64,000 nt of DNA from Saprospira grandis str. Lewin. Its GTDB lineage: Bacteria; Bacteroidota; Bacteroidia; Chitinophagales; Saprospiraceae. The notes under the pieces are model-generated. The model saw nothing but the letters and a program-made list of their open reading frames with translations, was not told the DNA's origin and ran no database searches. Below, in pieces: positions 1 to 64,000 of the stretch; positions within the stretch are counted from its first letter, which is position 1, and each line of letters begins with the position of its first letter. The stretch covers positions 3,038,501-3,102,500 of the forward strand of contig NC_016940.1 in assembly GCF_000250635.1 (NCBI RefSeq). The letters are read 5' to 3'. The translations under genes and the position numbers were made by a program.

Positions 1-1
1 A

Positions 2-2338
2 AATGGCGGAATAAGGGGGACTCTTTTAGATGATGAAACGGGAATGCCTATCCCTTTTACCCCCGTCTACCTCAATAACGGAGAGTATAATGCCCTCTCT
101 GGAGATGATGGCTTCTATACCATCGCTAATGTGCCTGCAGGCAGCTATCAACTCAAATGCCGTAGCCTCGGCTATGATAGTTTGGTAGTAGATGTAGAGG
201 TTGTCGCCGGTAAGTTTATGACCGTAAACCTCAATATGGTCCCCTCAGCCGAACAGGTAGGTACGGTAACCGTAGATGCAGATAAGGAAAAAGCCCAAAA
301 TACAGTGCGGGTCTCTGTGGTCCAAGTTACCCCCAAAGATATTAAACGCCTGCCCTCTACAGGTGGCGAGGCCGATATCGCCCAATACCTACAAGTTATT
401 CCAGGTATTGTCTTTACCGGCGACCAAGGCGGACAGTTCTATATCCGTGGTGGCGCCCCCGTCCAAAATAAAATTCTACTCGATGGCATGACCATCTCTA
501 ACGCTTTTCACTCTATCGGCTTTTTCTCGGTCTTCGAAACAGAACTGATCCGTAGCGCCGATGTCTATACCGGCGGCTTTAGCGCCAAATATGGCGGCCG
601 CTCTTCCGCTATTGTCGATATCCGAACCCGAGATGGAAATAAAAAGCGCACAGCGGGAATGATTAGTATCAACCCTTTTGTCGCTAAAGCCCTAATTGAA
701 GGCCCCATTATCCCCCTAGGCGATGATGGCGGAAGTAGCCTCTCTTATTTTGTGACAGCCAAGCATTCTTACCTCAATGAAAGCTCTAAGTTACTCTATA
801 AGCCTATCCTCAGCCGTGAAGGAACTGCCGTTTCTGATAGCACACTCCCTTATAGCTTTACCGATTTTCACGCAAAGCTCTCTTTTAATGCCGCCAACGG
901 TAGCCGACTAAATGCCTACGGCTTTAGCCATAATGATGTGGCCAATTTTGGCGATGTAGCTAAGTATAGCTGGAATTCTGCCGGCGGTGGAATCAATTTC
1001 CGTATCGTCCCCGGCGCAGCCAAAATTATTATGGATGGTACCCTGGCCTACTCACTCTATGGCTCTAACTTTGAAGAAGGCGACGGTAGCCGCGAACGCC
1101 GTAGCGATATCTCTAATTTTAACGCCAACTTTAATTTTACCTATTATATGGGCCTCTCTAGAGAGCTCAATTATGGCCTAGAGTTCAATAGTGTCGGTAC
1201 CGATTTCGCCTTTGTGAACAATAACGGTATTCCCATCGGCCAAACTCAATCGAATACAGAGGTGGCCGGCTATCTCCGCTATCAAGGCCGCTTTGGCAAT
1301 TTGGTGATCGAACCTAGTTTGCGCGCTCAATATTATGCCTCTTTGGGCGAGTTTAGAGCAGAACCCCGCCTGGGCCTTAAGTATAATATTACCGAAAATA
1401 TCCGCATCAAAATGGCGGGCGGGATGTACTCCCAAAACTTAATCAGCTCTGTAGACGAACGAGATGTAGTTAACTTGTTTGTCGGCTTTTTGGGTGGCCC
1501 CGACCAACAGGTGTTCCGAATTACGGGCTACGATGAAGAAAGTCAATCGCCTGTTTATGAGGCCACCAATTCTAAACTGCAAACTTCTATTCATGCTATC
1601 GGCGGTCTAGAGTTTGACGCAGGCAAACATTTGGTCTTTAATGTAGAACCCTATATCAAATGGTTTCCCCAAATTATTGGCTTAAACCGCAACCGCACCG
1701 CCGATACCGACCAACTACAACCCACTTACATCGCCGAAGAAGGAAAAGCCTATGGCCTCGATCTCTCCGGAACTTATGAAAAAGATCAACTTTATCTCTA
1801 TCTGGCCTACTCTCTAGGCCATGTCCGCCGAGATGATGGCCTGCAAGAGTTTCCCGCTCACTTCGACCGCCGCCATAACCTCAACTTTGTGGGCGCCTAT
1901 AAGCTGAAGTTTAAGTCCCTACCCGAAGACCTTTCTGCAGAGGAACGCCGCAGACGTACCGAGTACCCCCTAGAGCTCTCGCTCCGCTGGAACCTCGGCT
2001 CAGGTTTCCCCTTTACGCAAACTCAAGGCTTTTTTACTAATTATAGCTTCCAAGACGGCATCAATAGCGATTATATTACCGCCAATAATAATCCCGATAC
2101 CGAATTGGGCGTGCTCTACAGCGATGAACTCAACGGTGGCCGCCTGCCTTATTACCATCGCCTCGATTTCTCGGCCACTTATACCTTTGACCTCGGCCGC
2201 TATAGCAAGCTGCTCCTCAATGCCAGTGTGACCAATATGTACGATCGGGCCAATATTTTTTACTTTGATCGCGTCCGCTACCAAAGAGTAAATCAATTGC
2301 CTATCCTCCCCGCCCTAGGCGCTGTACTCAAGTTCTAA
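2..2338 (+). CDS. TonB-dependent outer membrane receptor (5' end outside window)
   Basis: Outer membrane beta-barrel receptor that would import a ligand, unidentified here, using TonB energy. The reading frame is open from base 2, so the true start and signal peptide lie to the left; an in-frame ATG at 44 is internal. The first ~75 residues form a carboxypeptidase-regulatory-like fold (GGIRGTLLDDETG, then DDGFYTIANVPAGSY), typical of Bacteroidota receptors. A plug domain follows (LQVIPGIVFTGDQGGQFYIRG, LLDGMTI, YGGRSSAIVDIRT), then a long barrel with many aromatic-ended strands and a terminal strand ending in LKF. About 778 residues are visible. A TonB protein is encoded 1.3 kb downstream but is separated by a terminator and gcvH. 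The family is clear; the substrate is not. Confidence 0.9.
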   Translation, partial: NGGIRGTLLDDETGMPIPFTPVYLNNGEYNALSGDDGFYTIANVPAGSYQLKCRSLGYDSLVVDVEVVAGKFMTVNLNMVPSAEQVGTVTVDADKEKAQNTVRVSVVQVTPKDIKRLPSTGGEADIAQYLQVIPGIVFTGDQGGQFYIRGGAPVQNKILLDGMTISNAFHSIGFFSVFETELIRSADVYTGGFSAKYGGRSSAIVDIRTRDGNKKRTAGMISINPFVAKALIEGPIIPLGDDGGSSLSYFVTAKHSYLNESSKLLYKPILSREGTAVSDSTLPYSFTDFHAKLSFNAANGSRLNAYGFSHNDVANFGDVAKYSWNSAGGGINFRIVPGAAKIIMDGTLAYSLYGSNFEEGDGSRERRSDISNFNANFNFTYYMGLSRELNYGLEFNSVGTDFAFVNNNGIPIGQTQSNTEVAGYLRYQGRFGNLVIEPSLRAQYYASLGEFRAEPRLGLKYNITENIRIKMAGGMYSQNLISSVDERDVVNLFVGFLGGPDQQVFRITGYDEESQSPVYEATNSKLQTSIHAIGGLEFDAGKHLVFNVEPYIKWFPQIIGLNRNRTADTDQLQPTYIAEEGKAYGLDLSGTYEKDQLYLYLAYSLGHVRRDDGLQEFPAHFDRRHNLNFVGAYKLKFKSLPEDLSAEERRRRTEYPLELSLRWNLGSGFPFTQTQGFFTNYSFQDGINSDYITANNNPDTELGVLYSDELNGGRLPYYHRLDFSATYTFDLGRYSKLLLNASVTNMYDRANIFYFDRVRYQRVNQLPILPALGAVLKF

Positions 2339-2359
2339 AAGGAACTATTATATATATAG

Positions 2360-2395
2360 AAAAGCCCGATTCTTTAGAGTTGGGCTTTTTTTATT
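2360..2395 (+). terminator. Intrinsic terminator of the TonB-dependent receptor gene
   Basis: Stem AAAGCCC/GGGCTTT around an AT-rich loop, followed by a run of seven T, 20 bases after the receptor stop codon. Confidence 0.8.
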
Positions 2396-2396
2396 G

Positions 2397-2545
2397 TTTT
2401 TTGGGGCCTGCCGCCTGCGGCGGCCGGGCCATTGCGCAGCTCGCAGTTCTGCTCGGCCCTGCGGCGCTTGCAGCGCCTTGGTCGGCCGCTTTGCGGCCCT
2501 GCTACATGTCCCTAGGCCTGCGGCGGCTTCGCCGCCTGTCCCCCG
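2397..2545 (+). repeat. GC-rich modular intergenic repeat, copy 1
   Basis: Starts with TTTTTTGGGGCCTGCC directly after the terminator. It carries the conserved core (here GCAGTTCTGCTCGGCCCTGC, one change from consensus) and then the hairpin GGCGCTTGCAGCGCC, the box TTGGTC, the hairpin GGCCGCTTTGCGGCC and a last hairpin GGCGGCTTCGCCGCC. It fills part of the 594-base gap before gcvH. Confidence 0.8.
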
Positions 2546-2730
2546 CAAAAAAATACCTTTTTTTAAAAAGGCGGCCACCAAAATACAAGCCGCTTACATC
2601 TAGTTAAATAGAGAAAGCGCTTAAAGGAGAAGAAGACGGCTCTGCCGCCTCTGGCCCAGAGAAAAAAAATACTTTTTTTTACAAGGCAAGCACCAAAATA
2701 CAAGCCGCTTACATCTAGTCAAATAGAAAG
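2546..2730 (+). repeat. Pair of ~70-bp imperfect direct repeats
   Basis: Two copies (2546-2616 and 2662-2730) share an A-run/T-run start, then CACCAAAATACAAGCCGCTT and ACATCTAGT(T/C)AAATAG. They are about 115 bases apart and separated by a GCCGCCTCTGG segment. The rest of the gap, to 2932, is AT-rich with no gene visible. Confidence 0.7.
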
Positions 2731-2932
2731 TTCTTAAAGACGAATTGGGCGGCAATATATGCAGCCCCGCAAGGAAAAAAGCGAAATTAAAGGAAGTGCT
2801 TTAGTGATTTCCCCAAAAAAAAATTATTTTTGGCAGCAAATGCCCCAAAATGGCGGCCCAATAACTTCGGGCCAATCTATTCTTGTGGGCCAATCACAAT
2901 TTTAATATCCTTTAATTAAGCTAGTTTCGCTT

Positions 2933-3313
2933 ATGAACATTCCAGAAAATCTGAAGTACAGTAAGGACCACGAATGGGTTCGCCTAGAAGGGGAGTTCGC
3001 TTTTGTTGGTATTACTGATTTTGCCCAATCCGAACTCGGAGATATCGTTTATGTTGATATTTCTGAAGAAGGGGAGGACCTAGACGCTGATGAAATCTTT
3101 GGCTCTGTAGAAGCTGTGAAAACAGTTTCAGACCTAATGATGCCTATTAGCGGAGAGGTAGTAGAATTTAACGAAGGCCTAGAAGATAGCCCCGAGTTGG
3201 TTAACTCTGATCCCTACGGCGAAGGCTGGATGGTTAAAATCAAAGTTCGAGATGCTGCCGAAATGGACGATTTGATGGATGCCGCTGCTTATAAAGCAGC
3301 CATCAATGCTTAA
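2933..3313 (+). CDS. gcvH: Glycine cleavage system H protein
   Basis: Lipoyl-carrier protein that shuttles the aminomethyl group between the P, T and L proteins of the glycine cleavage system in the cytoplasm. The 126 residues match the usual family size. The lipoyl-lysine loop [19 protein letters not shown] is present, with Lys63 the expected attachment site, preceded by the conserved DHEWVR and [17 protein letters not shown] stretches. The P and T proteins are not in the window. The stop codon overlaps the ATG of the next gene by eight bases, so the two are probably co-transcribed. Lipoyl synthase (lipA), which can supply the cofactor, is encoded at 28.5 kb. Confidence 0.96.
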
Positions 3314-3641
3314 GCGACTTTTTTCCTCAGCCTATTTTTTGGCCCTGATTGCCTTGGTCTTGCTCTCGCTTTGGCCCCTGCAATTGCCCGCTAGCCTAAA
3401 TGGCTTGGGCTGGGATAAATTAGCTCATTTTCTTTTTTACTTTGGCCTACTGCTCTTGGGCAATAGCGTCTGGACCAAAAAAAGAAATAATCTCTATTTT
3501 AGCCTCGCTTTGGGCCTTCTCCTAGAGTGTTTGCAAGACCTTAGCCCTTACCGTCAATTTGACTATTGGGATCTGGCCGCAAATACAATGGGCGCCCTGA
3601 TGGGCTACTATTTATTAAGGAAATATTCATTGTTTCAATAA
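3306..3641 (+). CDS. VanZ-like membrane protein
   Basis: Small inner membrane protein of 111 residues with about four predicted transmembrane helices ([59 protein letters not shown]). The pattern [13 protein letters not shown], then a helix ending in LECLQ and [13 protein letters not shown], is that of VanZ-like proteins, named after a teicoplanin-resistance gene but mostly of unknown function. An upstream in-frame ATG at 3279 lies inside gcvH; I chose ATG 3306 because it overlaps the gcvH stop, gives a Lys-Arg start just before the first helix, and suits translational coupling. Confidence 0.75.
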
Positions 3642-3671
3642 ACTATTTTTTTCACCCAAAACCACAGAATT

Positions 3672-4658
3672 ATGCTGTTAGGATTCCTCTCTAACGACTT
3701 TCTGATGGCGAGCATTATGGTCTCTGGAAGCCAAATTGTAATTAGCCTCGTTGGGCTGATTGCGGTTTCTGCCGGAGCTATTTTTGGCTACAAATCCTAT
3801 TTGGCTAAGCAGAGCGAAAAGCTCATGCAGGCCAAGGAAGGAAAGGAAGATGCCAATTACTCGGCCATTACTAGAAAGTACGAGGAGGTGAATGTGTTTA
3901 AGCACTCGCCCATGGTGTACCGGGCAGGTTTGGCATGTTCGCTCTTTGTGGTCTTCTTGGCGCTAAACTGGACTCAAACCGAATGGGAAGAGTTTGCTTT
4001 TGAGGAGGAAACGGTGATCGAATCAGAAGAAATTCTGATTGATGTGCCTAACACGCCACCACCTCCGCCTCCGCCACCACCGCCACCACCACCGCCACCT
4101 CCTCCCACGCAGGTACAAATTGATGATACCAAGCCGGAGCCTCCCCCTGAGCCACCTTCTCAGGATGATGAGCAACAGGATCAGGAAGGAGATAAAGATG
4201 GTAAGGAAGGAGGAACAGGTGCTCCACCTCCCCCTCCGCCCCCGCCACCTCCTCCCCCCCCTCCACCTCCCCCCAAAGCCCCCGAGGTTTTTGAGTTTGT
4301 GGAGCAGTTTCCTCGCTTCCCCGGTTGTGAGGATAAGGAAGGCTCTGATGCAGAAAAGAAGCAATGTGCTGATTTGAAGCTCCGTGCCTATTTGGCCAAA
4401 AAAGCAGGTTATCCCGCTATGGCCCGTGAAAATGGCATCGAAGGAACCGTTTACGTTCGTTACATCGTACTAGAAGATGGCCGTATCGCCAATGTTGAAG
4501 TCGTTCGCGACATGACTGGCGGTGGAGGACTAGCAGAAGCTGCCCTCCGTGCTGTGAAAAGTATGAATAGTATGAAGGAAAAATGGACCCCCGGTCGCCA
4601 AAGAGGTAATCCCGTACGTGTACGTATGGTAGTGCCCATCAAGTTCCAATTGAACTAA
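3672..4658 (+). CDS. TonB family energy transducer with two polyproline tracts
   Basis: Inner membrane protein that transmits the proton-motive force to outer membrane receptors. The 328 residues hold an N-terminal hydrophobic segment (about 12-40), a cytoplasm-like charged linker, a second membrane helix (about 80-97), two long proline tracts (about 125-145 and 185-205) separated by an acidic stretch, and a C-terminal TonB domain (about 240-328: YPAMARENGIEGTVYVRYIV, then WTPGRQRGNPVRVRMVVPI). Most TonB proteins have one membrane helix, so the extra one is unusual. No exbB or exbD lies beside it. Start ATG 3672 is taken; ATG 3705 is an alternative. A strong terminator follows. Confidence 0.88.
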   Translation: MLLGFLSNDFLMASIMVSGSQIVISLVGLIAVSAGAIFGYKSYLAKQSEKLMQAKEGKEDANYSAITRKYEEVNVFKHSPMVYRAGLACSLFVVFLALNWTQTEWEEFAFEEETVIESEEILIDVPNTPPPPPPPPPPPPPPPPPTQVQIDDTKPEPPPEPPSQDDEQQDQEGDKDGKEGGTGAPPPPPPPPPPPPPPPPPKAPEVFEFVEQFPRFPGCEDKEGSDAEKKQCADLKLRAYLAKKAGYPAMARENGIEGTVYVRYIVLEDGRIANVEVVRDMTGGGGLAEAALRAVKSMNSMKEKWTPGRQRGNPVRVRMVVPIKFQLN

Positions 4659-4684
4659 ATCTTGGCTTAGGCCAAACGCTATAG

Positions 4685-4714
4685 AGCTACTCCCTTGGGA
4701 GTAGCTTTTTTTTT
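4685..4714 (+). terminator. Intrinsic terminator of the tonB gene
   Basis: Perfect stem AGCTACTC/GAGTAGCT with a short CCTTGG loop and nine T, 26 bases after the stop codon. Confidence 0.9.
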
Positions 4715-4737
4715 GGCCCAAAGCAAGGCATCTTGGC

Positions 4738-4975
4738 CCAAAACGACCGAAGGGAGTAAGGCGCGCAGCGCCTCGGCTGAGGGATGGAAAGCAGGGGCCC
4801 GAAGGGCCAGACCCAGCCGCCAAAGGCGGCGCAGGGCCGAGCAGACCTGCGAGCTGCGACACAGCCCGACCCGAGCCGATAATTCATGAGGGTTTCAACC
4901 CTCATTTTATATCGCTTCGCAAAGCGATACCGCTTTGCGCTGGGTTTCAACCCGGCGGAAGGGGCAGCCCCAAAA
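4738..4975 (-). repeat. GC-rich modular intergenic repeat, copy 2, with inserted palindrome module
   Basis: Reads on the - strand from GGGGCTGCCCC. The core hairpin is GCCGCCTTTGGCGGC, followed by TGGGTCTGGCCCTTCGGGCC and ATCCCTCAGCC. Between the left arm and the core lies an extra ~95-base module holding two GGGTTTCAACCC palindromes (one at 4886-4905) around the hairpin ATCGCTTCGCAAAGCGAT; the same module is in the copy at 13.9 kb. From 4976 to 5163 no gene is seen. Confidence 0.8.
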
Positions 4976-5163
4976 AAATAGCCTCCTAATAAAAATGAGG
5001 GCCAAAGCTTAAATAAAAAAGAAGATTGTGTATATTTTGGGTCTTGGAATCAAAAGTTTGTTTGCTTCCCACTAAACTGACATCAACAATCAATTTAAGC
5101 TGCTGCTTAGTTGCCTCATAATTAGGCAGTAAGGAGGCAGAAGATAGAAAAACAACAAAATAT

Positions 5164-6870
5164 ATGTCTACTGTAGAAAAACGATGGCTGAAAAATTACC
5201 CCCAAGGCGTTCCTCATGAAATCGATTTTGGAGGATACACCAGCTTAGTAGATTTGGTTAATGAGAACCTGAAAAAATATGCAAACCGTCCCGCTTTTAG
5301 AAGTTTTGTGGGCAGTTCAGAAAAGGCCCTTAGCTTTGCGGAGGTAGATCAGTTATCGAAGCAGTTTGCGGCCTATTTACAAAATGATATGGGCCTTAAA
5401 CCTGGCGATCGCTTGGCGTTGATGATGCCCAACCTTCTACAGTATCCTATTGCTCTTTTTGCGGCTATGCGTGCGGGTTTGACCATTGTTAATACCAATC
5501 CGCTTTATACAGCCAGAGAAATTGAGCATCAATTTAATGATGCAGAGGTAACTGCGGTGATCATTGCCGAAAACTTTGCGGCCGAGCTCGAAAAAGTAAT
5601 CGATAAGACCCAAGTGAAACGCAATAAGGTGATTGTTGTGAGCATTGGGGAGATGTTTGGCGGCTTTAAGGGCTGGCTGATCAATTTTGCGGTGCGCAAT
5701 CTTAAGAAAATGGTCCCTAGCTATAATTTGGCTGGGCATATCAAATTTAAAAAGGCCCTCAATAAAGGGAATGCTAGCCAGCTCAAAATGGCTACTGGCG
5801 GCCAACTCGATGATGTAATTTGCCTACAATATACGGGCGGTACTACTGGGGTGGCCAAGGGGGCCGAACTGACCAATAAAAACCTATTGGCCAATGCTTT
5901 TCAGGTAGAAGGCTGGATCAAGAGCGCCAATATCAAAGAAGGACAGGAGCGTATCTTAACCCCGCTTCCGCTCTATCATATTTTCTCCTTTACGGTAAAT
6001 TTACTTTGTTTGGGGACTTCTTTTGGTGCCTGCAATGTTTTGGTGGTCAATCCTAGAGATTTACCCGCGGTGGTGGACATCATGAAAAAGACGCAGCCGT
6101 CTATTATGACTGGCGTAAATACCTTATTTAATGCCCTTTTGAATCATGCAGAATTTGCGCAGCTCGATTTTTCTAAGCTACAGATTGTTATTGGGGGAGC
6201 CATGGCTATCCAGAAACCCGTGGCTGAAAAATGGAAAAAAGTAACGGGTTCTACCTTGACAGAAGGTTACGGCATGACCGAAGCCTCTCCGGTGGTTTCT
6301 GTCAATCCGCTCTATGATGAGGGCCGTATTGGCACCATTGGTTTGCCTATTCCCTCTACCGAAATTCGCATTTGCGATGAAGAAAATAACCCCTTACCTT
6401 TGGGCGAGGCTGGAGAAATTCAAGTTCGGGGGCCTCAGGTGATGAAGGGCTACCTCAACCGCCCAGAAGCTACGGCCAAAACCATTATTGACGGTTGGTT
6501 GCGCACTGGAGATGTGGGCATTATGGATGAAGATGGCTTTGTAAAAATTGTGGACCGCATTAAGGACATGATTTTGGTTTCGGGCTTTAATGTTTATCCC
6601 AACGAAATTGAGGAGGTCCTTGCTGCTCATCCCAAAGTTTTGGAGGTGGCCGCAGTTGGCGTTCCCGATCCCAAATCTACGGAGGCCGTTAAGGTCTTTG
6701 TGGTTAAAAAAGATCCTTCTTTGACCGAAGAGGAGCTACGGGCTTTCTCTAAAGAAAACTTTACGGGCTACAAAAAGCCTAAGCATTATGAATTTAGAGA
6801 GGAGTTGCCCAAGACCAATGTGGGTAAAATCCTTCGCCGGGCCCTAAGAGATGAGGCCAAACAGGCATAA
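5164..6870 (+). CDS. fadD: Long-chain acyl-CoA synthetase (AMP-forming)
   Basis: Activates fatty acids to acyl-CoA using ATP through an acyl-adenylate, feeding beta-oxidation or lipid synthesis; membrane-associated in the cytoplasm. The 568 residues cover the whole ANL fold: the phosphate loop YTGGTTGVAKGAELT at about 221-235, GYGMTEASPVVS at about 376, GWLRTGDVG, the hinge/binding motif KDMILVSGFNVYPNEIEEV and the C-terminal catalytic lysine region PKTNVGKILRRALRDE. Length and motifs match bacterial FadD. Acyl-CoA dehydrogenases are encoded at 12.6 and 51 kb. It is probably a single-gene unit, with a repeat on its left and a terminator on its right. Chain-length preference cannot be read from the sequence. 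Confidence 0.93.
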   Translation: MSTVEKRWLKNYPQGVPHEIDFGGYTSLVDLVNENLKKYANRPAFRSFVGSSEKALSFAEVDQLSKQFAAYLQNDMGLKPGDRLALMMPNLLQYPIALFAAMRAGLTIVNTNPLYTAREIEHQFNDAEVTAVIIAENFAAELEKVIDKTQVKRNKVIVVSIGEMFGGFKGWLINFAVRNLKKMVPSYNLAGHIKFKKALNKGNASQLKMATGGQLDDVICLQYTGGTTGVAKGAELTNKNLLANAFQVEGWIKSANIKEGQERILTPLPLYHIFSFTVNLLCLGTSFGACNVLVVNPRDLPAVVDIMKKTQPSIMTGVNTLFNALLNHAEFAQLDFSKLQIVIGGAMAIQKPVAEKWKKVTGSTLTEGYGMTEASPVVSVNPLYDEGRIGTIGLPIPSTEIRICDEENNPLPLGEAGEIQVRGPQVMKGYLNRPEATAKTIIDGWLRTGDVGIMDEDGFVKIVDRIKDMILVSGFNVYPNEIEEVLAAHPKVLEVAAVGVPDPKSTEAVKVFVVKKDPSLTEEELRAFSKENFTGYKKPKHYEFREELPKTNVGKILRRALRDEAKQA

Positions 6871-6886
6871 GAATTTATTTAGGACG

Positions 6887-6912
6887 AAAAGGGGCTTCGG
6901 CCCCTTTTTTTT
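6887..6912 (+). terminator. Intrinsic terminator of the acyl-CoA synthetase gene
   Basis: AAAAGGGGC-TTCG-GCCCCTTTTTTTT, a tetraloop hairpin with a T run, 17 bases after the stop. Confidence 0.92.
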
Positions 6913-6929
6913 GGAGAAAAAAAAGCAGT

Positions 6930-7712
6930 ATGCTCCGATTTATGCTCATTCGGCTTCTCAAATGGAGCCTTTTCTTACTCTTGATTGGCCGAGCTTGGCA
7001 GCACTTTTTTTGGTCGGCACCCTATGAATATATTTTACCCGCCAGCTGGGGCCCCGATGGGGTCGACCGCTTTACGCATTTGATGGGCTGGTTTTATATT
7101 TTGGGCGCAGCCGCCACGGTCTTTAGCGATAGCCGAAACAAGGGCCGCATTTTTATTTGGCAGGGGGGCGCACTGATGGTCTTGGCTTGGCTTTACCAAA
7201 TTGAAGCCGGCGCCTATTGGCCCAGTTTTTTTGTGCACAGTTTGCAGTTTTCTTTGCCTTTTAGCTACTATTTATTGCTCTTTAGCAAAAAACCGGTGCA
7301 GAAAATTGTCTGGCGAATGAAAATGGCCCTTAGCCTCAGTCTCTTGGCCTACGCCTTTTATGCCCTAGATATTCATGCGCCCAATCAAATCAATTGGCAG
7401 GAGGCCCTACAAGATAGTTTTGGCCTAAGCTATGGCCGCAGCCGCCTGATTTTACAAATTATGGGCGGAGTAGAGCTGGCCCTGATTCCCCTACTTTGGT
7501 TTAAACCTAGCCAAAAAGCGGCTTTTTGGGGCATTTTTGCCTGGGGAATATTTATCATGATCAGTAGCATTGGCCTACTATTTTGGGAGCTGCCTTACTG
7601 GAAATCCATGCTCCGCTCTACCTGGGAGCTCCTCTGCCTAACGCCCAACCTAGCCTTTTCTTACGTCCTTTGGCGCTATGTCGTTTTCCGCCAAAAGTAT
7701 GAAGATTTTTAA
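6930..7712 (+). CDS. Polytopic membrane protein of unknown function
   Basis: I do not recognise this family. The 260 residues contain about seven hydrophobic helices (for example LIRLLKWSLFLLLIGRAW, GWFYILGAAATVFS, SLQFSLPFSYYLLLF, MALSLSLLAYAFYAL, ILQIMGGVELALIPLLWF, FWGIFAWGIFIMISSIGLLFW) joined by short basic loops, so it sits in the inner membrane. The conserved-looking pieces FTHLMGWFYI and YWPSFFVHSLQF may be functional, but I cannot assign a role. A terminator lies between it and the preceding acyl-CoA synthetase gene and another follows it, so it is probably transcribed alone. ATG 6930 is used; ATG 6942 is possible. Confidence 0.75.
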   Translation: MLRFMLIRLLKWSLFLLLIGRAWQHFFWSAPYEYILPASWGPDGVDRFTHLMGWFYILGAAATVFSDSRNKGRIFIWQGGALMVLAWLYQIEAGAYWPSFFVHSLQFSLPFSYYLLLFSKKPVQKIVWRMKMALSLSLLAYAFYALDIHAPNQINWQEALQDSFGLSYGRSRLILQIMGGVELALIPLLWFKPSQKAAFWGIFAWGIFIMISSIGLLFWELPYWKSMLRSTWELLCLTPNLAFSYVLWRYVVFRQKYEDF

Positions 7713-7719
7713 CTGAATT

Positions 7720-7748
7720 TAGCCTAGCTTTTTGCTGGGCTATTTTTT
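7720..7748 (+). terminator. Intrinsic terminator after the membrane protein gene
   Basis: Stem TAGCCTAGC/GCTGGGCTA with a T-rich loop and a run of seven T that merges into the GGGGC end of the next repeat. Confidence 0.75.
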
Positions 7749-7882
7749 TGGGGCAGCCCCTTCGGCCTGCGGCCTCGGGTCGCTATGTTGCGGGGCTCGC
7801 TGCTCGCTCGGCCCTGCGTCGCTTCGCTCCTCGGTCTGGCCTTCGGCCACCCACTCCACAGCGCTCAGCCGCTCCACCTCAT
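7744..7882 (+). repeat. GC-rich modular intergenic repeat, copy 3
   Basis: Begins TTTTTTTGGGGCAGCCCC and contains GGGGCTCGC, a diverged core (TGCTCGCTCGGCCCTGC) and TCGGTCTGGCCTTCGGCCAC, ending with the CCACAGCGCT box. The core hairpin slot is poorly paired in this copy. It lies between two convergent genes; nothing else is seen to 8097 except the ychF terminator. Confidence 0.8.
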
Positions 7883-7914
7883 TTTTTGCTCAGAACAAAC
7901 AGCTTCGGCCCTAA

Positions 7915-7951
7915 AACAAAAAAAGCAAGCAGCTTCCCCAAGCTACTTGCT
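7915..7951 (-). terminator. Intrinsic terminator of ychF (- strand)
   Basis: On the - strand the stem AGCAAGTAGCTT/AAGCTGCTTGCT (one mismatch, GGGG loop) is followed by seven T. It lies about 150 bases past the ychF stop. Confidence 0.7.
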
Positions 7952-8097
7952 AAATATTAATCCCCATGATTTACCCCAAACTTAATTGGATAAGACAAGG
8001 TATTTCCTTCTTGTCTATGACAAAGATAGGGCAGGGGGCATTATCTTTTTTGCTGATAAGACCTAATGCCTAAAAATAGGTAGTCTAGCCTATCGAT

Positions 8098-9201
8098 CTA
8101 GGTATTATGCATAAACTCAAGAAGGTCACCATCTTGGACCAGATATTCTTTACCTTCTTGGCGCATAGCGCCTACTTCTTGGGCGCCTTTCCAGCCGCCT
8201 AGCTCTACAAATTTTTCATAGGCTACGGTACGGGCCTTAATAAATCCTCTTTCAATATCAGAGTGAATAACACCAGCTGCCTGAGGCGCTTTGGTTCCTC
8301 TGCGAATGGTCCAGGCACGGACTTCTTTCTCGCCAGCCGTAAAATAAGTAATCAGCTCGAGTAGGTTGTAGCAAGCCCGAATCACACGGTTTACGCCAGG
8401 TTCTTCTAGGCCCATATCGGCCAAAAATTCTTTGCGCTCTTCTTCTTCTTCTAGCTCGGCAATATCGGCCTCAATAGCAGCAGAAACGAGAATCACTTCT
8501 GCGTTTTCTTTGGCTACGGCTGCCTTGAACTTTTCGGTATGCTCATTTCCTGTAAGTACAGAAGCCTCATCCACATTACAGATGTAAATAATGGGCTTGG
8601 CCGTAAGCAATTGCAATTCTTTAAAGAATTTTTCGTCATCTTCGCTGTCTAGCTCATCAAAAGAACGAGCAGGCTGCTCTTGCTCCAAATGCGCAATGAG
8701 TTCTTCTACAATTTTGAGTTGGCGCAAAACGGTACGGTCTAGGGCTTTGGCTAGTTTTTGCAGACGTTGTTTGCGTTTTTCCAAGGTTTCCATATCCTTG
8801 AAAATCAATTCCAAATCAATGGTTTCTTTATCGCGAACGGGATCTACTCCACCGTCAACATGTGTTACGTTTCCATCGTCAAAGCAACGGACCACATGCA
8901 TAATCGCATTGACTTCACGGATGTTAGCCAAAAACTGGTTGCCCAGGCCTTCGCCTTTACTCGCACCACGAATGAGGCCCGCAATATCTACAATCTCTAC
9001 GGTAGTAGGAACTGTTTTTTGGGGTTGAACAATTTCCTCTAGCTTGTCCAAACGATAATCCGGAACAGTAACCACCCCAACGTTGGGGTCTTTGGTGGCA
9101 AAAGGATAGTTGGCCGCTAGTGCGCCAGCCTGAGTAAGTGCGTTGAAGAGTGTCGATTTTCCCACATTGGGCAAACCTACAATACCACATTGAAGAGCCA
9201 T
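8098..9201 (-). CDS. ychF: Redox-regulated ATPase/GTPase YchF (Obg family)
   Basis: Universal cytoplasmic P-loop NTPase of the Obg family that hydrolyses ATP in preference to GTP in characterised members, binds ribosomes and affects stress responses. The 367 residues match the family. Visible motifs: G1 GLPNVGKST (about 8-16), switch region [18 protein letters not shown]3 DIAGL, the unusual G4 NVDE that goes with ATP use, an internal coiled-coil region (about 130-175) and the C-terminal TGS domain ([26 protein letters not shown] onward) ending [10 protein letters not shown]. The start [16 protein letters not shown] is standard. It is separated from the KAS III gene upstream by a terminator, so it is likely transcribed alone. 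Confidence 0.97.
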
Positions 9202-9228
9202 ATATAGCGTATAGTTTTGAGGGCCTCA

Positions 9229-9252
9229 AAAAGAAAGGGGCCGAAGCCCCTT
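9229..9252 (-). terminator. Intrinsic terminator of the KAS III gene (- strand)
   Basis: On the - strand AAGGGG-CTTCGG-CCCCTT is followed by TCTTTTT. It lies 63 bases past the KAS III stop and just before ychF. Confidence 0.75.
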
Positions 9253-9314
9253 GTATTCATTTGCCGCAAAAATAGCGAACTTATAGAAAAAAGGGCAGAA
9301 TTCCCTCTTGTTTT

Positions 9315-10391
9315 TTAGACATGTTTATAAACGATGCAGTTAGCGTGCATCCCACCACCTACTGAAGAGAGAATAATATGGTCTCCCGCCTCAATTTGGT
9401 GGCCGTCCAATTTTCCTTTTAGGATATGGTCCAATAACATAGGGACCGTGGCCGCCGAACTATTTCCCCATTTGCCTACGGTCAAGGGAAAAACGGTTTC
9501 GGGCATTTGGCGGTCGTGCATGCTGTATAACTTTTTACACAACTGACGAATCATTTTTTCATTGGCCTGATGAATCAAAATCTGCTTGAGGTCGGCAATA
9601 TCTACATTCGCCTTTTTTAAACAGGCATCCATAGTGGCCGGCACCTTTTCCATCGCATATTTATAAACAGAGCGGCCATTCATTTTTACAAACAGACGGT
9701 CCTCATCTACTTCTTCATTATAAGAAGCTCCCATCCGAAGAAAATCGGCTCCCTGCACGCTATCGGTTACCGTTTTATGGCAGAGAATTCCCGCAGGCTC
9801 TTCCGATTCAAAACGCTCCAAAATAACCGCTCCGGCACCATCGCCAAAAAGCATAGAGTCCAAATCATGCGGGTCCAATACTCTAGACATCACATCAGAG
9901 CCAATCACCATCACCCGCTTGGCATCGCCCGAACGCAAATAATAATCCGCCTGAATTACGCCCTGTACCCAACTTGGGCAACCAAACAAAATATCATAAG
10001 CTACACAGTCCGAATTGACAATCCCCAATTTTTGCTTGACCTTAGCCGCAACATTGGGGAGCATATCAGTATAATGCGTCTTCGAGTTGACATCACCAAA
10101 ATTATGGGCCACAATAATATGGTCCAAACTTTCGCCATCTATTCCAGAGCTCTCCAAAGCATTTTTGGCCGCCAAATAAGCTAAATCAGAGGTGTTGATA
10201 TGCTCTTGGGCATACAAACGCTCGGTAATGCCAGAAATTTCAGCCAATTTGGCTACAATTTTCGCTGGCTCCTTTAGATTCTTCTCGCCATTGGCCTTAT
10301 AAAATTGATAGTCGGTAAAATCTTGATTGGGGACCACGACTTGAGGCTCATAAGAACCTGTTCCCACAATCTTACTATAGTATGCACACAT
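9315..10391 (-). CDS. 3-oxoacyl-ACP synthase III family protein (FabH-like)
   Basis: Decarboxylating condensing enzyme of the thiolase fold; FabH members start fatty acid synthesis by joining acetyl-CoA to malonyl-ACP. The catalytic triad is visible: Cys138 in DILFGCPSWVQG, His274 in ILIHQANEKMIRQL and Asn310 in GKWGNSSAATVP. The glycine-rich LFGDGAGAVIL is also present. The protein has 358 residues, longer than the usual ~320 of housekeeping FabH, with an insertion near residues 25-45 and the unusual GCPS around the cysteine in place of AACSGF, so the primer could be something other than acetyl-CoA. No other fatty acid synthesis genes are adjacent. Enzyme class is firm; exact substrate is open. 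Confidence 0.85.
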   Translation of the reverse strand: MCAYYSKIVGTGSYEPQVVVPNQDFTDYQFYKANGEKNLKEPAKIVAKLAEISGITERLYAQEHINTSDLAYLAAKNALESSGIDGESLDHIIVAHNFGDVNSKTHYTDMLPNVAAKVKQKLGIVNSDCVAYDILFGCPSWVQGVIQADYYLRSGDAKRVMVIGSDVMSRVLDPHDLDSMLFGDGAGAVILERFESEEPAGILCHKTVTDSVQGADFLRMGASYNEEVDEDRLFVKMNGRSVYKYAMEKVPATMDACLKKANVDIADLKQILIHQANEKMIRQLCKKLYSMHDRQMPETVFPLTVGKWGNSSAATVPMLLDHILKGKLDGHQIEAGDHIILSSVGGGMHANCIVYKHV

Positions 10392-10557
10392 ATTAAAAGC
10401 AGCTAATTATTGGTATTTAGGATATTGTTGGCCGAGTTTGCCCTCCGCCTAGGCACAAAGGTAATATTTTTAAAACGATTTCTCTTTTAGTGAGATACTT
10501 GTTGGCCCTATCTGCCCCTAGTCTGGACCTTAATATAATTTTTTTTCTATTATTTCT

Positions 10558-10707
10558 TTTGGGGCCCGCGGCCAGTTCGGCCTTCGGCCTCAGTTGGCCG
10601 CCGCTATGCTGCGCCGCTCGCAGGTCTGCTCGGCCCTGCGTTTTTTTCGCTACGCTCAAAAAACTGGGTCTGGCCTTCGGCCACGGCTGCGCAGCGCTGG
10701 GCCTGCA
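10558..10707 (+). repeat. GC-rich modular intergenic repeat, copy 4
   Basis: Left arm GGGGCCCGCGGCC with the hairpin TTCGGCCTTCGGCC, then CGCTATGCTGCGCCGCTC and the core GCAGGTCTGCTCGGCCCTGC. The core hairpin here is AT-rich, GTTTTTT paired with AAAAAAC, followed by TGGGTCTGGCCTTCGGCCAC and GCGCAGCGCTGGGCC. Confidence 0.85.
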
Positions 10708-11178
10708 CAACCTTAGTTTTTTCTCTGGTCTTTTTTCTTCGGCCCAAAAATTCCCCTTTCAATTAGCGGCTTTCAATTAGCAGCTGGGCCAAAAACTGCG
10801 GTGGTCTGTAGGTTGAAACCTACAGCCAGGCAACAAAAAGGGATTTCATTTTAAATGGAGGTTTAAAAACCTCCATAAAAAAACAGGGATGACAATTTCT
10901 TTTGGGAAAAATCAGTGGACCAAAAATCATCATGTTCAAAGCGGCAGAGGATTTTAATCCTCTCCGCACTATAGATGTAGAATGGAGTTGTTGTATGGCT
11001 GTGGGTTTCAACCCACAGATTCAAAACAACAACCGCCCAAGCACAACCGCCAAAAAAATCCCCTCGAATGAGGGGATGACAATTTTTTTCTTAGCCTAGG
11101 GCCTTGTCCCTAGGATTCCTATGAAATTTATGGGGGAGATAAAATTCCCCTTTCAATTAGCAGCTTTCAAATAGCAAG
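10708..11178. repeat. Palindrome-rich gene-free block
   Basis: No gene is seen. It holds six short perfect or near-perfect palindromes: CTGTAGGTTGAAACCTACAG (10806-10825), GGAGGTTTAAAAACCTCC (10857-10874), AGAGGATTTTAATCCTCT (10946-10963), CTGTGGGTTTCAACCCACAG (10999-11018), ATCCCCT/AGGGGAT (11058-11077) and CCTAGGG/CCCTAGG (11095-11114). Two direct repeats of about 36 bases starting TTCCCCTTTCAATTAGC (10751 and 11145) bracket the block, and GGGATGACAATTT occurs twice (about 10887 and 11072). Confidence 0.7.
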
Positions 11179-11216
11179 CGGCAGAAAAATCAAACTAATT
11201 TTTCTGCCGCTTTTTT
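11179..11216 (+). terminator. Strong terminator-like hairpin with no + strand gene before it
   Basis: Stem GCGGCAGAAAAAT/ATTTTTCTGCCGC with a short loop and a run of six T. No + strand gene ends upstream within this gap, so either it closes an unseen transcript or it shields the next gene. Confidence 0.6.
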
Positions 11217-11295
11217 GTCTAAAAAATTATTAGTCAGTCTATTGACATTAGTGTTTTTTAGTCTTAACTTTAAGAACAACAAAAAATATAGCCCC

Positions 11296-11751
11296 ATGAT
11301 AAATCTCCAGCAAAAATTTCAGGATTATAAACTGAGCAAAAAAATGCTCAAGGAATTTTACGGCATTTCTTATCCGACCTTGCGCAAACGCCTAAGAGAT
11401 GCGGGTTTGGACGAATTTATTGGCCGCAGAAAATTTATGTTTGGGGAGTTTCTCCTCATTTTTCGGGCATTGGGCCAACCCGAACAAATTTTTACGGAGC
11501 TGCAAGAGCTAGCGCAAATTTATGAGCAACTCATTAACTTGGGTTTGTTGCAGGGGCAATCGCAAAAAGATTTGCCGCAAAAAGGGCAAAAAAAGGAGGA
11601 AAATCTTCCTTCTTCGCCAAAATTATGGCTTTTGCAAGCTCCTTTGACTTTGCTCCACCGCTTTATTGCTCTTTATTATCAAGTTTTGCTAAAAGGCTGG
11701 GATCTATTGTATGGTCCAACAAAAAAATATGCTGCTCAAGAAGCTGCATAA
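11296..11751 (+). CDS. Small protein with an HTH-like N-terminus, function unknown
   Basis: I do not recognise a named family. The chosen start ATG 11296 gives 151 residues. A longer frame from TTG 11215 would begin inside the terminator hairpin and was rejected. Residues ~12-45 (LSKKMLKEFYGISYPTLRKRLRDAGLDEFIG) have the spacing of a helix-turn-helix: a helix, the turn YGIS, then a basic recognition helix. The middle is helical and the C-terminal ~60 residues are basic and aromatic (LLHRFIALYYQVLLKGWDLLYGP), perhaps membrane-associating. DNA binding is inference. It is bordered by the palindrome-rich block and a repeat, alone on its strand. Bias towards A and T is stronger than in its neighbours. 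Confidence 0.6.
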   Translation: MINLQQKFQDYKLSKKMLKEFYGISYPTLRKRLRDAGLDEFIGRRKFMFGEFLLIFRALGQPEQIFTELQELAQIYEQLINLGLLQGQSQKDLPQKGQKKEENLPSSPKLWLLQAPLTLLHRFIALYYQVLLKGWDLLYGPTKKYAAQEAA

Positions 11752-11801
11752 TAAAACAAGAAGCAAAACTGCCGAAGAAAAAAGCCCAAAGAAAAAAATT
11801 A

Positions 11802-11932
11802 GATGAGCGGATGAGCGATGCGCAGCAGTGGCCGAAGGCCAGACCAAAGCGGCGAAGCCGCTGCAGGGCCGAGCAGACCTGCGAGCTGCGAAGCGTAGCG
11901 ACCCGAGCCGAAGGCGAGGGGCAGCCCCAAAA
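11802..11932 (-). repeat. GC-rich modular intergenic repeat, copy 5
   Basis: Reads on - from GGGGCTGCCCC through GGGTCGCTACGC and the core. The core hairpin is AGCGGCTTCGCCGCT, then TTGGTCTGGCCTTCGGCCAC and GCGCATCGCTCATC. It lies between two convergent genes. Confidence 0.85.
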
Positions 11933-12000
11933 GCTTATAAAAAGCACTAAAAAAAGCGAAAGAGGATTTTATCACTCTGTTCGCTCATTTTTTTCTAGAC

Positions 12001-12540
12001 TTAGCGTCCCAAATATTGTCTGCGCATTTCCCAAAGTAAAACGCCCATGCTCACCGAAACATTTAACGAATGTTTGCTGCCAAATTGCGGAATTTCAATG
12101 GCGCCATCTACCAAAGGCAAGAGTTCGGCATCCACGCCTTTAACTTCATTGCCAAAAATGAGGGCAATGCCTTCTTGGGCGCTCCAAACAAACTGTTCTA
12201 AAGAATGGCTGCCAAAAGTTTGCTCCACGGCATACACTTTATAGCCTTTTGCTTTGGCCGCAGCTATAGCCGCTTTATTTTCTTCAAAATATTGCCAATC
12301 TACAGCTCTATCGGCGCCCAAAGCCGACTTCATAATTTCTCTTTGGGGCGGTTGGGCCGAAATTCCCGTCAAAAAAATGCCTTCAATGCCAAAAGCATCG
12401 GCGGTGCGAAAAGCAGCGCCCACATTTAGGGCCGAGCGCAAATTATCTAAAATGAGGAGCAAAGGCATTTTGGGTTGTTGCTTATACTCTTCAATGCTAG
12501 GCCGCTGTAGCTCTAGCATGCTCTTTTTTTTCAGTTCCAT
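12001..12540 (-). CDS. SpoU/TrmH family RNA 2'-O-methyltransferase
   Basis: SPOUT-class enzyme that transfers a methyl group from S-adenosylmethionine to a ribose 2'-OH in tRNA or rRNA. The 179 residues carry the three SpoU motifs: N-(x)-R in LDNLRSALNVGAAFRTADAFG, IALIFGNEVKGVD, and the knot-forming IPQFGSKHSLNVSVSMGVLLWEM at the C-terminus. It lacks the N-terminal substrate-binding domain of larger rRNA enzymes, as TrmH and TrmL-type proteins do; the exact target nucleotide cannot be named. It lies 62 bases downstream of the glutaryl-CoA dehydrogenase-like gene, but a terminator stands between them. Confidence 0.85.
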   Translation of the reverse strand: MELKKKSMLELQRPSIEEYKQQPKMPLLLILDNLRSALNVGAAFRTADAFGIEGIFLTGISAQPPQREIMKSALGADRAVDWQYFEENKAAIAAAKAKGYKVYAVEQTFGSHSLEQFVWSAQEGIALIFGNEVKGVDAELLPLVDGAIEIPQFGSKHSLNVSVSMGVLLWEMRRQYLGR

Positions 12541-12554
12541 AATTTTGCAGACAA

Positions 12555-12582
12555 AAAAGCCTCCTCTACTTGATAGAGGAGG
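12555..12582 (-). terminator. Intrinsic terminator of the acyl-CoA dehydrogenase gene (- strand)
   Basis: On the - strand TAGCCTCCTCTA and TAGAGGAGGCT form a long perfect stem followed by six T, 20 bases after the stop codon at 12603. Confidence 0.9.
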
Positions 12583-12602
12583 CTAAAGTTTATTGATTTC
12601 GC

Positions 12603-13820
12603 TTATTTAAAGGCGTTCAAACCCGTAACATCCATACCCGTAATGAGCAAGTGAATATCGTGCGTACCTTCGTAAGTCAATACCGTTTCTAGGTTCATCA
12701 TGTGGCGCATGCAGGGATACTCGTTGGTAATTCCCATTCCACCATGAATTTGGCGAGCTTCGCGAGCGATGTCTAGTGCCATGGCCACATTATTACGCTT
12801 GGCCATAGAAACTTGAGCGGGAGTAGCTTTGCCGGCATCCATCAAGCCACCCAAACGCCAAAGCAAAAGTTGCGCTTTGGTAATTTCGGTAATCATTTCG
12901 GCCAATTTTTTCTGAGTCAATTGGAAACCAGCGATGGGTTTACCAAACTGCTCGCGCTCCAAAGAGTAGCGCAAAGCCGACTCATAACAATCCATAGCGG
13001 CACCCAAAGCACCCCAAGCAATGCCGTAGCGGGCTTTAGTGAGGCAAGACAAAGGACCTTTCAAGCCTTTTACATTGGGCAAAAGATTGGCTTTGGGGAT
13101 GCGCGCATCTTCAAAAACCAATTCGCCAGTGATAGAAGCGCGAAGAGAAAGTTTTCCGTGAATTTCGGGTGCAGAAACGCCGGGGGTGTCCATATCGACA
13201 ATCAAACCACGGATAACGCCTTCTTCATCCTTGGCCCAAACCACGGCCACATCAGCGATAGGCGAGTTGGTGATCCACATTTTTGCGCCATTGAGGATAT
13301 AATGATCGCCATCTTCTTTGATGTTGGTAATCATGCCGGCGGGATTCGATCCATGATCGGGCTCGGTCAAGCCAAAGCAGCCGATAAATTCGCCAGCGGC
13401 CAATTTGGGCAAGTATTTCATGCGCTGTTCTTCGCTACCGAAGCGATAGATGGGGTACATGACCAAAGAACCTTGCACAGAAGCGGCAGAGCGAATGCCT
13501 GAGTCGCCACGCTCCAATTCTTGCATCATGAGGCCGTAAGTGGTTTCATCGGTACCTGCGCAGCCGTATTTTTCGGGCAAAGAGGGGCCAAAAGCGCCCA
13601 ATTCTGCCAAACCTTTGATCAGGTGGCGGGGATAGATGGCTCGTTCGTAGCAATCCTCAATAATGGGAGAAATTTCGCCACGGACAAATTCGCGGACGGC
13701 ATCGCGAGCAATTTTCTGCTCATCCGTTAGCAAATCGTCAATCATATAATAATCTTGGCCCTTAAAGCGGTCTTGTTTGGCCGAACGTTTAATGCTGTCT
13801 AGCAATTCTTGGTTTTGCAT
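12603..13820 (-). CDS. Acyl-CoA dehydrogenase, glutaryl-CoA dehydrogenase-like
   Basis: FAD enzyme that oxidises an acyl-CoA at the alpha-beta bond; glutaryl-CoA dehydrogenase also decarboxylates to crotonyl-CoA in lysine and tryptophan breakdown. The 405 residues show the FAD-binding CFGLTEPDHGSNPAGM and KMWITNSPIADVAVVWAKDE, and the C-terminal catalytic-base region TYEGTHDIHLLITGMDVTG, whose EGTHDIH and following glycine-rich pattern fit glutaryl-CoA dehydrogenases better than short-chain enzymes. The arginine-containing LGGLMDAGKATPAQVSMAKRNN is also typical. No lysine catabolism genes are adjacent, so substrate assignment rests on sequence alone. Confidence 0.85.
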   Translation of the reverse strand: MQNQELLDSIKRSAKQDRFKGQDYYMIDDLLTDEQKIARDAVREFVRGEISPIIEDCYERAIYPRHLIKGLAELGAFGPSLPEKYGCAGTDETTYGLMMQELERGDSGIRSAASVQGSLVMYPIYRFGSEEQRMKYLPKLAAGEFIGCFGLTEPDHGSNPAGMITNIKEDGDHYILNGAKMWITNSPIADVAVVWAKDEEGVIRGLIVDMDTPGVSAPEIHGKLSLRASITGELVFEDARIPKANLLPNVKGLKGPLSCLTKARYGIAWGALGAAMDCYESALRYSLEREQFGKPIAGFQLTQKKLAEMITEITKAQLLLWRLGGLMDAGKATPAQVSMAKRNNVAMALDIAREARQIHGGMGITNEYPCMRHMMNLETVLTYEGTHDIHLLITGMDVTGLNAFK

Positions 13821-13863
13821 AATTGTACTATTATTTAGCTGTTAGCTTATCTTAATTTTATTT

Positions 13864-14100
13864 TTTTGGGGCTGCCCCTTCCGCTAGGTTAAAACCCAGC
13901 GCAAAGCGGTATCGCTTTGCGAAGCTATACAAAATGAGGGTTAAAACCCTCATGAATTATCGGTCGGGTCGCTCCCCTTAGGGCTCGCAGGTCTGCTCGG
14001 CCCTGCAGTTTTTTCGCTGCGCTCAAAAACTTGGGTCTGGCCTTCGGCCACCCTGCCGGGCAGCTCAGCCTGCGGCGGCTTCGCCGCCTGTCCTCTGCAA
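13864..14100 (+). repeat. GC-rich modular intergenic repeat, copy 6, with palindrome module
   Basis: Starts TTTGGGGCTGCCCC and carries a ~95-base insert nearly identical, in the element frame, to that in copy 2: palindromes GGGTT-AAAACCC-type (13884-13901 and 13934-13953) around ATCGCTTTGCGAAGC. Then the core, a hairpin AGTTTTT/AAAAACT, TTGGGTCTGGCCTTCGGCCAC and GGCGGCTTCGCCGCC. It fills most of the gap between gcdH-like and subtilase genes. Confidence 0.85.
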
Positions 14101-14190
14101 AAGGACCTCATTGTTGTTTTAAATGAGTGGTTTAGTCTTTCTCTAGCAAAGCTAAAAAAAACTACGAATGAGTTCAATATTTTCTAGGGC

Positions 14191-15846
14191 CTACTTAGTC
14201 AAAAGGGCTTTTTTCTTGGCGGGCCCCATTTTTAGTTCTAGTTGATAAAGGCCTGCGGGCAGTGTTTTCCAGTTTGGAATTTTGCATAAAAAGCGTTGTC
14301 CAAAAACGGCTTGATATTTTTTTGTATAAATCAATTGGCCAATTGGGCCATAGAGTTTTACTTCTACTTCTTCGTCAATGGCTTCGGGCCAGATGATAAA
14401 GAAATCTTCTTGGGCTTTGGCCATGGGCAGATAATAGAGATCTTCTTTTTCTTGAACCTCTAGATAGTGGCCGGCTCTGGCTTTTTTCCAGGCATCGAAA
14501 AGGGCGGGCACCCCATAGCCTAGGGCGGTATCGGGTTTTTTGTATTGGCTGCCTAGGCTTTCGGCTAGGCGAATGAGTTCTACATTGCTGTATTCGGGTA
14601 GGGCTTGCCAGAGGCAAGCCATGGCGCCGGCCAAGATGGGGGAAGAGAAAGAAGTTCCCGAATTAAAATTGTGTCGATAGCGGCCAACTTGGGCCACAAT
14701 AGCGAAAAGGCCTCGGGCGGCTAGATTGGGTTTGACCAAATAGCTAGAATCAAAACCATAGGAGCTAAAAGCGGCATGAAAGCCATCGCGATCGGTGGCG
14801 CCAACGGTCAGGATGCTATCGGCATCGCCGGGGGCGGAGAGGTGGTGCCAGGGATCATTGCCTTCATTTCCGGCCGAAGTAACGACCAAAATGCCACGGC
14901 TAGCGGCTAGGTCGGCGGCTTGGGTGATGGTGGTGGTATTGCCATCTAGGTCTACATAGGCATAATCCATTTTGTCGTCATCAAAGTCGGCATAGCCCAA
15001 AGAGGAATTGATCAGGTAAACGCCAACGCTATCGGCAAATTCTGCGGCGGCCAGCCAGTTATATTCTTCAATGCGATATTCTCCGCCGGAGTCTTCGGTT
15101 TTGCATAAAAAGTAATTGGCTTGTGGGGCTGTGCCCATGACTTGGCCGGGCAAATTGGCGGCCATACAAGAGAGGACATCTCGGCCATGTTCGGAGCCTT
15201 CATAGACAAAGGTATCGAGTTGAACAAAATCGTAGCTGCCTAAAATTTGGCCCTTTTGGCGGAGCGAATCAAAGGCGGGGGTTTCTCTGAGGTCGGAAAA
15301 ACCGCCATCAAAAACGGCTAGGGGCATATTTTGGCCTGCAAAACCGAGTTGGTGGAGATAATCGACTTGCAGCATATGGATTTGGTTTTCGCTCAGGCCA
15401 TAAAAGTCGTCTTCTTTGGTATATTCGGATTTATATTCTCGGCGGCCGATGTAGTTGGTCCCTTCATTTTTTTTGCGGCTAAAGCCGACGGCTGCTGTTT
15501 TTTGGACAAAGGGCAGTTCTTGGACAAACTTGAGTTTTTGGCCATTGCCACGGATCACGGCGCCGTTTTTCCATTTGGAGCTATACTGAATGGCAAAGCC
15601 TTGGGCCTTTATTTGGGCCAAATAGCTAGGATCTACAGGTAAATCTAGGCTGTCGATCTTTATACCCATCTTTTGGCGGCGCTCAATGGCGGCGGAAGAG
15701 AGATACTCTTGAGGGTGAAAAATGCTGTAGGGGCTATTGTCCTTATGGTCAAATTGCACCCAAAATAAATCGTAATCTCTTTGGGCGAAAATAAGTTGGC
15801 TAGAGAGGAGAAAAACTAAAAGGTAGAGTTGCTTTAACATAGGCAT
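14191..15846 (-). CDS. Secreted subtilisin-like (S8) serine protease, type IX cargo
   Basis: Extracellular protease. The 551 residues begin with a signal peptide (MLKQLYLLVFLLSSQLIFAQ after a short leader), then an N-terminal propeptide-like region (about 25-150). The catalytic triad is intact: Asp180 in LAVFDGGFSDL, His220 in SEHGRDVLSCMA, oxyanion Asn in VVTSAGNEGNDPW and Ser399 in SGTSFSSPILAG. The last ~80 residues (LYGPIGQLIYTKKY, LPAGLYQLEL) form a type IX sorting domain, read by PorU, which is encoded at the right end of the window. Two other S8 enzymes are encoded at 36.8 and 42.2 kb; D/H/S spacing here and in the third is alike. Confidence 0.9.
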   Translation of the reverse strand: MPMLKQLYLLVFLLSSQLIFAQRDYDLFWVQFDHKDNSPYSIFHPQEYLSSAAIERRQKMGIKIDSLDLPVDPSYLAQIKAQGFAIQYSSKWKNGAVIRGNGQKLKFVQELPFVQKTAAVGFSRKKNEGTNYIGRREYKSEYTKEDDFYGLSENQIHMLQVDYLHQLGFAGQNMPLAVFDGGFSDLRETPAFDSLRQKGQILGSYDFVQLDTFVYEGSEHGRDVLSCMAANLPGQVMGTAPQANYFLCKTEDSGGEYRIEEYNWLAAAEFADSVGVYLINSSLGYADFDDDKMDYAYVDLDGNTTTITQAADLAASRGILVVTSAGNEGNDPWHHLSAPGDADSILTVGATDRDGFHAAFSSYGFDSSYLVKPNLAARGLFAIVAQVGRYRHNFNSGTSFSSPILAGAMACLWQALPEYSNVELIRLAESLGSQYKKPDTALGYGVPALFDAWKKARAGHYLEVQEKEDLYYLPMAKAQEDFFIIWPEAIDEEVEVKLYGPIGQLIYTKKYQAVFGQRFLCKIPNWKTLPAGLYQLELKMGPAKKKALLTK

Positions 15847-15962
15847 TTTTATTCGTTCAATGCGGTTGGGGTTGCTTATTCTAATTTAAGCAAGATGCGG
15901 ACATATTACAAAGCTTTGGGCTAAAGTTCGACCAATGGCAAAAAAAGAGGGCCAAAATGGTC

Positions 15963-16124
15963 TAGGGGGCGGCGCAGCCGCCCGGCTGAGGGATGGATAG
16001 TGGTGCGGCGTAGCCGCAGACCCAAGGCTTTTGAAGCAAAGCGAAAAAGCCTGCAGGGCCGAGCAGACCTGCGAGCCACGACACAGCCCGACCCGCCCGT
16101 AGGGCGGGGCAGCCCCCCAAAAAA
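15963..16124 (-). repeat. GC-rich modular intergenic repeat, copy 7
   Basis: Reads on - from GGGGGGCTGCCCCGCCC through GGGTCGGGCTGTG and the core. The core hairpin is AGGCTTTT paired with AAAAGCCT, the next slot CGGCTACGCCG, then ATCCATCCCTCAGCC and GGCGGCTGCGCCGCC. Confidence 0.85.
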
Positions 16125-16126
16125 AT

Positions 16127-16160
16127 AAAAAAGGCCAGCCCTCGAAAAGAGGACTGGCCC
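16127..16160 (-). terminator. Intrinsic terminator of the Cys-repeat/OmpA-like gene (- strand)
   Basis: On the - strand GGCCAGTCCTC pairs with GAGGGCTGGCC (one mismatch) and is followed by six T, just after the stop at 16182. Confidence 0.88.
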
Positions 16161-16181
16161 AGCTGATTTAGCTTAAAAAGA

Positions 16182-18575
16182 TTAGCCTTTACAATCTTTA
16201 GGTTTTTCGCCAATGCCAGATTCTTCGATGAGTTCGGCTAGGCGTTTTTCATAGAAATCGAGCAAAAGGTTGGTAATATTTAGCTCTACATCTACGCGGC
16301 GGTACTCGGCTCCACGCTCTTTAGAGGGGTGCTCATAGGCGCCAATTGTGATAGGAACCTTCATGAACTGAAGTTGTTCGCGGACCGTCCAGGCGCGGGC
16401 GATACCCAACTCCATATTGCTTTTTAGGTCAAAGCTCAATTCGCGTTCAGTTTTCTTCACGATAGTGTCGGCGGCTTCTTTTTCTCCCTTGCCTACAAAG
16501 TGCGTAAACTCGGTACCTTTGGGAACGCCCAAAGACTTTTTGTAGCGGTGGAAGCTAAAGGGGTGGCCATCGGTATGGCCTTCTAGGTAGATATAAAAAT
16601 CTTTTTTACAGCGCATATTGGCTTCGCAGTACTTGCTTAGTACTTCGGTGTCTACCCAGGTAGCAATTTTCTTATAGTACTCGGGATCGCCCATTTTGGC
16701 GAGGTCGGTACCTTGGCAAAGGAAGGTCTGGATGACGTAGCGCACCCCAATTTTTCCGAGGGGCTCATAGAGTACCTCTGTATTACAGGGAAGTTTGTCG
16801 TTATTGAGGTCTAGGCGCATCATTTCGGCAGATTCGGGGCCAAAACGCTCGCGTTCTTCATGAGTTTCTTTTTGTGCTTGGCGCACGAGTTCCCAGTAGC
16901 GGCAGTCCCAAATTTGCTGACGAAGGCGAGTGATGCGGCAGCTCAATTCTTGATCGTATTTGAGCTTATAAGTTTTGGTATAGCTATCAATTTTGTCCAT
17001 ATATTCTTGGCCTTGCTCGCAGGTATTGACATTACCAACTAAGCACCAAGATTTCACCTGAGTAATTTTATCGCAGTAGTAGGGTTCTACGGTAAATTCT
17101 TCATAGATGGTGTCATTATTTTGGATAAAGCTGGCCCAAAGTTTATCGAGGGCAGCAATATCGCCACGGTATTTAGCCACTACAACTTTGAGATCCTCCC
17201 ATTTGGCTTTGGTATCGGCTTGTAGGCTAGGCTTGGCCGAGGCCATCAATTTATCAATATCGGCTAGGCGTTGTTCGCCTTTGTAGCAAGCATTTACGCG
17301 GCCATCCATGATATAGGCACGGATTTGTGCTTCTTTATCGCAGTATTCAAAGGCAAAATCAATGCTATTGAGGGTATCTTGAGGAACAAACTCGGCCCAA
17401 GCTTCTTCTAGTTTAGCTTGGCGGGCGGCATCTTCCTTGACCAATTTTTCTAGGGCCTTAATTTTGGCCTTGGTCGTGGCGTCTAGGGTTGGATTATACT
17501 CTTTTTGCACCTCTGCAATTTTGCCGAGCATTTCTTCTCCAATGTTACAGTAATCTAGGGTTCCGGCCATGGTATAGGCCTTAATTTGCGCATCTTTTTC
17601 GCAGTATTCGCCCATATATTTTAGACTGGGGTCTACTTTTCCGCTGCTCGTAAATTGTCCCCAAGCTTTGTTGAGCACGGCCAAGTTTCCGTTGTATTTC
17701 TTCACTTCGGCTTCCAACCAACCGATTTTCTCGGCCAAATCGGCGGGAATATCATGGGTATTTTCGGCTTCTAGTTCTTTAATTTTGGCCAACATTTCCG
17801 AGCCATTTTTACAAACATCTACCATAGCCCGCAGCATATAAGCCTTCATATTGGGAATGGTATAACAGGTATAAAGAGGAACTTCGGGCTCAAAACCAGG
17901 CGATACATCGCTATCCATATAGGTTTTCCAAGCTTTGTTGAGCTGTCCCAAGACCTTAAAATGGGCCTTAGAGCGCTTAATTTCGCCGGGTAGACCTTCT
18001 ACATCGGCAGCTTGCAAAGAGGTTTTGTCTACAATGCGCATGGCTTTGTTTTCAAACTGATTGAGGGCTTCCACCTCATTGCCTTCGCAATAATAGGCCA
18101 TCGACATCATCTGATAATATTTGGCCAAGGTCCCTTTTTCACAAACTTTGCGGCCTTCTTCGGCGGCTTCTAGTTCGCCTCTAGAGACATCAAATTTCTG
18201 CAAATGACGCTTCCAAAGTACATCGACTTTGTAGTAGGCTTTCATTTTTCCTTCCAAATCGGCCAAGCGCTGCGAAAAGCCAGGATATTTATCGTACTGC
18301 GATTTATCCATACTTTTGAGCTCTTTCAAATAGCTTTCTGCATCAATCAATTCGTCGGCACAAAAGCTAGAGTTGGCATACATCAAATGATATTTGGCAT
18401 AATCGCCCACGCTAGATTTTGGCGGCTTGGGCAGTTCAGAAACAGAGGCCGTCAGAGGGTCTTTTAAGAAGGCCTGCCAGGTTTCTTCAAAGTTGATGAG
18501 CTGGGCCTGCGCGCCTATACTCCCCATCAACTGAAAAATAAGCAGCAAAAACGCTGACTGTAAGATGTTTTTCAT
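16182..18575 (-). CDS. Secreted repeat protein with paired cysteines and a degenerate OmpA-like C-terminus
   Basis: I do not recognise a named full-length family. The 797 residues start with a signal peptide (MKNILQSAFLLLIFQLMGSIGAQA). Residues ~25-560 contain about six helical repeats of roughly 90-100 residues, each with the frame L(N/D)KAW..F/Y, then Y(C)xx..QI(K/R)AY, then a Cys before GxE.L.KI. Examples start at LNKAWKTYMDSD, LNKAWGQFTSSG, LEEAWAEFVPQD and LDKLWASFIQNN. The C-terminal ~200 residues carry IYLEGHTDGHPF, then after an insertion GIARAWTVREQLQF and AEYRRVDVELNI, the pattern of an OmpA-like peptidoglycan-binding domain. This suggests a periplasmic or outer membrane anchor to the wall with a disulfide-stabilised repeat arm. 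Confidence 0.75.
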   Translation of the reverse strand: MKNILQSAFLLLIFQLMGSIGAQAQLINFEETWQAFLKDPLTASVSELPKPPKSSVGDYAKYHLMYANSSFCADELIDAESYLKELKSMDKSQYDKYPGFSQRLADLEGKMKAYYKVDVLWKRHLQKFDVSRGELEAAEEGRKVCEKGTLAKYYQMMSMAYYCEGNEVEALNQFENKAMRIVDKTSLQAADVEGLPGEIKRSKAHFKVLGQLNKAWKTYMDSDVSPGFEPEVPLYTCYTIPNMKAYMLRAMVDVCKNGSEMLAKIKELEAENTHDIPADLAEKIGWLEAEVKKYNGNLAVLNKAWGQFTSSGKVDPSLKYMGEYCEKDAQIKAYTMAGTLDYCNIGEEMLGKIAEVQKEYNPTLDATTKAKIKALEKLVKEDAARQAKLEEAWAEFVPQDTLNSIDFAFEYCDKEAQIRAYIMDGRVNACYKGEQRLADIDKLMASAKPSLQADTKAKWEDLKVVVAKYRGDIAALDKLWASFIQNNDTIYEEFTVEPYYCDKITQVKSWCLVGNVNTCEQGQEYMDKIDSYTKTYKLKYDQELSCRITRLRQQIWDCRYWELVRQAQKETHEERERFGPESAEMMRLDLNNDKLPCNTEVLYEPLGKIGVRYVIQTFLCQGTDLAKMGDPEYYKKIATWVDTEVLSKYCEANMRCKKDFYIYLEGHTDGHPFSFHRYKKSLGVPKGTEFTHFVGKGEKEAADTIVKKTERELSFDLKSNMELGIARAWTVREQLQFMKVPITIGAYEHPSKERGAEYRRVDVELNITNLLLDFYEKRLAELIEESGIGEKPKDCKG

Positions 18576-18626
18576 TTTTATTGGTTTTAATGAAACAGAT
18601 ATATGAGTCTTTCTGTGGGGTTAATT

Positions 18627-18765
18627 TTTTTGGGGCCCGCGGCCGGCTAGGCTTTGCCTAGGTCGGCCGCCGCTATGCTACGGGGCTCACAGGTCTGTTC
18701 GGCCCTTCGCAGGCTTCGCCTGCTCGGTCTGGCCTTCGGCCACCCACTCCGCAGCGCCAATAGGG
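18627..18765 (+). repeat. GC-rich modular intergenic repeat, copy 8
   Basis: Left arm GGGGCCCGCGGCCGG with the hairpin CTAGGCTTTGCCTAG, then CGCTATGCTACGGGGCTC and a core with two changes. The core hairpin is GCAGGCTTCGCCTGC, followed by TCGGTCTGGCCTTCGGCCAC. It lies between two - strand genes; 18766-18861 holds nothing further. Confidence 0.85.
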
Positions 18766-18861
18766 CCTAAAGCTTTAACGAACTCTTAAAAATAGTATTT
18801 TAGCAAAGAGGAACAAAAGATTTTCAGCCTGCGCAAAAACTCGACCTAAAAGCAGGGGAAC

Positions 18862-18887
18862 AAAAAAAACAGCCCCTAGGGGCTGTT
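18862..18887 (-). terminator. Intrinsic terminator of the thioredoxin-like gene (- strand)
   Basis: Perfect inverted repeat ACAGCCCC/GGGGCTGT followed on the - strand by eight T, five bases past the stop codon. Confidence 0.92.
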
Positions 18888-18891
18888 TAGC

Positions 18892-19365
18892 TTAGCGGAG
18901 CGCTTTCCAGATGCGCTCTAATTTTTTGGCCTTAAAGCCAGAAGATAAAATTTCATTTTCTGCATTGAGCAGGACCAAAAAAGGCGGCTGTCCTTTTAGG
19001 GCAAAGGCTCGGCGAGCCGTGGCTTTATAATCTGTAGCATGCTGAAAAAAGGGCGTCTGTAATTGGTTGCTACTATCTTGCACATAGGTCCAAAATTCTT
19101 CTTTTTGGTGGGCAAAGGGAAAAATCGTAACAACTTGAATATCCTCTGGTGATTTGTCTTTTAAAAACTGCTCTACTTTGGTCAGGCCCTGCTGACAATG
19201 GCTACATTGGAAATGCCAAAAAAAGAGCAGGTAGTACTTGGCCTTACGGTTCTCCTTATAGTCAAAGCGTTGCTCTTTATGGTCTTGCAATTGAAAGTCA
19301 GGGGCTGCCATTTGCCCAAAAAGAGGAGCGCTAAGCAGCAAGAAAAAGAAAATGCGCCAAATCAT
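18892..19365 (-). CDS. Secreted thioredoxin-like protein (TlpA/AhpC-TSA type)
   Basis: Periplasmic thiol-disulfide protein of 157 residues. A signal peptide (MIWRIFFFLLLSAPLFGQ) is followed by the thioredoxin fold: APDFQLQDHKEQ, then the redox motif CSHC at Cys54-Cys57 in LLFFWHFQCSHCQQGL, and the cis-proline region RRAFALKGQPPFLVLLNAENEIL. The CxxC pair suggests a reductant role, for example in cytochrome c or disulfide handling. Only three bases separate it from the secreted protein gene upstream, so the two form one transcription unit ending at the terminator. Confidence 0.82.
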   Translation of the reverse strand: MIWRIFFFLLLSAPLFGQMAAPDFQLQDHKEQRFDYKENRKAKYYLLFFWHFQCSHCQQGLTKVEQFLKDKSPEDIQVVTIFPFAHQKEEFWTYVQDSSNQLQTPFFQHATDYKATARRAFALKGQPPFLVLLNAENEILSSGFKAKKLERIWKALR

Positions 19366-19368
19366 AAA

Positions 19369-19947
19369 TTAGTATTTATCAATCATGTATAAATCTACTA
19401 GTGGTTCTTCATTGAGAAAAACATCGGCAATGAAAACGCCTTGGTCCTTTTTGCCAGAAAGAGAGACCACATAAAAGCTAATTTGGGTCGATTTTTCTTC
19501 GGGCATTAACTTAATGGCTTTATACTGAAAACGACCCACTGCATCTTGGTTGCCTAGGGTGGTGGTCCAAACGGCCCGACCATCTACTTTTACAATTAGT
19601 TGTTTATCGCCAGCATTGGGGCGAGGCGCATAGGCAAAAACAAGGCTGTGCGGTTCAATGCTTTTTAGCTCCACATCTTGCCGAATGCTAGAGTTTTCGT
19701 CAATTTCGACAAAAGAGGTGCCTACAAAGTTATCGGCTAAGCCAAATTTTTTATAATCTGCTTCATCCGATAAAATTTGGGCCTTAATGCCGGGGCTCCC
19801 ATTGCTGAGCAGAATTTCCCAACCCTCTAGGCTGTTTCGGAATTGACCATTGTTGATGAGGTTTTCTTTGTTTTGGGCAAAAAGTTGTAGGCTGAGGCTA
19901 CAGAAGAGAAGTAAAACTAGGTTTTTCATTAGATGTTTTGCTTTCAT
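19369..19947 (-). CDS. Secreted protein of unknown function, jelly-roll-like
   Basis: I do not recognise a named family. The 192 residues (186 if the second Met, giving MKNLVLLLFC, is the start) begin with a signal peptide ending at LFAQ. The sequence NLINNGQFRNSLEGWEILLSN, VDGRAVWTTTLGNQ and a run of short beta strands resemble galactose-binding, jelly-roll modules that often follow 'nnGdFE..l.gW' openings, which is inference. It is co-transcribed with the thioredoxin-like gene three bases downstream. No sorting tail is evident. Confidence 0.65.
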   Translation of the reverse strand: MKAKHLMKNLVLLLFCSLSLQLFAQNKENLINNGQFRNSLEGWEILLSNGSPGIKAQILSDEADYKKFGLADNFVGTSFVEIDENSSIRQDVELKSIEPHSLVFAYAPRPNAGDKQLIVKVDGRAVWTTTLGNQDAVGRFQYKAIKLMPEEKSTQISFYVVSLSGKKDQGVFIADVFLNEEPLVDLYMIDKY

Positions 19948-20081
19948 AGTGTATAATATAAAATGGGGGAGGGTCTTGCTTCTAATCCAAAAATGAAGCC
20001 TTTTGCACCCTCTCCAAGACTTTTTTTCTGAAAAAGTTTAGGGAGCTAAAATGAGGATGAAAGCTGTTCTTCTAGAGCGAG

Positions 20082-20690
20082 TTATTTTTGTTTTTTAAGG
20101 ATAGATTTTTGGAGGATAATGCTGTTTGCTGCGCTTACTTCAAAGCTTTCTTTGCCAATTTTAGCCGAGCTTTTTCGAACTTTATCTTTAGGGGCCATAA
20201 TAATTTCTTTGTAGAGGGTATTTCCTTCTAGGCGGTCTACGGTAGTAATTTTATTATTGCCCACTTCAAATTGGCTATACAAGCTATTGCCCATTAAAAT
20301 CATGTCAATTAGAATTCCATCTTGTTCATCGAGGATATAATGCCCTTGGGCTTGGCTTTTATCTTCTATTAAGAGGTAGTCTTTGAGAACCGCTTTGGGG
20401 ACGAGTTGGCTAGAGTCAAATTCGGTGGTCCAGCTCCAAACGCCAGGCTTTTTGGCTAAAACCTCATGTCGGCAAGGAATTTTGCCTCTTAGTTGGCCAT
20501 TGACGTACCAATGCATTTCGCCTTCATAGCGGCCTTCCCAATCTTTAGGAAATTGGCTAAGGCTATCTTTTGGAGAGAGAGAGGTAGCACTGGCTTCAGG
20601 GGTCACATTAGGCAGCACTTTTTTTTCTTGTTCTTTGCTTTGGCAGGCCAAAAGGCCTAGGGCCAAAAATAGGAGGATACTTTTTTTCAT
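20082..20690 (-). CDS. Lipoprotein of unknown function
   Basis: A 202-residue predicted lipoprotein: signal peptide MKKSILLFLALGLLAC with the lipid-attachment Cys16 in the lipobox LLAC. A low-complexity linker rich in Ser, Pro and Thr leads to a beta-rich domain (WEGRYEGEMHWYVNGQLRGKI, VWSWTTEFDSSQL, YILDEQDGILIDMILMGNSLYSQFEV). This general pattern, a small secreted beta domain that starts WEGRY.G, is seen in many envelope lipoproteins, some of the lipocalin-like type, but I cannot assign one. It lies 22 bases downstream of the degenerate M48 lipoprotein gene and is probably co-expressed with it. Confidence 0.7.
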   Translation of the reverse strand: MKKSILLFLALGLLACQSKEQEKKVLPNVTPEASATSLSPKDSLSQFPKDWEGRYEGEMHWYVNGQLRGKIPCRHEVLAKKPGVWSWTTEFDSSQLVPKAVLKDYLLIEDKSQAQGHYILDEQDGILIDMILMGNSLYSQFEVGNNKITTVDRLEGNTLYKEIIMAPKDKVRKSSAKIGKESFEVSAANSIILQKSILKKQK

Positions 20691-20712
20691 AGGGGAAATA
20701 GGCGCTAAAGGG

Positions 20713-21507
20713 TTAAGGAAGTTGATCTAAAAAGGATAAATAATTATTGCTAGAAAGCATAGTGGGAGAGAGGGGGCAGTTATTATTGCTAGCTAGGGCT
20801 GCGGACCAGTCAAAGTCAGAATTAAATCGCCAAGCCCAATCAAAATCATTTTGTCCTTCTACTCTTTGCAAAAAAGAGCGCATACTGTCAGGAGAGCTAT
20901 CAATTTGGCAGAGCAGGGCTTCAAAGAGGGGTTCTAGCTGCTGCATTTCTTCTTTTTTGTAGGCTACGGTTTCTACTAGGGCCAAAAGTTGGGCGGGGGC
21001 ATCGGGTTCGGCCCCAAGGGCAAGGTCCAATAAATAGCTAATAGAAAAGGCTTCTTGTAGTTGTTGGCTAATAATTCGTTGGTCAATACTGAGCATGGCA
21101 TGGGCCAAAACGGCCTTTAGTTCTTCTTCATTGGCCAAAAAGCGAAGGAAGTCCGTAGAAAAATAAAGATAGCCGCCCGGGGCAACAAATAACTGCTCTT
21201 TTTCTGCTGCCTGAAAAATACGCAACTGCCAATTAAAGGTTTGGGCATGCTCAAACTGAGGCTGGGCCAAACAAAACAACAACTGACTATCTAAGTAGTT
21301 ATAAGCTTGGGGGTAGTCCGTGGGCTGCAGCAGCTCTACTTCGGGCAAACTATCCCAATGGGCTACAAATTGTGCATCTATAGCTTGCCCAATTCGACTA
21401 TCATCAGCAGCTTGCAACTGATGCTCAATTTTGGGGGCCTGCTTTTGGCAGGCACTCAAACTAAAGAGGATAAAAAAAGCAAGCAGATATATTCTAAAGA
21501 CTGACAT
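20713..21507 (-). CDS. Lipoprotein related to M48 metallopeptidases, active site lost
   Basis: The 264 residues start with a lipoprotein signal (MSVFRIYLLAFFILFSLSAC, Cys20). Residues ~100-145 align by eye with the core of M48 peptidases, where a sequence such as 'lPGGYIYvtrGLL...n.aELA.VLaHEigH' is expected; here it reads APGGYLYFSTDFLRFLANEEELKAVLAHAMLSID. The zinc motif HExxH has become HAMLS (136-140), losing the catalytic Glu and the second His, so peptidase activity is unlikely. Members of this family otherwise act in outer membrane quality control; this one may be a chaperone-like or regulatory remnant. It is upstream of, and likely co-transcribed with, another lipoprotein gene. Confidence 0.72.
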   Translation of the reverse strand: MSVFRIYLLAFFILFSLSACQKQAPKIEHQLQAADDSRIGQAIDAQFVAHWDSLPEVELLQPTDYPQAYNYLDSQLLFCLAQPQFEHAQTFNWQLRIFQAAEKEQLFVAPGGYLYFSTDFLRFLANEEELKAVLAHAMLSIDQRIISQQLQEAFSISYLLDLALGAEPDAPAQLLALVETVAYKKEEMQQLEPLFEALLCQIDSSPDSMRSFLQRVEGQNDFDWAWRFNSDFDWSAALASNNNCPLSPTMLSSNNYLSFLDQLP

Positions 21508-21690
21508 TTATAAGTAGTTAAACAGGCGTTAAAATGGGCCGCAAAATACAAAAAAAGGTGGCTATTTTATAATGGCTGTTTGTATCACTAAAGCGGACTA
21601 ATTATCTAAAAAAGGGGCTAGGTTACTTCGATCACTTTTTATTCTGCCCGAAAGTATTATATTGTCTCCAAATAAAACCGTAGAGTCATT

Positions 21691-22101
21691 TTGAAGCAAT
21701 TCGGATTATATTTACTCATCTGTACTTTGCTCTTGCCCCTTAGTCGGCCTTTGCAAGTATACCTTTCCTATAAGCTACAGCAAGAGCTTATAGCAGAGGA
21801 GTTTTGTGTAAATAGAAACATTCCCGATGAGTTTCCTATGTGCCAAGGTAAATGTTACTACAAAGAGCAGCTAAATAATTGGGCCGAAGATGCTGAAGAG
21901 CAGGAAGAACAAGGCCTAGACTCGAAAAAAGAGCTGCACATTAACTTTTTGTATGAGGAATTGCGTCCAGCTACAACTAGACTGAGCAATGCCCTTATTT
22001 CCATTCCCTTTATTTTAGAACCTGCCCCTTTTCCAGCCTATTATTTTTCTGAAAATCCTGGGCCAGGTCTCTCTGTCTTTCATCCTCCACTTCTAGGATA
22101 A
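21691..22101 (+). CDS. Small secreted cysteine protein (CxGKC type)
   Basis: A 136-residue protein with an N-terminal hydrophobic signal (FGLYLLICTLLLPLSRPL) and the cluster FCVNRNIPDEFPMCQGKCYYKEQL. The arrangement Cys-Val-Asn, then Met-Cys-x-Gly-Lys-Cys followed by a basic stretch, recalls small Bacteroidota proteins found near metal-transport and TonB-dependent genes; a metal-binding role is inference. The start is a TTG at 21691; no in-frame ATG gives the signal peptide, so a non-ATG start is preferred. It lies 92 bases upstream of an AraC-type regulator on the same strand. Confidence 0.6.
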   Translation: MKQFGLYLLICTLLLPLSRPLQVYLSYKLQQELIAEEFCVNRNIPDEFPMCQGKCYYKEQLNNWAEDAEEQEEQGLDSKKELHINFLYEELRPATTRLSNALISIPFILEPAPFPAYYFSENPGPGLSVFHPPLLG

Positions 22102-22192
22102 ATTCAATCCAGCATTTGAATTTTATGGTGTTCAACAAGCTAAAAATCAGTTTGTTGGGCCTGTTTTTATTATCCTAATAAAGTGGAATCTC

Positions 22193-23059
22193 ATGACTAT
22201 TCACGCTATATATCAGCCCCAAGATGGGCCGCAACTTATTGATATGCAATTGATTCAGCCCAAAGCTGAATTGCAACTTCCTTTGCTAGAAGGAGGCTAT
22301 AGTTTCTTTTATTTGTCGGCTGGCCAACTTAAGATGGAGCTCAACCGTCGCCAAACAACCTTAAAAGCTGGCCAAGCACTTTTGCTTCGCCCCGATCAAA
22401 TTCTGCTTTCTGCAGAAGGAGAGGCCGCAGAAGGCTATCTGTTTTCTTTTTCGCCTGCTTTTTTCGAGCAACGCTATCACAATAATATTCTCAAGGCTTT
22501 TGCCTTTGTGCAAAAAGGCCTTTTGGCCCTAGTCGATTTGCCTCAGGATGCGGTAAGCAAACTAAATGTTTTGCTGGCCTGTATGTATAATGACTACCAG
22601 CAAGAGCCGCAGCAATTGGCCGTATTGCGCTCTTATGCCAATATTATTTTCTTTGAATTGCAAGAGCGTTTTGCTCCCGAAAAAATGGCCCGCAATATTC
22701 AATTGGCCCGTCCTAACCGACAAGAAGAAAAAATGCTAGAGTTTGAGCAATTGGTAGAGGAGCATTTCCAGAGCTCTAGAGCCCCCTCTTTTTATGCGCA
22801 AAAGTTATTCATTAGCACCAATTACCTCAATAAATTGTGCAAACGCGTTTTTGGCAAAACCTCTGGGGCGGTTATCCGCAAGAGAGTGCAACTAGAAGCC
22901 GAGCGCCTGCTTTGCCATAGCAACCTCACTATTGCCGAAATTTCTCAGCAGTTGGGTTTTGAAACGCCCTCTTATTTTATTACGTTTTTCCGTAAGAGCC
23001 AAGATTGTTCTCCAGAGCAATATCGCCAAGGCCTACAACAAGAGTTGGTTTCTGCCTAA
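22193..23059 (+). CDS. AraC family transcriptional regulator
   Basis: DNA-binding regulator of 288 residues. The N-terminal half is a cupin-like sensing domain (LLEGGYSFFYLSAGQLKMELN, LKAGQALLLRPDQILL). The C-terminal ~100 residues hold the two helix-turn-helix motifs of the AraC family: FYAQKLFISTNYLNKLCKRVFGKTSGAVIRKRV and LTIAEISQQLGFETPSYFITFFRKSQDCSPEQYR. The likely targets are unknown; the preceding small cysteine gene on the same strand is the closest candidate. Ends at a strong terminator. Confidence 0.92.
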   Translation: MTIHAIYQPQDGPQLIDMQLIQPKAELQLPLLEGGYSFFYLSAGQLKMELNRRQTTLKAGQALLLRPDQILLSAEGEAAEGYLFSFSPAFFEQRYHNNILKAFAFVQKGLLALVDLPQDAVSKLNVLLACMYNDYQQEPQQLAVLRSYANIIFFELQERFAPEKMARNIQLARPNRQEEKMLEFEQLVEEHFQSSRAPSFYAQKLFISTNYLNKLCKRVFGKTSGAVIRKRVQLEAERLLCHSNLTIAEISQQLGFETPSYFITFFRKSQDCSPEQYRQGLQQELVSA

Positions 23060-23079
23060 GCCTCATTTTACAGCTAAAG

Positions 23080-23116
23080 AAAAGACCCAAAATCCTAGAT
23101 TTTGGGTCTTTTCTTT
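23080..23116 (+). terminator. Intrinsic terminator of the AraC regulator gene
   Basis: Stem AAAAGACCCAAAAT/ATTTTGGGTCTTTT followed by a T-rich tail, 20 bases after the stop. Confidence 0.9.
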
Positions 23117-23261
23117 TTTAGCGGCCCAGTCTTAAGGCCGTGAACGACAAGCTTATTTTTTGTCTGCTGCTTTAATTAAACTTTAAGAAAGCCAAGCCTC
23201 TTTTGTAGAAGGCTACTGAATTATGTAATTTGTTGGGCGGCCAAGCGCTGGCTGTTTCGCT

Positions 23262-23407
23262 CTATTTGGCCGAAGGCCAAAATGGCCTAGCGATGCGAAA
23301 GGGGGCGGCGAAGCCGCAGACCGAGGAGCGGAGCGACGAAGGGCCGAGCGAATAGCGAGCCCTGAAGCGTAGCGCCGCAAGGCGAAGCCGCAGCGGAGGC
23401 CCCAAAA
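23262..23407 (-). repeat. GC-rich modular intergenic repeat, copy 9
   Basis: Reads on - from TTTTTTTGGGGCCTCCGC through GGCGCTACGC and GGGCTCGC, with a diverged core (TATTCGCTCGGCCCTTC). TCGGTCTG is followed by CGGCTTCGCCG. Spans most of the 379-base gap before the next gene. Confidence 0.8.
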
Positions 23408-23438
23408 AAACGAACATCATCAGCAAATTACAGAAACT

Positions 23439-24299
23439 ATGAGAACGCTTTACACCCTTCTTTTGGCCAGTATGGCTTTTGGACTTTTTGCCCAGCAGGG
23501 CCAACCTCAATCGGCTGCGGCCAGAGGGGCGGCCTTGGGGAATGCTTCGGTTGCTTTTACCGACATCAATGCTGCTTATAGCAACCAAGCGGGCCTTGCT
23601 TTTTTGGAAGAATTGAGCTTTTCTGCCTATGGCGAGCGGCGATTTTTGGCCGAGGGGCTCAACTCCTTTTTGTTTGCGGCGGCCTATCCCTTAGAAAATA
23701 ATCAGGGGACCTTTGGGTTGACGCTAAACTACTTTGGCTTTTCGGCCTATAATGAGCAAAAAATTGGTCTGGCCTATGCCAGAAAGCTATCGGAGCGTTT
23801 TGCTTTGGGCGTACAATTAGATTATTTGGGGACAAGGATTCCGACTTATGGCTCGGCCAATAGTTTTACCTTTGAGTTGGGCTTGACGGCCAAAATTAGT
23901 GAAGAATTGACATTAGCAGCGCATGTATATAATCCAGTACATGCCAAATTGGGCCAATTGGACGAGCGTCTGCCGGCCCTTTTTAATTTGGGTTTGGCCT
24001 ATCATCCCTCTGAAAAAGTGGGTATTTATGCGGCCCTAGAAAAAGACATTTACAATCAGCCTTTTGGGGCTAAGGCTGGTATTGAGTATCAGGCGCATAA
24101 GATATTTAAGTTGCGGGCGGGCATGCAGCTCAGTGATTTGAGCCAGCTTTCTTTTGGTTTGGGCTTAGACCTAGACGAGCTGCAAATTGATTTGGCCACG
24201 GCCTATCATCAGGTACTTGGGTTTACGCCTTCTTTTGCCCTAAGTTATCGCTTGCAAAAAACTGAAAAAGCCGCCGAGGCCAAAACAGAAGAAGAATAA
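23439..24299 (+). CDS. Secreted outer membrane beta-barrel protein, PorV/PorQ-like
   Basis: A 286-residue protein with a signal peptide (MRTLYTLLLASMAFGLFAQ), then RGAALGNASVAFTDINAAYSNQAGLAFLEELSFSAYGERRF, the opening seen in PorV/PorQ-like and UPF0164-type barrels (a Gly-rich 'alGna.va..d..a...NpAgla'). The remainder alternates short beta strands ending in aromatic residues to LSYRLQ, followed by an acidic tail. A role in type IX secretion (as PorQ) is possible but not proven. It ends 27 bases before the helix-hairpin-helix protein gene and is probably in an operon with it. Confidence 0.7.
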   Translation: MRTLYTLLLASMAFGLFAQQGQPQSAAARGAALGNASVAFTDINAAYSNQAGLAFLEELSFSAYGERRFLAEGLNSFLFAAAYPLENNQGTFGLTLNYFGFSAYNEQKIGLAYARKLSERFALGVQLDYLGTRIPTYGSANSFTFELGLTAKISEELTLAAHVYNPVHAKLGQLDERLPALFNLGLAYHPSEKVGIYAALEKDIYNQPFGAKAGIEYQAHKIFKLRAGMQLSDLSQLSFGLGLDLDELQIDLATAYHQVLGFTPSFALSYRLQKTEKAAEAKTEEE

Positions 24300-24326
24300 A
24301 ATTGCCCATTTAATACTTTGTCCATT

Positions 24327-26426
24327 ATGTTAAGACGATCATTATTGGGCCTGTTTATGGGCCTGACTGCCAGCCTTTGGGGGCAGGTAGATACCACAGA
24401 CGCTCCTTTAGATGACAATAGCGCCACGCAAATCCAGATTGAAAACTTGGTGGATGATGCGGATGCGCAAGAATTTGATTTTGATACGGAATTTGAAAAC
24501 CTCGAAATCTATCAACGCAACCCTTTAGACATCAATAAGGCGAGCCGGGAGGAGCTACAGGCGCTGAATTTACTGTCGGCCATTCAGATTCAGGCTTTGA
24601 TTAACTACCGAAATCGCTTTGGCCAAATTTTTTCGCTCTATGAACTCCAGGGCGTGCCCACTTTTGACCAAAGTAGCATTGCCAAGATTCTGCCCTTTGT
24701 CAGTCTAGAAGCTACTAAGGAAATGGAGGCTTTTAGCTTTAAACGGGCCTTTAAATATAAGCGGCAGCAAGTCTTTATGCGCTATCAGCGAAATATAGAG
24801 GATCAAGCTGGCTTTTTGCCTCAGGATGGGGAAGATCCCGACTTTTTGGGGAGCCCCGATAAACTTTATTTGCGCTATCGCCTGACCTACAAGGACCGTT
24901 TGAGTATGGGCCTGACTTTAGAAAAGGATGCGGGCGAAGAATGGCTGACGCCTTTTAGTCAGAAAAATCAGACGAAATTACCCGATTATTTTTCGGCCCA
25001 TTTCTTTATCAAAGATTACAATAAATGGGTCAAAGCCATTGCCTTAGGCGACTATCAGGTCTATTTTGGGCAAGGGCTCACCACCTGGAGTGGCTTTGGT
25101 ACCCGAAAGGGGGCGGCTGTGCTTAACATTAAGCGCTTGTCCAATAAAATTCGCCCCTATAGCTCGGTCAATGAGGCTTTGTTTATGCGGGGTGCTGCGG
25201 CCACGATTGGCGGCAGCAAATGGGAGGCGACAGTCTTTGGTTCGCACCGTTTTAGAGATGGCAATATCTCTTTGGTCCAAACCGACAGCCTAGATGATTC
25301 TTTTGAGGTTTTAGAGGTTTCTTCTTTGCAATTGAGTGGTCTGCATCGAACCGAAAACGAATTGGAGGACAAAAATAGCTTGCAGCAAATTACCACAGGG
25401 GCCAATATGACCTATAAGGCCAATACTTGGCGAATTGGCGCAAATGTAGTCTATAACCACCTTAGCGATTCTTTGGTCCGCACGCCTCGCCTTTATCAAA
25501 AGTATGCCTTTAATGGGCAGTCGCTGCTCAATGCTAGCCTAGATTATAATCTGGCCTACAAAAACTTACAGTTTTTTGGCGAAACGGCGGTTAGTGATAA
25601 TGGCGGTTTGGCAACCATCAACGGTCTGACGGCGGCCCTAGACGAAAAAGTGAGCATGGCCCTGATTTATCGGAATTATGCCAAAAACTACCAAACCCTA
25701 ACGGGCAATGCCTTTGGCGAGTCTTCTGGAACCAATAACGAAAAGGGCCTATATATGGGCCTGAATGCCAATTTGGGCCGTGGCCTGAGCTTTAGCGGCT
25801 ATTTTGACCTCTTCGTTTTTCCCTGGCTGCGCTCCAATATTGACGCGCCCTCCAAGGGGCATGAGTATTTTGTTCGCCTAGATTATCAACCTGCTTACCG
25901 CTGGAACCTCTATTTTCAGTATCGCTTTGAGCAAAAAGAAGGCAACCGCTCTGATAATGCCACGCCTTACGATTATCTGATTAACAAAAAGCGGCAAAAT
26001 GCCCGCATTCATTTTCGCTATCGCCTGAGCCGAGAGTGGGAAATCCGCAGCCGAGCCGAGCTATCTTTCTATGAGGATCATGAGTTCAGCAAGGGATTTA
26101 TGATGTACCAAGACTTGGTTTGGTCGGCCCGTTTTGCGCCCCTCAAGGTCCAAACTCGATTTGCCGTTTTTGCCACCGAGGATTATGACACTCGCATTTA
26201 TGCCTACGAAAATGATGTGCTTTATGCCTTTTCGGTGCCCGCTTATTATGGCCGTGGCAGCCGATTTTACATCAATACGAGCTATAAATTTAATCGAAAA
26301 CTAACGCTTTGGGTCCGTTATGCACAAACCTATTGGGCCGATCGCGAGGAGATTAGCTCGGGCCAAAATCTAATTCTAGGCAATACTCGCTCAGAACTAA
26401 AAGTGCAGCTCCGCCTGAAGTTTTAA
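24327..26426 (+). CDS. Secreted protein with helix-hairpin-helix domain and beta-barrel-like C-terminus
   Basis: A 699-residue protein. The signal peptide (MLRRSLLGLFMGLTASLWGQ) fixes ATG 24327 over the TTG nine bases upstream. After an acidic segment comes a helix-hairpin-helix of the ComEA type at about 55-110 (PLDINKASREELQALNLLSAIQIQALINYR, FGQIFSLYELQGVPTFDQSSIAKILPFV), a fold that binds DNA. The remaining ~570 residues alternate tyrosine-rich strands (YRLTYKDRLSMGLTL, YFVRLDYQPAYRWNLYFQYRFEQ) and end in VQLRLKF, like an outer membrane barrel. It could take part in DNA uptake or handle secreted DNA; that is inference. It is downstream of a PorV/PorQ-like gene and followed by a terminator. 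Confidence 0.75.
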   Translation: MLRRSLLGLFMGLTASLWGQVDTTDAPLDDNSATQIQIENLVDDADAQEFDFDTEFENLEIYQRNPLDINKASREELQALNLLSAIQIQALINYRNRFGQIFSLYELQGVPTFDQSSIAKILPFVSLEATKEMEAFSFKRAFKYKRQQVFMRYQRNIEDQAGFLPQDGEDPDFLGSPDKLYLRYRLTYKDRLSMGLTLEKDAGEEWLTPFSQKNQTKLPDYFSAHFFIKDYNKWVKAIALGDYQVYFGQGLTTWSGFGTRKGAAVLNIKRLSNKIRPYSSVNEALFMRGAAATIGGSKWEATVFGSHRFRDGNISLVQTDSLDDSFEVLEVSSLQLSGLHRTENELEDKNSLQQITTGANMTYKANTWRIGANVVYNHLSDSLVRTPRLYQKYAFNGQSLLNASLDYNLAYKNLQFFGETAVSDNGGLATINGLTAALDEKVSMALIYRNYAKNYQTLTGNAFGESSGTNNEKGLYMGLNANLGRGLSFSGYFDLFVFPWLRSNIDAPSKGHEYFVRLDYQPAYRWNLYFQYRFEQKEGNRSDNATPYDYLINKKRQNARIHFRYRLSREWEIRSRAELSFYEDHEFSKGFMMYQDLVWSARFAPLKVQTRFAVFATEDYDTRIYAYENDVLYAFSVPAYYGRGSRFYINTSYKFNRKLTLWVRYAQTYWADREEISSGQNLILGNTRSELKVQLRLKF

Positions 26427-26448
26427 GCCATTTTGCCCCATTTTTTAA

Positions 26449-26481
26449 GCAGCAGTTCAGTTTTGGACTGCTGTTTTTTTT
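26449..26481 (+). terminator. Intrinsic terminator after the helix-hairpin-helix gene
   Basis: Stem CAGCAGTTCAG/CTGCTG (AGCAGCAGTTC..GGACTGCTG) with a TTTT loop and a run of eight T, 22 bases after the stop, continuing into the next repeat. Confidence 0.85.
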
Positions 26482-26622
26482 GGGGCCTCCCGCCTTCGGC
26501 GGGCGGGCCCTTTCAGGGCTCGCAGGTCTGCTCGGCCCTGCGGGCTCATTTCATTTCGCCCTAGGTCTGCCGCTACGCGGCCCCCTTTCAGGCCCCTAGG
26601 CCGACGGGCCTTCGGCCCTTTT
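26477..26622 (+). repeat. GC-rich modular intergenic repeat, copy 10
   Basis: Begins TTTTTTGGGGCCTCCCGCC with the hairpin CCGCCTTCGGCGG, then TTTCAGGGCTC and the core. The core hairpin is GGGC paired with GCCC over a longer loop, followed by TAGGTCTGCCGCTACGCGG. It lies directly before the defence-like gene pair. Confidence 0.8.
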
Positions 26623-26634
26623 TGCAGATTTTCT

Positions 26635-27288
26635 TTAGATAGCTACTAAGCTATAATTATTGGTCGAATCAAAAGCAGCAGGATGCGTACCTTGAAAATT
26701 ACTAATAAGCTCTTCAATCACTTCTGGATGCCCTTGAAAGATAGTGTACCAAAGGCTAAAAAAGCCATGAGTTTGCGCTACTCTTACAACCCACTTAGAG
26801 GCTATCTCTCCATTTTCATAGTCTTCAAGTATATTTTGAGCAATTCCTGCTGTTTCAAAACGCTTTTCGTAACGGTCATCGCCTAGCGTGGCTGTTCCAG
26901 CTACATCTGATAAGCGAACAAGCTCGATAAATGCTTGGCCTTCTGGATTGTTAGCCGAAATTAAAGAACTATCTGGATCAACTTCGAGGTCTAACATCAG
27001 GTTGTTTGTATGGGGCAACCTAATGCCTAAAGTGATTGGGTTTTTTATGCCTTTATGGATATTACAGCTAGCACAGGCTAAGAGAAAGTTATCCCAAACG
27101 CATTCTAAATTAGGGACCAAAGATTTGGGTTGGATATGCTCTACCTGTAATGCTTTTTTATCATTGATATGTCGCTCACAGTAGGAGCAATATTCTCCTA
27201 AAGCTTGAATTAGATCTGCTTTGGCTTCTCCATAAGGAGAATCATCGGTATAGTTAGGCGCAGTAGTTGGCTTATTAAGGGGGCGCAT
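26635..27288 (-). CDS. HNH endonuclease, PtuB-like (possible Septu effector)
   Basis: A 217-residue protein with a zinc-ribbon HNH nuclease core: CSYC (34-37), the catalytic VEHIQPKS (His51), Asn67 in CVWDNFLLACAS and CASC (72-75) with His78. In characterised Septu systems an HNH protein of this size (PtuB) is the toxic effector and a AAA ATPase (PtuA) is its partner; here the ATPase gene ends two bases upstream. TIGR02646-type proteins include such effectors. The pair is visibly AT-richer than its neighbours, a sign of transfer. The assignment rests on architecture, not on a database match. A solitary HNH DNase is the main alternative. Confidence 0.8.
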   Translation of the reverse strand: MRPLNKPTTAPNYTDDSPYGEAKADLIQALGEYCSYCERHINDKKALQVEHIQPKSLVPNLECVWDNFLLACASCNIHKGIKNPITLGIRLPHTNNLMLDLEVDPDSSLISANNPEGQAFIELVRLSDVAGTATLGDDRYEKRFETAGIAQNILEDYENGEIASKWVVRVAQTHGFFSLWYTIFQGHPEVIEELISNFQGTHPAAFDSTNNYSLVAI

Positions 27289-27290
27289 AA

Positions 27291-28490
27291 TTAGAGGTTT
27301 AGTTTGGCGGCCAATAGGGCGACATAAGCGGGGTCTTTACTATACTGTTTAGATAGTTCTTGGTATTTCTTTTTTGCCTCTGCAATGGCCTCAGGATTAT
27401 CTTTTTGTTGGGCCAGTTTAAAAAAGGCCGTTGCTGCGGCTTCCATCTCCTTAAATTGCTGACTACGTTGAACATCCTTAACACCCATTTCTCGGCTAAG
27501 TACTTCCTCCACACTATAGCGAAAAGGGTCTTCTTCTAGGCCGATGACAGACTCACTATCTAAATTAATAAGAGACTCACTTTCTAAGCTACGAATGATT
27601 ATAGGCGAGTGTGTGGTGATAATGAATTGAATGCCTGGAAATGTTTCTATGAGTTGATGACGTAATTGCTCTTGCCATTTAGGGTGTAGGTGTAGTTCTA
27701 ACTCATCAATAAGTACAATTCCTTTTTCATTTAGAGGGGCATTAGAGTTAGGATAGGCCATGAAAAGTCGCATCGCTAAATCACTAGCAATGCTAACTAT
27801 ATTTTTTTCTCCAGCAGATAGTTGAAAAATCGAAAACTCATCATCTCCTTTTCGAAAAAAAAGGTCTGAGCTATCTTCATTTTTTCTAATGAAGATTTCG
27901 TAATCATTTCTACAAAATAAATTTTTAATGGCCTGGTTTACTATGGACAGTTTTGTTTTTGAGTCTCTGGCAGGCTGTCGGATACTTTTTTCTGACTGGC
28001 TAATCCAGGAGTAAAAAAGACTGAAATTAGCAAGTTCATTTAATGCATCTACATGTGCGTCTTTAGCCCCTTGGTTTAGATAGTTTTTAGTAGGTGTTTC
28101 TCGGAAAATTCGATCAGTAGAAAAATATACTAGCGGTTGTATAGCTGGTGTACTAGAATGCTTGGGGGTGATTTCTGTTTTTTTACCATCACATGTAATA
28201 GTATAGCTAAAAGACAGTCCTTCTTTGTTTTTAAAGAATGCCTCAATTTTGAGTGTTGAACTTTTCCTGTTGAGGTCTCTTTGTCCAATAACTTGACGGT
28301 AAGATTGACGGCGATCATATTGTTTGTCTGCAATTATGGCTAAAGGAATTCTGATAGCTTCTAAAATAGATGTTTTACCAGCACCATTTGCAGATACAAT
28401 AACTAAAGGGCTGCCATCTTCTGGGAAAAGGATATCCTTTTTTTCTCTGAAGCCTCTAAATCCTTCGATAGTTAGTTGGGTGATTTGCAT
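27291..28490 (-). CDS. AAA ATPase, PtuA-like (possible Septu sensor)
   Basis: A 399-residue SMC/ABC-type AAA protein. Visible motifs: Walker A SANGAGKTS (33-41), an ABC-like signature LSAGEK (224-229), Walker B GIVLIDELELHLHP (257-270) and the switch histidine ITTHSP (291-296). A long insert between Walker A and the signature (about 50-220) may form the coiled or lid region. No nuclease (TOPRIM) motif is seen, so it differs from OLD nucleases. Its stop lies two bases from the HNH gene, so they are one operon. The base composition is AT-rich relative to flanking genes. A RecF/RloC-like repair role is the alternative. Confidence 0.8.
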   Translation of the reverse strand: MQITQLTIEGFRGFREKKDILFPEDGSPLVIVSANGAGKTSILEAIRIPLAIIADKQYDRRQSYRQVIGQRDLNRKSSTLKIEAFFKNKEGLSFSYTITCDGKKTEITPKHSSTPAIQPLVYFSTDRIFRETPTKNYLNQGAKDAHVDALNELANFSLFYSWISQSEKSIRQPARDSKTKLSIVNQAIKNLFCRNDYEIFIRKNEDSSDLFFRKGDDEFSIFQLSAGEKNIVSIASDLAMRLFMAYPNSNAPLNEKGIVLIDELELHLHPKWQEQLRHQLIETFPGIQFIITTHSPIIIRSLESESLINLDSESVIGLEEDPFRYSVEEVLSREMGVKDVQRSQQFKEMEAAATAFFKLAQQKDNPEAIAEAKKKYQELSKQYSKDPAYVALLAAKLNL

Positions 28491-28519
28491 GCCTTAGATT
28501 TCTAGAGTGATTATAAGCT

Positions 28520-28548
28520 AAAAAAAGGCCCCTAGGGGCCTTTTTTTA
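28520..28548 (-). terminator. Bidirectional-looking hairpin overlapping the lipA stop
   Basis: AAAAAAAGGCCCC/GGGGCCTTTTTTT, a perfect stem with T runs on both sides. It overlaps the lipA stop codon (28546-28548) and would separate the - strand ATPase/HNH pair upstream from lipA downstream. Confidence 0.7.
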
Positions 28549-29436
28549 TTTCTTCTGATTGGGATAAACATGTCGTTCTGCATGATAAGAAGAGCGGACG
28601 AGAGGCCCACTTTCTACAAAGTCGAAGCCTTTTTCTAGGCCGACTTGCTCATATTCTGCAAAGAGGTCGGGATGGATATACTCGGCCACTTCGATATGCA
28701 TTTTGGTGGGTTGCAGGTATTGGCCAATAGTGAGGACATCGCAGCCATGTTCGAGCAGGTCGTCCATGATTTTGAAGACATCTTCTTTGCTTTCGCCTAG
28801 GCCGACCATAATGCCGGTTTTGGTCCGTTTGCCATAGTCTTTGATGCGTTGGATTTGCTCTAAGCTGCGTTTGTACTTTCCTTGAGGGCGTACTTTGCGG
28901 TAGAGCGACTCTACGGTTTCCATATTATGAGAAACCACCTCTTGGCCGGCAGAAATCATGGTTTCTAGGGCCTCCCAATTGGCGCGCACATCGGGGATGA
29001 GGGTTTCGATGGTGGTTTGGGGCGATTGTTCTTTAATGGCCCGAACGGTTTGATGCCAAATAGCAGCGCCTCGGTCCTTGAGTTCATCTCGGTTGACGGA
29101 AGTGAGGACCGCATGTTTGACCTGCATGAGGCGGACGGCCTCGGCCACTCTTTGGGGTTCATCCTCGTCATATTCTGGTGGGCGGCCCGTGGCTACGGCA
29201 CAGAAAGAACAAGAGCGGGTACAGACATTGCCCAAAATCATAAAGGTGGCAGTACCTTCGCCCCAGCATTCGCCCATATTGGGGCAGTGGCCACTTTGGC
29301 AAATGGTATGCAGTTTATATTGGTCCACTAAATCACGGACCTTTCTATAATTCTCGCCGATGGGGAGTTTCACCCGAAGCCAATCTGGCTTTTTGCGGCG
29401 TTCTTTTTTAGATTCAACGATTGGAAGTTCGAACAT
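28546..29436 (-). CDS. lipA: Lipoyl synthase
   Basis: Radical SAM enzyme that inserts two sulfur atoms into the octanoyl group of lipoyl domains, acting in the cytoplasm. The 296 residues carry both iron-sulfur sites: the auxiliary cluster ligands [12 protein letters not shown] (Cx4Cx5C) and the radical SAM site [10 protein letters not shown] (Cx3Cx2C), with the family's C-terminal RSSYHAE. It supplies the cofactor for GcvH (2.9 kb) and 2-oxoacid dehydrogenases. Start at [13 protein letters not shown] is usual for the family. The gene seems to be expressed alone, since hairpins stand on both sides. Confidence 0.97.
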
Positions 29437-29565
29437 ACAGCAAGTTTTATTTTGAGAACAGCAGAAATTGGCTTCTGTTCGGTTAGCTGATGGAAAAGAA
29501 TGGGGGCAAAATTACTGTTTTTTGCCCAAAAGCCGAGGAATTTGCTCCAATTAAGTTCAGTTAGG

Positions 29566-29806
29566 CTGCGCCGAAGGCGCAGTGCGGCGCAGCCGCAAAT
29601 TGGCCTAGCGATGTGCAGGGGGGCGGCGCAGCCGCAGACCCAGGCGCTTTGCGCCGCAGGGCCGAGCAGACCTGCGAGCCCCGGAACGTAGCGCCGCAGC
29701 TTTGCTGCGGAGGCCCCAAAACATCTGCGAGCCTTGGAACGACAACAAGCCCTTTAGGGCGCAGTTCGACGACCGAAGGGAGTAACCGCCGCAGCGGAGG
29801 CCCCAA
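29566..29806 (-). repeat. GC-rich modular intergenic repeat, copy 11, extended
   Basis: Reads on - from GGGGCCTCCGC. It is longer than other copies: a second GGGGCC(T/C)C arm begins at about 29716 (AACATCTGCGAGCC, GGGCGCAGTTCGACGACCGAAGGG) before the arm AGCTTTGCTGC. The core is followed by hairpin GGCGCAAAGCGCC, TGGGTCTGCGGCTGCGCCGCC and GCCTAGC. It looks like two partly overlapping elements in the 370-base gap. 29437-29565 shows nothing else. Confidence 0.75.
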
Positions 29807-29807
29807 A

Positions 29808-30557
29808 CTACCAGCGTTTACCTAGATAAAAGTGGATAAAAATATTGACAAAAAGGCGTTCGTCGGGCTGTTCGAGCATAATGGGCATTTCTTGGAAAAA
29901 ATAATCGGCAGAGAGGCCAATTTCTAGGGCTTTGGCGACCTCATCGCTGGGGCCAAAATCAAAGTAGAGGCTGCCTTGGAAGTATAGGCCTGTGCGGCCT
30001 TGTAGCTCGTCCCAGCCCATAGAAGAGCTAGATGCGCCGTTAATATCTAGAGGGTCTAAAAACTTATAGCGATTATCTTCGGAATAGGTTTCGGAGCGGA
30101 TAATCACGCCATCATTGCTCGTTCTGTAGATGAGGTCCAGATAATAGGGTTTGAGCAGGCCGAGATTGAGGCCGGCGCTATAGCTCCAAGCGAGGGCGAG
30201 ATTTTGTTTGCGAGTTCTGGGCGAGAGGAAAAAGCGTTGGCCAGCGCCTAGGCGGAGGCTGTAGAGGCTATTTTGTTTGCCAAAAGTGTATCGGCTTTGG
30301 CCGCTATTGCTGATAGAAATATTGTTGTCATTGTCCATCACCCGCTCTTTGGGGTGCTTGATATAGGCAAATTGGGCCTGGCCTAAAAGGGCGCGTTTGG
30401 GTTGATAAAAATGGCTGTAGGTCCCGCCTAACATATAGCCTCGGCTGTGTATGCCGCCCCCAAGAACCACCTCATGTTGATGGTTGGGGCTATTGTCATT
30501 TTGGGCAAAGGTAGAGAAAGCGCCAAGGAGGCAAAAGAGGTAGAGGATAAATTTCAT
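29808..30557 (-). CDS. Secreted beta-rich envelope protein of unknown function
   Basis: A 249-residue protein. The longer upstream reading frame lacks a plausible start; ATG 30557 gives a clean signal peptide (MKFILYLFCLLGAFSTFAQ), so that start is used. The mature part (HEVVLGGGIHSRGYMLGGTYSHFY, LYSLRLGAGQRFFLSPRT, LALAWSYSAGLNLGLLKPYYLD, ending LFVNIFIHFYLGKRW) alternates hydrophobic and polar residues with aromatic strand ends and looks like a small outer membrane barrel. I cannot assign a family. Its 3' end abuts the GGGGC end of the preceding repeat. ftsK runs divergently from 180 bases upstream. Confidence 0.65.
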   Translation of the reverse strand: MKFILYLFCLLGAFSTFAQNDNSPNHQHEVVLGGGIHSRGYMLGGTYSHFYQPKRALLGQAQFAYIKHPKERVMDNDNNISISNSGQSRYTFGKQNSLYSLRLGAGQRFFLSPRTRKQNLALAWSYSAGLNLGLLKPYYLDLIYRTSNDGVIIRSETYSEDNRYKFLDPLDINGASSSSMGWDELQGRTGLYFQGSLYFDFGPSDEVAKALEIGLSADYFFQEMPIMLEQPDERLFVNIFIHFYLGKRW

Positions 30558-30701
30558 AGGCGGTGGAGGTTTGCGGGGGCTAAATGAATTAAAAACGTAA
30601 AATTTGGGGTCTTTGTTTCGCTTTTGCGGCCCTAGGTCTAGGGCTATAGGGGATAAACGAGCTTTTCTTGCTAGAGGACTGGCAAAGCTACTAATTTTCC
30701 T

Positions 30702-30709
30702 TAAATTTG
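30702..30709 (+). promoter_or_regulatory. Possible -7 element before ftsK
   Basis: TAAATTTG matches the Bacteroidota TAnnTTTG -7 consensus, 28 bases upstream of the chosen ftsK ATG. No good TTG is seen at the usual -33 distance, so support is weak. Confidence 0.3.
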
Positions 30710-30736
30710 GGTTTCGCAAAACTTTCAGCAAAAAGC

Positions 30737-33334
30737 ATGTCTAAAGCCAAGAAAAAAAAGAAGTCGGGAGGACAAATCTCCATGAATTTTTATAAAGACG
30801 AGCGCTGGCCCAAAATGATTGGGTTATTTCTCATCTTTATATCACTTTATCTATTGATTGCCTTCACTTCTTATCTGTTTACCTGGAAACAAGATTGGGA
30901 CAAAGCCTATTGGGCCATCCTGCTTCGTCCGCAAGAGATGAGCAACTGGCTCGGGCGTTTGGGGGCGGTGCTTTCTCATAGCTTCTTTTATTGGGGCTTT
31001 GGGATTTCCTCCTATGTTTTTGTGGGCTTGTTTTATAAAACGGGCTACAATTTGGTGATGGGCGAGGGGATTCGTTCTATGCTCAAAATTTATCGTCGGG
31101 GCTTGGTCAGTATGGTTTGGACCAGCTGTTTGCTGCAATTTATTTTTCAGTCGGCTAGCTCTCAGTTTCCTTGGGGCGGAAGTTTTGGTGCCCTGATTAT
31201 TGGCTCGCTCTCTTCTTTTGTCGGGACGGCTGGTATTGTGGGCATGCTGGTTTTTATTGCCCTAATTATTTTGGTCTGGCTACGCAACCCCAACTTTCAG
31301 GAATGGACCCCGCAGTTTTTTATGTCGAGCCTGGCCCCAAAAACAGTGCTGCGCAGCCTAAGCCGAGTGTTCAATAATTTTCTTAAGGGAGAAAGCCCCT
31401 TTCAGGCCGAACAACTGCCCAAAAATCAGCCTAAACCCAAAGATGTAAAGGCCGCAGGCGATAAAAACGAAAGCCTCAAAGAAAAAGAAGAACCCAAAAC
31501 GCTTCGCCCCCGAACGCAAGAAGAGCGAGAGGCTGAGCTGCCCAAGCATACCGAAGATCAACGCCTGCGGGCCGAGGGACTTGTGGTGGAAGAAGCCCAA
31601 CCCGAAAAGAAAAGCAAGAGCAAAGAATTGGAAGAACGAGTGAAGGGCCTCACTGAAAACCAACTCGAACTCAACCTAGAGGCCAAAAAGAAAGAACAGG
31701 CCGAATCGGATGGAGAACTAGATGTAGAACTTTTGTCTGATCAAGACAAATTGGCCCAAGATGTAGCCATCGCCGAGGAAAACTCCGACCATATCGAGCC
31801 CTATGATCCCACTCTAGAGCTGCCCCGATACGAAAGCCCCGTTTTGGATTTGCTAGAAAGCTATGAGGACCAAAAACCCGTTATCGACCGGGCCGAACTA
31901 GAAGCGAATAAGGACCAAATTATTGAGACCTTACTCAACTATAAAATCGAAATCGTTAAAATTAAGGCGACCATCGGGCCCACCGTCACCCTCTATGAAA
32001 TTGTGCCCGCCCCAGGGGTGCGCATTTCTAAAATTAAGAACTTAGAGGATGATATTGCCCTGAGTTTGGCCGCTTTGGGGATTCGGATTATTGCCCCTAT
32101 TCCTGGCCGGGGAACGATCGGTATTGAGGTGCCCAACCGCAATAAGCAGATTGTTTCGCTCAAAGAGGTCTTGGCCTCGCCCAAATTTAAAAATGCCAAA
32201 ATGGACCTGCCCATTGCCTTGGGTAAATCCATTTCTAATGAGGTTTTTGTCGCCGATTTGGCCAAAATGCCTCACTTGCTGATCGCAGGGGCCACGGGCC
32301 AAGGTAAATCGGTGGGAATTAACACCATCATTGCTAGCCTGCTCTATAAAAAACACCCCTCTCAGCTCAAACTCATTCTGATTGACCCCAAAAAGGTAGA
32401 ACTTTCGCCTTATAATGCCATCGCTTCGCACTTTTTGGGCTATCTGCCCGGCGAAGAAGAGGCCATCGTGACCGAAACGGCTCAGGTGATTCAAACCCTC
32501 TACTCCCTAACCGTAGAGATGGATGAACGCTATAATTTGCTCAAAAAAGCAAGGGTGCGTAATCTCAATGAGTATAACGCTAAGTTTGTGGCCCGCCGCC
32601 TCAATCCCGAAAAAGGCCACCGCTTTTTGCCCTTTATCGTTTTGGTCATTGATGAATTTGCCGACCTCATCATGACGGCGGGCAAAGAGGTCGAGCTGCC
32701 CATTGGCCGCCTCGCACAGCTGGCCCGAGCGGTGGGCATTCACCTGATTATCGCCACGCAGCGCCCCTCGGTAAATATTATTACGGGGGTCATTAAAGCC
32801 AACTTCCCCGCCCGTTTGGCCTTTAAGGTGGCCTCAAAAATTGACTCCAGAACCATTCTGGACGCTGGCGGAGCCGAACAACTCATTGGTCGAGGAGATA
32901 TGCTGCTTTCTTCGGGCTCTACCTTGCTCCGCCTCCAATGTGCTTTTGTCGATACCCCCGAAGTGGAGCGAATTATTGACCATATTGCCGAGCAACCCGG
33001 CTATCCAGAACCCTATTATCTGCCCACTTATGGCGAGGAGGGCGGTAGCGGTGGCGATCAGCTTAGCCAGGTGCTGCACGATTTGGATGAGTATTTTGAG
33101 GATGCGGCTCGCCTGGTCGTCATCAACCAATCGGGCTCTACGTCCATGATCCAAAGACGCCTCAAATTGGGCTACAATCGCGCCGGCCGCATTATGGACC
33201 AACTAGAACATACTGGCATCGTGGGCCCCAACCAAGGCTCCAAAGCCCGAGATGTCCTCTTCATGGATGAAATCGAATTGGAGGAATATCTCAAACATCT
33301 TAAAGACCAAAAAAATAAGTTGAGCTTCAAATAA
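30737..33334 (+). CDS. ftsK: DNA translocase FtsK
   Basis: Septum-located motor that pumps DNA and helps resolve chromosome dimers during division. The 865 residues from ATG 30737 (MSKAKKKKKSGG; ATG is preferred to the non-ATG start 30 bases upstream) contain an N-terminal set of about four transmembrane helices (residues ~35-190), a long charged linker (~220-370), then the motor: alpha domain, Walker A AGATGQGKS, IDPKKVELSPY, Walker B FIVLVIDEFADLI, ATQRPS, and the C-terminal gamma DNA-binding winged helix (STSMIQRRLKLGYNRAGRIMDQL). A TAnnTTTG-like -7 element lies at 30702. A terminator follows. The neighbouring genes do not bear on its job. Confidence 0.96.
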   Translation: MSKAKKKKKSGGQISMNFYKDERWPKMIGLFLIFISLYLLIAFTSYLFTWKQDWDKAYWAILLRPQEMSNWLGRLGAVLSHSFFYWGFGISSYVFVGLFYKTGYNLVMGEGIRSMLKIYRRGLVSMVWTSCLLQFIFQSASSQFPWGGSFGALIIGSLSSFVGTAGIVGMLVFIALIILVWLRNPNFQEWTPQFFMSSLAPKTVLRSLSRVFNNFLKGESPFQAEQLPKNQPKPKDVKAAGDKNESLKEKEEPKTLRPRTQEEREAELPKHTEDQRLRAEGLVVEEAQPEKKSKSKELEERVKGLTENQLELNLEAKKKEQAESDGELDVELLSDQDKLAQDVAIAEENSDHIEPYDPTLELPRYESPVLDLLESYEDQKPVIDRAELEANKDQIIETLLNYKIEIVKIKATIGPTVTLYEIVPAPGVRISKIKNLEDDIALSLAALGIRIIAPIPGRGTIGIEVPNRNKQIVSLKEVLASPKFKNAKMDLPIALGKSISNEVFVADLAKMPHLLIAGATGQGKSVGINTIIASLLYKKHPSQLKLILIDPKKVELSPYNAIASHFLGYLPGEEEAIVTETAQVIQTLYSLTVEMDERYNLLKKARVRNLNEYNAKFVARRLNPEKGHRFLPFIVLVIDEFADLIMTAGKEVELPIGRLAQLARAVGIHLIIATQRPSVNIITGVIKANFPARLAFKVASKIDSRTILDAGGAEQLIGRGDMLLSSGSTLLRLQCAFVDTPEVERIIDHIAEQPGYPEPYYLPTYGEEGGSGGDQLSQVLHDLDEYFEDAARLVVINQSGSTSMIQRRLKLGYNRAGRIMDQLEHTGIVGPNQGSKARDVLFMDEIELEEYLKHLKDQKNKLSFK

Positions 33335-33335
33335 A

Positions 33336-33369
33336 GAAAAGCCCAGTACGCTAAGTATTGGGCTTTTTT
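33336..33369 (+). terminator. Intrinsic terminator of ftsK
   Basis: Stem AAAGCCCA/TGGGCTTT over an AT loop, followed by T6. Confidence 0.88.
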
Positions 33370-33376
33370 ATGCTGT

Positions 33377-33524
33377 TTTGGGGCCTCCGCCTCCCTTCGG
33401 TCGTCGGCGCTACGTTTCAGGGCTCGCAGGTCTGCTCGGCCCTTCGTTTTTCGCTACGCTCAAAACTCGGTCGGGCCTGCGGCCCCCCTTTCACATCGCT
33501 AGGCCAAGGCGCTTCGCGCCTTTC
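33377..33524 (+). repeat. GC-rich modular intergenic repeat, copy 12
   Basis: Begins TTTTGGGGCCTCCGCC, with GGTCGTCGGCGCTACGTTTC and the core (GGCCCTTC form). The core hairpin is GTTTT paired with AAAAC, then TCGGTCGGGCCTGCGGCC and CGCTAGGCC. It lies between the ends of two convergent genes. Confidence 0.8.
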
Positions 33525-33533
33525 TGGACCAAC

Positions 33534-36500
33534 TTAGGCTTCCTGCTTTCTTCTTCTTTTTATCCAAAGAAAACCGCCGCCCAACAAAAGAACTCCCGCA
33601 GCGCCTAGGCCATAAGCCCAAAGCGAAGAAGGGCTGTTCATGGGCTGGCTATCGCCAATCAAAATATAAGGCGACCACAAAAAAGGATGCGAGGTCTCAT
33701 GATTGCCCGCTGCCAAAAACATGGTTTTGGCTTTTTGTAGGGCTTGGTCTTTGGGCATGCCCTGCTTGAGGTTGTAGTAAAAGTTTTCTACCAAAGCCGA
33801 GGTGGCTTGGTCATTTACCGACCAAAGAGTGGTGAAAATACTTTTGGCTCCAGCATAAGAAAAACTCCGAGCCAAAGAAATACTGCCCTCGCCTTCATTG
33901 AGCTCTCCCAAAGCTGTTTCGCAGGCAGAAAGGACCACCAAATCGGCTTTGAGCTGCATATTATAAATATCGCTCACATACAAAAACTCATTTTCTATGC
34001 TATCGGAAATTTCGGTAAAGGCCAAAAGCGAGAAATCTGGATCTTGGTCGTTGGCCATGCCATGGGTGGCAAAGTGAATAATTTTATAGTCTTCACCCAA
34101 GGCCTTAAACTTATCTTCAGTTGCTGCTTGGCCCATAAAAATATCGCCTGCGCCCCAAATTTCACGGACCCGTTCCACCTCTCTTTTATTATAAGTAAGT
34201 GGAGAAAGCGCAAAGCGCCGACCCCGCACAAAAGAAGCTGCTCCCTGCCCAAACTCAGGGGCAAAAGCCAAAAGTTCTTTTTTAGCCTTAGCGCCTTTGC
34301 GTTCTTTCATTTCTTGCCAAAGCGTAGCCGAGTAGTTGTAGCTAATGGCGTGCTTCTGGACCAAATAAGGGTGCGTCTGATAATTTGTGGGTTGATCTAC
34401 TTCAGCGGTAATCATCGGCTCAAAGGGCAAAGTAGCCAAAGCGCCAGCGGGCACAATAATGAGCCGTTCGGGCAGTTCGCCTAGGGGCGCAATAAGGTCC
34501 TGATAAAAAGCCAAACCTTGCTCATAAAAAGCCTTTGCATCTTCTTTGTAGCTCTCCTCTGTTTTTTTGCCTAGGCCCAAATAATGCCCATAAATGCTAT
34601 TGCGGTAGCTTTTGATGCGTTTCTTTAGCCCATTTCGGCTAATTTTATGGCGTTTTAGCTGGATTTGGTCCTTTTGGATACCAAAGCTATAAGTATATTC
34701 TTCGCCAACAAAAAACTCTAGCAGTCCTTGGTTTTGGGCCAAGGCCGCTTGGCAGCTCTTTAGGTCGCGGATAGGCAACTCATACTGCATTTGATAGTAG
34801 GCCGGATAATCTTCTTGCAACTCTTTTTGAAAGTGACTAAAGGCGGTTTCTTGGGCCAATAATTCTTTTTCCAAATTTTGGGCGGCTTGCTCCTTACTGC
34901 GTCCCGCCTCTTTATACTGAAAAATATCCTGCTTGAGAGTAGTGATTTTTTGGCGGAAGCCCTCCTCTTTATCCAGCAGTTGCTGAGGCAAGCCCGCTTC
35001 TTGTCTGGCTTTTGCTGCCTGAAAAGACTGTAAGAGTAAAAAGCTTTTGGCCCGCTCTGAGTAGTAAAAAGCCTTTTCTAGGTATTTAGGGTCTTCTTGG
35101 CCCAAAATATAGCAGGCATTGAGCGCATAGCTGTAATCGGATACTAAGAACGTAGACCAAGCCATTTGCCCTCCAGATTCATCAACCTGTTTGCGGACTT
35201 CATCCACTACAGCATCATAGACCTCCATAAGGGCCAAGCTTTTTAGCAAAAGGGCTTTGTCTTTTTCTTGGGTGTATTGCTCCTGGTAGAAGCGTATTTT
35301 TCGGGCCACAACAGCAGAAAGTAAATCAAGGTTGATGACATGATCGACCCAGTTTTTTGAAATGTTTTCTCCTACTTTGGCCTCTTCTTTTAAGAGTGCA
35401 CGGCCTGCCTTGTCTAGCAGTTCTTGGGTGTTAGTCCATTTTTTTTGAGCAGTAGCCAATTCTGCAAGGAGGATAAATAAATTACATTTATCAAATGCAG
35501 TAAGCTCTGCTTCTTTCATGAGCTCAGCAATATCTTGTTCTAATGCCTTGGCCTGAAAAGCACTATTTTGAGTATGGCCACTAATTAAAACTGCAGAACG
35601 GAAGTAGTTAATCAGCTGACTTTTGTTTAGCTCCTTTTTATCAACCTGACTAAGAATTTGAATACTTTTCTCTAGCTGTTTTTTGTCATTATTATAGATG
35701 TATATATTTTGGTATCGTTCTGCAAGGTTGAGTGTGCTGTACAATATATTGGGGGCATCTTGGTTTGCTGTATAGAATTGCAGTGCTTTTTTCTCTGCAT
35801 AAAGTGCATCTGTAAAGTCATCTATTTTTATTGCAACAGCCTGAATTGTATTGGCCTTTGTTAGGTAGAAATAGGCCTTAAGTTGTTGATTAGCGGCATT
35901 ATTTTCTAATTTGCTTAGTTGGGGCTCCATACTATGGAATAACTGTAGCGCCTGTTTATACTGTAAAAGTTGGCTAAAGGTACTGGCTAGCTCAACTTTG
36001 ATCCGAAAGGTAATTTCTTTGGCTGTATTTTGTCTTTCCGCTAGTATTAAGCCCTGTTTGAGCTTTTCATTGCTTCTTTGATAGCGAGCTGTTCTACTAT
36101 AGACTACGCCTAGGTTGTAATAATCTCGAAAGAGTTCGGGATCATTGGGGTTAGCTTTTTCTCTTAGTGCCAGGGCTGTTTCTAGGGCGGGAGTGGCATC
36201 AATCAGGTTATCTTCATAGTAGTAGGTATAGCCTAGGTACTTATGAAGTAGGGCCATACCTTGACCTTGCATACCCAGCATTTTTTGGCCTTCTTTAATG
36301 GCATTTTCTAGCAATTTTCGGCTATTGGCATAGCCTAAATCATTCATTTGGCCCTTAATCCATTCGGCTTGGGCTTGTAGATATTGATCGGCTTGTCCTT
36401 GGGCCTTAAATTTTTGGGCCGCTTGTTGGTAAAGGGCCTGGGCTGCGGCTGGGCTTTCTGCTGATTGGGCCTGTTCTAAATACTCTTCGGCGGTTTGGGC

Positions 36501-36554
36501 CAGCAGAAGATTGGGCAAGAGAAAGGGGAGGAGGTAAAGGCTTTTTTTTAGCAT
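33534..36554 (-). CDS. TPR-CHAT protein with C-terminal membrane anchor
   Basis: A 1006-residue protein. A signal peptide (MLKKSLYLLPFLLPNLLLAQ) precedes about 650 residues of helical repeats with TPR-like spacing (EEYLEQAQSAESPAAAQALYQQAAQKF, YLGYTYYYEDNLIDATPALETALAL). The C-terminal ~350 residues form a CHAT domain, a caspase-like cysteine protease fold: His831 in HFATHG and Cys878 in VLSACETALGELNEGEG are the expected dyad. The end, LWAYGLGAAGVLLLGGGFLWIKRRRKQEA, is a transmembrane helix with basic residues after it. So the catalytic domain would face the periplasm; CHAT proteins are linked to programmed cell death and defence, but none of that is shown here. The LRR-subtilase gene lies just upstream on the same strand. 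Confidence 0.85.
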   Translation of the reverse strand: MLKKSLYLLPFLLPNLLLAQTAEEYLEQAQSAESPAAAQALYQQAAQKFKAQGQADQYLQAQAEWIKGQMNDLGYANSRKLLENAIKEGQKMLGMQGQGMALLHKYLGYTYYYEDNLIDATPALETALALREKANPNDPELFRDYYNLGVVYSRTARYQRSNEKLKQGLILAERQNTAKEITFRIKVELASTFSQLLQYKQALQLFHSMEPQLSKLENNAANQQLKAYFYLTKANTIQAVAIKIDDFTDALYAEKKALQFYTANQDAPNILYSTLNLAERYQNIYIYNNDKKQLEKSIQILSQVDKKELNKSQLINYFRSAVLISGHTQNSAFQAKALEQDIAELMKEAELTAFDKCNLFILLAELATAQKKWTNTQELLDKAGRALLKEEAKVGENISKNWVDHVINLDLLSAVVARKIRFYQEQYTQEKDKALLLKSLALMEVYDAVVDEVRKQVDESGGQMAWSTFLVSDYSYALNACYILGQEDPKYLEKAFYYSERAKSFLLLQSFQAAKARQEAGLPQQLLDKEEGFRQKITTLKQDIFQYKEAGRSKEQAAQNLEKELLAQETAFSHFQKELQEDYPAYYQMQYELPIRDLKSCQAALAQNQGLLEFFVGEEYTYSFGIQKDQIQLKRHKISRNGLKKRIKSYRNSIYGHYLGLGKKTEESYKEDAKAFYEQGLAFYQDLIAPLGELPERLIIVPAGALATLPFEPMITAEVDQPTNYQTHPYLVQKHAISYNYSATLWQEMKERKGAKAKKELLAFAPEFGQGAASFVRGRRFALSPLTYNKREVERVREIWGAGDIFMGQAATEDKFKALGEDYKIIHFATHGMANDQDPDFSLLAFTEISDSIENEFLYVSDIYNMQLKADLVVLSACETALGELNEGEGSISLARSFSYAGAKSIFTTLWSVNDQATSALVENFYYNLKQGMPKDQALQKAKTMFLAAGNHETSHPFLWSPYILIGDSQPMNSPSSLWAYGLGAAGVLLLGGGFLWIKRRRKQEA

Positions 36555-36609
36555 AGTTAGGGGAGTTTTTGGGGGGGTGGGGCCGAAGCAAGAAGCTTAG
36601 ATTTTGCTC

Positions 36610-36746
36610 TGCCGTTGAGCGGCCTAGCGCTGTGTAGGGGTGGCCCGCAGGGCCAGACCGAGCCGCCAAAGGCGGCGAAGGGCCGAGCAGACCTGCGAGC
36701 CCCGAAACATAGCGCCGACGAGCGCAGCGAGGCGGAGGCCCCAAAA
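36610..36746 (-). repeat. GC-rich modular intergenic repeat, copy 13
   Basis: Reads on - from TTTTTGGGGCCTCCGCC through GGCGCTATGTTTCGGGGCTC and the core (GGCCCTTC form). The core hairpin is GCCGCCTTTGGCGGC, then TCGGTCTGGCCCTGCGGGCC and GCGCTAGGCCGC. It separates the LRR-subtilase and CHAT genes. Confidence 0.85.
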
Positions 36747-36761
36747 AGTAAATAGAAAAAC

Positions 36762-39700
36762 CTACTGCTTGATCCATTTTTGAACCTGTAGGCGATCATT
36801 TTGACGAGATTCGATCAGGTACATGCCAGCGGGCAAGGCCGAGAGGTCTAGGGTTTGGCTAGTTTGAAGCTCTAGTTGCTGCCAAACTTTGCCGTCTAGG
36901 CTCAGAATGCGAAGCCTGAGTGGACCATTTAGGCTTTGCAAGCGAATTTGGCCTTGGCTAGGGTTAGGAGAAAGCCAGAGCAGGCGCTCCTCTTCCTGGG
37001 CAGAATCATAGATGCGCTCTTGGCTCAAAACATAGTTGTCTGAGCAAGTTTGACGATCAATGGTGTTGTACAGAATTTGGCGAGCATCTTGGTAATGCAG
37101 ACGACCTCCAGAGCTAAGTTTTAGGCTATCATCCGATTGTAATTTTGTGGCGGCCAACAAGAGGGCATTGCGTACTGCACAAGCCGAAGCATCGGGAAAC
37201 TCATCAAAAAGTTGGGCGGCTGCACGTGCTACCTGAGGAGCGGCAAAAGAGGTCCCTGACTGGCTTTGCATAGTCGTTTGGCCAGGAACAAAGGCATCTA
37301 GCTGCCCATCGGCAGCCAAATCAATGTGCATAGCGCCATAATTGGAGTAGCTGGCCAAGAAATCGGGGTTGTTGGGGTTTAGAGAAGCCACGGCCAAAAC
37401 ATTGTCGTTAAAGCTCTCCTGAGGGTCCTCCTGCCAAGGCGAATTAGAGGGCCAGTGCTTTTGATTAGCTGTATTATAGCCATCGTTTCCAGCAGAAGTG
37501 ACCAGAAGCAAATGCTCCTTACTGCCTGCATATTTAATCGTGTTTTCTAGCAAAATACAAGGTTCTCCATAATAGCCCCAGCTTGCATTGACCACGCGGA
37601 TGCGGGCGGTATCGCCAGACGGAAGAACATCGGCATAATCGCTGGCTTGGCGAAGGGCACAAGCGGCTTCAAACACAGAGCCTGCTCCTGTTCCATCGGT
37701 ATACTTATAAGGCACAATGGCAATATCATCATTGCTGCTGCTATTGGGGAGGATATTGGGGCTAGAAAAACCACCTAAAACAGAGGCTACAGCGGTTCCA
37801 TGTCCGTGGTCGTCATAAACATTGCCGTTGCGGTCTAGGTAGTTCCAACCCCAGCCATTATCTATTTCACAATCGCCATCATCATCGATGCCATTGTTAT
37901 CATTATCTTCTGTATTGACCCAGATGCGTTCTTGTAGGCTACTATTGTTATAGTCAATACCTGCATCAATCATCCCAATTAGAACAGGATTATTGTTGGG
38001 GTGGCTGGGGGCAAAGTTCGGGGCCGCAGCACTGCCATTACCGCCTGGGCCGAGGAGTTGGTAATTGGGGTCGGCGCTGAGGAGCTCTGCTTGTCCTCTA
38101 GTTGTACTTGCTGTATTTCTTGTTCCGAGTCCTACATTTTCCACCAAGGCCTGATTAGAAGTATCGCTAATTTCCCAAAGCTCAATAGAACCACAAACAC
38201 AAGAATCAATCAGGCTAACGCCTAGCTCTTCTCTAAGGGCCAGTTTTGTTTCTGCCGAAACCGTATCTTGAAATTGTACCAGCATTTGCTGGCAGTTAAT
38301 AGGAGCGCCCAAGCTATCAAAACAGTTGCCCACAATTAGGCGTTTGGGCCGGCTAACAAAGCTCTTGAGCGGAAAAGAATCATGACGCACCTCGGCAAAG
38401 TATTTCCAGACAGAATGCGCTGCCGAATCCAGTGGTCCCACTCTCAAAATATTGGGATGATCAATATCTGGCCCAGCCAAAAAGCCTGTATCTGTGGCCG
38501 TAACGGGGAAAATGGTATTATCAAAACCCTGTGGCGTGCCATCAGAGGCTAAGCCGCCTAGGCTTTCTACAGTGACGCCCTTCATTCTAAACCAACGAAC
38601 CGTATTCACCAAATCGGGATCAAAGCCTACATTGGTGGGCAAAGAGACATATTTGCCAATGCCTCTCCGACGAACACCGCCCACTCCAGCACTATCAATA
38701 CCCACTCCATAGGTAAAAGCAGCTAAGGTATCAAAAGGAAGACCCGCGCCAGCTCCACTATTCCAATAAGGCGGAATATAATGACTCACTGGGCCCGTAG
38801 TTCCCGCAGGAAGGTTGTTGTATACCGTAAACTGTGGGGCATTTACCGCCCGAACTAAGGTAAAGAAGTCATCAAAATGAAAGCGGTTGCCATCTATACC
38901 AATGCGCTTCAAGTTGCTAAAGTTACGAGCATTGCCAGAGGTGGACTGTAGCTTTCTAAAGTTACAATTAGAAATATCTAAGGTCTGTAAAGGGGCGTTT
39001 AAGTCCTGGGCGGTTAGAAAATCTTCTAGGGGAAAAATACCAAAGAGCCCAGGATTGCCAGAAAGGTCCAACACCTCCATAAATTCAGCGGTATTATCCG
39101 GAAAACTACTGAGCTGCCCATAAAAAAAGTTGTTATTTAAGCGCAACTCCTCAATTTCTCGATACTTATCCAAGAAGTTGTTGTCCAAACGACAAAGAAT
39201 AGTATTATGAGACAAATCTAGATACTCCAAGTGATTAACGCCATTCTGCAAAGGATAAACACTATCCAACTCATTATGCGAAAGGTTGATGTATATCGCA
39301 GTCGCTTGGTCAATCAGCTTATCCAAATTGGCCGTGCCATCAAAGTTGTTGTGCGAAAGGTCCAAATGAAGGTCGTAAGGCACAAAGTTGGGCGTTGGGT
39401 CCGGAAAAGGATAAGTGGTTCCCAGCGCCACATTCATCGCAGAACTGGCCTCCAAACGACTCAAAGGACAGTTTTCTAGCAGCTCCTCAATATGAGCGCT
39501 TGTGGTCATCGCATTATTACTAATGTCAAGCAAATCTAAAGCGGTCGCATTGGAGGTGTTGATAATGCCTGTAAAGGCATTGTCCTTGGCCTTCAATACC
39601 TCTAAACTACTCATTGCCGATGCCATATCTAGCTGCCCCTCAAAGCCGTTTCCACTAATATCAAGTATTTTAAGGTTCTGAGAAGCAGCTGGATAAAAGG

Positions 39701-40235
39701 AAAATAAAGCGCTAGGCGTAACAAAGGTATTATGGCAGTAGAGCTCTTCCAATCCCGATTGCCCCGAAAAATTGACACTATAAAAACTGCTATCATAGGA
39801 TAACATATTATTACTAATGTCAACTACTCGGAGCGCTTGCTGCCCTCCCTGAAACATAGCAGTAGGAAAAGAACCCAACAACCCACAACTGTCTAAGTAA
39901 ATTTCTTCCAAAAAGAAAAAATCAGCCAAACTATAGCTCGTTAGGGGCATAGATAAAGGCAATCCACTCAAATCAATCCGAATGACATTCCCCGCAGCAT
40001 CTGTATCTACCCCATACCAATTAGAGGCGGGGTTGCTAGGCGTCCAAACTTCTGTGCTCGCCAAATTAGTCGGAGAGTTCCAACTGTTGGCTATAGGTAC
40101 GTTTTGTGCATCTAAGCCACCAAATTTTTGAGCAAATTCTACTAGCTCTAGAGAGTCTGTAGCGCTAATTTGTGCTTGCCCAAAAAAAGGCAAGAACATA
40201 AAGAGAAGGATAAAAGGGTAAGGGGATTTCAACAT
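36762..40235 (-). CDS. Leucine-rich repeat plus subtilisin-like protease, type IX cargo
   Basis: A 1157-residue secreted protein with a rare arrangement. After a signal peptide (MLKSPYPFILLFMFLPFFGQAQ) come about 14 leucine-rich repeats (residues ~75-480: LEVLKAKDNAFTG, LEYLDLSHNTILC, LQTLDISNCNF), then an inhibitor/propeptide-like domain (about 630-700), then an S8 protease with Asp757 (IGMIDAGIDYN), His812 (DDHGHGTAVAS) and Ser996 (SGTSFAAPQVA). Asp-rich DNDNNGIDDDGDCEIDN sits between Asp and His and may bind calcium. The last ~75 residues (WLSPNPSQGQIRLQSLNG to LPAGMYLIESRQNDRL) are a type IX sorting domain. The LRRs may target the protease to a surface or partner. It is upstream of the CHAT gene on the same strand, split by a repeat. 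Confidence 0.88.
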   Translation of the reverse strand: MLKSPYPFILLFMFLPFFGQAQISATDSLELVEFAQKFGGLDAQNVPIANSWNSPTNLASTEVWTPSNPASNWYGVDTDAAGNVIRIDLSGLPLSMPLTSYSLADFFFLEEIYLDSCGLLGSFPTAMFQGGQQALRVVDISNNMLSYDSSFYSVNFSGQSGLEELYCHNTFVTPSALFSFYPAASQNLKILDISGNGFEGQLDMASAMSSLEVLKAKDNAFTGIINTSNATALDLLDISNNAMTTSAHIEELLENCPLSRLEASSAMNVALGTTYPFPDPTPNFVPYDLHLDLSHNNFDGTANLDKLIDQATAIYINLSHNELDSVYPLQNGVNHLEYLDLSHNTILCRLDNNFLDKYREIEELRLNNNFFYGQLSSFPDNTAEFMEVLDLSGNPGLFGIFPLEDFLTAQDLNAPLQTLDISNCNFRKLQSTSGNARNFSNLKRIGIDGNRFHFDDFFTLVRAVNAPQFTVYNNLPAGTTGPVSHYIPPYWNSGAGAGLPFDTLAAFTYGVGIDSAGVGGVRRRGIGKYVSLPTNVGFDPDLVNTVRWFRMKGVTVESLGGLASDGTPQGFDNTIFPVTATDTGFLAGPDIDHPNILRVGPLDSAAHSVWKYFAEVRHDSFPLKSFVSRPKRLIVGNCFDSLGAPINCQQMLVQFQDTVSAETKLALREELGVSLIDSCVCGSIELWEISDTSNQALVENVGLGTRNTASTTRGQAELLSADPNYQLLGPGGNGSAAAPNFAPSHPNNNPVLIGMIDAGIDYNNSSLQERIWVNTEDNDNNGIDDDGDCEIDNGWGWNYLDRNGNVYDDHGHGTAVASVLGGFSSPNILPNSSSNDDIAIVPYKYTDGTGAGSVFEAACALRQASDYADVLPSGDTARIRVVNASWGYYGEPCILLENTIKYAGSKEHLLLVTSAGNDGYNTANQKHWPSNSPWQEDPQESFNDNVLAVASLNPNNPDFLASYSNYGAMHIDLAADGQLDAFVPGQTTMQSQSGTSFAAPQVARAAAQLFDEFPDASACAVRNALLLAATKLQSDDSLKLSSGGRLHYQDARQILYNTIDRQTCSDNYVLSQERIYDSAQEEERLLWLSPNPSQGQIRLQSLNGPLRLRILSLDGKVWQQLELQTSQTLDLSALPAGMYLIESRQNDRLQVQKWIKQ

Positions 40236-40396
40236 AGTTTCAGTTAGTTTAGGGTTGATTTGCTAAATGCAAAAGTCGCAGTCACAAAAATAGGGCAGGA
40301 TTAGTAGTTTAGCGCAATTTATTTACTTTAACGTAAGTCAATGCCTATTTATAAGCTATTGCTACTATTATTTTATTTTCTATCTGATGAGGTTTT

Positions 40397-40540
40397 GGGG
40401 CTGCCCCGGCCTTTGGCCGGGTCGGGCTGTGCCGCAGCTCGCAGGTCTGCTCGGCCCTGCGCCGCCTGTGGCGGCTGGGTCTGGCCTTCGGCCACTGCTA
40501 TCCATCCCTCAGCCAGCGGCTTCGCCGCCTCTAGATGCAA
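40397..40540 (+). repeat. GC-rich modular intergenic repeat, copy 14 (clear example)
   Basis: GGGGCTGCCCC, hairpin CCGGCCTTTGGCCGG, GTCGGGCTGTGCCGCAGCTC, the core GCAGGTCTGCTCGGCCCTGC, core hairpin GCCGCCTGTGGCGGC, TGGGTCTGGCCTTCGGCCAC, TGCTATCCATCCCTCAGCC, hairpin AGCGGCTTCGCCGCCT and CTAGATGC. This copy shows all modules in order. Confidence 0.9.
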
Positions 40541-40551
40541 AATGGACCAAA

Positions 40552-40585
40552 GAAAAAAGCCCTTGGCAAGTAATTGCCAAGGGCT
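40552..40585 (-). terminator. Intrinsic terminator of tpiA (- strand)
   Basis: Perfect stem GCCCTTGGCAA/TTGCCAAGGGC followed on the - strand by six T, 26 bases past the tpiA stop. Confidence 0.92.
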
Positions 40586-40610
40586 TCAAGCTAAAAAGTA
40601 GTCACACTAA

Positions 40611-41384
40611 TTATAGTTCCTTGCGTCCAGCTTCTACAATGGCCAAAAAGTCTTCGGCATCCAAAGAGGCACCGCCCACCAAAGCCCCATTGATGTTGGG
40701 CTGGGCAAAAAGAGCTGCCGCATTGCTGGGCTTGCAACTTCCACCATACAAAATAGTCGTTTTCTGGGCCAAGTCCTCAGAAAATTGTTTGGCCAAATAA
40801 GCCCGAATAAAAGCGTGCATTTCTTCGGCCTCTGCCGGACTAGCCGTCTGCCCCGTGCCAATGGCCCAAATCGGCTCATAGGCCAAAACAATCCGCTCCA
40901 TCTGCTGGGCATCTAGCTGTCCCAAAACTTCCTGCAATTGCTGCTCTACAAATGCTTGGGCTTGGCCCTCCTTCCGAACCGGCCAAGGCTCTCCAAAACA
41001 ATAAATTGGCTGCAAGCCCTGACGCAAAGCTTGCTTGACCTTCTCCGTTAGCATTTTGCCATCTTCCGCAAAGTCTCTTCTTCGCTCAGAATGGCCCAAA
41101 ATCACATACTTTATACCTAAATCAGCCAACATAGGCGCCGAAATCTCTCCCGTATAGGCGCCCTCTTTCTGAACATGGCAGTTCTGTGCCCCAATATATA
41201 CATCAAAACGATCTTTGGCCAAGGTCTGGGCCGTCTGCAAATGAATGTAGGGCGGACAAATCACCATTTCTTTGCCCTCGGGCAAAGGATCTAGGGTCGA
41301 AATAATCTGATTGAGTAACATGATCCCCGGAACATAAGATTTATTCATCTTCCAGTTGGCTACCACTAATGACTTAGCTTTCAT
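40611..41384 (-). CDS. tpiA: Triosephosphate isomerase
   Basis: Glycolytic and gluconeogenic enzyme interconverting dihydroxyacetone phosphate and glyceraldehyde 3-phosphate in the cytoplasm. The 257 residues hold the substrate-binding WKMNKS (Lys of NWKMN), the catalytic His region ILGHSERR, the catalytic Glu in YEPIWAIGTGQTASP and the flexible loop 6 and 7 regions (ILYGGSCKPSNA and GALVGGASLD). Start MKAKSLVVANWKMN is normal. It lies 15 bases after the YdcF/SanA-like gene on the same strand and is followed by a strong terminator. Confidence 0.97.
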   Translation of the reverse strand: MKAKSLVVANWKMNKSYVPGIMLLNQIISTLDPLPEGKEMVICPPYIHLQTAQTLAKDRFDVYIGAQNCHVQKEGAYTGEISAPMLADLGIKYVILGHSERRRDFAEDGKMLTEKVKQALRQGLQPIYCFGEPWPVRKEGQAQAFVEQQLQEVLGQLDAQQMERIVLAYEPIWAIGTGQTASPAEAEEMHAFIRAYLAKQFSEDLAQKTTILYGGSCKPSNAAALFAQPNINGALVGGASLDAEDFLAIVEAGRKEL

Positions 41385-41399
41385 TTTTTATGGGCGGTT

Positions 41400-42053
41400 T
41401 TAAACTTGAATATCTATTTTTTCTCCCAAATACTTGGGCGCAGTTCCCAAGATATATAAATCTACCCAAGCCCCCAAACGGGCCAAATATTCTCTGTAAA
41501 TCACTTTTTTATTGGACCATTTCGGAAAGTCAGCATCATAGGCAATGGCATCTATGCCACAGGCGCTAGCAATCCATAAAGCCCGAGGGTTATGAAAGCC
41601 CTGGGAAATAATAGTAATCTTTTGCTGCTGAAAAATCTTTTTGGCCCGCACCACCGAGTCTAAGGTCCGCAAACCCGCAAAATCCATCGTAATGGCCGAG
41701 GCGGGCACCCCCAACTTAATGAGTTTGTCGCGCATATCTCTGGGCTCATTATAATTGTGGTTACTGTTGTCGCCACTCACTAAAAAATGCTTGACCTTGC
41801 CCGCATGATAAAGCTCGGCAGCGGCTTTCATGCGCAAACTAAAAAAAGGGTTTTCATAGCGGCCATCGACCGAGCGAGAGGTGCCCAAAACTAGGGCCAC
41901 TTCTCGGGCCTCAATCTGCTCCACATCTTGGTAAGATTGCCCTTTGGCCCAGCTCAACATAGCATAATTGACCGAAAGGAGTAAAATAAGAGCCGTAGCA
42001 GAAAGCGCTAAAGCCAAATAGGCCATTTTTTTCCAATGCTTTAATATTCTCAT
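41400..42053 (-). CDS. YdcF/SanA-like (DUF218) envelope protein
   Basis: A 217-residue inner membrane protein with one N-terminal helix (MAYLALALSATALILLLSVNYAML) and a DUF218 domain: REVALVLGTSRSVDGRYENPFFSLRMKAAAEL, HFLVSGDNSNHNYNEPRDMRDKLIKLGVP, AITMDFAGLRTLDSVVRAKKIF, IISQGFHNPRALWIA. This is the pattern of SanA, which affects envelope permeability to antibiotics in enterobacteria; the biochemical function of the family is unproven. The short gap to tpiA suggests co-transcription, although a functional link is not evident. Confidence 0.88.
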   Translation of the reverse strand: MRILKHWKKMAYLALALSATALILLLSVNYAMLSWAKGQSYQDVEQIEAREVALVLGTSRSVDGRYENPFFSLRMKAAAELYHAGKVKHFLVSGDNSNHNYNEPRDMRDKLIKLGVPASAITMDFAGLRTLDSVVRAKKIFQQQKITIISQGFHNPRALWIASACGIDAIAYDADFPKWSNKKVIYREYLARLGAWVDLYILGTAPKYLGEKIDIQV

Positions 42054-42093
42054 AGTTGGTAAATTGGTGGTTCAAATAGGGGCTTGGGAAATG

Positions 42094-42246
42094 GGGAGGC
42101 GGCAAAGCCGCCTTGGCCGAAGGCCAAAAATGGCCTAGCGCTGTGCAGGGGGGGCCGTAGGCCAGACCCAGCCGCCGCAGGCGGCGCAGGGCCGAGCAGA
42201 CTTGCGAGCCCCGAAACATAGCGCCGCAGCTTTGCTGCGGAGGCCC
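42094..42246 (-). repeat. GC-rich modular intergenic repeat, copy 15
   Basis: Reads on - from GGGGCCTCCGCAGCAAAGCTGC through GGCGCTATGTTTCGGGGCTCGC and the core (AAGTCTGCTCGGCCCTGC). The core hairpin is GCCGCCTGCGGCGGC, then TGGGTCTGGCCTACGGCC, GCGCTAGGCC and GCGGCTTTGCCGC. Its first base touches the stop codon of the subtilase gene. Confidence 0.85.
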
Positions 42247-43953
42247 CTAATGCTGCAGAATCAACTTTGCCGAAAACTGCTCGCTTTTTCGTCCTTTGGG
42301 CCAAAGATTGAGCAAATAACTCCCTTGGGGAATGGCCGAAAAATCTAGTGGCAAGCTGCGGCCCAAAAGTGGCGCATTGCCTCGGGCGACCTCTTGGCCC
42401 AATAAATTGAATAGGCGATATTCTATTTCATCATAGCTATCAGGCAATAAAACAATGAGTTTTCCTTGGCTAGGGTTGGGCAAGATACTCAATTTGTAGG
42501 CATTATCTTCCATGATGGGGTAGACTAAATTGGGACGGACCAAGGCCAGCGCCCGCCAAAGGTCTAGGCGGCCCCAACCTGCAGTAAAATTGGGATGGGC
42601 ATCCTGGGCCAAGCCTCCACAATCTTCGCCAGGCAAGGGCAAGGCCGACTGCCGCAAAATTTCTTCTATGCGCTCCACATCTCCCTTGAGCTCGGGGGCG
42701 GCAGAGAGCAAAAGGGCCACGGCCGCAGCCACATGAGGGCCCGCCATACTGGTTCCCGAAGAGCTGCTGTAGCCTTCATTGAGGACCGAAGAGCGGATAT
42801 TGACCCCGGGGGCGGCAATATCGGGCTTGGGCTTGTCGTTGCTTGGGGTCAGCGATGGCCCGCGACTACTAAAGCCTGCAATTTGGTCATCTATATTACT
42901 GGCAGCTACCACAAAAGATTCTCCAAAAATAGCGGCTGGATTTTGAATACTGCCGCAGCTAGGGCCCTCATTTCCAGCCGAAACCACCACCATAATACCG
43001 GCTGCTTTTAGGTTAATTACCGCTTGGCGAAGCAGGGCAAAGTTATCGGGATGGCAGCCTTCTACGGGGGGGCAGCCCCAAGAATTATTGATCACATCGG
43101 GGGCTTTGCTAGGGTCTGCATCGCTACCGCTAAGGTTTGTAGGGGCCAAAAACCACTCAAAGCACTCCAAATAGCTGGCGGGGCTCCCCCAGCCTCGGTC
43201 CATATTTCGGCAGCCAATCCATTGAGACTCTGGGGCAAGACCAATCGTTTCGTTGGGGGCAAGGCCCGCCATGGTCCCCATGGTATGGGTACCGTGAGCA
43301 TGGTCGTCGCAGGGCGCTTGGGCATCAAAGCCACAGGGATTATCTGAAGTATTGTGCAAGGGGCTGGCCTCATGAATGGCATCATGCCAGTTATAATTAT
43401 GGTCATTTTGGGCGGTTCCTCTATATTGGCTATTGATGGCTGGATGCTCCCAATCGTAGCCTGTATCTTGGCCAGCTAGCACTACCTCAGCGCCCTTAAA
43501 GCCCAAGGCCCAGAGAAGCTGCGCCCGTACCTGCTCGATGCCCCAATTGCTATAGCTTTTGCTGCCATGAGCTACTGGAAAACTTGCCTGCATATTGGGA
43601 TTGGGAAGAATGCGGGCAATATCGGCTCGTTGGGCCAACTGTTCCAAATCGCTTGCTTTGGCCCAAACTCTTATTGCATTGACCACTAAAAAAGACTGAT
43701 GCTGAAGCTCTAAATCCTTTAATTGGGCCAAAATAGGCTCCTGTGCAGCCTGCGCTTTTTGGAGTTGGGCAAAGACATAGCGGCCCTTGGCCAATTTGTC
43801 TTTTTTGGGCAAGTTCGGAAACTCAGCCTGCTGCTCCAACAATAAAAAACAATCAATTAAAGACTTTTGCTCCAGATCAATAATGGGCGAAATCTTTTGG
43901 GCCCAAAATAAGGTCGGTAAAGCAGAGAAAAAAAGCAGGTAGATGATGCGCAT
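42247..43953 (-). CDS. Secreted subtilisin-like (S8) serine protease, type IX cargo
   Basis: A 568-residue secreted protease. The signal peptide is MRIIYLLFFSALPTLFWAQ, followed by an N-terminal propeptide-like domain (~20-125). The triad is intact: Asp163 in VVLAGQDTGYDWEHP, His220 in DDHAHGTHTMG, Asn in VVVSAGNEGPSCG and Ser402 in SGTSMAGPHVAAAVALLLS. The last ~80 residues (ILPNPSQGKLIVLLPDSYDEIEYRL, IPQGSYLLNLWPKG) are a type IX sorting domain. The repeat next door abuts the stop. It resembles classical subtilisins more closely than the two other S8 proteins. Confidence 0.92.
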   Translation of the reverse strand: MRIIYLLFFSALPTLFWAQKISPIIDLEQKSLIDCFLLLEQQAEFPNLPKKDKLAKGRYVFAQLQKAQAAQEPILAQLKDLELQHQSFLVVNAIRVWAKASDLEQLAQRADIARILPNPNMQASFPVAHGSKSYSNWGIEQVRAQLLWALGFKGAEVVLAGQDTGYDWEHPAINSQYRGTAQNDHNYNWHDAIHEASPLHNTSDNPCGFDAQAPCDDHAHGTHTMGTMAGLAPNETIGLAPESQWIGCRNMDRGWGSPASYLECFEWFLAPTNLSGSDADPSKAPDVINNSWGCPPVEGCHPDNFALLRQAVINLKAAGIMVVVSAGNEGPSCGSIQNPAAIFGESFVVAASNIDDQIAGFSSRGPSLTPSNDKPKPDIAAPGVNIRSSVLNEGYSSSSGTSMAGPHVAAAVALLLSAAPELKGDVERIEEILRQSALPLPGEDCGGLAQDAHPNFTAGWGRLDLWRALALVRPNLVYPIMEDNAYKLSILPNPSQGKLIVLLPDSYDEIEYRLFNLLGQEVARGNAPLLGRSLPLDFSAIPQGSYLLNLWPKGRKSEQFSAKLILQH

Positions 43954-44045
43954 AGAACAAGTTGGTTTAAAATAAGGTCTGTAAAATTTTTAGCCATTGC
44001 TTAAAATACGTAGCCAAAAACTAAAAAGTGGGCTGCCCCCTAAGT

Positions 44046-44780
44046 TTAAGGCAGAAAAACATAGCGCTTTTGCTGTACCTCCCAAACTAAAGGCTGTTTT
44101 TGCTCTTCAAACAACTGATAAGCATCGGCCAAATTGGACCAAAAATCAAAGTAGGGGCTATCTTTATGCTTTTCTAAAGCAGCTGGCGCTAAGGCAAAGG
44201 GATAACAATGAACCTGCACCGAGGATTGTCCCGCAGATAAAGCCGCCGCTACCGCCCCATAAATTTCCTCAATCGCCGCATCGGTCATGGCATAACAACC
44301 AATAGAAACACAGTCGCCATGTACCATTAAATAAGAACCCGTCCGCCGATGGGCCCGATCATAGGCATTCGGATACCCCAAATTGAAGGCTAAATGATAT
44401 TTGCTCTTGGGGTTGAGCTGCGATTTTTGGACCTCATAAATGCCCTCTGGCGCCCGACCATCGCCCTCCTTGAATTTTGGCCCCAAGCCCTTTTTTCCAT
44501 AATTGCAGATAGGATAATTTTGTACTAAAATGTAGTGAGCCCCCTTCTCTTTTTGCATCCATAATTCTAGCCGCCGCTCCGCTTTGAAGATCCGAATCAA
44601 GACCGGATCCCCTAAATGCAAGCCCTCTTTTTCTAGCTGTTTGGTTAAGCTTCCTCTGGCCTCTATTTTCGCCAAATTAGACTGGCAAGAAAGCAAGAAG
44701 AAAAAAATGAATGGAAAAGATAAATGGCAAATATGGAATTTGGCCAACAAATTGGTGGTTGTTGAAAAGTAATGCAACAT
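44046..44780 (-). CDS. L,D-transpeptidase (YkuD family) lipoprotein
   Basis: Periplasmic enzyme that makes 3-3 crosslinks or attaches lipoproteins to peptidoglycan by an active-site cysteine. From ATG 44780 the protein has 244 residues with a lipoprotein signal (LSFPFIFFFLLSCQS, Cys in the lipobox LLSC). The catalytic motif is YLMVHGDCVSIGCYAMTD: HGxxxxxxGC with the second Cys as nucleophile, plus the preceding FNLGYPNAYDRAH. YkuD enzymes of this DUF size are common in Bacteroidota. A longer frame from ATG 44807 would put extra residues before the signal peptide, so the internal start is preferred. Confidence 0.88.
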   Translation of the reverse strand: MLHYFSTTTNLLAKFHICHLSFPFIFFFLLSCQSNLAKIEARGSLTKQLEKEGLHLGDPVLIRIFKAERRLELWMQKEKGAHYILVQNYPICNYGKKGLGPKFKEGDGRAPEGIYEVQKSQLNPKSKYHLAFNLGYPNAYDRAHRRTGSYLMVHGDCVSIGCYAMTDAAIEEIYGAVAAALSAGQSSVQVHCYPFALAPAALEKHKDSPYFDFWSNLADAYQLFEEQKQPLVWEVQQKRYVFLP

Positions 44781-44882
44781 AAAAGTTTTATTTAAAGCAG
44801 CAGACAAGTCACTAATAAATAAAGATAAACATCCATCGTTTTTCTACAAATGTTAATTCGGAACGGCTTGTTAACCAATTTG

Positions 44883-44913
44883 TTGGAGATGCAAAGGGAA
44901 TAGCTTATCTTTG
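44883..44913 (+). promoter_or_regulatory. Bacteroidota-type promoter for the OmpA family gene
   Basis: TTG (44883-44885), 20 bases, then TATCTTTG (44906-44913), matching the -33 TTG and -7 TAnnTTTG elements of Bacteroidota. Transcription would begin at about 44920, giving a leader of roughly 120 bases. Confidence 0.55.
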
Positions 44914-45038
44914 TCTCCCGTTCTATTTGTCCGCCTCAATAGAACTCTACAGAAGTAGTCTTTTTTTGCAAGTTTTGGTCGCTAAACAAAATAATATCGC
45001 TTTATAAACGTCCTGCTAGCTGATAAACGCTCTTTTTT

Positions 45039-46208
45039 ATGAGTTCGACATACAAACATTTGAAAATGAAATCATTTTTCCCCCTTTTCCTAGTTTGCAG
45101 TCTCCTCTTGGGTTTTTGGCCCAATACGACTACTGCTTGGGCTAGCCCCCAAGGCCCAGCAGAGGATTATCGTCCCCTCATTGATGATCATTTCTCTCAT
45201 GTGGATTACCTCCCCCGATATCGTGAAAAAAACAAAAACTTTATTATCTCTAAGGTAGAATATGGCGCCAAAAAGGTCGTCTTGCATTGTATTTATATTT
45301 CTACCCATAACGATATGCTGGAGTTTGTCGGTCACGACCTCCCTTATGCCTGGGCTCTAGAAACCCCCAAACGGCCAGGTAGCCAACAAGAGGCTTTGCG
45401 CAAATTGGCCACGGTTAAAAATATTCGCCTCAATAATGAATTGCAATTAGCCGAGCTAGGAGCCGAACAACGCTTTCCTATTATGCCCCAAAAAGGCGAT
45501 GTCCTTAGCTGTGAGTTGCATGTAGAAAATTTACCCTATTTCGTTAAGGTGGTTAACCTCACTGGCGGACCACAAGATGCCAATTTTAGAACGTATTTCG
45601 AGGTGAGTGACCTCATGCTAAAGTCGGCCACTAGCCCCACCCTAGGCAGCCAACAAGAAATGAAAACGAAGCTGGATAATTTCTATACAGCCTTTAGCTA
45701 CGCAAAGTCTAAGGTCTATGAGTCCGAAGAACTCATCCCCAAAGCCGAAAACCTAGGCGAACGCCCCAATATGCCCATTCAATCGGCAATGCAGCCCGTA
45801 GATTATATGCCCAATATGCTCAATACGGTAGAAGATCTAGAATGCCAAAAACGGGTGATCCTCAAAAATGTCTATTTCCACGACGATAAAGCCCGCTTTT
45901 CTAGACGGGTACAGGCCATGAAAACCTTGGGTATTGTCCAAAATTATCTAGAACGATATCCTTCTGCTAAGGTGGTTTTGCACGGACATACCGATATTTT
46001 TGGCGATGCCTACAATAATCTCATCCTTTCTAAGGAACGAGTTTTGGCCGTCAAAAGAGCCTTAATCCAAAAAGGGGTGGATCGCAAAAGAATTATTACC
46101 CTACATCATGGTGGCTCTCAACCTTTGCCGCATCACGAAAATGGCGGGGCCGTTAATCGCCGAGTAGAAGCCGAAATTATTTGTGGCGAACAAGATGGTC
46201 CAAATTAA
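45039..46208 (+). CDS. OmpA family outer membrane protein
   Basis: A 389-residue protein; ATG 45066 (MKSFFPLFLVCSLLLGFWPNTTTAWA) would give a cleaner signal peptide and is an equally likely start. The N-terminal ~220 residues form a beta-rich region of no clear family (NFIISKVEYGAKKVVLHCIYIST). The C-terminal ~110 residues are an OmpA peptidoglycan-binding domain: VVLHGHTDIFGDAYNNLILSKERVLAVKRALIQKGV, RIITLHHGGSQPL and NRRVEAEIICGE, with the Asp and Arg that bind diaminopimelate. It would anchor the outer membrane to the wall. A promoter lies at 44883 and a terminator follows. Confidence 0.88.
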   Translation: MSSTYKHLKMKSFFPLFLVCSLLLGFWPNTTTAWASPQGPAEDYRPLIDDHFSHVDYLPRYREKNKNFIISKVEYGAKKVVLHCIYISTHNDMLEFVGHDLPYAWALETPKRPGSQQEALRKLATVKNIRLNNELQLAELGAEQRFPIMPQKGDVLSCELHVENLPYFVKVVNLTGGPQDANFRTYFEVSDLMLKSATSPTLGSQQEMKTKLDNFYTAFSYAKSKVYESEELIPKAENLGERPNMPIQSAMQPVDYMPNMLNTVEDLECQKRVILKNVYFHDDKARFSRRVQAMKTLGIVQNYLERYPSAKVVLHGHTDIFGDAYNNLILSKERVLAVKRALIQKGVDRKRIITLHHGGSQPLPHHENGGAVNRRVEAEIICGEQDGPN

Positions 46209-46231
46209 GTAATGGTCCAGATTCAAAAAAA

Positions 46232-46272
46232 TAGCCCTCAGTAGCTGCTGCTGCTGGGGGCTTTCTTTATTC
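46232..46272 (+). terminator. Probable terminator of the OmpA family gene
   Basis: Stem AGCCCTCAG/CTGGGGGCT around a CTG-rich loop with a T-rich tail that runs into the next repeat. Confidence 0.6.
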
Positions 46273-46275
46273 TTT

Positions 46276-46418
46276 TTTGGGGCCCGCGGCCGGCTAGCCT
46301 TCGGCTAGCTCGGCCGCCGCTATGCTTCGCCGCTCGCAGGTCTGCTCGGCCCTGCAGCCGCCTGCGGCGGCTTGGGTCTGGCCCTTCGGGCCACGGCTGC
46401 GCAGCGCTGGGCCAAATA
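46276..46418 (+). repeat. GC-rich modular intergenic repeat, copy 16
   Basis: Left arm GGGGCCCGCGGCC with hairpin GCTAGCCTTCGGCTAGC, then GCCGCCGCTATGCTTCG and the core. The core hairpin is AGCCGCCTGCGGCGGCT, then TGGGTCTGGCCCTTCGGGCCAC and GCGCAGCGCTGGGCC. Confidence 0.88.
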
Positions 46419-46434
46419 AGGCCTGGCCGAGGAG

Positions 46435-47430
46435 CTAAGAGAGTTGCTGGGCCAATAACTCCATATAATGTTCAATTTCCTGAAACTCTTGTAAAAAAAC
46501 TTTGGCCTCTTGCCGTACTGTTTCTGCACTCAATGGCTGACGAACAGATAACTCAAACCGCTTGCCCTTATGAGATAGGCCCAAATATGCTGTCTGGTCC
46601 ACAAAAGCAAAATAAACAGGCCGCTCCCAACGAGCCGCAATATCGAGCAAAACCTGCTGTAAGTCCAAACGCAATAGCTTGCGGCTGCCCTCAGGGCTGT
46701 CGCCATAAACGGCATAACGCTCCGAAAATTCGGGTAGGCCCTCAATTTCAATATGCTTTTGCTTAATCTGAAGCAGCGAAAGTGCATCATTTACCCAAGA
46801 AAACCATTTAGAATTTTGGGAGTTTTTGATCAATTGTGGAATCACTAAGGTGGACCCAATTTGGCTGCTATTGGGCAGGCGAATACGGCCAAAAATTCCC
46901 TTAAACACAACAGAAATATTGACCTTTTTCTTGTTGCCACTGCGGTTTTCTGTCCGCCTTTTGGCCTCTATTTCTGAAAAATCGACGGGAAATTTACCAA
47001 TTTGGCCCACAAACAAGTCTTCGCCTTTTAGGATATTGGGCGGTGGTTGAAACAAGCCCGCTCTGCGCAAGTCATCTAGGGTTAAGCTATTTTTTGGCCG
47101 ATACTCAAAATGCGGATGCTGGCCCAAAAGCGGCAGCAAAAGCGCTTCTTTCACCTCGCTCCTCAGGCGGTCCAAACGATTGCGGCCCGCTCTAGAAAAG
47201 AGCACAATTGCCCCAATAAAAAAAATAAAGGCCGCCACCCCAGTAGGAATCGGAATTGCCTTGCTATCTAAATTGCTCAGAGCAATATAGGCAAAAAGCA
47301 AAGCGATGGCCAAGGGAATTAGGGCCAAGGATTTGAGCAAATAGTAGGGGATCAGCTTGCGTTTGCGCAGCTTTTCGGCCTTAGGAATCAGCTGTTCAAT
47401 TTCTTGGATATGCGCATTGAGGTCAAACAT
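46435..47430 (-). CDS. DUF3137 family membrane protein
   Basis: A 331-residue protein with two adjacent transmembrane helices near the N-terminus (LIPLAIALLFAYIALSNL, IPTGVAAFIFFIGAIVLF) and a large soluble domain with the DUF3137 pattern: DFSEIEAKRRTE, VFKGIFGRIRLPN, IEGLPEFSERYAVYGDSPEGSRKLLRLDLQQVLLD. Function is unknown. ATG 47430 starts MFDLNAHIQEIEQLIP; the longer upstream frame reads through the repeat and was discarded. It ends the - strand row that begins with the AlkD-like gene, but a repeat separates it from cytochrome c. Confidence 0.78.
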   Translation of the reverse strand: MFDLNAHIQEIEQLIPKAEKLRKRKLIPYYLLKSLALIPLAIALLFAYIALSNLDSKAIPIPTGVAAFIFFIGAIVLFSRAGRNRLDRLRSEVKEALLLPLLGQHPHFEYRPKNSLTLDDLRRAGLFQPPPNILKGEDLFVGQIGKFPVDFSEIEAKRRTENRSGNKKKVNISVVFKGIFGRIRLPNSSQIGSTLVIPQLIKNSQNSKWFSWVNDALSLLQIKQKHIEIEGLPEFSERYAVYGDSPEGSRKLLRLDLQQVLLDIAARWERPVYFAFVDQTAYLGLSHKGKRFELSVRQPLSAETVRQEAKVFLQEFQEIEHYMELLAQQLS

Positions 47431-47463
47431 AAAGAGGGAATTAGAGCAAAAAAATGGTCCAGT

Positions 47464-47600
47464 AGGGCGGCGAAGCCGCCCTGGCCTAGCGATGTGTAGG
47501 GGTGGCCGTAGGCCAGACCGAGCCAGCTTGCTGGCGAAGGGCCGAGCGAATAGCGAGCCCCGAAACGTAGCGCCGCAGCAAAGCTGCGGAGGCCCCAAAA
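47464..47600 (-). repeat. GC-rich modular intergenic repeat, copy 17
   Basis: Reads on - from TTTTGGGGCCTCCGCAGC through GGCGCTACGTTTCGGGGCTCGC, a diverged core (TATTCGCTCGGCCCTTC), the hairpin GCCAGCAAGCTGGC, TCGGTCTGGCCTACGGCC and GCGATGTGTAGGGG. It lies between the DUF3137 and cytochrome c genes. Confidence 0.8.
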
Positions 47601-47615
47601 CAAAATACAAAAAAA

Positions 47616-48011
47616 TTACTTTTGGCAATTTAAAAGTTGCTCTTGCACCTGATCGAGTTGTAGAAACTCCCCCTTATTGCCCCAAGAATTGCGCACATAA
47701 TTGAGCACATTGGTAATTTCTACGGCGCTAAGGGCTTTATTTTCGGGCATTTCATTGTCAAATTCTTGTCCATTGACGAGAATAGGGCCATGCAGGCCGT
47801 AGCGGACCCAGCAGGCGGCGGCCGTACCGGCCTGCATCAGGGCATCGGCTTGGGCGAGGGGTGGAATCAGTTCTTCTAGGCCTTCGCCTTGGTCGCCATG
47901 GCAGTTGGCGCAATGTTTTTCGTAGAGCATGGCGCCATCGCCGTAGGCATTGGGTTGCTCGCAGGCAAAAAGGCCCAAAAGCAGGAAGGATAAAAGGAAA
48001 ATGGGACGCAT
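47616..48011 (-). CDS. Cytochrome c lipoprotein
   Basis: A 131-residue c-type cytochrome: lipoprotein signal (MRPIFLLSFLLLGLFAC, Cys17) and one heme motif CANCH at Cys34-Cys37-His38 in YEKHCANCHGDQGEG, with the Met ligand candidate in NEMPENKALSAVEIT. The longer frame starting further upstream has no sensible start; ATG 48011 fits the signal peptide. It lies seven bases after the SCO1 gene, so it is part of the same operon and likely a soluble or anchored electron carrier for an oxidase; an electron-transfer role in the copper oxidase chain is inferred from the neighbour. Confidence 0.85.
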   Translation of the reverse strand: MRPIFLLSFLLLGLFACEQPNAYGDGAMLYEKHCANCHGDQGEGLEELIPPLAQADALMQAGTAAACWVRYGLHGPILVNGQEFDNEMPENKALSAVEITNVLNYVRNSWGNKGEFLQLDQVQEQLLNCQK

Positions 48012-48018
48012 AAGCGGC

Positions 48019-48654
48019 TTATTTTTCGGCCAAAAGGATGGCAATATCTTTAATGAGGTCCTCCATTTTTTCGGGATCTGTACCATCATACATTCCCCGA
48101 ATACGGCGGTGGCGATCGACTAAGGCCAGGGCCCCGCTATGGTCAAAACCACCGGGAGCGCCCTCATCGACCAAGGCCGCAATGAGATATTCTGGTGAGA
48201 GCTTATAGATATCCTCATGTTTGCCCGTGAGCAAATGCCAGCTTTTGGCGTCAATATTAAACTTATCGGCATACCAAGCGAGGCGGCCAATAGTATCGTG
48301 TTTGACATCGATAGAGTGGGAGAGGAGCAAGAAATCATCTCGGTCTTTATATTCCTTGTACACCTTTTTGAGATTGGCCTTCACCTTTGGGCAGATCGTG
48401 GGGCAGGAGGTAAAGAAGAAATCGGCGACATAGACCTTGCCCTCTACGGTAGCCTGGGTAATATTTTCGCCTTCTTGGTTGTAGAGGCTAAAATCTGGAA
48501 TTTTATGTTCTGTAGAGTCATAGACGGTTTTGCCATCAACGGTTTTTTCAGTCACTTCGGGCTGGCCCAAAACGGGTAGTTTTTTTTGTGGGCTAGAACT
48601 ACAGGCGCCTAAGGTTGCTATGGCGAGCAGAAAGATGAAAAATTTAGTATTCAT
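48019..48654 (-). CDS. SCO1/SenC family copper chaperone
   Basis: Periplasmic thioredoxin-fold protein that delivers copper to the CuA site of cytochrome oxidase. From ATG 48654 there are 211 residues, with a lipoprotein signal (MNTKFFIFLLAIATLGAC). The copper-binding CxxxC is in ADFFFTSCPTICPKVKANL (Cys84, Cys88) and the third ligand His in GGFDHSGALALVD. No oxidase subunit is in the window, though cytochrome c follows seven bases downstream and a lipoprotein gene ends 13 bases upstream, so they form a four-gene run with the AlkD-like gene. Confidence 0.93.
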   Translation of the reverse strand: MNTKFFIFLLAIATLGACSSSPQKKLPVLGQPEVTEKTVDGKTVYDSTEHKIPDFSLYNQEGENITQATVEGKVYVADFFFTSCPTICPKVKANLKKVYKEYKDRDDFLLLSHSIDVKHDTIGRLAWYADKFNIDAKSWHLLTGKHEDIYKLSPEYLIAALVDEGAPGGFDHSGALALVDRHRRIRGMYDGTDPEKMEDLIKDIAILLAEK

Positions 48655-48667
48655 AGTAGGACAATCT

Positions 48668-49123
48668 TTATTTAATCTCTTCAAGGAAGCCTTTGGCGTT
48701 TTGCATACTGCTTTGCATTAGCCTTGTGACCTCTTCAATCTTTTCTTCTTCAGTTTGTAGATAGCTCCAAAGTTCTTTTTCTGAGCTTTGGGCATAAAAG
48801 TCCTCATTGAGGTGAGGATTTTTAAAGGCATTCATCCAGTCAAACATGGCCTCATGTCCTTTTTTGAGCTGGGCCAAAATGAGCAGAGCGGCCTTTTTTT
48901 GTTCTGCGGGCAGGCTATCTGCGGCAGATAATTTACGCAGCTTAAATTGATAGGCTTCTAGCTGCCCAATTTCGGGCATAATGCTATCGTGTTTGGCCAC
49001 GACAAGCGTATAGAGCGAATCTAATTGGGGAGAAAGGCCGCTTTGATTGTTGGGGGCAGGGGCGGGATTTTGGCAGGCTGCAAGTAGGAGCAAGCCAAGA
49101 AATAAAGCGTGGAATTTAGCCAT
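48668..49123 (-). CDS. Small helical lipoprotein of unknown function
   Basis: A 151-residue predicted lipoprotein (MAKFHALFLGLLLLAAC, Cys17) with a helical, acidic C-terminal domain that contains DSLYTLVVAKHDSIMPEIGQLEAYQFKLRKL and LKKGHEAMFDWMNAFKNPHLNEDF. The His-Met-rich KHDSIMPEIG and GHEAMFDWM pieces suggest possible metal contacts. I do not recognise the family. It overlaps the AlkD-like gene by eight bases and is 13 bases before the SCO1 gene, so it is likely translated together with SCO1 and may serve copper or oxidase assembly (inference from the operon). Confidence 0.72.
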   Translation of the reverse strand: MAKFHALFLGLLLLAACQNPAPAPNNQSGLSPQLDSLYTLVVAKHDSIMPEIGQLEAYQFKLRKLSAADSLPAEQKKAALLILAQLKKGHEAMFDWMNAFKNPHLNEDFYAQSSEKELWSYLQTEEEKIEEVTRLMQSSMQNAKGFLEEIK

Positions 49124-49829
49124 TTTTTTGTTGATTTTTTAGCCATTTGAGTCCTTCTCGTCGAGAAAGACCCGAGAGTTTAGCTTCATTTGTATGAATA
49201 AAAGTAGTAACAGCTGGGCCATCGGTTTTAGAGTACTCTCGGAGCGACCAGCCGATTGCTTTTCGGATAAAAAAGTCGGTTTCGGGGGCTAGTTCTAGAA
49301 TAAATTCTTGCAAGAGGGGCCAATCTGTTTTGTCTTTATAGCGAAGCTGAAAGAGCAGGGCCGTTCTTCGGAGCCAGAGGTCTTCGGATTGAACCCAGTT
49401 TTTTACCTCTGTTTTAAGGGCTGGAAAACGTTGCAAATAGGAGCCAATGAGTTTTGGACCAATATAATCGCAGCTATCCCACCAACTATTGCCTTGTAAG
49501 AGCTGGAGTAAAAAGGGCAGCAGCTCTGCATTTTCTGTTTTTTTCAAGGGCTTTTCTAAGAGCTCCATAGCCTGATAATGCAACTCTCGATAATCCTGCG
49601 CCCAAAGTAATTGTACAAAATCAAATAAATCTTGTCCCTGAGGCAGCTGCCTTTTAGCCCAAAATACTTTTTGGGTCGTTTTCCGAATAGGGGCAGGCAA
49701 GCCCAAAAAGCTAAACTGATTCCGCATATAAGCAGACATAGGCGCAGCCTTCTCTTTAATAGCCGCTTGCTGAAAACAAGAAACTAAGGCAAGCATTAAA
49801 CGCTGAACTGTTTTGTCGGTCTGTTTCAA
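49116..49829 (-). CDS. DNA alkylation repair enzyme (AlkD-like)
   Basis: Glycosylase that removes bulky or cationic alkylated bases using a HEAT-like fold. The 237 residues carry the substrate-pocket NSWWDSCDYIGPKLIGSY (about 113-132) and the conserved C-terminal DFFIRKAIGWSLREYSKTD, both hallmarks of AlkD. N-terminal MRNQFSFLGLPAPIRK is also family-typical. It overlaps the lipoprotein gene that leads to SCO1, so it is first in the operon; a functional link between repair and copper handling is not evident. Confidence 0.9.
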   Translation of the reverse strand: MKQTDKTVQRLMLALVSCFQQAAIKEKAAPMSAYMRNQFSFLGLPAPIRKTTQKVFWAKRQLPQGQDLFDFVQLLWAQDYRELHYQAMELLEKPLKKTENAELLPFLLQLLQGNSWWDSCDYIGPKLIGSYLQRFPALKTEVKNWVQSEDLWLRRTALLFQLRYKDKTDWPLLQEFILELAPETDFFIRKAIGWSLREYSKTDGPAVTTFIHTNEAKLSGLSRREGLKWLKNQQKNG

Positions 49830-49998
49830 AAGTTTACAAAATTTTAATATAGGTGGGTTTAGTGAAATTTTGTTTTGGGAAATTTAAGACTTAGCCATTT
49901 TTGAGTTAATTTTAGTAAAGTGAGGAATACCCTTAATTTCTAATAAAACATTTTGCTAATCCCCCTAGAGCGTCATTTCACTCCTAAACTTAATTTTT

Positions 49999-50757
49999 AT
50001 GAAGAATAGTTATTTGATGTTGCTCCTCTTTAGCCTCTCTTCTACAGCACTGCTAGCACAACCAGCCGAGGCCTACCTCTCAGAAGAACATTACAAAAAA
50101 TTAGATGGCAACTTAGAGCGCCTTTTTCATCTGCGTCAAGGTGTTTTTCGGCAAAAGAATAAAGCCCCTAATGGCGAGCTAAAATCATGGTACGTGAATT
50201 CTGGCCAAGATAGTGTGATGCTGTATACCGTAGCCCTAGGGAATAAGTACCGAGATGGCTACTGGCTGTTGCATTATCAGTTTATGAGCAATTTGCCCGA
50301 TATGCCAGTTTATACCGCCCTAGAACATATTACAGAAATTAACCGCGATAGTTTACATGGGCAAATGTATAAACTTCCTGTAGAAGTTAAATTGAGCCAG
50401 CTCTTAAAAAAGCCCAAAAAAACCCTAGGCAAAATTAAATTAGATCTAGAAGAATTAGAGGCTCTAGATGAGGAAATTTTTTATTGGAAAAGGGACTATA
50501 ACAGCTTTGAAGGACACTCTTTACCCTATTTCCAAAACCAAGCAAAAAGAGAAGAGAAAAAATATACCGTAGACTACTACTATATCCACCTAGATGCCCT
50601 TTGTTTTATGGCCAAACCCGCCAAGAAGAAGGTTAGTATAGAGGTGGTCAAAAAACATATCCCTAAGGTAGAAGGCTATAAAACCTTTTTGCTCCGTAGC
50701 CAACCCTACCAAACCGCCATTTTTGAAGACTATTTTAAAAAGCCTAAAAAACGCTAA
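49999..50757 (+). CDS. Secreted protein, possibly CpeT-like
   Basis: A 252-residue protein with a signal peptide (MKNSYLMLLLFSLSSTALLAQ). After it come LERLFHLRQGVFRQKNKAP, DSVMLYTVALGNKYRDGYWLLHYQFMSNLPDMPVYTALEHITEINRDSLHGQMYKLP, a basic linker and a lysine-rich tail (YFKKPKKR). The order recalls CpcT/CpeT proteins, which otherwise act as bilin lyases in cyanobacteria but occur in many other bacteria with unknown roles. This is weak. It stands alone with 165 bases to a strong hairpin. Confidence 0.55.
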   Translation: MKNSYLMLLLFSLSSTALLAQPAEAYLSEEHYKKLDGNLERLFHLRQGVFRQKNKAPNGELKSWYVNSGQDSVMLYTVALGNKYRDGYWLLHYQFMSNLPDMPVYTALEHITEINRDSLHGQMYKLPVEVKLSQLLKKPKKTLGKIKLDLEELEALDEEIFYWKRDYNSFEGHSLPYFQNQAKREEKKYTVDYYYIHLDALCFMAKPAKKKVSIEVVKKHIPKVEGYKTFLLRSQPYQTAIFEDYFKKPKKR

Positions 50758-50921
50758 GCAGATTTTACTCCCCAAAAAACTATGTTTACCAAATTAGTTG
50801 ATTATTTATTGGCCTAAATGACTGCAAATAAAAATTATTATCGGCTTTTTTGCTTAAATGCAAACAAAATGCTATTTTTAGGGTTGTGAAGATAGCCCTA
50901 GCAATAGGCGCTTTCCCATTA

Positions 50922-50958
50922 AAGAAGAGATAAGGCCCAAGGCCCTATCTCTTCTTTT
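50922..50958 (+). terminator. Strong hairpin upstream of the acyl-CoA dehydrogenase
   Basis: AAGAAGAGATA pairs with TATCTCTTCTT, with an inner GGCC/GGCC stem, then TT. It could terminate the preceding gene or be a leader structure in the transcript of the next one. Confidence 0.5.
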
Positions 50959-51022
50959 GGGTTTAAGGAGACCCCTTAAACTATAGTAATTCTGAAAGTA
51001 TAATCTATAAAAACATACAATC

Positions 51023-52822
51023 ATGGCAGAACTTGTTGATAATAAACAAACAGAGGTGCTAAAAGGTGCGGAGTATTTGGTCCGCGATAGCCAAGCAAAA
51101 GAAACTTATATCCCCGAAGAAAGTAATGAGGAGCAGGAGATGATTCGCCAAATGGTGAAGGATTTCTGCGAAACGCATATCTACCCCAATTACGCCAAAA
51201 TCGAAAAGCAAGAAAATAATATTGCTAAGGATCTTTTGGCTGTAGCAGGGGAGCAGGGCCTTCTCAGCGCACATATTCCCGAAGAATATGGCGGAATGCC
51301 CATGGATAATAATACCAATACCATTATTACCGAAGAGGTGGGCCGCTCGGGCTCTTTCTCTGTAGCTGTAGCCGCCCATACGGGTATCGGTATGCTGCCC
51401 ATCCTTTATTATGGTACCGAAGAACAAAAACAAAAGTACTTGCCCGGCCTTTGCTCTGGCCAAATGGCCGCCTCTTATTGCCTTACCGAACCCGGCTCTG
51501 GCTCCGATGCCCTAGCCGCTAAAACAAAGGCAATCCGCTCTGAAGATGGAGAACATTTCTTTATCACCGGACAAAAAATGTGGATCACTAACGGCGGTTT
51601 TGCCGATGTATTTATCGTCTTCGCTCAAGTAGATGGCGATAAGTTTACTGGATTTTTGGTAGAACGTGGAGCCGAAGGCCTTAGCCTTGGCGCCGAGGAA
51701 GATAAACTCGGGATCAAAGGTTCTTCTACTCGCCAGGTGTTCTTCGAAAATGTAAAGGTGTCTAAGGATGCCGTTTTGGGAGAAATCGGAAAAGGCCACC
51801 TAATCGCCTTTAACGTACTCAATGTGGGCCGCTTTAAGTTGGGCGTAATGACCCTAGGCGCCGCTAAACGCAATGCCGACCTAGCCGTGCAATACGCTAA
51901 CGAACGCCATCAATTTAAACAGCCAATTAGCAATTTTGGGGCTATCCAACATAAGCTGGCCCAACAAGCTACTCAGATTTATGCCGCAGAATCGGCGCTC
52001 TACCGTAGCTCTATGCTCCTCCAACAAAAGGCTAAGGCCCTTATGGAAGCAGGCAAAACTTTTGCCGAGGCCAAACTAATCGCCGCCGAAGAATATGCCG
52101 TAGAATGCGCTATGCTTAAGGTGATTGGCTCCGAAATGCTCGATTATGTAGTAGACGAAACGGTCCAAATCCATGGCGGAAATGGCTTCTCTGAAGAGTA
52201 TTCTGCTGCCCGCGCTTACCGCGATGCTCGGATCAACCGCATCTTTGAAGGTACCAACGAAATTAACCGCCTGCTCACTTTCTCTATGACGATGCGTAGA
52301 GCTATGAAAGGCGCTATCGATATCACTGGCCCCGCTTGGGAGGTGCAAAAGGAGTTGGCTAGCATGCCCAAAATCGAAAATCTAGACGGCCCCCTCGCTC
52401 AAGAAATCAAAACGGTTAAGCAGCTCAAGAAAATGGCCCTTATGGTGGCCGGTGGTGCCGCTAAATATCAACTTGATGGCAAATTGGACCTCAAAAATGA
52501 ACAGGAAATCTGCATGAATATCGCCGACCTGATGATCGACGCTTTCGTGGCCGAGTCTTTCCTTCTCCGGGTCCAAAAATTAGCCGAACTCGGAAAAGAT
52601 AATAGCAACCCCGAAAAAATGCTTAAGATTTTCCTTAACGATGCCCTCGATCGCGCCGCCAAAAATGCCAAAGATGCACTCTGCTCTTTCGCCGATGGCG
52701 ATGCCCTCCGCATGATGCTCAATGGCGTGAAACGCTTTAGCAAAGGCGGACAATATAATGTCAAAAATCTAGCTCGTGAAGTAGCCAAAACTTTTATCGA
52801 CGCTAATGAGTACTGCTTCTAA
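51023..52822 (+). CDS. Acyl-CoA dehydrogenase, long form
   Basis: FAD enzyme for the first step of fatty acid beta-oxidation. The 599 residues are longer than the ~380-400 of short-chain types and fit the VLCAD/ACAD9-like long subgroup: catalytic domain with YCLTEPGSGSDALAAKTKA and KMWITNGGFADVFIVFAQVDGDKFTGFLVERG, the catalytic Glu in RINRIFEGTNEINRLL (about 415), and a ~180-residue helical C-terminal extension. The glycine-rich VQIHGGNGFSEEYSAARAYRD is typical. Start MAELVDNKQTEVLKG. A terminator follows. It may serve with the FadD at 5.2 kb. Confidence 0.92.
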   Translation: MAELVDNKQTEVLKGAEYLVRDSQAKETYIPEESNEEQEMIRQMVKDFCETHIYPNYAKIEKQENNIAKDLLAVAGEQGLLSAHIPEEYGGMPMDNNTNTIITEEVGRSGSFSVAVAAHTGIGMLPILYYGTEEQKQKYLPGLCSGQMAASYCLTEPGSGSDALAAKTKAIRSEDGEHFFITGQKMWITNGGFADVFIVFAQVDGDKFTGFLVERGAEGLSLGAEEDKLGIKGSSTRQVFFENVKVSKDAVLGEIGKGHLIAFNVLNVGRFKLGVMTLGAAKRNADLAVQYANERHQFKQPISNFGAIQHKLAQQATQIYAAESALYRSSMLLQQKAKALMEAGKTFAEAKLIAAEEYAVECAMLKVIGSEMLDYVVDETVQIHGGNGFSEEYSAARAYRDARINRIFEGTNEINRLLTFSMTMRRAMKGAIDITGPAWEVQKELASMPKIENLDGPLAQEIKTVKQLKKMALMVAGGAAKYQLDGKLDLKNEQEICMNIADLMIDAFVAESFLLRVQKLAELGKDNSNPEKMLKIFLNDALDRAAKNAKDALCSFADGDALRMMLNGVKRFSKGGQYNVKNLAREVAKTFIDANEYCF

Positions 52823-52846
52823 TTAGCAGAATATCAATCAAATTCA

Positions 52847-52880
52847 AAAAGGTCTGCCTCCTCAGAGGTAGACCTTTTTT
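52847..52880 (+). terminator. Intrinsic terminator of the long acyl-CoA dehydrogenase gene
   Basis: Stem AAAAAGGTCTGCCTC/GAGGTAGACCTTTTTT (one mismatch), ending in T6. Confidence 0.88.
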
Positions 52881-52885
52881 GTTTG

Positions 52886-53013
52886 GGCCTTGGGGCTGTC
52901 CTGTATCCGAATAAAGTTTTACCCTAGGCGAGTCAACTTCATGAGGGTTTCAACCCTCATCTATATATTATTGCGTAGCAATACCATTGTTGCTGTAGGT
53001 TTCAACCTACAGT
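52886..53013 (+). repeat. Degenerate repeat copy with two perfect palindromes (copy 18)
   Basis: Begins GGGGCTGTCC but lacks the core. It contains ATGAGGGTTTCAACCCTCAT (52941-52960), the hairpin ATTGCGTAGCAAT and CTGTAGGTTTCAACCTACAG (52993-53012), the same layout as the insert in copies 2 and 6. Confidence 0.6.
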
Positions 53014-53050
53014 GATTGCAGTTCTCTAAGCCTTCAAGCGCTCCACCAAA

Positions 53051-54085
53051 TCAATCCTCCGCCCAAACTTTACAACCCTCTGTGCAGTTCTGACAAATGT
53101 CTATCTGATCCCGCCCCCTAAATAGCAATTCTCTAAATTCCTGATAGGCCTCCGACCACCAAATTTCCTCAAAACTTGCCGACTGCAATTGCCCCAACTC
53201 ATGCTGCGCATCTTTGTCAAAACAACAAGGCAATACCCGCCCATCCCAACTAATCACACAAGAGTGCCAAAGCTTCCAACAATGGTTCAATAACTCATTC
53301 TTAATGATATAACTGCCATCCGCCTGCTTGGCATAACGAGCATATTTATTTTGTGTGGGAATCAAGGGGTTGCCCTGCTTGTAATCATAGATCTGGGCGG
53401 TCTTCAATTTAACCTCATCGACCCCTATCTCTTCCGCCAAACGATAAATGTCTGGTATCTGATGCTCATTGGGCCGAACTACCAAAAACTGAAAGATCAA
53501 ATAGGGCGTTTTGCTCTTCAGTTTCTTGCGCCACTTGACCATATTCCTGGCCCCCTGCAAGACATTCTCCAATTTCCCACTCTTCCGATAGGCCGAGTAG
53601 GTCTCCTGATCACTGCCATCTATAGAGATAATCAAACGGTCCAAACCAGATTCTACCGTTTTCTTCGCATTGGCCTCATTCAAAAAATGTGCATTGGTAG
53701 AGGTGGCCGTATAAATGCCCTTTTGCTTGGCATAAGCGACCATCTCCAAAAAGTTGGGATTGATGTAGGGCTCTCCCTGAAAGTAAAAGGTTAGGTAAAA
53801 GAGCTGCCCCCCCATTTGGTCCATCAAACTCCTGAAAAAATCAGCCTTGAGGTTGCCCGTTGGCCTAGAAAAGTTGCGCAATCCACTAGGGCATTCCGGA
53901 CAACGAAGGTTGCAAGCCGTGGTCGGCTCTATGGCAATAGAAAAAGGCAAACCCCATTGCTTGGGCCGCCCCAATAAACGACTATAATAATAGGAGCTGT
54001 AGACTTTGACTAGATTCCAAAACCGTTTGGGCCCAATACGACGCCCCAAATTCCAGGCATCCTGCAATTTGGCTAGTTTAGACAT
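53051..54085 (-). CDS. Radical SAM protein with C-terminal SPASM-like cysteines
   Basis: A 344-residue radical SAM enzyme. The AdoMet cluster motif is TACNLRCPECPSGLRN (Cx3Cx2C) at about 53-60. The C-terminal part has further cysteines: HCWKLWHSCVISWDGRVLPCCFDKDAQHELG and DICQNCTEGCKVW, the pattern of SPASM domains that bind auxiliary clusters in enzymes that modify peptides or carbohydrates. The substrate is unknown; no small precursor peptide is recognisable next to it. It overlaps the DinB gene by eight bases and is last in an LRR-DinB-radical SAM operon. Confidence 0.87.
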   Translation of the reverse strand: MSKLAKLQDAWNLGRRIGPKRFWNLVKVYSSYYYSRLLGRPKQWGLPFSIAIEPTTACNLRCPECPSGLRNFSRPTGNLKADFFRSLMDQMGGQLFYLTFYFQGEPYINPNFLEMVAYAKQKGIYTATSTNAHFLNEANAKKTVESGLDRLIISIDGSDQETYSAYRKSGKLENVLQGARNMVKWRKKLKSKTPYLIFQFLVVRPNEHQIPDIYRLAEEIGVDEVKLKTAQIYDYKQGNPLIPTQNKYARYAKQADGSYIIKNELLNHCWKLWHSCVISWDGRVLPCCFDKDAQHELGQLQSASFEEIWWSEAYQEFRELLFRGRDQIDICQNCTEGCKVWAED

Positions 54086-54614
54086 AAGGAAGGTAACGTT
54101 CTTCTAATATATTACGATGATGACTCTCATGACCCAAGATGATGTAGGCCAAGGCCCGAACCGAACAAGTTTTGCCACTAGCTACTCCCCGCTTTAGCCA
54201 ATCTTCTGCCCGAAGATGTAGGAAAAACCGCTGACTAAATTGTCGCAAACTCTGCCAATCCACTAAGAGATCGGAAAGCTTGCGCTGCTCCAAATTAAGG
54301 GCCGCAACATAGGCGTCTTCATCAAATCCCGCCAAGGCCTGCCCATCGTTCCGAACAAAACGCAGGGCTCTATATAACATAATTTGCTCGGTATCTATGC
54401 AGTGCTGTACCAATTCCTTTATGCTCCATTTGCCCTCTGCATAGGCAAAGTTGCCCGCCTCTAAAGGCAAATGCCCCAATAGCTCAAGGGTTTTGTCCAT
54501 GTTCAACTGAAATTGCGGCAAGAGCGGCCTAGTCGGAACCAAGTTGATGTAGTTGGCATAAAAGGGCGCAAATTCTCCCGCTTCCGGAGGTGCTACTGTT
54601 TGTTCCATTGACAA
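54078..54614 (-). CDS. DinB family protein
   Basis: A 178-residue four-helix bundle protein of the DinB/YfiT-like group, which often bind a metal with three histidines and can act as thiol-dependent transferases. Candidate ligands are His in IKELVQHCIDTE and the pair in ILGHESHHRNILEERY. The start MSMEQTVAPPEAGEF overlaps the LRR gene by 22 bases, so translation is coupled; the radical SAM gene overlaps its end. The role in the operon is unknown. Confidence 0.82.
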   Translation of the reverse strand: MSMEQTVAPPEAGEFAPFYANYINLVPTRPLLPQFQLNMDKTLELLGHLPLEAGNFAYAEGKWSIKELVQHCIDTEQIMLYRALRFVRNDGQALAGFDEDAYVAALNLEQRKLSDLLVDWQSLRQFSQRFFLHLRAEDWLKRGVASGKTCSVRALAYIILGHESHHRNILEERYLPYV

Positions 54615-55189
54615 TGAATTTTCTTTTCTTTAAATAGTTCTTCCCAAGCTGCTCGACTTTCATCGGTCTCCAAACTCAAAGGGTTGCCCTGCACATAAAG
54701 TTTTTTCAAATTGGGTAGGTCTTCTAGCCAAGCAGGCAGCTGCTCCAACTGATTATCCCCCAAATGCAGTTCTTCCAAATCTTGCAATTGCCCCAATGCC
54801 TCAGGCAGTTGGTCAAGCTCGTTTTGGTCCAAATATAAAATGCGCAAGGCCTGCAAATTCGCAATGCTAGCCGGCAAAAAGGCCAGCTCGTTCTCACTCA
54901 AAAAGAGCTGCTCCAACTGCGGCTGATACTGCAATTGCTCCAAAATGACCGGCAGGTCCATATAACTCATCTTCCTCAGCCAAAGCCGCCTCAACCCCTT
55001 GGCCTGCCGCATCTCCTTGGGCCAGTCTTCTAGCTCCTTTTCATATAAATAAAGAACCCGCAAGCTGTCAAATTGCTCTCCCGCTAAGCCTGCCAAATCC
55101 CGACAAGCCCAAGATGGCGGCTGCGCTTGCCCCATCGCAAACTGCCAAAACAAAAGAAAGCAAAACAAAAAATATAATCGCCTCATCAA
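54593..55189 (-). CDS. Secreted leucine-rich repeat protein
   Basis: A 198-residue protein with a signal peptide (MMRRLYFLFCFLLFWQFAMGQAQ) and about six LRRs of 23 residues with the LxxLxLxxNxLxxLP frame: LEQLFLSENELAFLPASIANLQ, LRILYLDQNELDQLPEALGQLQ, LEELHLGDNQLEQLPAWLEDLP, LKKLYVQGNPLSLE. It is first of an operon whose other members are a DinB and a radical SAM protein, an unusual company for an exported LRR protein. It may bind a surface partner; nothing more is evident. Confidence 0.85.
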   Translation of the reverse strand: MMRRLYFLFCFLLFWQFAMGQAQPPSWACRDLAGLAGEQFDSLRVLYLYEKELEDWPKEMRQAKGLRRLWLRKMSYMDLPVILEQLQYQPQLEQLFLSENELAFLPASIANLQALRILYLDQNELDQLPEALGQLQDLEELHLGDNQLEQLPAWLEDLPNLKKLYVQGNPLSLETDESRAAWEELFKEKKIHCQWNKQ

Positions 55190-55377
55190 TATCGTTTTTT
55201 GTCAAAATAAAGCCGCTCAAGCACTGAACTACCCTCAAAATACTGCTTTTCTAAAGATTTTAAAACCTTCTCTTCGGCTAAGTCCCTAGATGCTTCCCCT
55301 TTTCGCCAGCCTATATCCCCTCCCCAGCTACATCATCTCCAAAATACTACTCTTTTTTCTGCCTTTAGGAGGCTGTT

Positions 55378-55527
55378 TTGGGGCTGCCCCTGCGGCCTTC
55401 GGCCTTGGGTCGGGCCATTGCGCAGCTCGCAGGTCTGCTCGGCCCTGCAGCGCTTTCAGCGCTTTGGTCTGCCGCCTTCGGCGGCCCTGCTACAGCCCCT
55501 CAGCCGGCGGCTTCGCCGCCTCTAGAC
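55378..55527 (+). repeat. GC-rich modular intergenic repeat, copy 19
   Basis: GGGGCTGCCCC, hairpin CGGCCTTCGGCC, GGGTCGGGCCATTGCGCAGCTC, the core, core hairpin AGCGCTTTCAGCGCT, TTGGTCTGCCGCCTTCGGCGGCC, CCCTCAGCC, GGCGGCTTCGCCGCC and TCTAGAC. Its right end joins the 42-bp tandem array without a gap. Confidence 0.88.
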
Positions 55528-56111
55528 GCAGAATAGCTTGCCGCAAATGGAATATCCCATTTTGCAGCTGCAGAATAGCTTCCTCCAAATGGAATATGCC
55601 GTTTTGCAGCTGCAGAATAGCTTCCTCCAAATGGAATATGCCGTTTTGTAGCTGCAGAATAGCTTCCTCCAAATGGAATATGCCGTTTTGCAGTTGCAGA
55701 ATAGCTTCCTCCAAATGGAATATGCCGTTTTGCAGTTGCAGAATAGCTTCCTCCAAATAGAATATCCCATTTTGCAGCTGCAGAATAGCTTCCTCCAAAT
55801 GGAATATGCCGTTTTGCATCTGCAGAATAGCTTGCGGCAACTGTAATATGCCGTTTTGTAGCTGCAGAATAGGGCATAAAGGTTTTAATGGGGTGTTTTG
55901 CATCTGCAGAATAGGGCATAAAGGTTTTGATGTGCCATTTTGCAGTTTCAGAATAGGGCGTAAAGGTTTTGATGGGGTGTTTGATCTCTGTCCAATAGGG
56001 CAAAAAGGTTTTGATGAGGTGTTTTGCATCTGCAGAATAGGGCAAAAAGGTTTTGATGAGGTGTTCTGCATCTGCAGAATAGGGCATAAAGGTTTTGATG
56101 GGCTGTTTGGC
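55500..56111 (-). pseudogene. Possible repeat protein reading frame, 5' end cut off by IS256
   Basis: In one - strand frame the array is read as 14-residue units (for example DAKHPIKTFMPYSA in units 9-14 and AAKRHIPFGGSYSA in units 1-8), ending at a TGA at 55500-55502 inside the adjoining repeat. If the insertion element and one copy of its 8-bp duplication are removed, the frame begins at an ATG (57485-57487 on the - strand: MAKAKQPIKTFMPYSA), giving about 206 residues. In a second frame, units 2-5 differ only by silent changes and form heptads, so I cannot say which frame is used, or whether either is expressed. A purely non-coding minisatellite is the alternative. Confidence 0.3.
55528..56111 (-). 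repeat. 42-bp tandem repeat array, 13 full units plus a partial one
   Basis: Every unit from 55528 to 56073 is exactly 42 bases with no indel. Units 1-8 share GCAGAATAGCTTCCTCC and AAATGGAATATGCCG; units 9-13 share GCAGAATAGGGCATAAAGG and TTTTGATGGGGTGT; all end near TTTTGCA(G/T)CT. Since 42 is divisible by three, several frames stay open through the whole array. On the - strand one frame reads 14-residue units like LQNGIFHLEEAILQ, with a perfect 7-residue hydrophobic spacing; another reads AAKRHIPFGGSYSA. Unit 14 is cut by the IS256 element. There are no spacers, so it is not CRISPR. Confidence 0.9.
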
Positions 56112-57478
56112 GGGACTGTTCAGGATTTTGTGTATCAGAATAAAATTTGGTCAATAGAGACTAGGAGGTGAGTGGTAAAATTTAGATGACCCGGTCAGGG
56201 AAACAGACACAAAGCTGGCTGAAAACTTTGGTCCAACCAGCTCGTTTGACCTTCCATCGTTTTTGAATTTGCATAGCGGCTAAATAGATAGATTTTATGG
56301 CCGCAGCATCATTTGGAAATGAGCGTTTGTTATTGGTATATTTTCTCAGGCCAGCATTAAAGCCTTCAATAATATTTGTGGTATAAATAAGCTTTCTGAT
56401 TTCTTGAGGATAGTATAAAAAGACAGTGAGATTGTCCCAGTTTTTCTCCCAAGATTTAATGATGTAAGGATAGCGATCACCCCATTTTTCTTCAAAATCT
56501 TGAAGCCGATTTCTAGCCTCAGCTTCATTAGGAGCTGTATAAATGAGCTTAATATCTTTGGCCACTTTTCTTCTATTAGAGGCTTCGACAACCTTCATAG
56601 AATTGCGAATTTGATGGACCACACAAATTTGATGAGCTGCCTGAGGAAAGACGGCCTCAACGCTTTGGTCCAAGCCAGCTAGATTGTCTGAGCAGATAAA
56701 TAAAACATCCTTTACCCCTCTTGTTTTAATGTCATTCAAAGTTGTGGCCCAATTTGCAGCAGTCTCTTTTTCAAAGAGATACATGCCAATAATGTCTTGA
56801 TAGCCTGCTAAATTAACCCCAAGGACAATCATGCAAACCTTGCTTTTAATCTGCCCATCTTCTCTAATTTTATAGTGAATCCCATCAATCCAAAGAATCG
56901 CATATTTCTCATCAAGAACCCGATTTTGCCACTCTCGAATACTATCTAAGAGGCTATTAGTAATGGTTGTAATTTGACTCTTAGAGTACTGCTGCCCATA
57001 AATTTCATCCATATACTCTACTATATCAGACAGGCTCATACCTTTAGCATACAATAGTGTAATCACACTCTCCAGCTTAGCCGTCATCGACTTGTGTTTG
57101 GGGACCGTTACAGGGTCAAATTTACCCTCTCGATCTCTTGGTATTTCTATTTGTAATTTGCCACTTTCCGTCTTGATCTTCTTTGAAGAATGGCCATTTC
57201 TGCGATTTTCTCCTTGGACTTCTTCGCCACGAGCATACCCTAAATGCGCTGACATTTCTCCTTCTAACAAACTTTGAATTCCTCGTTTTTTGAGGTCATC
57301 TGTTAGCTTGTCTAGCTCCTCAATGTTCTTCACATCTCCTAGTAGGCGGTTTAATAACTCTTCTTGTTTCTTGTCCATAGCGGTACTTTTTTTCTAAGTA
57401 ATTAAATTGATATTAAACCTCCTAATCTTTACCCCTTTTTTAGCCCATACACAAAATTTTAAACAGTCTCTGTTTGGC
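56104..57478 (-). mobile_element. IS256-family insertion sequence with 8-bp target duplication
   Basis: The element runs from 56112 to 57470 (1359 bp), flanked by TGTTTGGC at 56104-56111 and 57471-57478. Its ends are inverted repeats: GGGACTGTTC plus AGGATTTTGTGTATCAG at the left, and GAGACTGTTT plus AAAATTTTGTGTATGGG read inward from the right (21 of 27 match). It carries one complete Mutator-type transposase on the - strand. The target is the last unit of the 42-bp array. Intact ends and gene suggest recent arrival and possible activity. Confidence 0.93.
56182..57378 (-). CDS. IS256 family transposase (Mutator type)
   Basis: A 398-residue DDE transposase. The catalytic pattern can be seen: Asp in ILWIDGIHYKIREDG, Asp in VLFICSDNLAGLDQ and Glu in IIEGFNAGLRKYTN, with the family's CVVHQIRNSMK (C/DxxH) region. 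The N-terminal part (MDKKQEELLNRLLGDVKNIEELD, then LLEGEMSAHLGYARGE) is the family's DNA-binding and helical region. Full length, with no frameshift, so it is probably functional. Translation starts at ATG 57378, about 90 bases inside the right end. Confidence 0.95.
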   Translation of the reverse strand: MDKKQEELLNRLLGDVKNIEELDKLTDDLKKRGIQSLLEGEMSAHLGYARGEEVQGENRRNGHSSKKIKTESGKLQIEIPRDREGKFDPVTVPKHKSMTAKLESVITLLYAKGMSLSDIVEYMDEIYGQQYSKSQITTITNSLLDSIREWQNRVLDEKYAILWIDGIHYKIREDGQIKSKVCMIVLGVNLAGYQDIIGMYLFEKETAANWATTLNDIKTRGVKDVLFICSDNLAGLDQSVEAVFPQAAHQICVVHQIRNSMKVVEASNRRKVAKDIKLIYTAPNEAEARNRLQDFEEKWGDRYPYIIKSWEKNWDNLTVFLYYPQEIRKLIYTTNIIEGFNAGLRKYTNNKRSFPNDAAAIKSIYLAAMQIQKRWKVKRAGWTKVFSQLCVCFPDRVI

Positions 57479-57502
57479 TTTGGCCATGTGGCACTGCCGC
57501 TA

Positions 57503-57698
57503 CCTGCAGCCTAAAGGCCGCAGCCAATCTTGTTGGGCCATCATCTTGCTCGCCGCAGCGGCTTAAAAGCCCCTGCTTCATTGGAGATGGGCGAAAGCAT
57601 TCGGTTTTCAGGTCCTGCGGCTTTTAAGCTGCAGGCCATGGGGTGGCCAAAATCTAGCTTAGTGGTTCCGAAATTGGCTGCGGGTTTCAACCTGCAGC
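57503..57698. repeat. Cluster of GC-rich palindromes after the insertion element
   Basis: Palindromes GCAGCGGCTTAAAAGCCCCTGC (57556-57577), CCTGCGGCTTTTAAGCTGCAGG (57614-57635) and GCTGCGGGTTTCAACCTGCAGC (57677-57698), with a weaker one at about 57504-57525. They share the GG-TTT-CAA-CC or GGCTT-AAAAGCC type of centre. No gene is seen between 57479 and 57701. Confidence 0.65.
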
Positions 57699-57701
57699 CA
57701 T

Positions 57702-57836
57702 GGCCGAAGGCCAAACGGCCTAGCGATGCGGCGGGGTGGCGCGTAGCGCCAGACCCAGGCGGCGAAGCCGCCGCAGGGCCGAGCAGACCTGCGAGCCCCA
57801 AAGCGTAGCGCCTGCCGAAGGCAGGAGGCCCCAAAA
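57702..57836 (-). repeat. GC-rich modular intergenic repeat, copy 20
   Basis: Reads on - from TTTTGGGGCCTCC with the hairpin CTGCCTTCGGCAG, GGCGCTACGCTTTGGGGCTCGC and the core. The core hairpin is GGCGGCTTCGCCGCC, then TGGGTCTGGCGCTACGCGCC and CGCTAGGCCG. Confidence 0.88.
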
Positions 57837-57837
57837 C

Positions 57838-57870
57838 AAAAAAAAAGAGCCACCGAAAAACGGCAGCTCT
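57838..57870 (-). terminator. Intrinsic terminator of the trans-sulfuration gene (- strand)
   Basis: On the - strand AGAGCTGCCG..CGGTGGCTCT forms a stem followed by T9; the gene stop is at 57900. Confidence 0.82.
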
Positions 57871-57899
57871 ATATCGTATAGATTCCAAAAGGGGAGGAC

Positions 57900-59039
57900 C
57901 TATCCTAGGGCCTTATCTAAATCAGCCAAAAGGTCATCGGCATCTTCTACCCCAACAGAAAGGCGAATGATCGAGTCGGTCAAGCCCACTTTGAGGCGCT
58001 CTTCGCGGGGAATAGCCGCATGCGTCATGCTAGCAGGATGGCCAATGAGTGATTCTACGCCACCCAAAGACTCGGCACAAGTGAAATAATGTACTTTTTC
58101 GAGCACCTTAGCGGCAGCTTCTGCGGTATCCTCCTTGAGATTAAAGGAAAGCATAGCGCCAAAGCCGCGCATCTGCTTTTTGGCAGTTTCATGTCCCGCA
58201 TGATGGGCCAAACCAGGATAATACACCTTGTCTACCTTGGGGTGCTGCATCAAGAAGTCGGCAATTTTAGCGGCATTTTCGCTCGCTCTTTGCACCCGAA
58301 GATGTAGAGTTTTGATGCCACGAAGGACCAAGAAGCAATCTTGGGGACCAGGAACGGCGCCCACAGAATTCTGGATAAAGTAGAGTTTTTCGGCCAAGGC
58401 TTCATCCTTGACCACCAAAGCACCCATCACCACATCAGAGTGGCCACCTAGGTATTTAGTCACCGAGTGCATGACGATATCGGCGCCAAGGTCCAAGGGG
58501 TTTTGGAGGTAAGGCGTAGCAAAAGTATTGTCTACACAAACCATGATATTGTGCTTTTTGGCTACGGCACAAATGGCCTCAATATCAATAATATTGAGCA
58601 TGGGGTTGGTGGGCGTTTCTACCCAAATGAGCTTAGTTTTTTCGGTAATATGGGCCTCAATTTCGGCGGTGCCCTGCATCCCTACAAACTGAAACTTGAT
58701 GCCATAGCGGCTAAAGACCTTCGTAAAGAGGCGGTAAGATCCGCCATAAAGGTCGTTGGTAGAAATCACCTCATCGCCTGGATCGAGCAGGTGCAAAAGG
58801 GCAGCTTCTGCGGCAAGGCCAGAGCCGAAAGTAAGGCCAAACTGTCCATTTTCTAGGGCAGCCAAGTTATCTTCTAGGGCTTTGCGGGTCGGGTTGAGCG
58901 TTCTAGAATACTCATAACCTTTATGTTGGCCCGGAGAGCTTTGGGCATAAGTAGAAGTCTGATAAATGGGCGTCATAATCGCTCCCGTTGCGGGATCGGG
59001 TTCAATACCTGCGTGAATGACTTTGGTTCCGAATTTCAT
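57900..59039 (-). CDS. Cystathionine gamma-synthase/lyase-type trans-sulfuration enzyme
   Basis: PLP-dependent enzyme of methionine/cysteine metabolism. From ATG 59039 there are 379 residues, the size of MetB/Cth-type proteins; the extra 17 residues upstream were dropped. The PLP lysine is in [21 protein letters not shown], the PLP-ring site in [22 protein letters not shown], the phosphate site and active-site Tyr in [15 protein letters not shown], and the substrate Arg region in [18 protein letters not shown]. Features such as [22 protein letters not shown] fit both synthase and gamma-lyase, so the direction of the reaction is not settled. It is followed by a terminator. Confidence 0.93.
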
Positions 59040-59136
59040 AAAAATAAGTCGTTTAATTCGATTCTTAAATGAAGTTAGGGGAAGATACAAAAGTAGGGCT
59101 GTCTAGCCAAGTTCTAAGCGTTCATTAAGACTACAC

Positions 59137-60255
59137 TTAGATTTTGCTATACATTTGGGCGGTAAAGCCGTTGCGCATACGGGGCTCTACATAAGTAGAT
59201 TTTGGGGGGAGGGTCCCTCTGAGGTCCGAGATAGAAATGAGGTCTTCCATAGCCACGGGATAGAGGTTGAAGGCGGCCACGGCCGACTCTTCATCTACCT
59301 TTCGCTCTAGGGCCGCGGGGCCTTTCACGCCCCCTACATAACGGACCTCCACATCATTGCGGACATCCTCAATGCCCAGGATATCTTGTAAAATATAGCG
59401 ATTGAAGAGGTGGACATCTAGGCTATCGGCCACGCTGGTTTCATCGCCGGGGCTATATTCTTCCTTTAAAATGAGCTTGCGCCAACGGCCCTTAATATAG
59501 CAACCCATTTCGCCACGGCGGAGTGGGCGGAAGGCCATGGGTTCTAGGCTGACCTCATAATATTTCTCTAGTTTTTGCAAAAATTCCTCTTCGCTAAGTC
59601 CTTTGAGCGACTTAAGAATGCGATTATAGTTATGGATCAGGATCTCGCTAGCGGGAAAATAGGCGGCCATAATATAGTGGTAAGGATTTTTGGCCTCCTT
59701 ACTTTTATGTTGGGCATACAGCCGTTCGGCGGTGGTCATGCGGTGGTGTCCATCGCAGATATAGCTGCTTGGAATTTTATCTTTAAAGAGTTCTTGCAGC
59801 CGCTGTACATGCTCTTCTTCCTTGAGCAACCAGAATACATGTTGGTCGTCTTCAAAGGGAATTTTAAAGCTAGGGGGCATAGAAATCGTGATGCGGTTAA
59901 TCAGAGCATCAATTTCTAGCACATTGGGGTAAGTGAGCAAAATGGGTTTAATCACACCATTGCGCTCCTCAAAAAGCTCCTGCATCCGGGCCTCCTTATC
60001 GGCCAAGGTAAACTCATGTCGTTTGATATGGCCCTGAATATAATCCTCTACATGGGTGCAGGCAATAATACCGGTATGGCTGCGGTTGTGTCGGATAATT
60101 CGATAAATCAGCAGGCTAGGTTCTTGGTCCATTTGGTAGTAGCCATCTCGGTAATAGAGGGGGAACTTGCGTTTGGCGGTACCAAAAAAGTCGTCAAAGG
60201 AAATAATGTCGTTGAGGTCGGGCAAAACTGGCCGAAAAGGGATAATGTTAGCCAT
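59137..60255 (-). CDS. DUF1015 family protein
   Basis: A 372-residue cytoplasmic protein of the DUF1015 family, still of uncertain function in most organisms. The signature SSYICDGHHRMTTAERLYAQ and the opening IIPFRPVLPD...IISFDDFF, with IVKPI/ITTYPN-type strands, identify it; length is somewhat below the ~410 typical of the family. It has no signal peptide. It is 97 bases downstream-side of the trans-sulfuration gene and preceded by a repeat; amino acid metabolism is a possible link but is only suggested by position. Confidence 0.85.
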   Translation of the reverse strand: MANIIPFRPVLPDLNDIISFDDFFGTAKRKFPLYYRDGYYQMDQEPSLLIYRIIRHNRSHTGIIACTHVEDYIQGHIKRHEFTLADKEARMQELFEERNGVIKPILLTYPNVLEIDALINRITISMPPSFKIPFEDDQHVFWLLKEEEHVQRLQELFKDKIPSSYICDGHHRMTTAERLYAQHKSKEAKNPYHYIMAAYFPASEILIHNYNRILKSLKGLSEEEFLQKLEKYYEVSLEPMAFRPLRRGEMGCYIKGRWRKLILKEEYSPGDETSVADSLDVHLFNRYILQDILGIEDVRNDVEVRYVGGVKGPAALERKVDEESAVAAFNLYPVAMEDLISISDLRGTLPPKSTYVEPRMRNGFTAQMYSKI

Positions 60256-60291
60256 AATAATGTTGTTTTCTGTTGTTTGTTAGTCGATATT

Positions 60292-60413
60292 TTGGGGCCT
60301 CCGCAGCGCTTCGCTTGCGGCGCTATGTTGCGGGGCTCGCAGGTCTGCTCGGCCCTGCGCCGCCTGTGGCGGCTGGGTCTGGCCTTCGGCCACCCCTCCA
60401 CAGCGCTAGGCCA
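60292..60413 (+). repeat. GC-rich modular intergenic repeat, copy 21
   Basis: TTTTGGGGCCTCCGC, AGCGCTTCGCTTGCGGCGCTATGTTGCGGGGCTC, the core, core hairpin GCCGCCTGTGGCGGC, TGGGTCTGGCCTTCGGCCAC and CCACAGCGCTAGGCC. Confidence 0.9.
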
Positions 60414-60447
60414 TAAAAAAGGCCAGCTCCAAGGGGGGAGCTGGCCA
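60414..60447 (-). terminator. Intrinsic terminator of porV (- strand)
   Basis: Stem GGCCAGCTCC/GGAGCTGGCC followed on - by six T, about 30 bases past the PorV stop. Confidence 0.88.
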
Positions 60448-60479
60448 AATATATTACAAACTTTTTGTAAAAAAGCAGT

Positions 60480-61757
60480 TTATTTTTTGGTATCAAATTC
60501 AGGGGCCTCGCCAAAGTCAAAAACAAGCGAAAAGCGAAGCGTATTATCTAGGGGATTGCGTTGGGCGGCTACGGCAGGCACTAGATAAGAGAAGTTGATA
60601 TTAAAGATGTTATACTTCAGGCCAAGGCCTACCGTAAAGTACTTGCGGTTTCCTTTAGTCGAGTGCTCGTTATAGTGGCCGGCACGTACAGCAAACTGTT
60701 TGTTGTACCAATACTCCATACCAATAGAGTACATCAGTTCTCTAAACTCTTCGCCAGCGCCAGCGGGGGCATCATTAAAAGAAGAGAAAATAGAGCTAGG
60801 GACAGACTGCTGTTTGTAGTCGGCGGTACCATCTCCTTGGCCCGCATCTCCATCGCTGTCGTATTCTGGATTTTCGACTAGGTTGCCGTTTTCGTCCTCG
60901 ATGCTACGGGGAATGGGCGTGGGCACCATCAATTTATTGATATCTAGGGCAAAGGTGATCGAGTTATGCTCATCAATATCATAGGTAAAGGCAGAGCCTA
61001 GGCCAATATTGGCGGGCAGATAATCGCGGTCGGCAGATTGGGTATAAGAGATTTTAGAGCCCAAGTTGGTCATGGCCAGACCGATACGCAGATTGGCTTC
61101 CTTGTCATTGACCTTCAAGGGTTTGTTGTAGGTAAAGGAAACATCGGCAGCAAAGGCGTGGGCGGGCGTGAGGGTTTCTCCACCAGCGGCTACGCCTGTT
61201 CCTAAGCTAGAGTAAATATACTTAAGGTTAAGAGCGGCCGAAAAGTTTTGGCTCATTTTACGGGCATAGGCGCCAGTGAGTTCAAACTCTCTGGGGCTAA
61301 CCGTTTGCAGGGCGTTTCCTTGATCGTCGGTATATTGGATTTCTCCTAGGGAGAAATAGCGGAGAGAGCCGCCTAGGGTTTGGCGGTCATCTAGGTGTTT
61401 ATAGACCGAGACATAAGAGAGAAAAACGTCATTGAGGCCTAGGGCGCGAAGCCAAGGCGTATAATTCATAGATACTCCTACATCGCTAGAGGCCCAGGCG
61501 AGATTAGAAGAGTTGAAGTGCATAGAGTTGGGGTCGGCATCTAGGGCGATACCGGCATCGCCCATAGCACCAAAGCGAGCATCTGGGGTAATGCGCAAAA
61601 AGGGAACAGCAGTAATAATGGTATTCGAGCAGGGGCTGCCATCGGGTTGAACGAGTTGTCCATCTTTAAGGATACACTGCGCTTTAGCTTCGGGCAAACC
61701 CAAAAATATTCCTAGGCCTAGAACAAAACTAAAGGCCTGCAAGATTCTCTGTTGCAT
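60480..61757 (-). CDS. porV: Type IX secretion outer membrane protein PorV
   Basis: Outer membrane beta-barrel that shuttles type IX cargo from the translocon to the PorU sortase. The 425 residues start with a signal peptide (MQQRILQAFSFVLGLGIFLGLPEAKAQ) and the family signature TAVPFLRITPDARFGAMGDAGIALDADPNSMHFNSSNLAWA, then SLGEIQYTDDQGN and YIYSSLGTGVAAGG, ending in a barrel strand with SLVFDFG. The gene order porU-porV, as in other Bacteroidota, supports the call; it lies 443 bases after porU with a repeat between. At least three S8 proteins in the window are likely clients. Confidence 0.94.
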   Translation of the reverse strand: MQQRILQAFSFVLGLGIFLGLPEAKAQCILKDGQLVQPDGSPCSNTIITAVPFLRITPDARFGAMGDAGIALDADPNSMHFNSSNLAWASSDVGVSMNYTPWLRALGLNDVFLSYVSVYKHLDDRQTLGGSLRYFSLGEIQYTDDQGNALQTVSPREFELTGAYARKMSQNFSAALNLKYIYSSLGTGVAAGGETLTPAHAFAADVSFTYNKPLKVNDKEANLRIGLAMTNLGSKISYTQSADRDYLPANIGLGSAFTYDIDEHNSITFALDINKLMVPTPIPRSIEDENGNLVENPEYDSDGDAGQGDGTADYKQQSVPSSIFSSFNDAPAGAGEEFRELMYSIGMEYWYNKQFAVRAGHYNEHSTKGNRKYFTVGLGLKYNIFNINFSYLVPAVAAQRNPLDNTLRFSLVFDFGEAPEFDTKK

Positions 61758-62027
61758 AAGAGGTTAGATTAAATTTAAGATGATAATAGTTGGGCTGGCA
61801 CCTAAAGGTATTAGCCCCAAAGTAAAGCTGCTACATAGATGAGAATTAAGTTATAAGTTTTGAGGGAGGGGAGCCCTTTTGTTTATTTTTGGCTGAGGAT
61901 AAGTTGTGCGTTTTTGTGTTTTGGCGCCTAAAAATAGGGCTAAATCTTTGAGTTTTGTTAAAAAAAATGGACAAACTTGGGCCTAAGCTACTTTAAGCGG
62001 TATTTCTAGCGCTTGAGGACCAAGGCG

Positions 62028-62197
62028 CAGGCAGGCCCTAGGCCTGCCTGCTCGGCGCCCTAGGGGCGCCTTTCACGGATGAGCGATGCGCCGCAGTGGC
62101 CCTTAGGCCAGACCCAGCCGCCGCAGGCGGCGCAGGGCCGAGCAGAGAGCGAGCTGCAGAGCGTAGCGACCCGCCCGCAGGGCGGGACAGCCCCAAA
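62028..62197 (-). repeat. GC-rich modular intergenic repeat, copy 22
   Basis: Reads on - from TTTTTTGGGGCTGTCCC through CCGCCCTGCGGGCGG, GGTCGCTACGCTCTGCAGCTCGC, a diverged core, the hairpin GCCGCCTGCGGCGGC, TGGGTCTGGCCTAAGGGCCAC, GCGCATCGCTCATC and two large GC hairpins (AGGCAGGCCTAGGGCCTGCCT type). It abuts the porU 3' end. 61758-62027 is AT-rich and shows no gene. Confidence 0.85.
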
Positions 62198-62200
62198 AAA

Positions 62201-64000
62201 TTATTTTAATAGCACTAATTTTTGGAAGCTAGCTTCTTGTTTAATTTCTGTTTCATCCTCTGCAGACAGGCTTTCGGCCCTCAGGCTGAGTTTATAGATA
62301 TAGACGCCTCGGGCCAGTTGGTCGCCAAAGTCGTCGCGGCCATCCCAGTGGATGCCATCGATGCGGTAGCCGGTATTTTCGGCGGCGCTAATAGGTTGTT
62401 GGATTGTTTTGACCAATTTGCCAGAAACCGTATAGATTTGGACCATCACCTCTAGTTCTTGGCCGGGCAAATTATGTTCAAACATAAACTCGGTATGATC
62501 CGTAAAGGGGTTGGGATAATTGAGAATATTATTGAGGGCCATTTGGGCATTATCGGCCACCACAAACTCGGTTTCGCCTTGGCCCATATTATTATATACG
62601 TCCCAAGCCTTCACTTGGACCTGATGCAGGCCTTCGGGCAGATTACTTAGGGGATATTCTATGCTCCCCTTGCGGAAATCGTCTTCTTCGGCCTGATAAA
62701 ACTCATTGAGATTATAGCTATAAGTTTGTTCATCGATAGTATAGGTAAGGACGCCCGTGAGGTCGTGGCCGATGCCATTGCCTACGGTATTGATGCCGTT
62801 ATCATCCTCTAATTGGACCAGCAAAAGCGGGTTGCGGTCAGTGATTCCGCCCTTGGCAAAATTGAGATCATTCATATAGACCTTAACTGTTGGGGGCTCG
62901 TTATCTTCGGCGGCATTGGGGTTGGTTCCGCCCACCACAATACCGTTGTAGTGGCCGCTAGCGTCTATGCTCTGGCCATCTTCGGCATAATAAGATATTT
63001 TGCCATAGCCCAGGCTATAATTGATATCTCTAGGGACCATAAAAGAGAAGCTAAAGCGGCCATTTGTCACGCTGGCTCTTCCTTTAAAGATCACCTTCTT
63101 TTGGAGGATAAAGTTGCCGATTTGGCTATCGCTATCATTGGCTCTTGTTTTTGCGGTATCGGCTTTATCGAAGACGGTGGGGTAGAGGGTGCCGTTAAAA
63201 TTGGAGAGTAGTTGTCCGTTTTGGTCTTGCACTTCTCCTTCAATTTGGACCAACTGCAGGGCGCTGATACTATCGGCGCCGCTGGGGGCTTGTCCGTTGA
63301 TGCTGGTGGTGGCTACTTGCATTTGGGGGTAGGCTAGCGTCATGGAGGGGTCGCCGAGGAGCACATATTTTCTAGAGTTAGATGCGCTAAGGATTCCGCT
63401 ATTATTTTTGGCCCTTTGGAGGACTTCGCCTAGGGTGGGCATGCGGTTGCCGACGGGTAAAAAGAGCTGGTCAAAAGTATTGGCGGTAAGGTGTTGGTTA
63501 GCATCGGCGAGTACTACGCGAGTTGTGGTAAGCAGGGCAATAGCGCCGGCATCGGGCTTGAGGATGAGCTGTTCGCCTGCGCAAAGATTTTTGGGATCAT
63601 CGAAGGGGGCGAAAGAGCAGGTGGCAGTAACAAAGAGGGGTAATTTATTGTGATTATTCATTTGTTGAATTTCGCTGAGGGTAAAGATTCGCTCTTGAGC
63701 GAGTCCGTCCCAGCCTCCATGGCCCAGATAATTGACCACTAATGTTCCTTTGAATAAATCTTGCAGGATAGCGGCATTAACATCGGGGTATCGGCTACCG
63801 CCAGAGGTACTTTGTTGCTGATAGGCATCCAAATAAATCTTATTGATATTATAGTTGGGGTGATTAGCGGCTACAGTTTGGGCAATATTATCGGCATCAT
63901 TGATATGGATATTATTATCCTGATCATCGGCCCAAAAGGTCAGGCGGTTGCGCCAATCTTGCTGTGTTGATGGATTTGTATCATAATCTATAATTTTATC
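62201..64000 (-). CDS. porU: Type IX secretion sortase PorU (5' end outside window)
   Basis: Surface cysteine protease of the C25 gingipain type that cleaves and attaches type IX cargo at the cell surface. The frame is open to the window edge (599 residues plus stop visible); the visible start at 63832 is only a TTG inside the protein. The upstream part reads DWRNRLTFWADDQDNN, the C25 signature, then YLGHGGWDGLAQE (catalytic His) and VTATCSFAPFDDPKNL (catalytic Cys). The C-terminal ~110 residues (ILNYPNPFTDHTEFMFEHN, GYRIDGIHWDGRDDFGDQLARGVYIYKL) form a FlgD-like/sorting region. It precedes porV, as in many Bacteroidota. Confidence 0.93.
   Translation of the reverse strand, partial: DKIIDYDTNPSTQQDWRNRLTFWADDQDNNIHINDADNIAQTVAANHPNYNINKIYLDAYQQQSTSGGSRYPDVNAAILQDLFKGTLVVNYLGHGGWDGLAQERIFTLSEIQQMNNHNKLPLFVTATCSFAPFDDPKNLCAGEQLILKPDAGAIALLTTTRVVLADANQHLTANTFDQLFLPVGNRMPTLGEVLQRAKNNSGILSASNSRKYVLLGDPSMTLAYPQMQVATTSINGQAPSGADSISALQLVQIEGEVQDQNGQLLSNFNGTLYPTVFDKADTAKTRANDSDSQIGNFILQKKVIFKGRASVTNGRFSFSFMVPRDINYSLGYGKISYYAEDGQSIDASGHYNGIVVGGTNPNAAEDNEPPTVKVYMNDLNFAKGGITDRNPLLLVQLEDDNGINTVGNGIGHDLTGVLTYTIDEQTYSYNLNEFYQAEEDDFRKGSIEYPLSNLPEGLHQVQVKAWDVYNNMGQGETEFVVADNAQMALNNILNYPNPFTDHTEFMFEHNLPGQELEVMVQIYTVSGKLVKTIQQPISAAENTGYRIDGIHWDGRDDFGDQLARGVYIYKLSLRAESLSAEDETEIKQEASFQKLVLLK

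Follow-up and report, generated by a model that had tools for sequence, protein, structure and literature searches.

The repeat and its surroundings

The window, which is the whole 64,000-nt stretch of Saprospira grandis-like DNA analysed here, carries 21 copies of one dispersed repeat between about 2.4 and 62.2 kb in both orientations (Table 1), and the family of about 22 copies described in a first-pass annotation is real. The 21 copies were located through the box GCTCGGCCCT, with at most one mismatch, followed downstream by GGTC[TG]G, and the conserved 20-mer core gives 17 matches in the window at up to three mismatches, compared with 0 expected from 100 shuffles. A further box, given earlier as GGTCTGGCC-TTCG-GGCCAC, matches only once as written (hyphens read as N); its true form is GGTCTGGCCTTCGGCCAC together with variants. 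For parsing, 402 copies were found and the 10 without a CTC box were dropped, leaving 392 copies from three genomes, among which both sides of the terminal helix P1 were recognised by allele patterns in 341. At least one of the ten dropped, B 18761, is a false hit, since it aligns with gene sequence over its whole length.

The element has a median length of 121 nt and 72% GC, with full copies of 113-143 nt (5-95% range, n=341), and it is built of nested helices, P1, P1b and P3, around hairpins. Its ends are the 5-nt complementary strands of P1, in other words terminal inverted repeats much shorter than the usual MITE ends, and unlike a MITE it lacks a target site duplication, since direct repeats at the borders of 341 copies are the same as those at shuffled borders. 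The left arm had been assigned at least three types; there are indeed multiple types, but more than three were found, GGCTG, GGCCT, GGCCC, GGCTT and GGCAG, and for the first four the right ends are exactly complementary.

Table 1. Copies of the repeat in the window and anatomy of copy 14
Feature	Position	Strand	Remarks
Copy 1	2403..2518	+	P1 GGCCT/AGGCC; right end by eye
Copy 2	4775..4895	-	other repeat in place of P2 arm; far end approximate
Copy 3	7750..7870	+	missed by 20-mer: P3b = GCTGCTCGC
Copy 4	10561..10703	+	P1 GGCCC/GGGCC, P3 GCCG/CGGC, P4 T-rich
Copy 5	11809..11928	-	P1 GGCTG/CATCC, one mismatch
Copy 6	13955..14070	+	left arm replaced; approximate left end
Copy 7	15984..16118	-	P3 GTGG/CCAC
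Copy 8	18632..18767	+	core hairpin ACA/TGT, not GCA/TGC; right end by eye
Copy 9	23284..23403	-	missed by 20-mer
Copy 10	26482..26602	+	P1b GGGCCCT/AGGCCCC; right end by eye
Copy 11	29602..29717	-	20-mer and box search
Copy 12	33380..33505	+	P3 AGGG/CCCT
Copy 13	36621..36742	-	20-mer and box search
Copy 14	40397..40514	+	worked anatomy example
Copy 14, P1 left strand GGCTG	40399..40403	+	partner CAGCC 40510-40514
Copy 14, P2 hairpin	40405..40421	+	triloop TTT on +, AAA on -
Copy 14, P1b left strand GGGCTG	40424..40429	+	partner CATCCC 40503-40508, one internal mismatch
Copy 14, P3 left strand GCAG	40434..40437	+	partner CTGC 40495-40498
Copy 14, conserved 20-mer core	40441..40460	+	P3b hairpin and TCGGCCC box
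Copy 14, P4 variable hairpin GCCGCC/GGCGGC	40461..40475	+	triloop TGT on +, ACA on -
Copy 14, P5 hairpin TGGCC-TTC-GGCCA	40482..40494	+	read on - strand as C-GAA-G triloop
Copy 15	42132..42247	-	20-mer and box search
Copy 16	46279..46413	+	20-mer and box search
Copy 17	47483..47596	-	missed by 20-mer
Copy 18	55380..55505	+	P1b GGGCCA/CAGCCC
Copy 19	57717..57832	-	20-mer and box search
Copy 20	60294..60412	+	20-mer and box search
Copy 21	62077..62194	-	diverged core

By a codon-scored gene call, only 8 of 391 anchors fall inside a predicted gene. Tandem copies show no orientation preference (125 sense, 120 antisense) and there is no local strand bias (73/70, 59/64, 65/61). Over 1.26 Mb the GGGGC end points toward the 3' end of a gene in 217 of 383 cases (57%), a weak bias that agrees with the 14 of 22 copies counted earlier. 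The T run noted at this border is present, but it occurs in all gene contexts rather than just after terminators; ahead of it a terminator-like hairpin is seen in 54% of convergent, 42% of tandem sense, 22.5% of divergent and 6.5% of tandem antisense cases, and the TTT before the left end is near-constant in every context. Among gaps of at least 200 bp, the element occupies 77 of 90 convergent versus 44 of 89 divergent ones, a pattern that fits mere promoter avoidance. In a base profile of the 45 nt just outside P1, a hairpin, P6, stands out and no sharply conserved promoter-like block is visible, although motifs of variable spacing could escape such a profile; the minus strand ends with CCCC followed by A-rich sequence and not with a T run.

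Pairing and covariation of the helices

Stems that differ by copy and still pair, as first described in the window, are found in the 392 parsed copies from three genomes. In 324 of 341 copies the two strands of P1 match by Watson-Crick pairs throughout, a near-perfect pairing that spans about 110 nt and encloses the other hairpins (searching by box and parsing by allele patterns make the boxes and P1/P1b look more conserved than they are). The P3 partners pair with a run of at least four in a fraction of 0.898 of the 392 copies versus 0.447 with shuffled partners, and those of P4 in 0.936 versus 0.312. Normalised mutual information between partner segments reaches 0.86, 0.87, 0.59, 0.94 and 0.98. 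Unpaired segments have a median of 0.09, and P3L and its near neighbour P3b, which lies 3 nt away and is unpaired with it, share only 0.07. The alleles of P1 and P1b are also mutually associated (0.58).

When 298 copies were compared with 60 tree-based null alignments, 10 of 1,711 column pairs lay above every null value, and 9 of these 10 belong to the 31 structural pairs tested; the other 22 structural pairs, several of them invariant, do not exceed all the tree-null values. The covariation is significant under this tree-aware null, which rules out pure phylogenetic signal as its source. Because it survives such a null, and because partner segments determine each other far better than nearer unpaired segments do, the results support the proposal that selection, or some other active process, keeps the structure. 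Linkage within conversion tracts does not explain the matching of partners, since P3b, the nearest unpaired segment, is almost uninformative. Plain duplication of a small number of inverted units does not explain it either, as the helices mix their alleles extensively: the 392 copies show 69 combinations of P1, P1b and P3 labels (some including an unparsed label). The loop and stem patterns could reflect partial descent from few founders. The sole non-structural column pair above the null, P4L2-P4R0, probably arises from shifts of register in the variable hairpin.

Copy number, retention and exchange

Saprospira is a predatory marine bacterium, and three of its genomes (that of the window, G000, and those of two relatives, G001 and G002) hold about 1292, 1283 and 1273 copies, with 0 in each for a reversed-pattern control; its plasmids also carry the element. 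Each of 97 other relatives searched gave zero or one to three stray matches. In G004, a genome of the same database genus, neither search pattern matched, and the one homologous stretch inspected there offered no usable empty site. A lone exact core match on a metagenome contig (L052, 37% GC) has no element around it and looks like chance.

Among three Saprospira species, A, B and C, the element occupies the same place in the same orientation in 269 of 286 testable comparisons, or about 94% of tested sites (83/88, 103/109 and 83/89 by genome pair; 86/91, 103/110 and 82/88 in the reverse direction). Since most tested sites are common to all three, the family spread before these species split and then, at the sites tested, stayed put. 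From A to C, at 15% divergence, the element was retained in 105 of 109 cases versus 131 of 172 for other non-coding DNA (Fisher 2e-6), whereas from A to B its retention resembled that of control windows (85/88 versus 116/125, p 0.37); the testable controls were 125 and 172 of 252 windows. No clean empty site was seen among 13 absences in the 286 comparisons (9 inspected) or among 12 absences in 289 reverse comparisons (all inspected). The inspected absences were remnants, internal deletions, rearranged sequence and one coding false hit, plus the ambiguous C 276364, where A and B have neither element nor remnants except TTTTGGG.

Differences between orthologs are mostly contiguous interior blocks while the ends stay, and the replaced interior often resembles a copy from a different locus more than it resembles its ortholog. 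This comparison shows that change comes largely from ectopic gene conversion, in which copies exchange interior blocks. The argument that neither copying nor drift alone makes unrelated stems complementary holds for the copying of a few units, but copying between loci is at work as well. Complete ortholog strings were available for 57, 75 and 52 of 80, 101 and 79 parsed pairs, and one-by-one switching of P3 around an unchanged P4 is rejected as the main mode, having been seen once in A-B (57), once in A-C (75) and never in B-C (52). Mispaired outcomes account for 22 of 129 changed P3 pairs, and where P3 changed on a single side pairing was broken in 11 of 37. The boxes are 99.4-99.5% identical between orthologs, which is partly due to search design. 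Such a high share of common sites, together with fast exchange between copies in three species, makes the family well suited to quantifying ectopic gene conversion in bacteria.

We consider the chances about even that this is an ancient, no longer visibly mobile structural repeat at the DNA level, kept by its fold, refreshed by gene conversion and having some putative cellular job. The element forms a single non-coding interspersed DNA family of about 1,290 copies per genome. Within each copy, nested helices and mini-hairpins make up a scaffold that changes in sequence but retains its base pairs, and mispaired outcomes of exchange would presumably be purged or repaired.

Template switching can perfect local hairpins, and the fold might alternatively have served only the past transposition of a decayed MITE-like transposon, its pairing now maintained not by selection but by gene conversion and by template switches that correct hairpins. 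In keeping with such a relic, the element stands in both orientations between genes, is limited in lineage, is present on plasmids too and exchanges blocks among its copies, some of which have shrunk by internal deletion. Enrichment between convergent genes, as parasitic repeats show in the account given in PMC3049150, points the same way. We nevertheless find this explanation doubtful, given the excess retention from A to C (absent from A to B), the P1 pairing across enclosed hairpins, the near-identity of ortholog boxes even if partly a matter of search design, and the lack of a clean empty site or target duplication in the copies compared.

Strand of the fold and comparison with known systems

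On the minus strand, opposite the one written here, 163 of 336 distinct triloops are GNA, compared with about 6% in control hairpins outside the elements (GNA 86 and TNC 89 of 1375), and the closing pair is C-G in 287 of 336. Minus-strand tetraloops are GNNA in 17 of 91, three of these GNRA, versus 87 of 1570 in the control; the stem minimum was 5 bp for control and 4 bp for element hairpins. It has been reported that GNA/GNNA mini-hairpins of DNA are extra-stable (PMC4686876) and that a C-G closing pair with 5' G and 3' A in the loop is what phage N4 promoter hairpins need for extrusion by supercoiling (PMC4496689); at the sequence level the element has the C-G-closed G..A triloop of such extrudable C-GNA-G hairpins. 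When 120 of the 341 full copies were folded as DNA, the minus strand was more stable in 87.5% and formed P1 in 75%, versus 42.5% for the plus strand. Folded as RNA, the minus strand formed P1 in 83%, and P3 appeared in the minimum-energy fold in 29% (DNA minus) and 27.5% (RNA minus). In copy 20 the two strands fold equally well.

Helices with one mismatch contain G.T 10 times and A.C 29 times on the written strand (29:10 on the opposite one), or A.C 16 versus G.T 7 when each distinct helix of P1, P3 and P4 is counted once, so the written strand shows no preference for G.U over A.C. An RNA on that strand is unsupported by wobble counts, folding and loop classes, and the earlier alternative of RNA or cruciform narrows in favour of DNA folded on the opposite strand. 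We tentatively suggest, with somewhat less than even confidence, that selection acts on DNA rather than RNA folds. On this view a specific branched architecture of single-stranded DNA with GNA mini-hairpin loops would be maintained, by allele switches that compensate one another, at some 1,300 intergenic sites of each chromosome, where a cellular system that binds DNA or senses its topology could land. To judge from the sequence statistics, namely C-GNA-G and GNNA loops and no wobble tolerance on the written strand, the fold would be read in DNA on the minus strand. Where intergenic DNA is negatively supercoiled or single-stranded, mini-hairpins could extrude and build a branched structure, which may be bound by a structure-specific DNA protein or absorb torsion. 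Negative supercoiling is expected behind promoters, an expectation against which the enrichment in convergent over divergent gaps counts.

Covariation is usually read as evidence of structured RNA, and the fold could belong to an RNA transcribed from the minus strand or carried as mRNA 3' tails, selected for example for mRNA-end protection or protein binding. The frequent P1 in minus-strand RNA folds, the many copies directly behind genes and terminators and the A.C excess, which is G.T on the minus strand, would all be consistent with such an RNA. We regard it as improbable, however, because tandem copies have no preferred orientation, the loops are GNA and GNYA rather than GNRA, the flank beyond P1 shows neither a sharp promoter-like block nor a T run on the minus end, and no Rfam family reaches gathering level in the window (the single match for one copy, at E 3.9, is far below cut-off). 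Strong covariation alongside DNA-type loops, with no written-strand wobble preference and no orientation preference, means that the family offers many natural replicas in which to ask whether DNA secondary structure itself can be selected in a living genome.

That the element is still moved on single-stranded hairpins by an IS200/IS605-like or RAYT transposase is highly improbable: its hairpin-rich ends, the TTT before the left end, the missing target duplication, the 1-3 Y1 transposase genes per genome and the ambiguous C 276364 are outweighed by the absence of any clean occupied/empty pair among the absences inspected, by Y1 proteins of G000 and G001 that look different by eye, by a G000 Y1 gene sitting among another repeat, by GTAG and CGTC tags within 8 nt of the left end in 2 and 0 of 341 copies and by the lack of local strand bias. 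The nearest element to the single G000 Y1_Tnp gene is about 2 kb off, as expected at this density, and three 8-9 kb stretches around Y1 and RT genes revealed no link to the repeat. No sign was seen that the repeat still moves.

Integron attC sites are variable in sequence and conserved in structure, lie behind genes, are recognised as a single folded strand of DNA and have boxes of consensus RYYYAAC ... GTTRRRY; these boxes occur in attC order in 0 of 341 copies on either strand, and the integron integrase TIGR02249 scores above cut-off in 0 of 4 genomes. REP, BIME and REPIN sequences are described in PMC3733652 as intergenic palindromes of high copy number whose subfamilies differ in stem residues that remain complementary. 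The REPs measure 20-40 bp and carry a GTAG or CGTC tag, and G.T pairing is taken there as a sign of RNA function. In contrast, the Saprospira element is several times longer than a 20-40 bp palindrome, nearly always lacks the tag near its left end and shows no such G.T pairing on the written strand. Its hairpins share the triloop and C-G closing pair of the N4 early-promoter hairpins, small structures with a three-base loop and 5'G...3'A that are reported to extrude under physiological supercoiling (PMC4496689). This is a likeness of mechanism, seen here in sequence, and not of kinship, and the N4 hairpins act singly, as promoters for a phage polymerase, whereas those of Saprospira form genome-wide arrays on a closed scaffold. 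Similar in kind is BOX of Streptococcus pneumoniae, which PMC3049150 presents, together with RUP and SPRITE, as short, modular, intergenic, highly base-paired and enriched between convergent genes, with past spread and slow present movement. The Saprospira element has all these structural and positional features, a likeness of kind only; it differs from BOX in its copy number, in the lack of a target duplication, in the covariation of several nested helices, in interiors that exchange between loci and in loops of the DNA GNA class.

Architecture and covariation of the element

Read on the plus strand, with its GGGG end on the left, the element opens with TTT(T) and GGGG, continues through P1 left, hairpin P2, P1b left, P3 left and CTC, holds in its middle the small hairpin P3b, TCGGCCC, hairpin P4, GGTC and hairpin P5, and closes with the right sides of P3, P1b and P1. 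Beyond P1 right an extra hairpin, P6, is found in 58% of copies versus 12.5% in shuffles. P1 left occurs as the alleles GGCTG, GGCCT, GGCCC, GGCTT and GGCAG, the centre of the P1b helix holds non-canonical positions, and some copies carry inserted extra modules in P2 or in the P1b-P3 region. P4 is represented by 228 distinct sequences among 392 parsed copies. The bases on either side of P4 also covary across these 392 copies, without forming Watson-Crick pairs. The combinations G...G/T/A and T...C are frequent, while G...C (5) and T...A (2) are rare, as though pairing at this junction were avoided.

Paired alleles of the nested helices (P1: 341 copies with both sides recognised; P1b: 392 copies, including 33 left and some right sides that are unparsed)
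Helix	Left/right pair	Copies
P1	GGCCT/AGGCC	136/341
P1	GGCTG/CAGCC	133/341
P1	GGCCC/GGGCC	44/341
P1	GGCTT/AAGCC	11/341
P1	all others	17/341
P1b	GGGCTG/CATCCC	115/392
P1b	GCTACG/CATCGC	113/392
P1b	GCTATG/CAGCGC	71/392
P1b	GGGCCA/CAGCCC	20/392
P3	GCAG/CTGC, GGGG/CCCC, AGGG/CCCT, GTGG/CCAC, GCCG/CGGC, plus others	

Within a copy, partner segments pair at a much higher rate than when partners are shuffled, and they determine each other to 0.86, 0.87, 0.59, 0.94 and 0.98, against a median of 0.09 for unpaired segments. The exception among the latter is P1 with P1b (0.58-0.65); the alleles of these two helices travel together. We compared 298 copies with a self-made, R-scape-like null, in which Fitch substitutions on a FastTree tree were randomly re-placed in 60 alignments. 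Among 1,711 column pairs, ten score above every null value, nine of them structural; 22 of the 31 structural column pairs, several of them invariant, do not rise above the highest null values. Significant covariation therefore persists once the tree is accounted for, the opposite of the outcome that the first-pass annotation named as refuting its proposal.

Abundance, retention and change

The window lies at G000:C1:3038501-3102500. By pattern search, the exact 20-mer core (P3b hairpin and TCGGCCC box) occurs 441, 447 and 186 times in the three Saprospira genomes G000 (strain Lewin), G001 and G002, and 0 times in 57 further relatives searched. A looser signature, GCTCGGCCCT-N(12-42)-GGTCTG, matches 1292, 1283 and 1273 times, respectively, and its reversed-pattern control 0 times in each. 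It is absent from 94 of 97 other relatives, including two of the same database genus, one of them 63% complete; the remaining three give 1, 3 and 1 matches, none resembling the element. Since P1 to P1' spans 124 nt on average, 1292 copies amount to about 3.7% of the genome. One window copy is matched by two Saprospira plasmid records and by no phage record, and the exact core was not found in viral contigs.

Among gaps of at least 200 bp, the element occupies 77/90 convergent, 188/246 tandem and 44/89 divergent ones. The T ahead of GGGG is near-constant in every gene context, under a border pattern that requires A or T there without favouring T. Terminator-like hairpins precede the T-GGGG border mostly where a gene runs in, and no target duplication is seen at the borders.

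Syntenic regions A, B and C of the three genomes (464, 400 and 400 kb) have flank identities of 93% (A-B) and 85% (A-C and B-C). Place and orientation of the element are kept in 83/88 (A-B), 103/109 (A-C) and 83/89 (B-C) testable cases, leaving out 58, 37 and 38 without flanks or with broken synteny, and in 86/91, 103/110 and 82/88 in the reverse direction. For the first direction we inspected 9/13 absences, for the reverse direction all 12, some sites being common to both, and none is a clean pre-insertion site. They show element remnants, internal deletions (as in A at the sites of B 100380 and C 298711) or rearranged or replaced sequence; B 18761, counted among the absences, is a false match within a gene, and C 276364 is ambiguous because A and B hold only TTTTGGG of the element there. 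Control non-coding windows are kept in 116/125 (A-B) and 131/172 (A-C); element retention, by a measure not identical to theirs, is above control for A-C only.

Interiors (P3 to P3') change in two modes between A and B, with at most 3 edits in 27/80 pairs and at least 10 in 36/80, and contiguous interior blocks are the commonest change pattern at orthologous sites. In 49/80 A-B pairs a closer copy than the ortholog lies elsewhere within the sampled tenth of a genome. Changes on both P3 sides left pairing intact in 21, 33 and 27 pairs (A-B, A-C, B-C) and disrupted it in 1, 4 and 6; changes on a single side left it intact in 8, 9 and 9 pairs and disrupted it in 1, 4 and 6. The element is a real, very abundant, lineage-limited interspersed repeat, which is structurally selected or actively homogenised.

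DNA or RNA as the folded molecule

Mismatches, loops, DNA folding and orientation all favour a DNA fold on the minus strand. One-mismatch helices on the plus strand hold 10 G.T, 29 A.C and 62 other non-Watson-Crick cells, so this strand shows no wobble preference; for REPs, G.T pairing served PMC3733652 as an indication that the repeat functions as RNA. Of 336 distinct minus-strand hairpins with a triloop, 163 have a GNA loop (N = A 62, C 67, T 21, G 13) and 287 a C-G closing pair, and control hairpins outside the elements give GNA in 86/1375 and TNC in 89/1375. Tetraloops of this strand are GNNA in 17/91, only 3 of these being GNRA. Passages in PMC4686876 describe GNA/GNNA as loop classes of extra-stable DNA mini-hairpins, and passages in PMC4496689 describe N4 promoter hairpins that extrude at physiological supercoiling; the minus-strand loop classes of the element are those of both. 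When 120 copies are folded as DNA, the minus strand is the better folder in 87.5%, and copies in tandem gaps are 125 sense and 120 antisense. In three window copies folded as minus-strand single-stranded DNA, P1, P4 and P5 form in 3/3 and P3 and a core hairpin in 2/3, with z of -4.2, -2.6 and -2.4 versus -3.1, -2.6 and -1.0 on the plus strand. We keep a minus-strand RNA as a rival: this strand also folds as RNA (P1 in 83% of the 120 copies, P3 in 27.5% versus 29% as DNA), and the 29:10 mismatch ratio, read on the minus strand, would equal wobble tolerance. The minus-strand DNA fold is the favoured reading, and the element belongs among interspersed palindromic repeats; unusually, its covariation probably reflects folding at the DNA level. 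The element does not appear in the titles or abstract openings listed by library searches on Saprospira (genome, intergenic repeats) or on interspersed repeats in Bacteroidetes; the genome note on strain WH lacks the word 'repeat', and the main texts of the RepRanger (PMC12306157) and GTAG/CGTC (PMC3733652) papers do not name Saprospira.

Other repeats and genes

Several copies of the element have their left arm replaced or lengthened by a different interspersed palindrome, GCGGTATCGCTTTGCGAAGC with GGGTTGAAACCC, which lies at 4886-4933, 13906-13953 and also 52941 of the window. A module, TACTCCCTTCGGTCGTCGAACTG, present near window position 29762, occurs 23, 29 and 4 times in regions A, B and C, with 20/23, 21/29 and 4/4 of these no more than 260 bp from an element anchor, and forms an inserted extra arm in some copies. 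On the minus strand of G000:C1:1042001-1050000 there is a reverse transcriptase ORF of 555 aa with a long inverted repeat upstream; from its motifs we take it to be retron-like. G001, G002 and the repeat-less relative G004 also have RVT_1 matches, in open frames of comparable length. The Y1 transposase genes of G000 and G001 are, by eye, mutually unlike, and that of G000 sits among copies of a different repeat, CTAGGGACAAGCCCCTAGGC.
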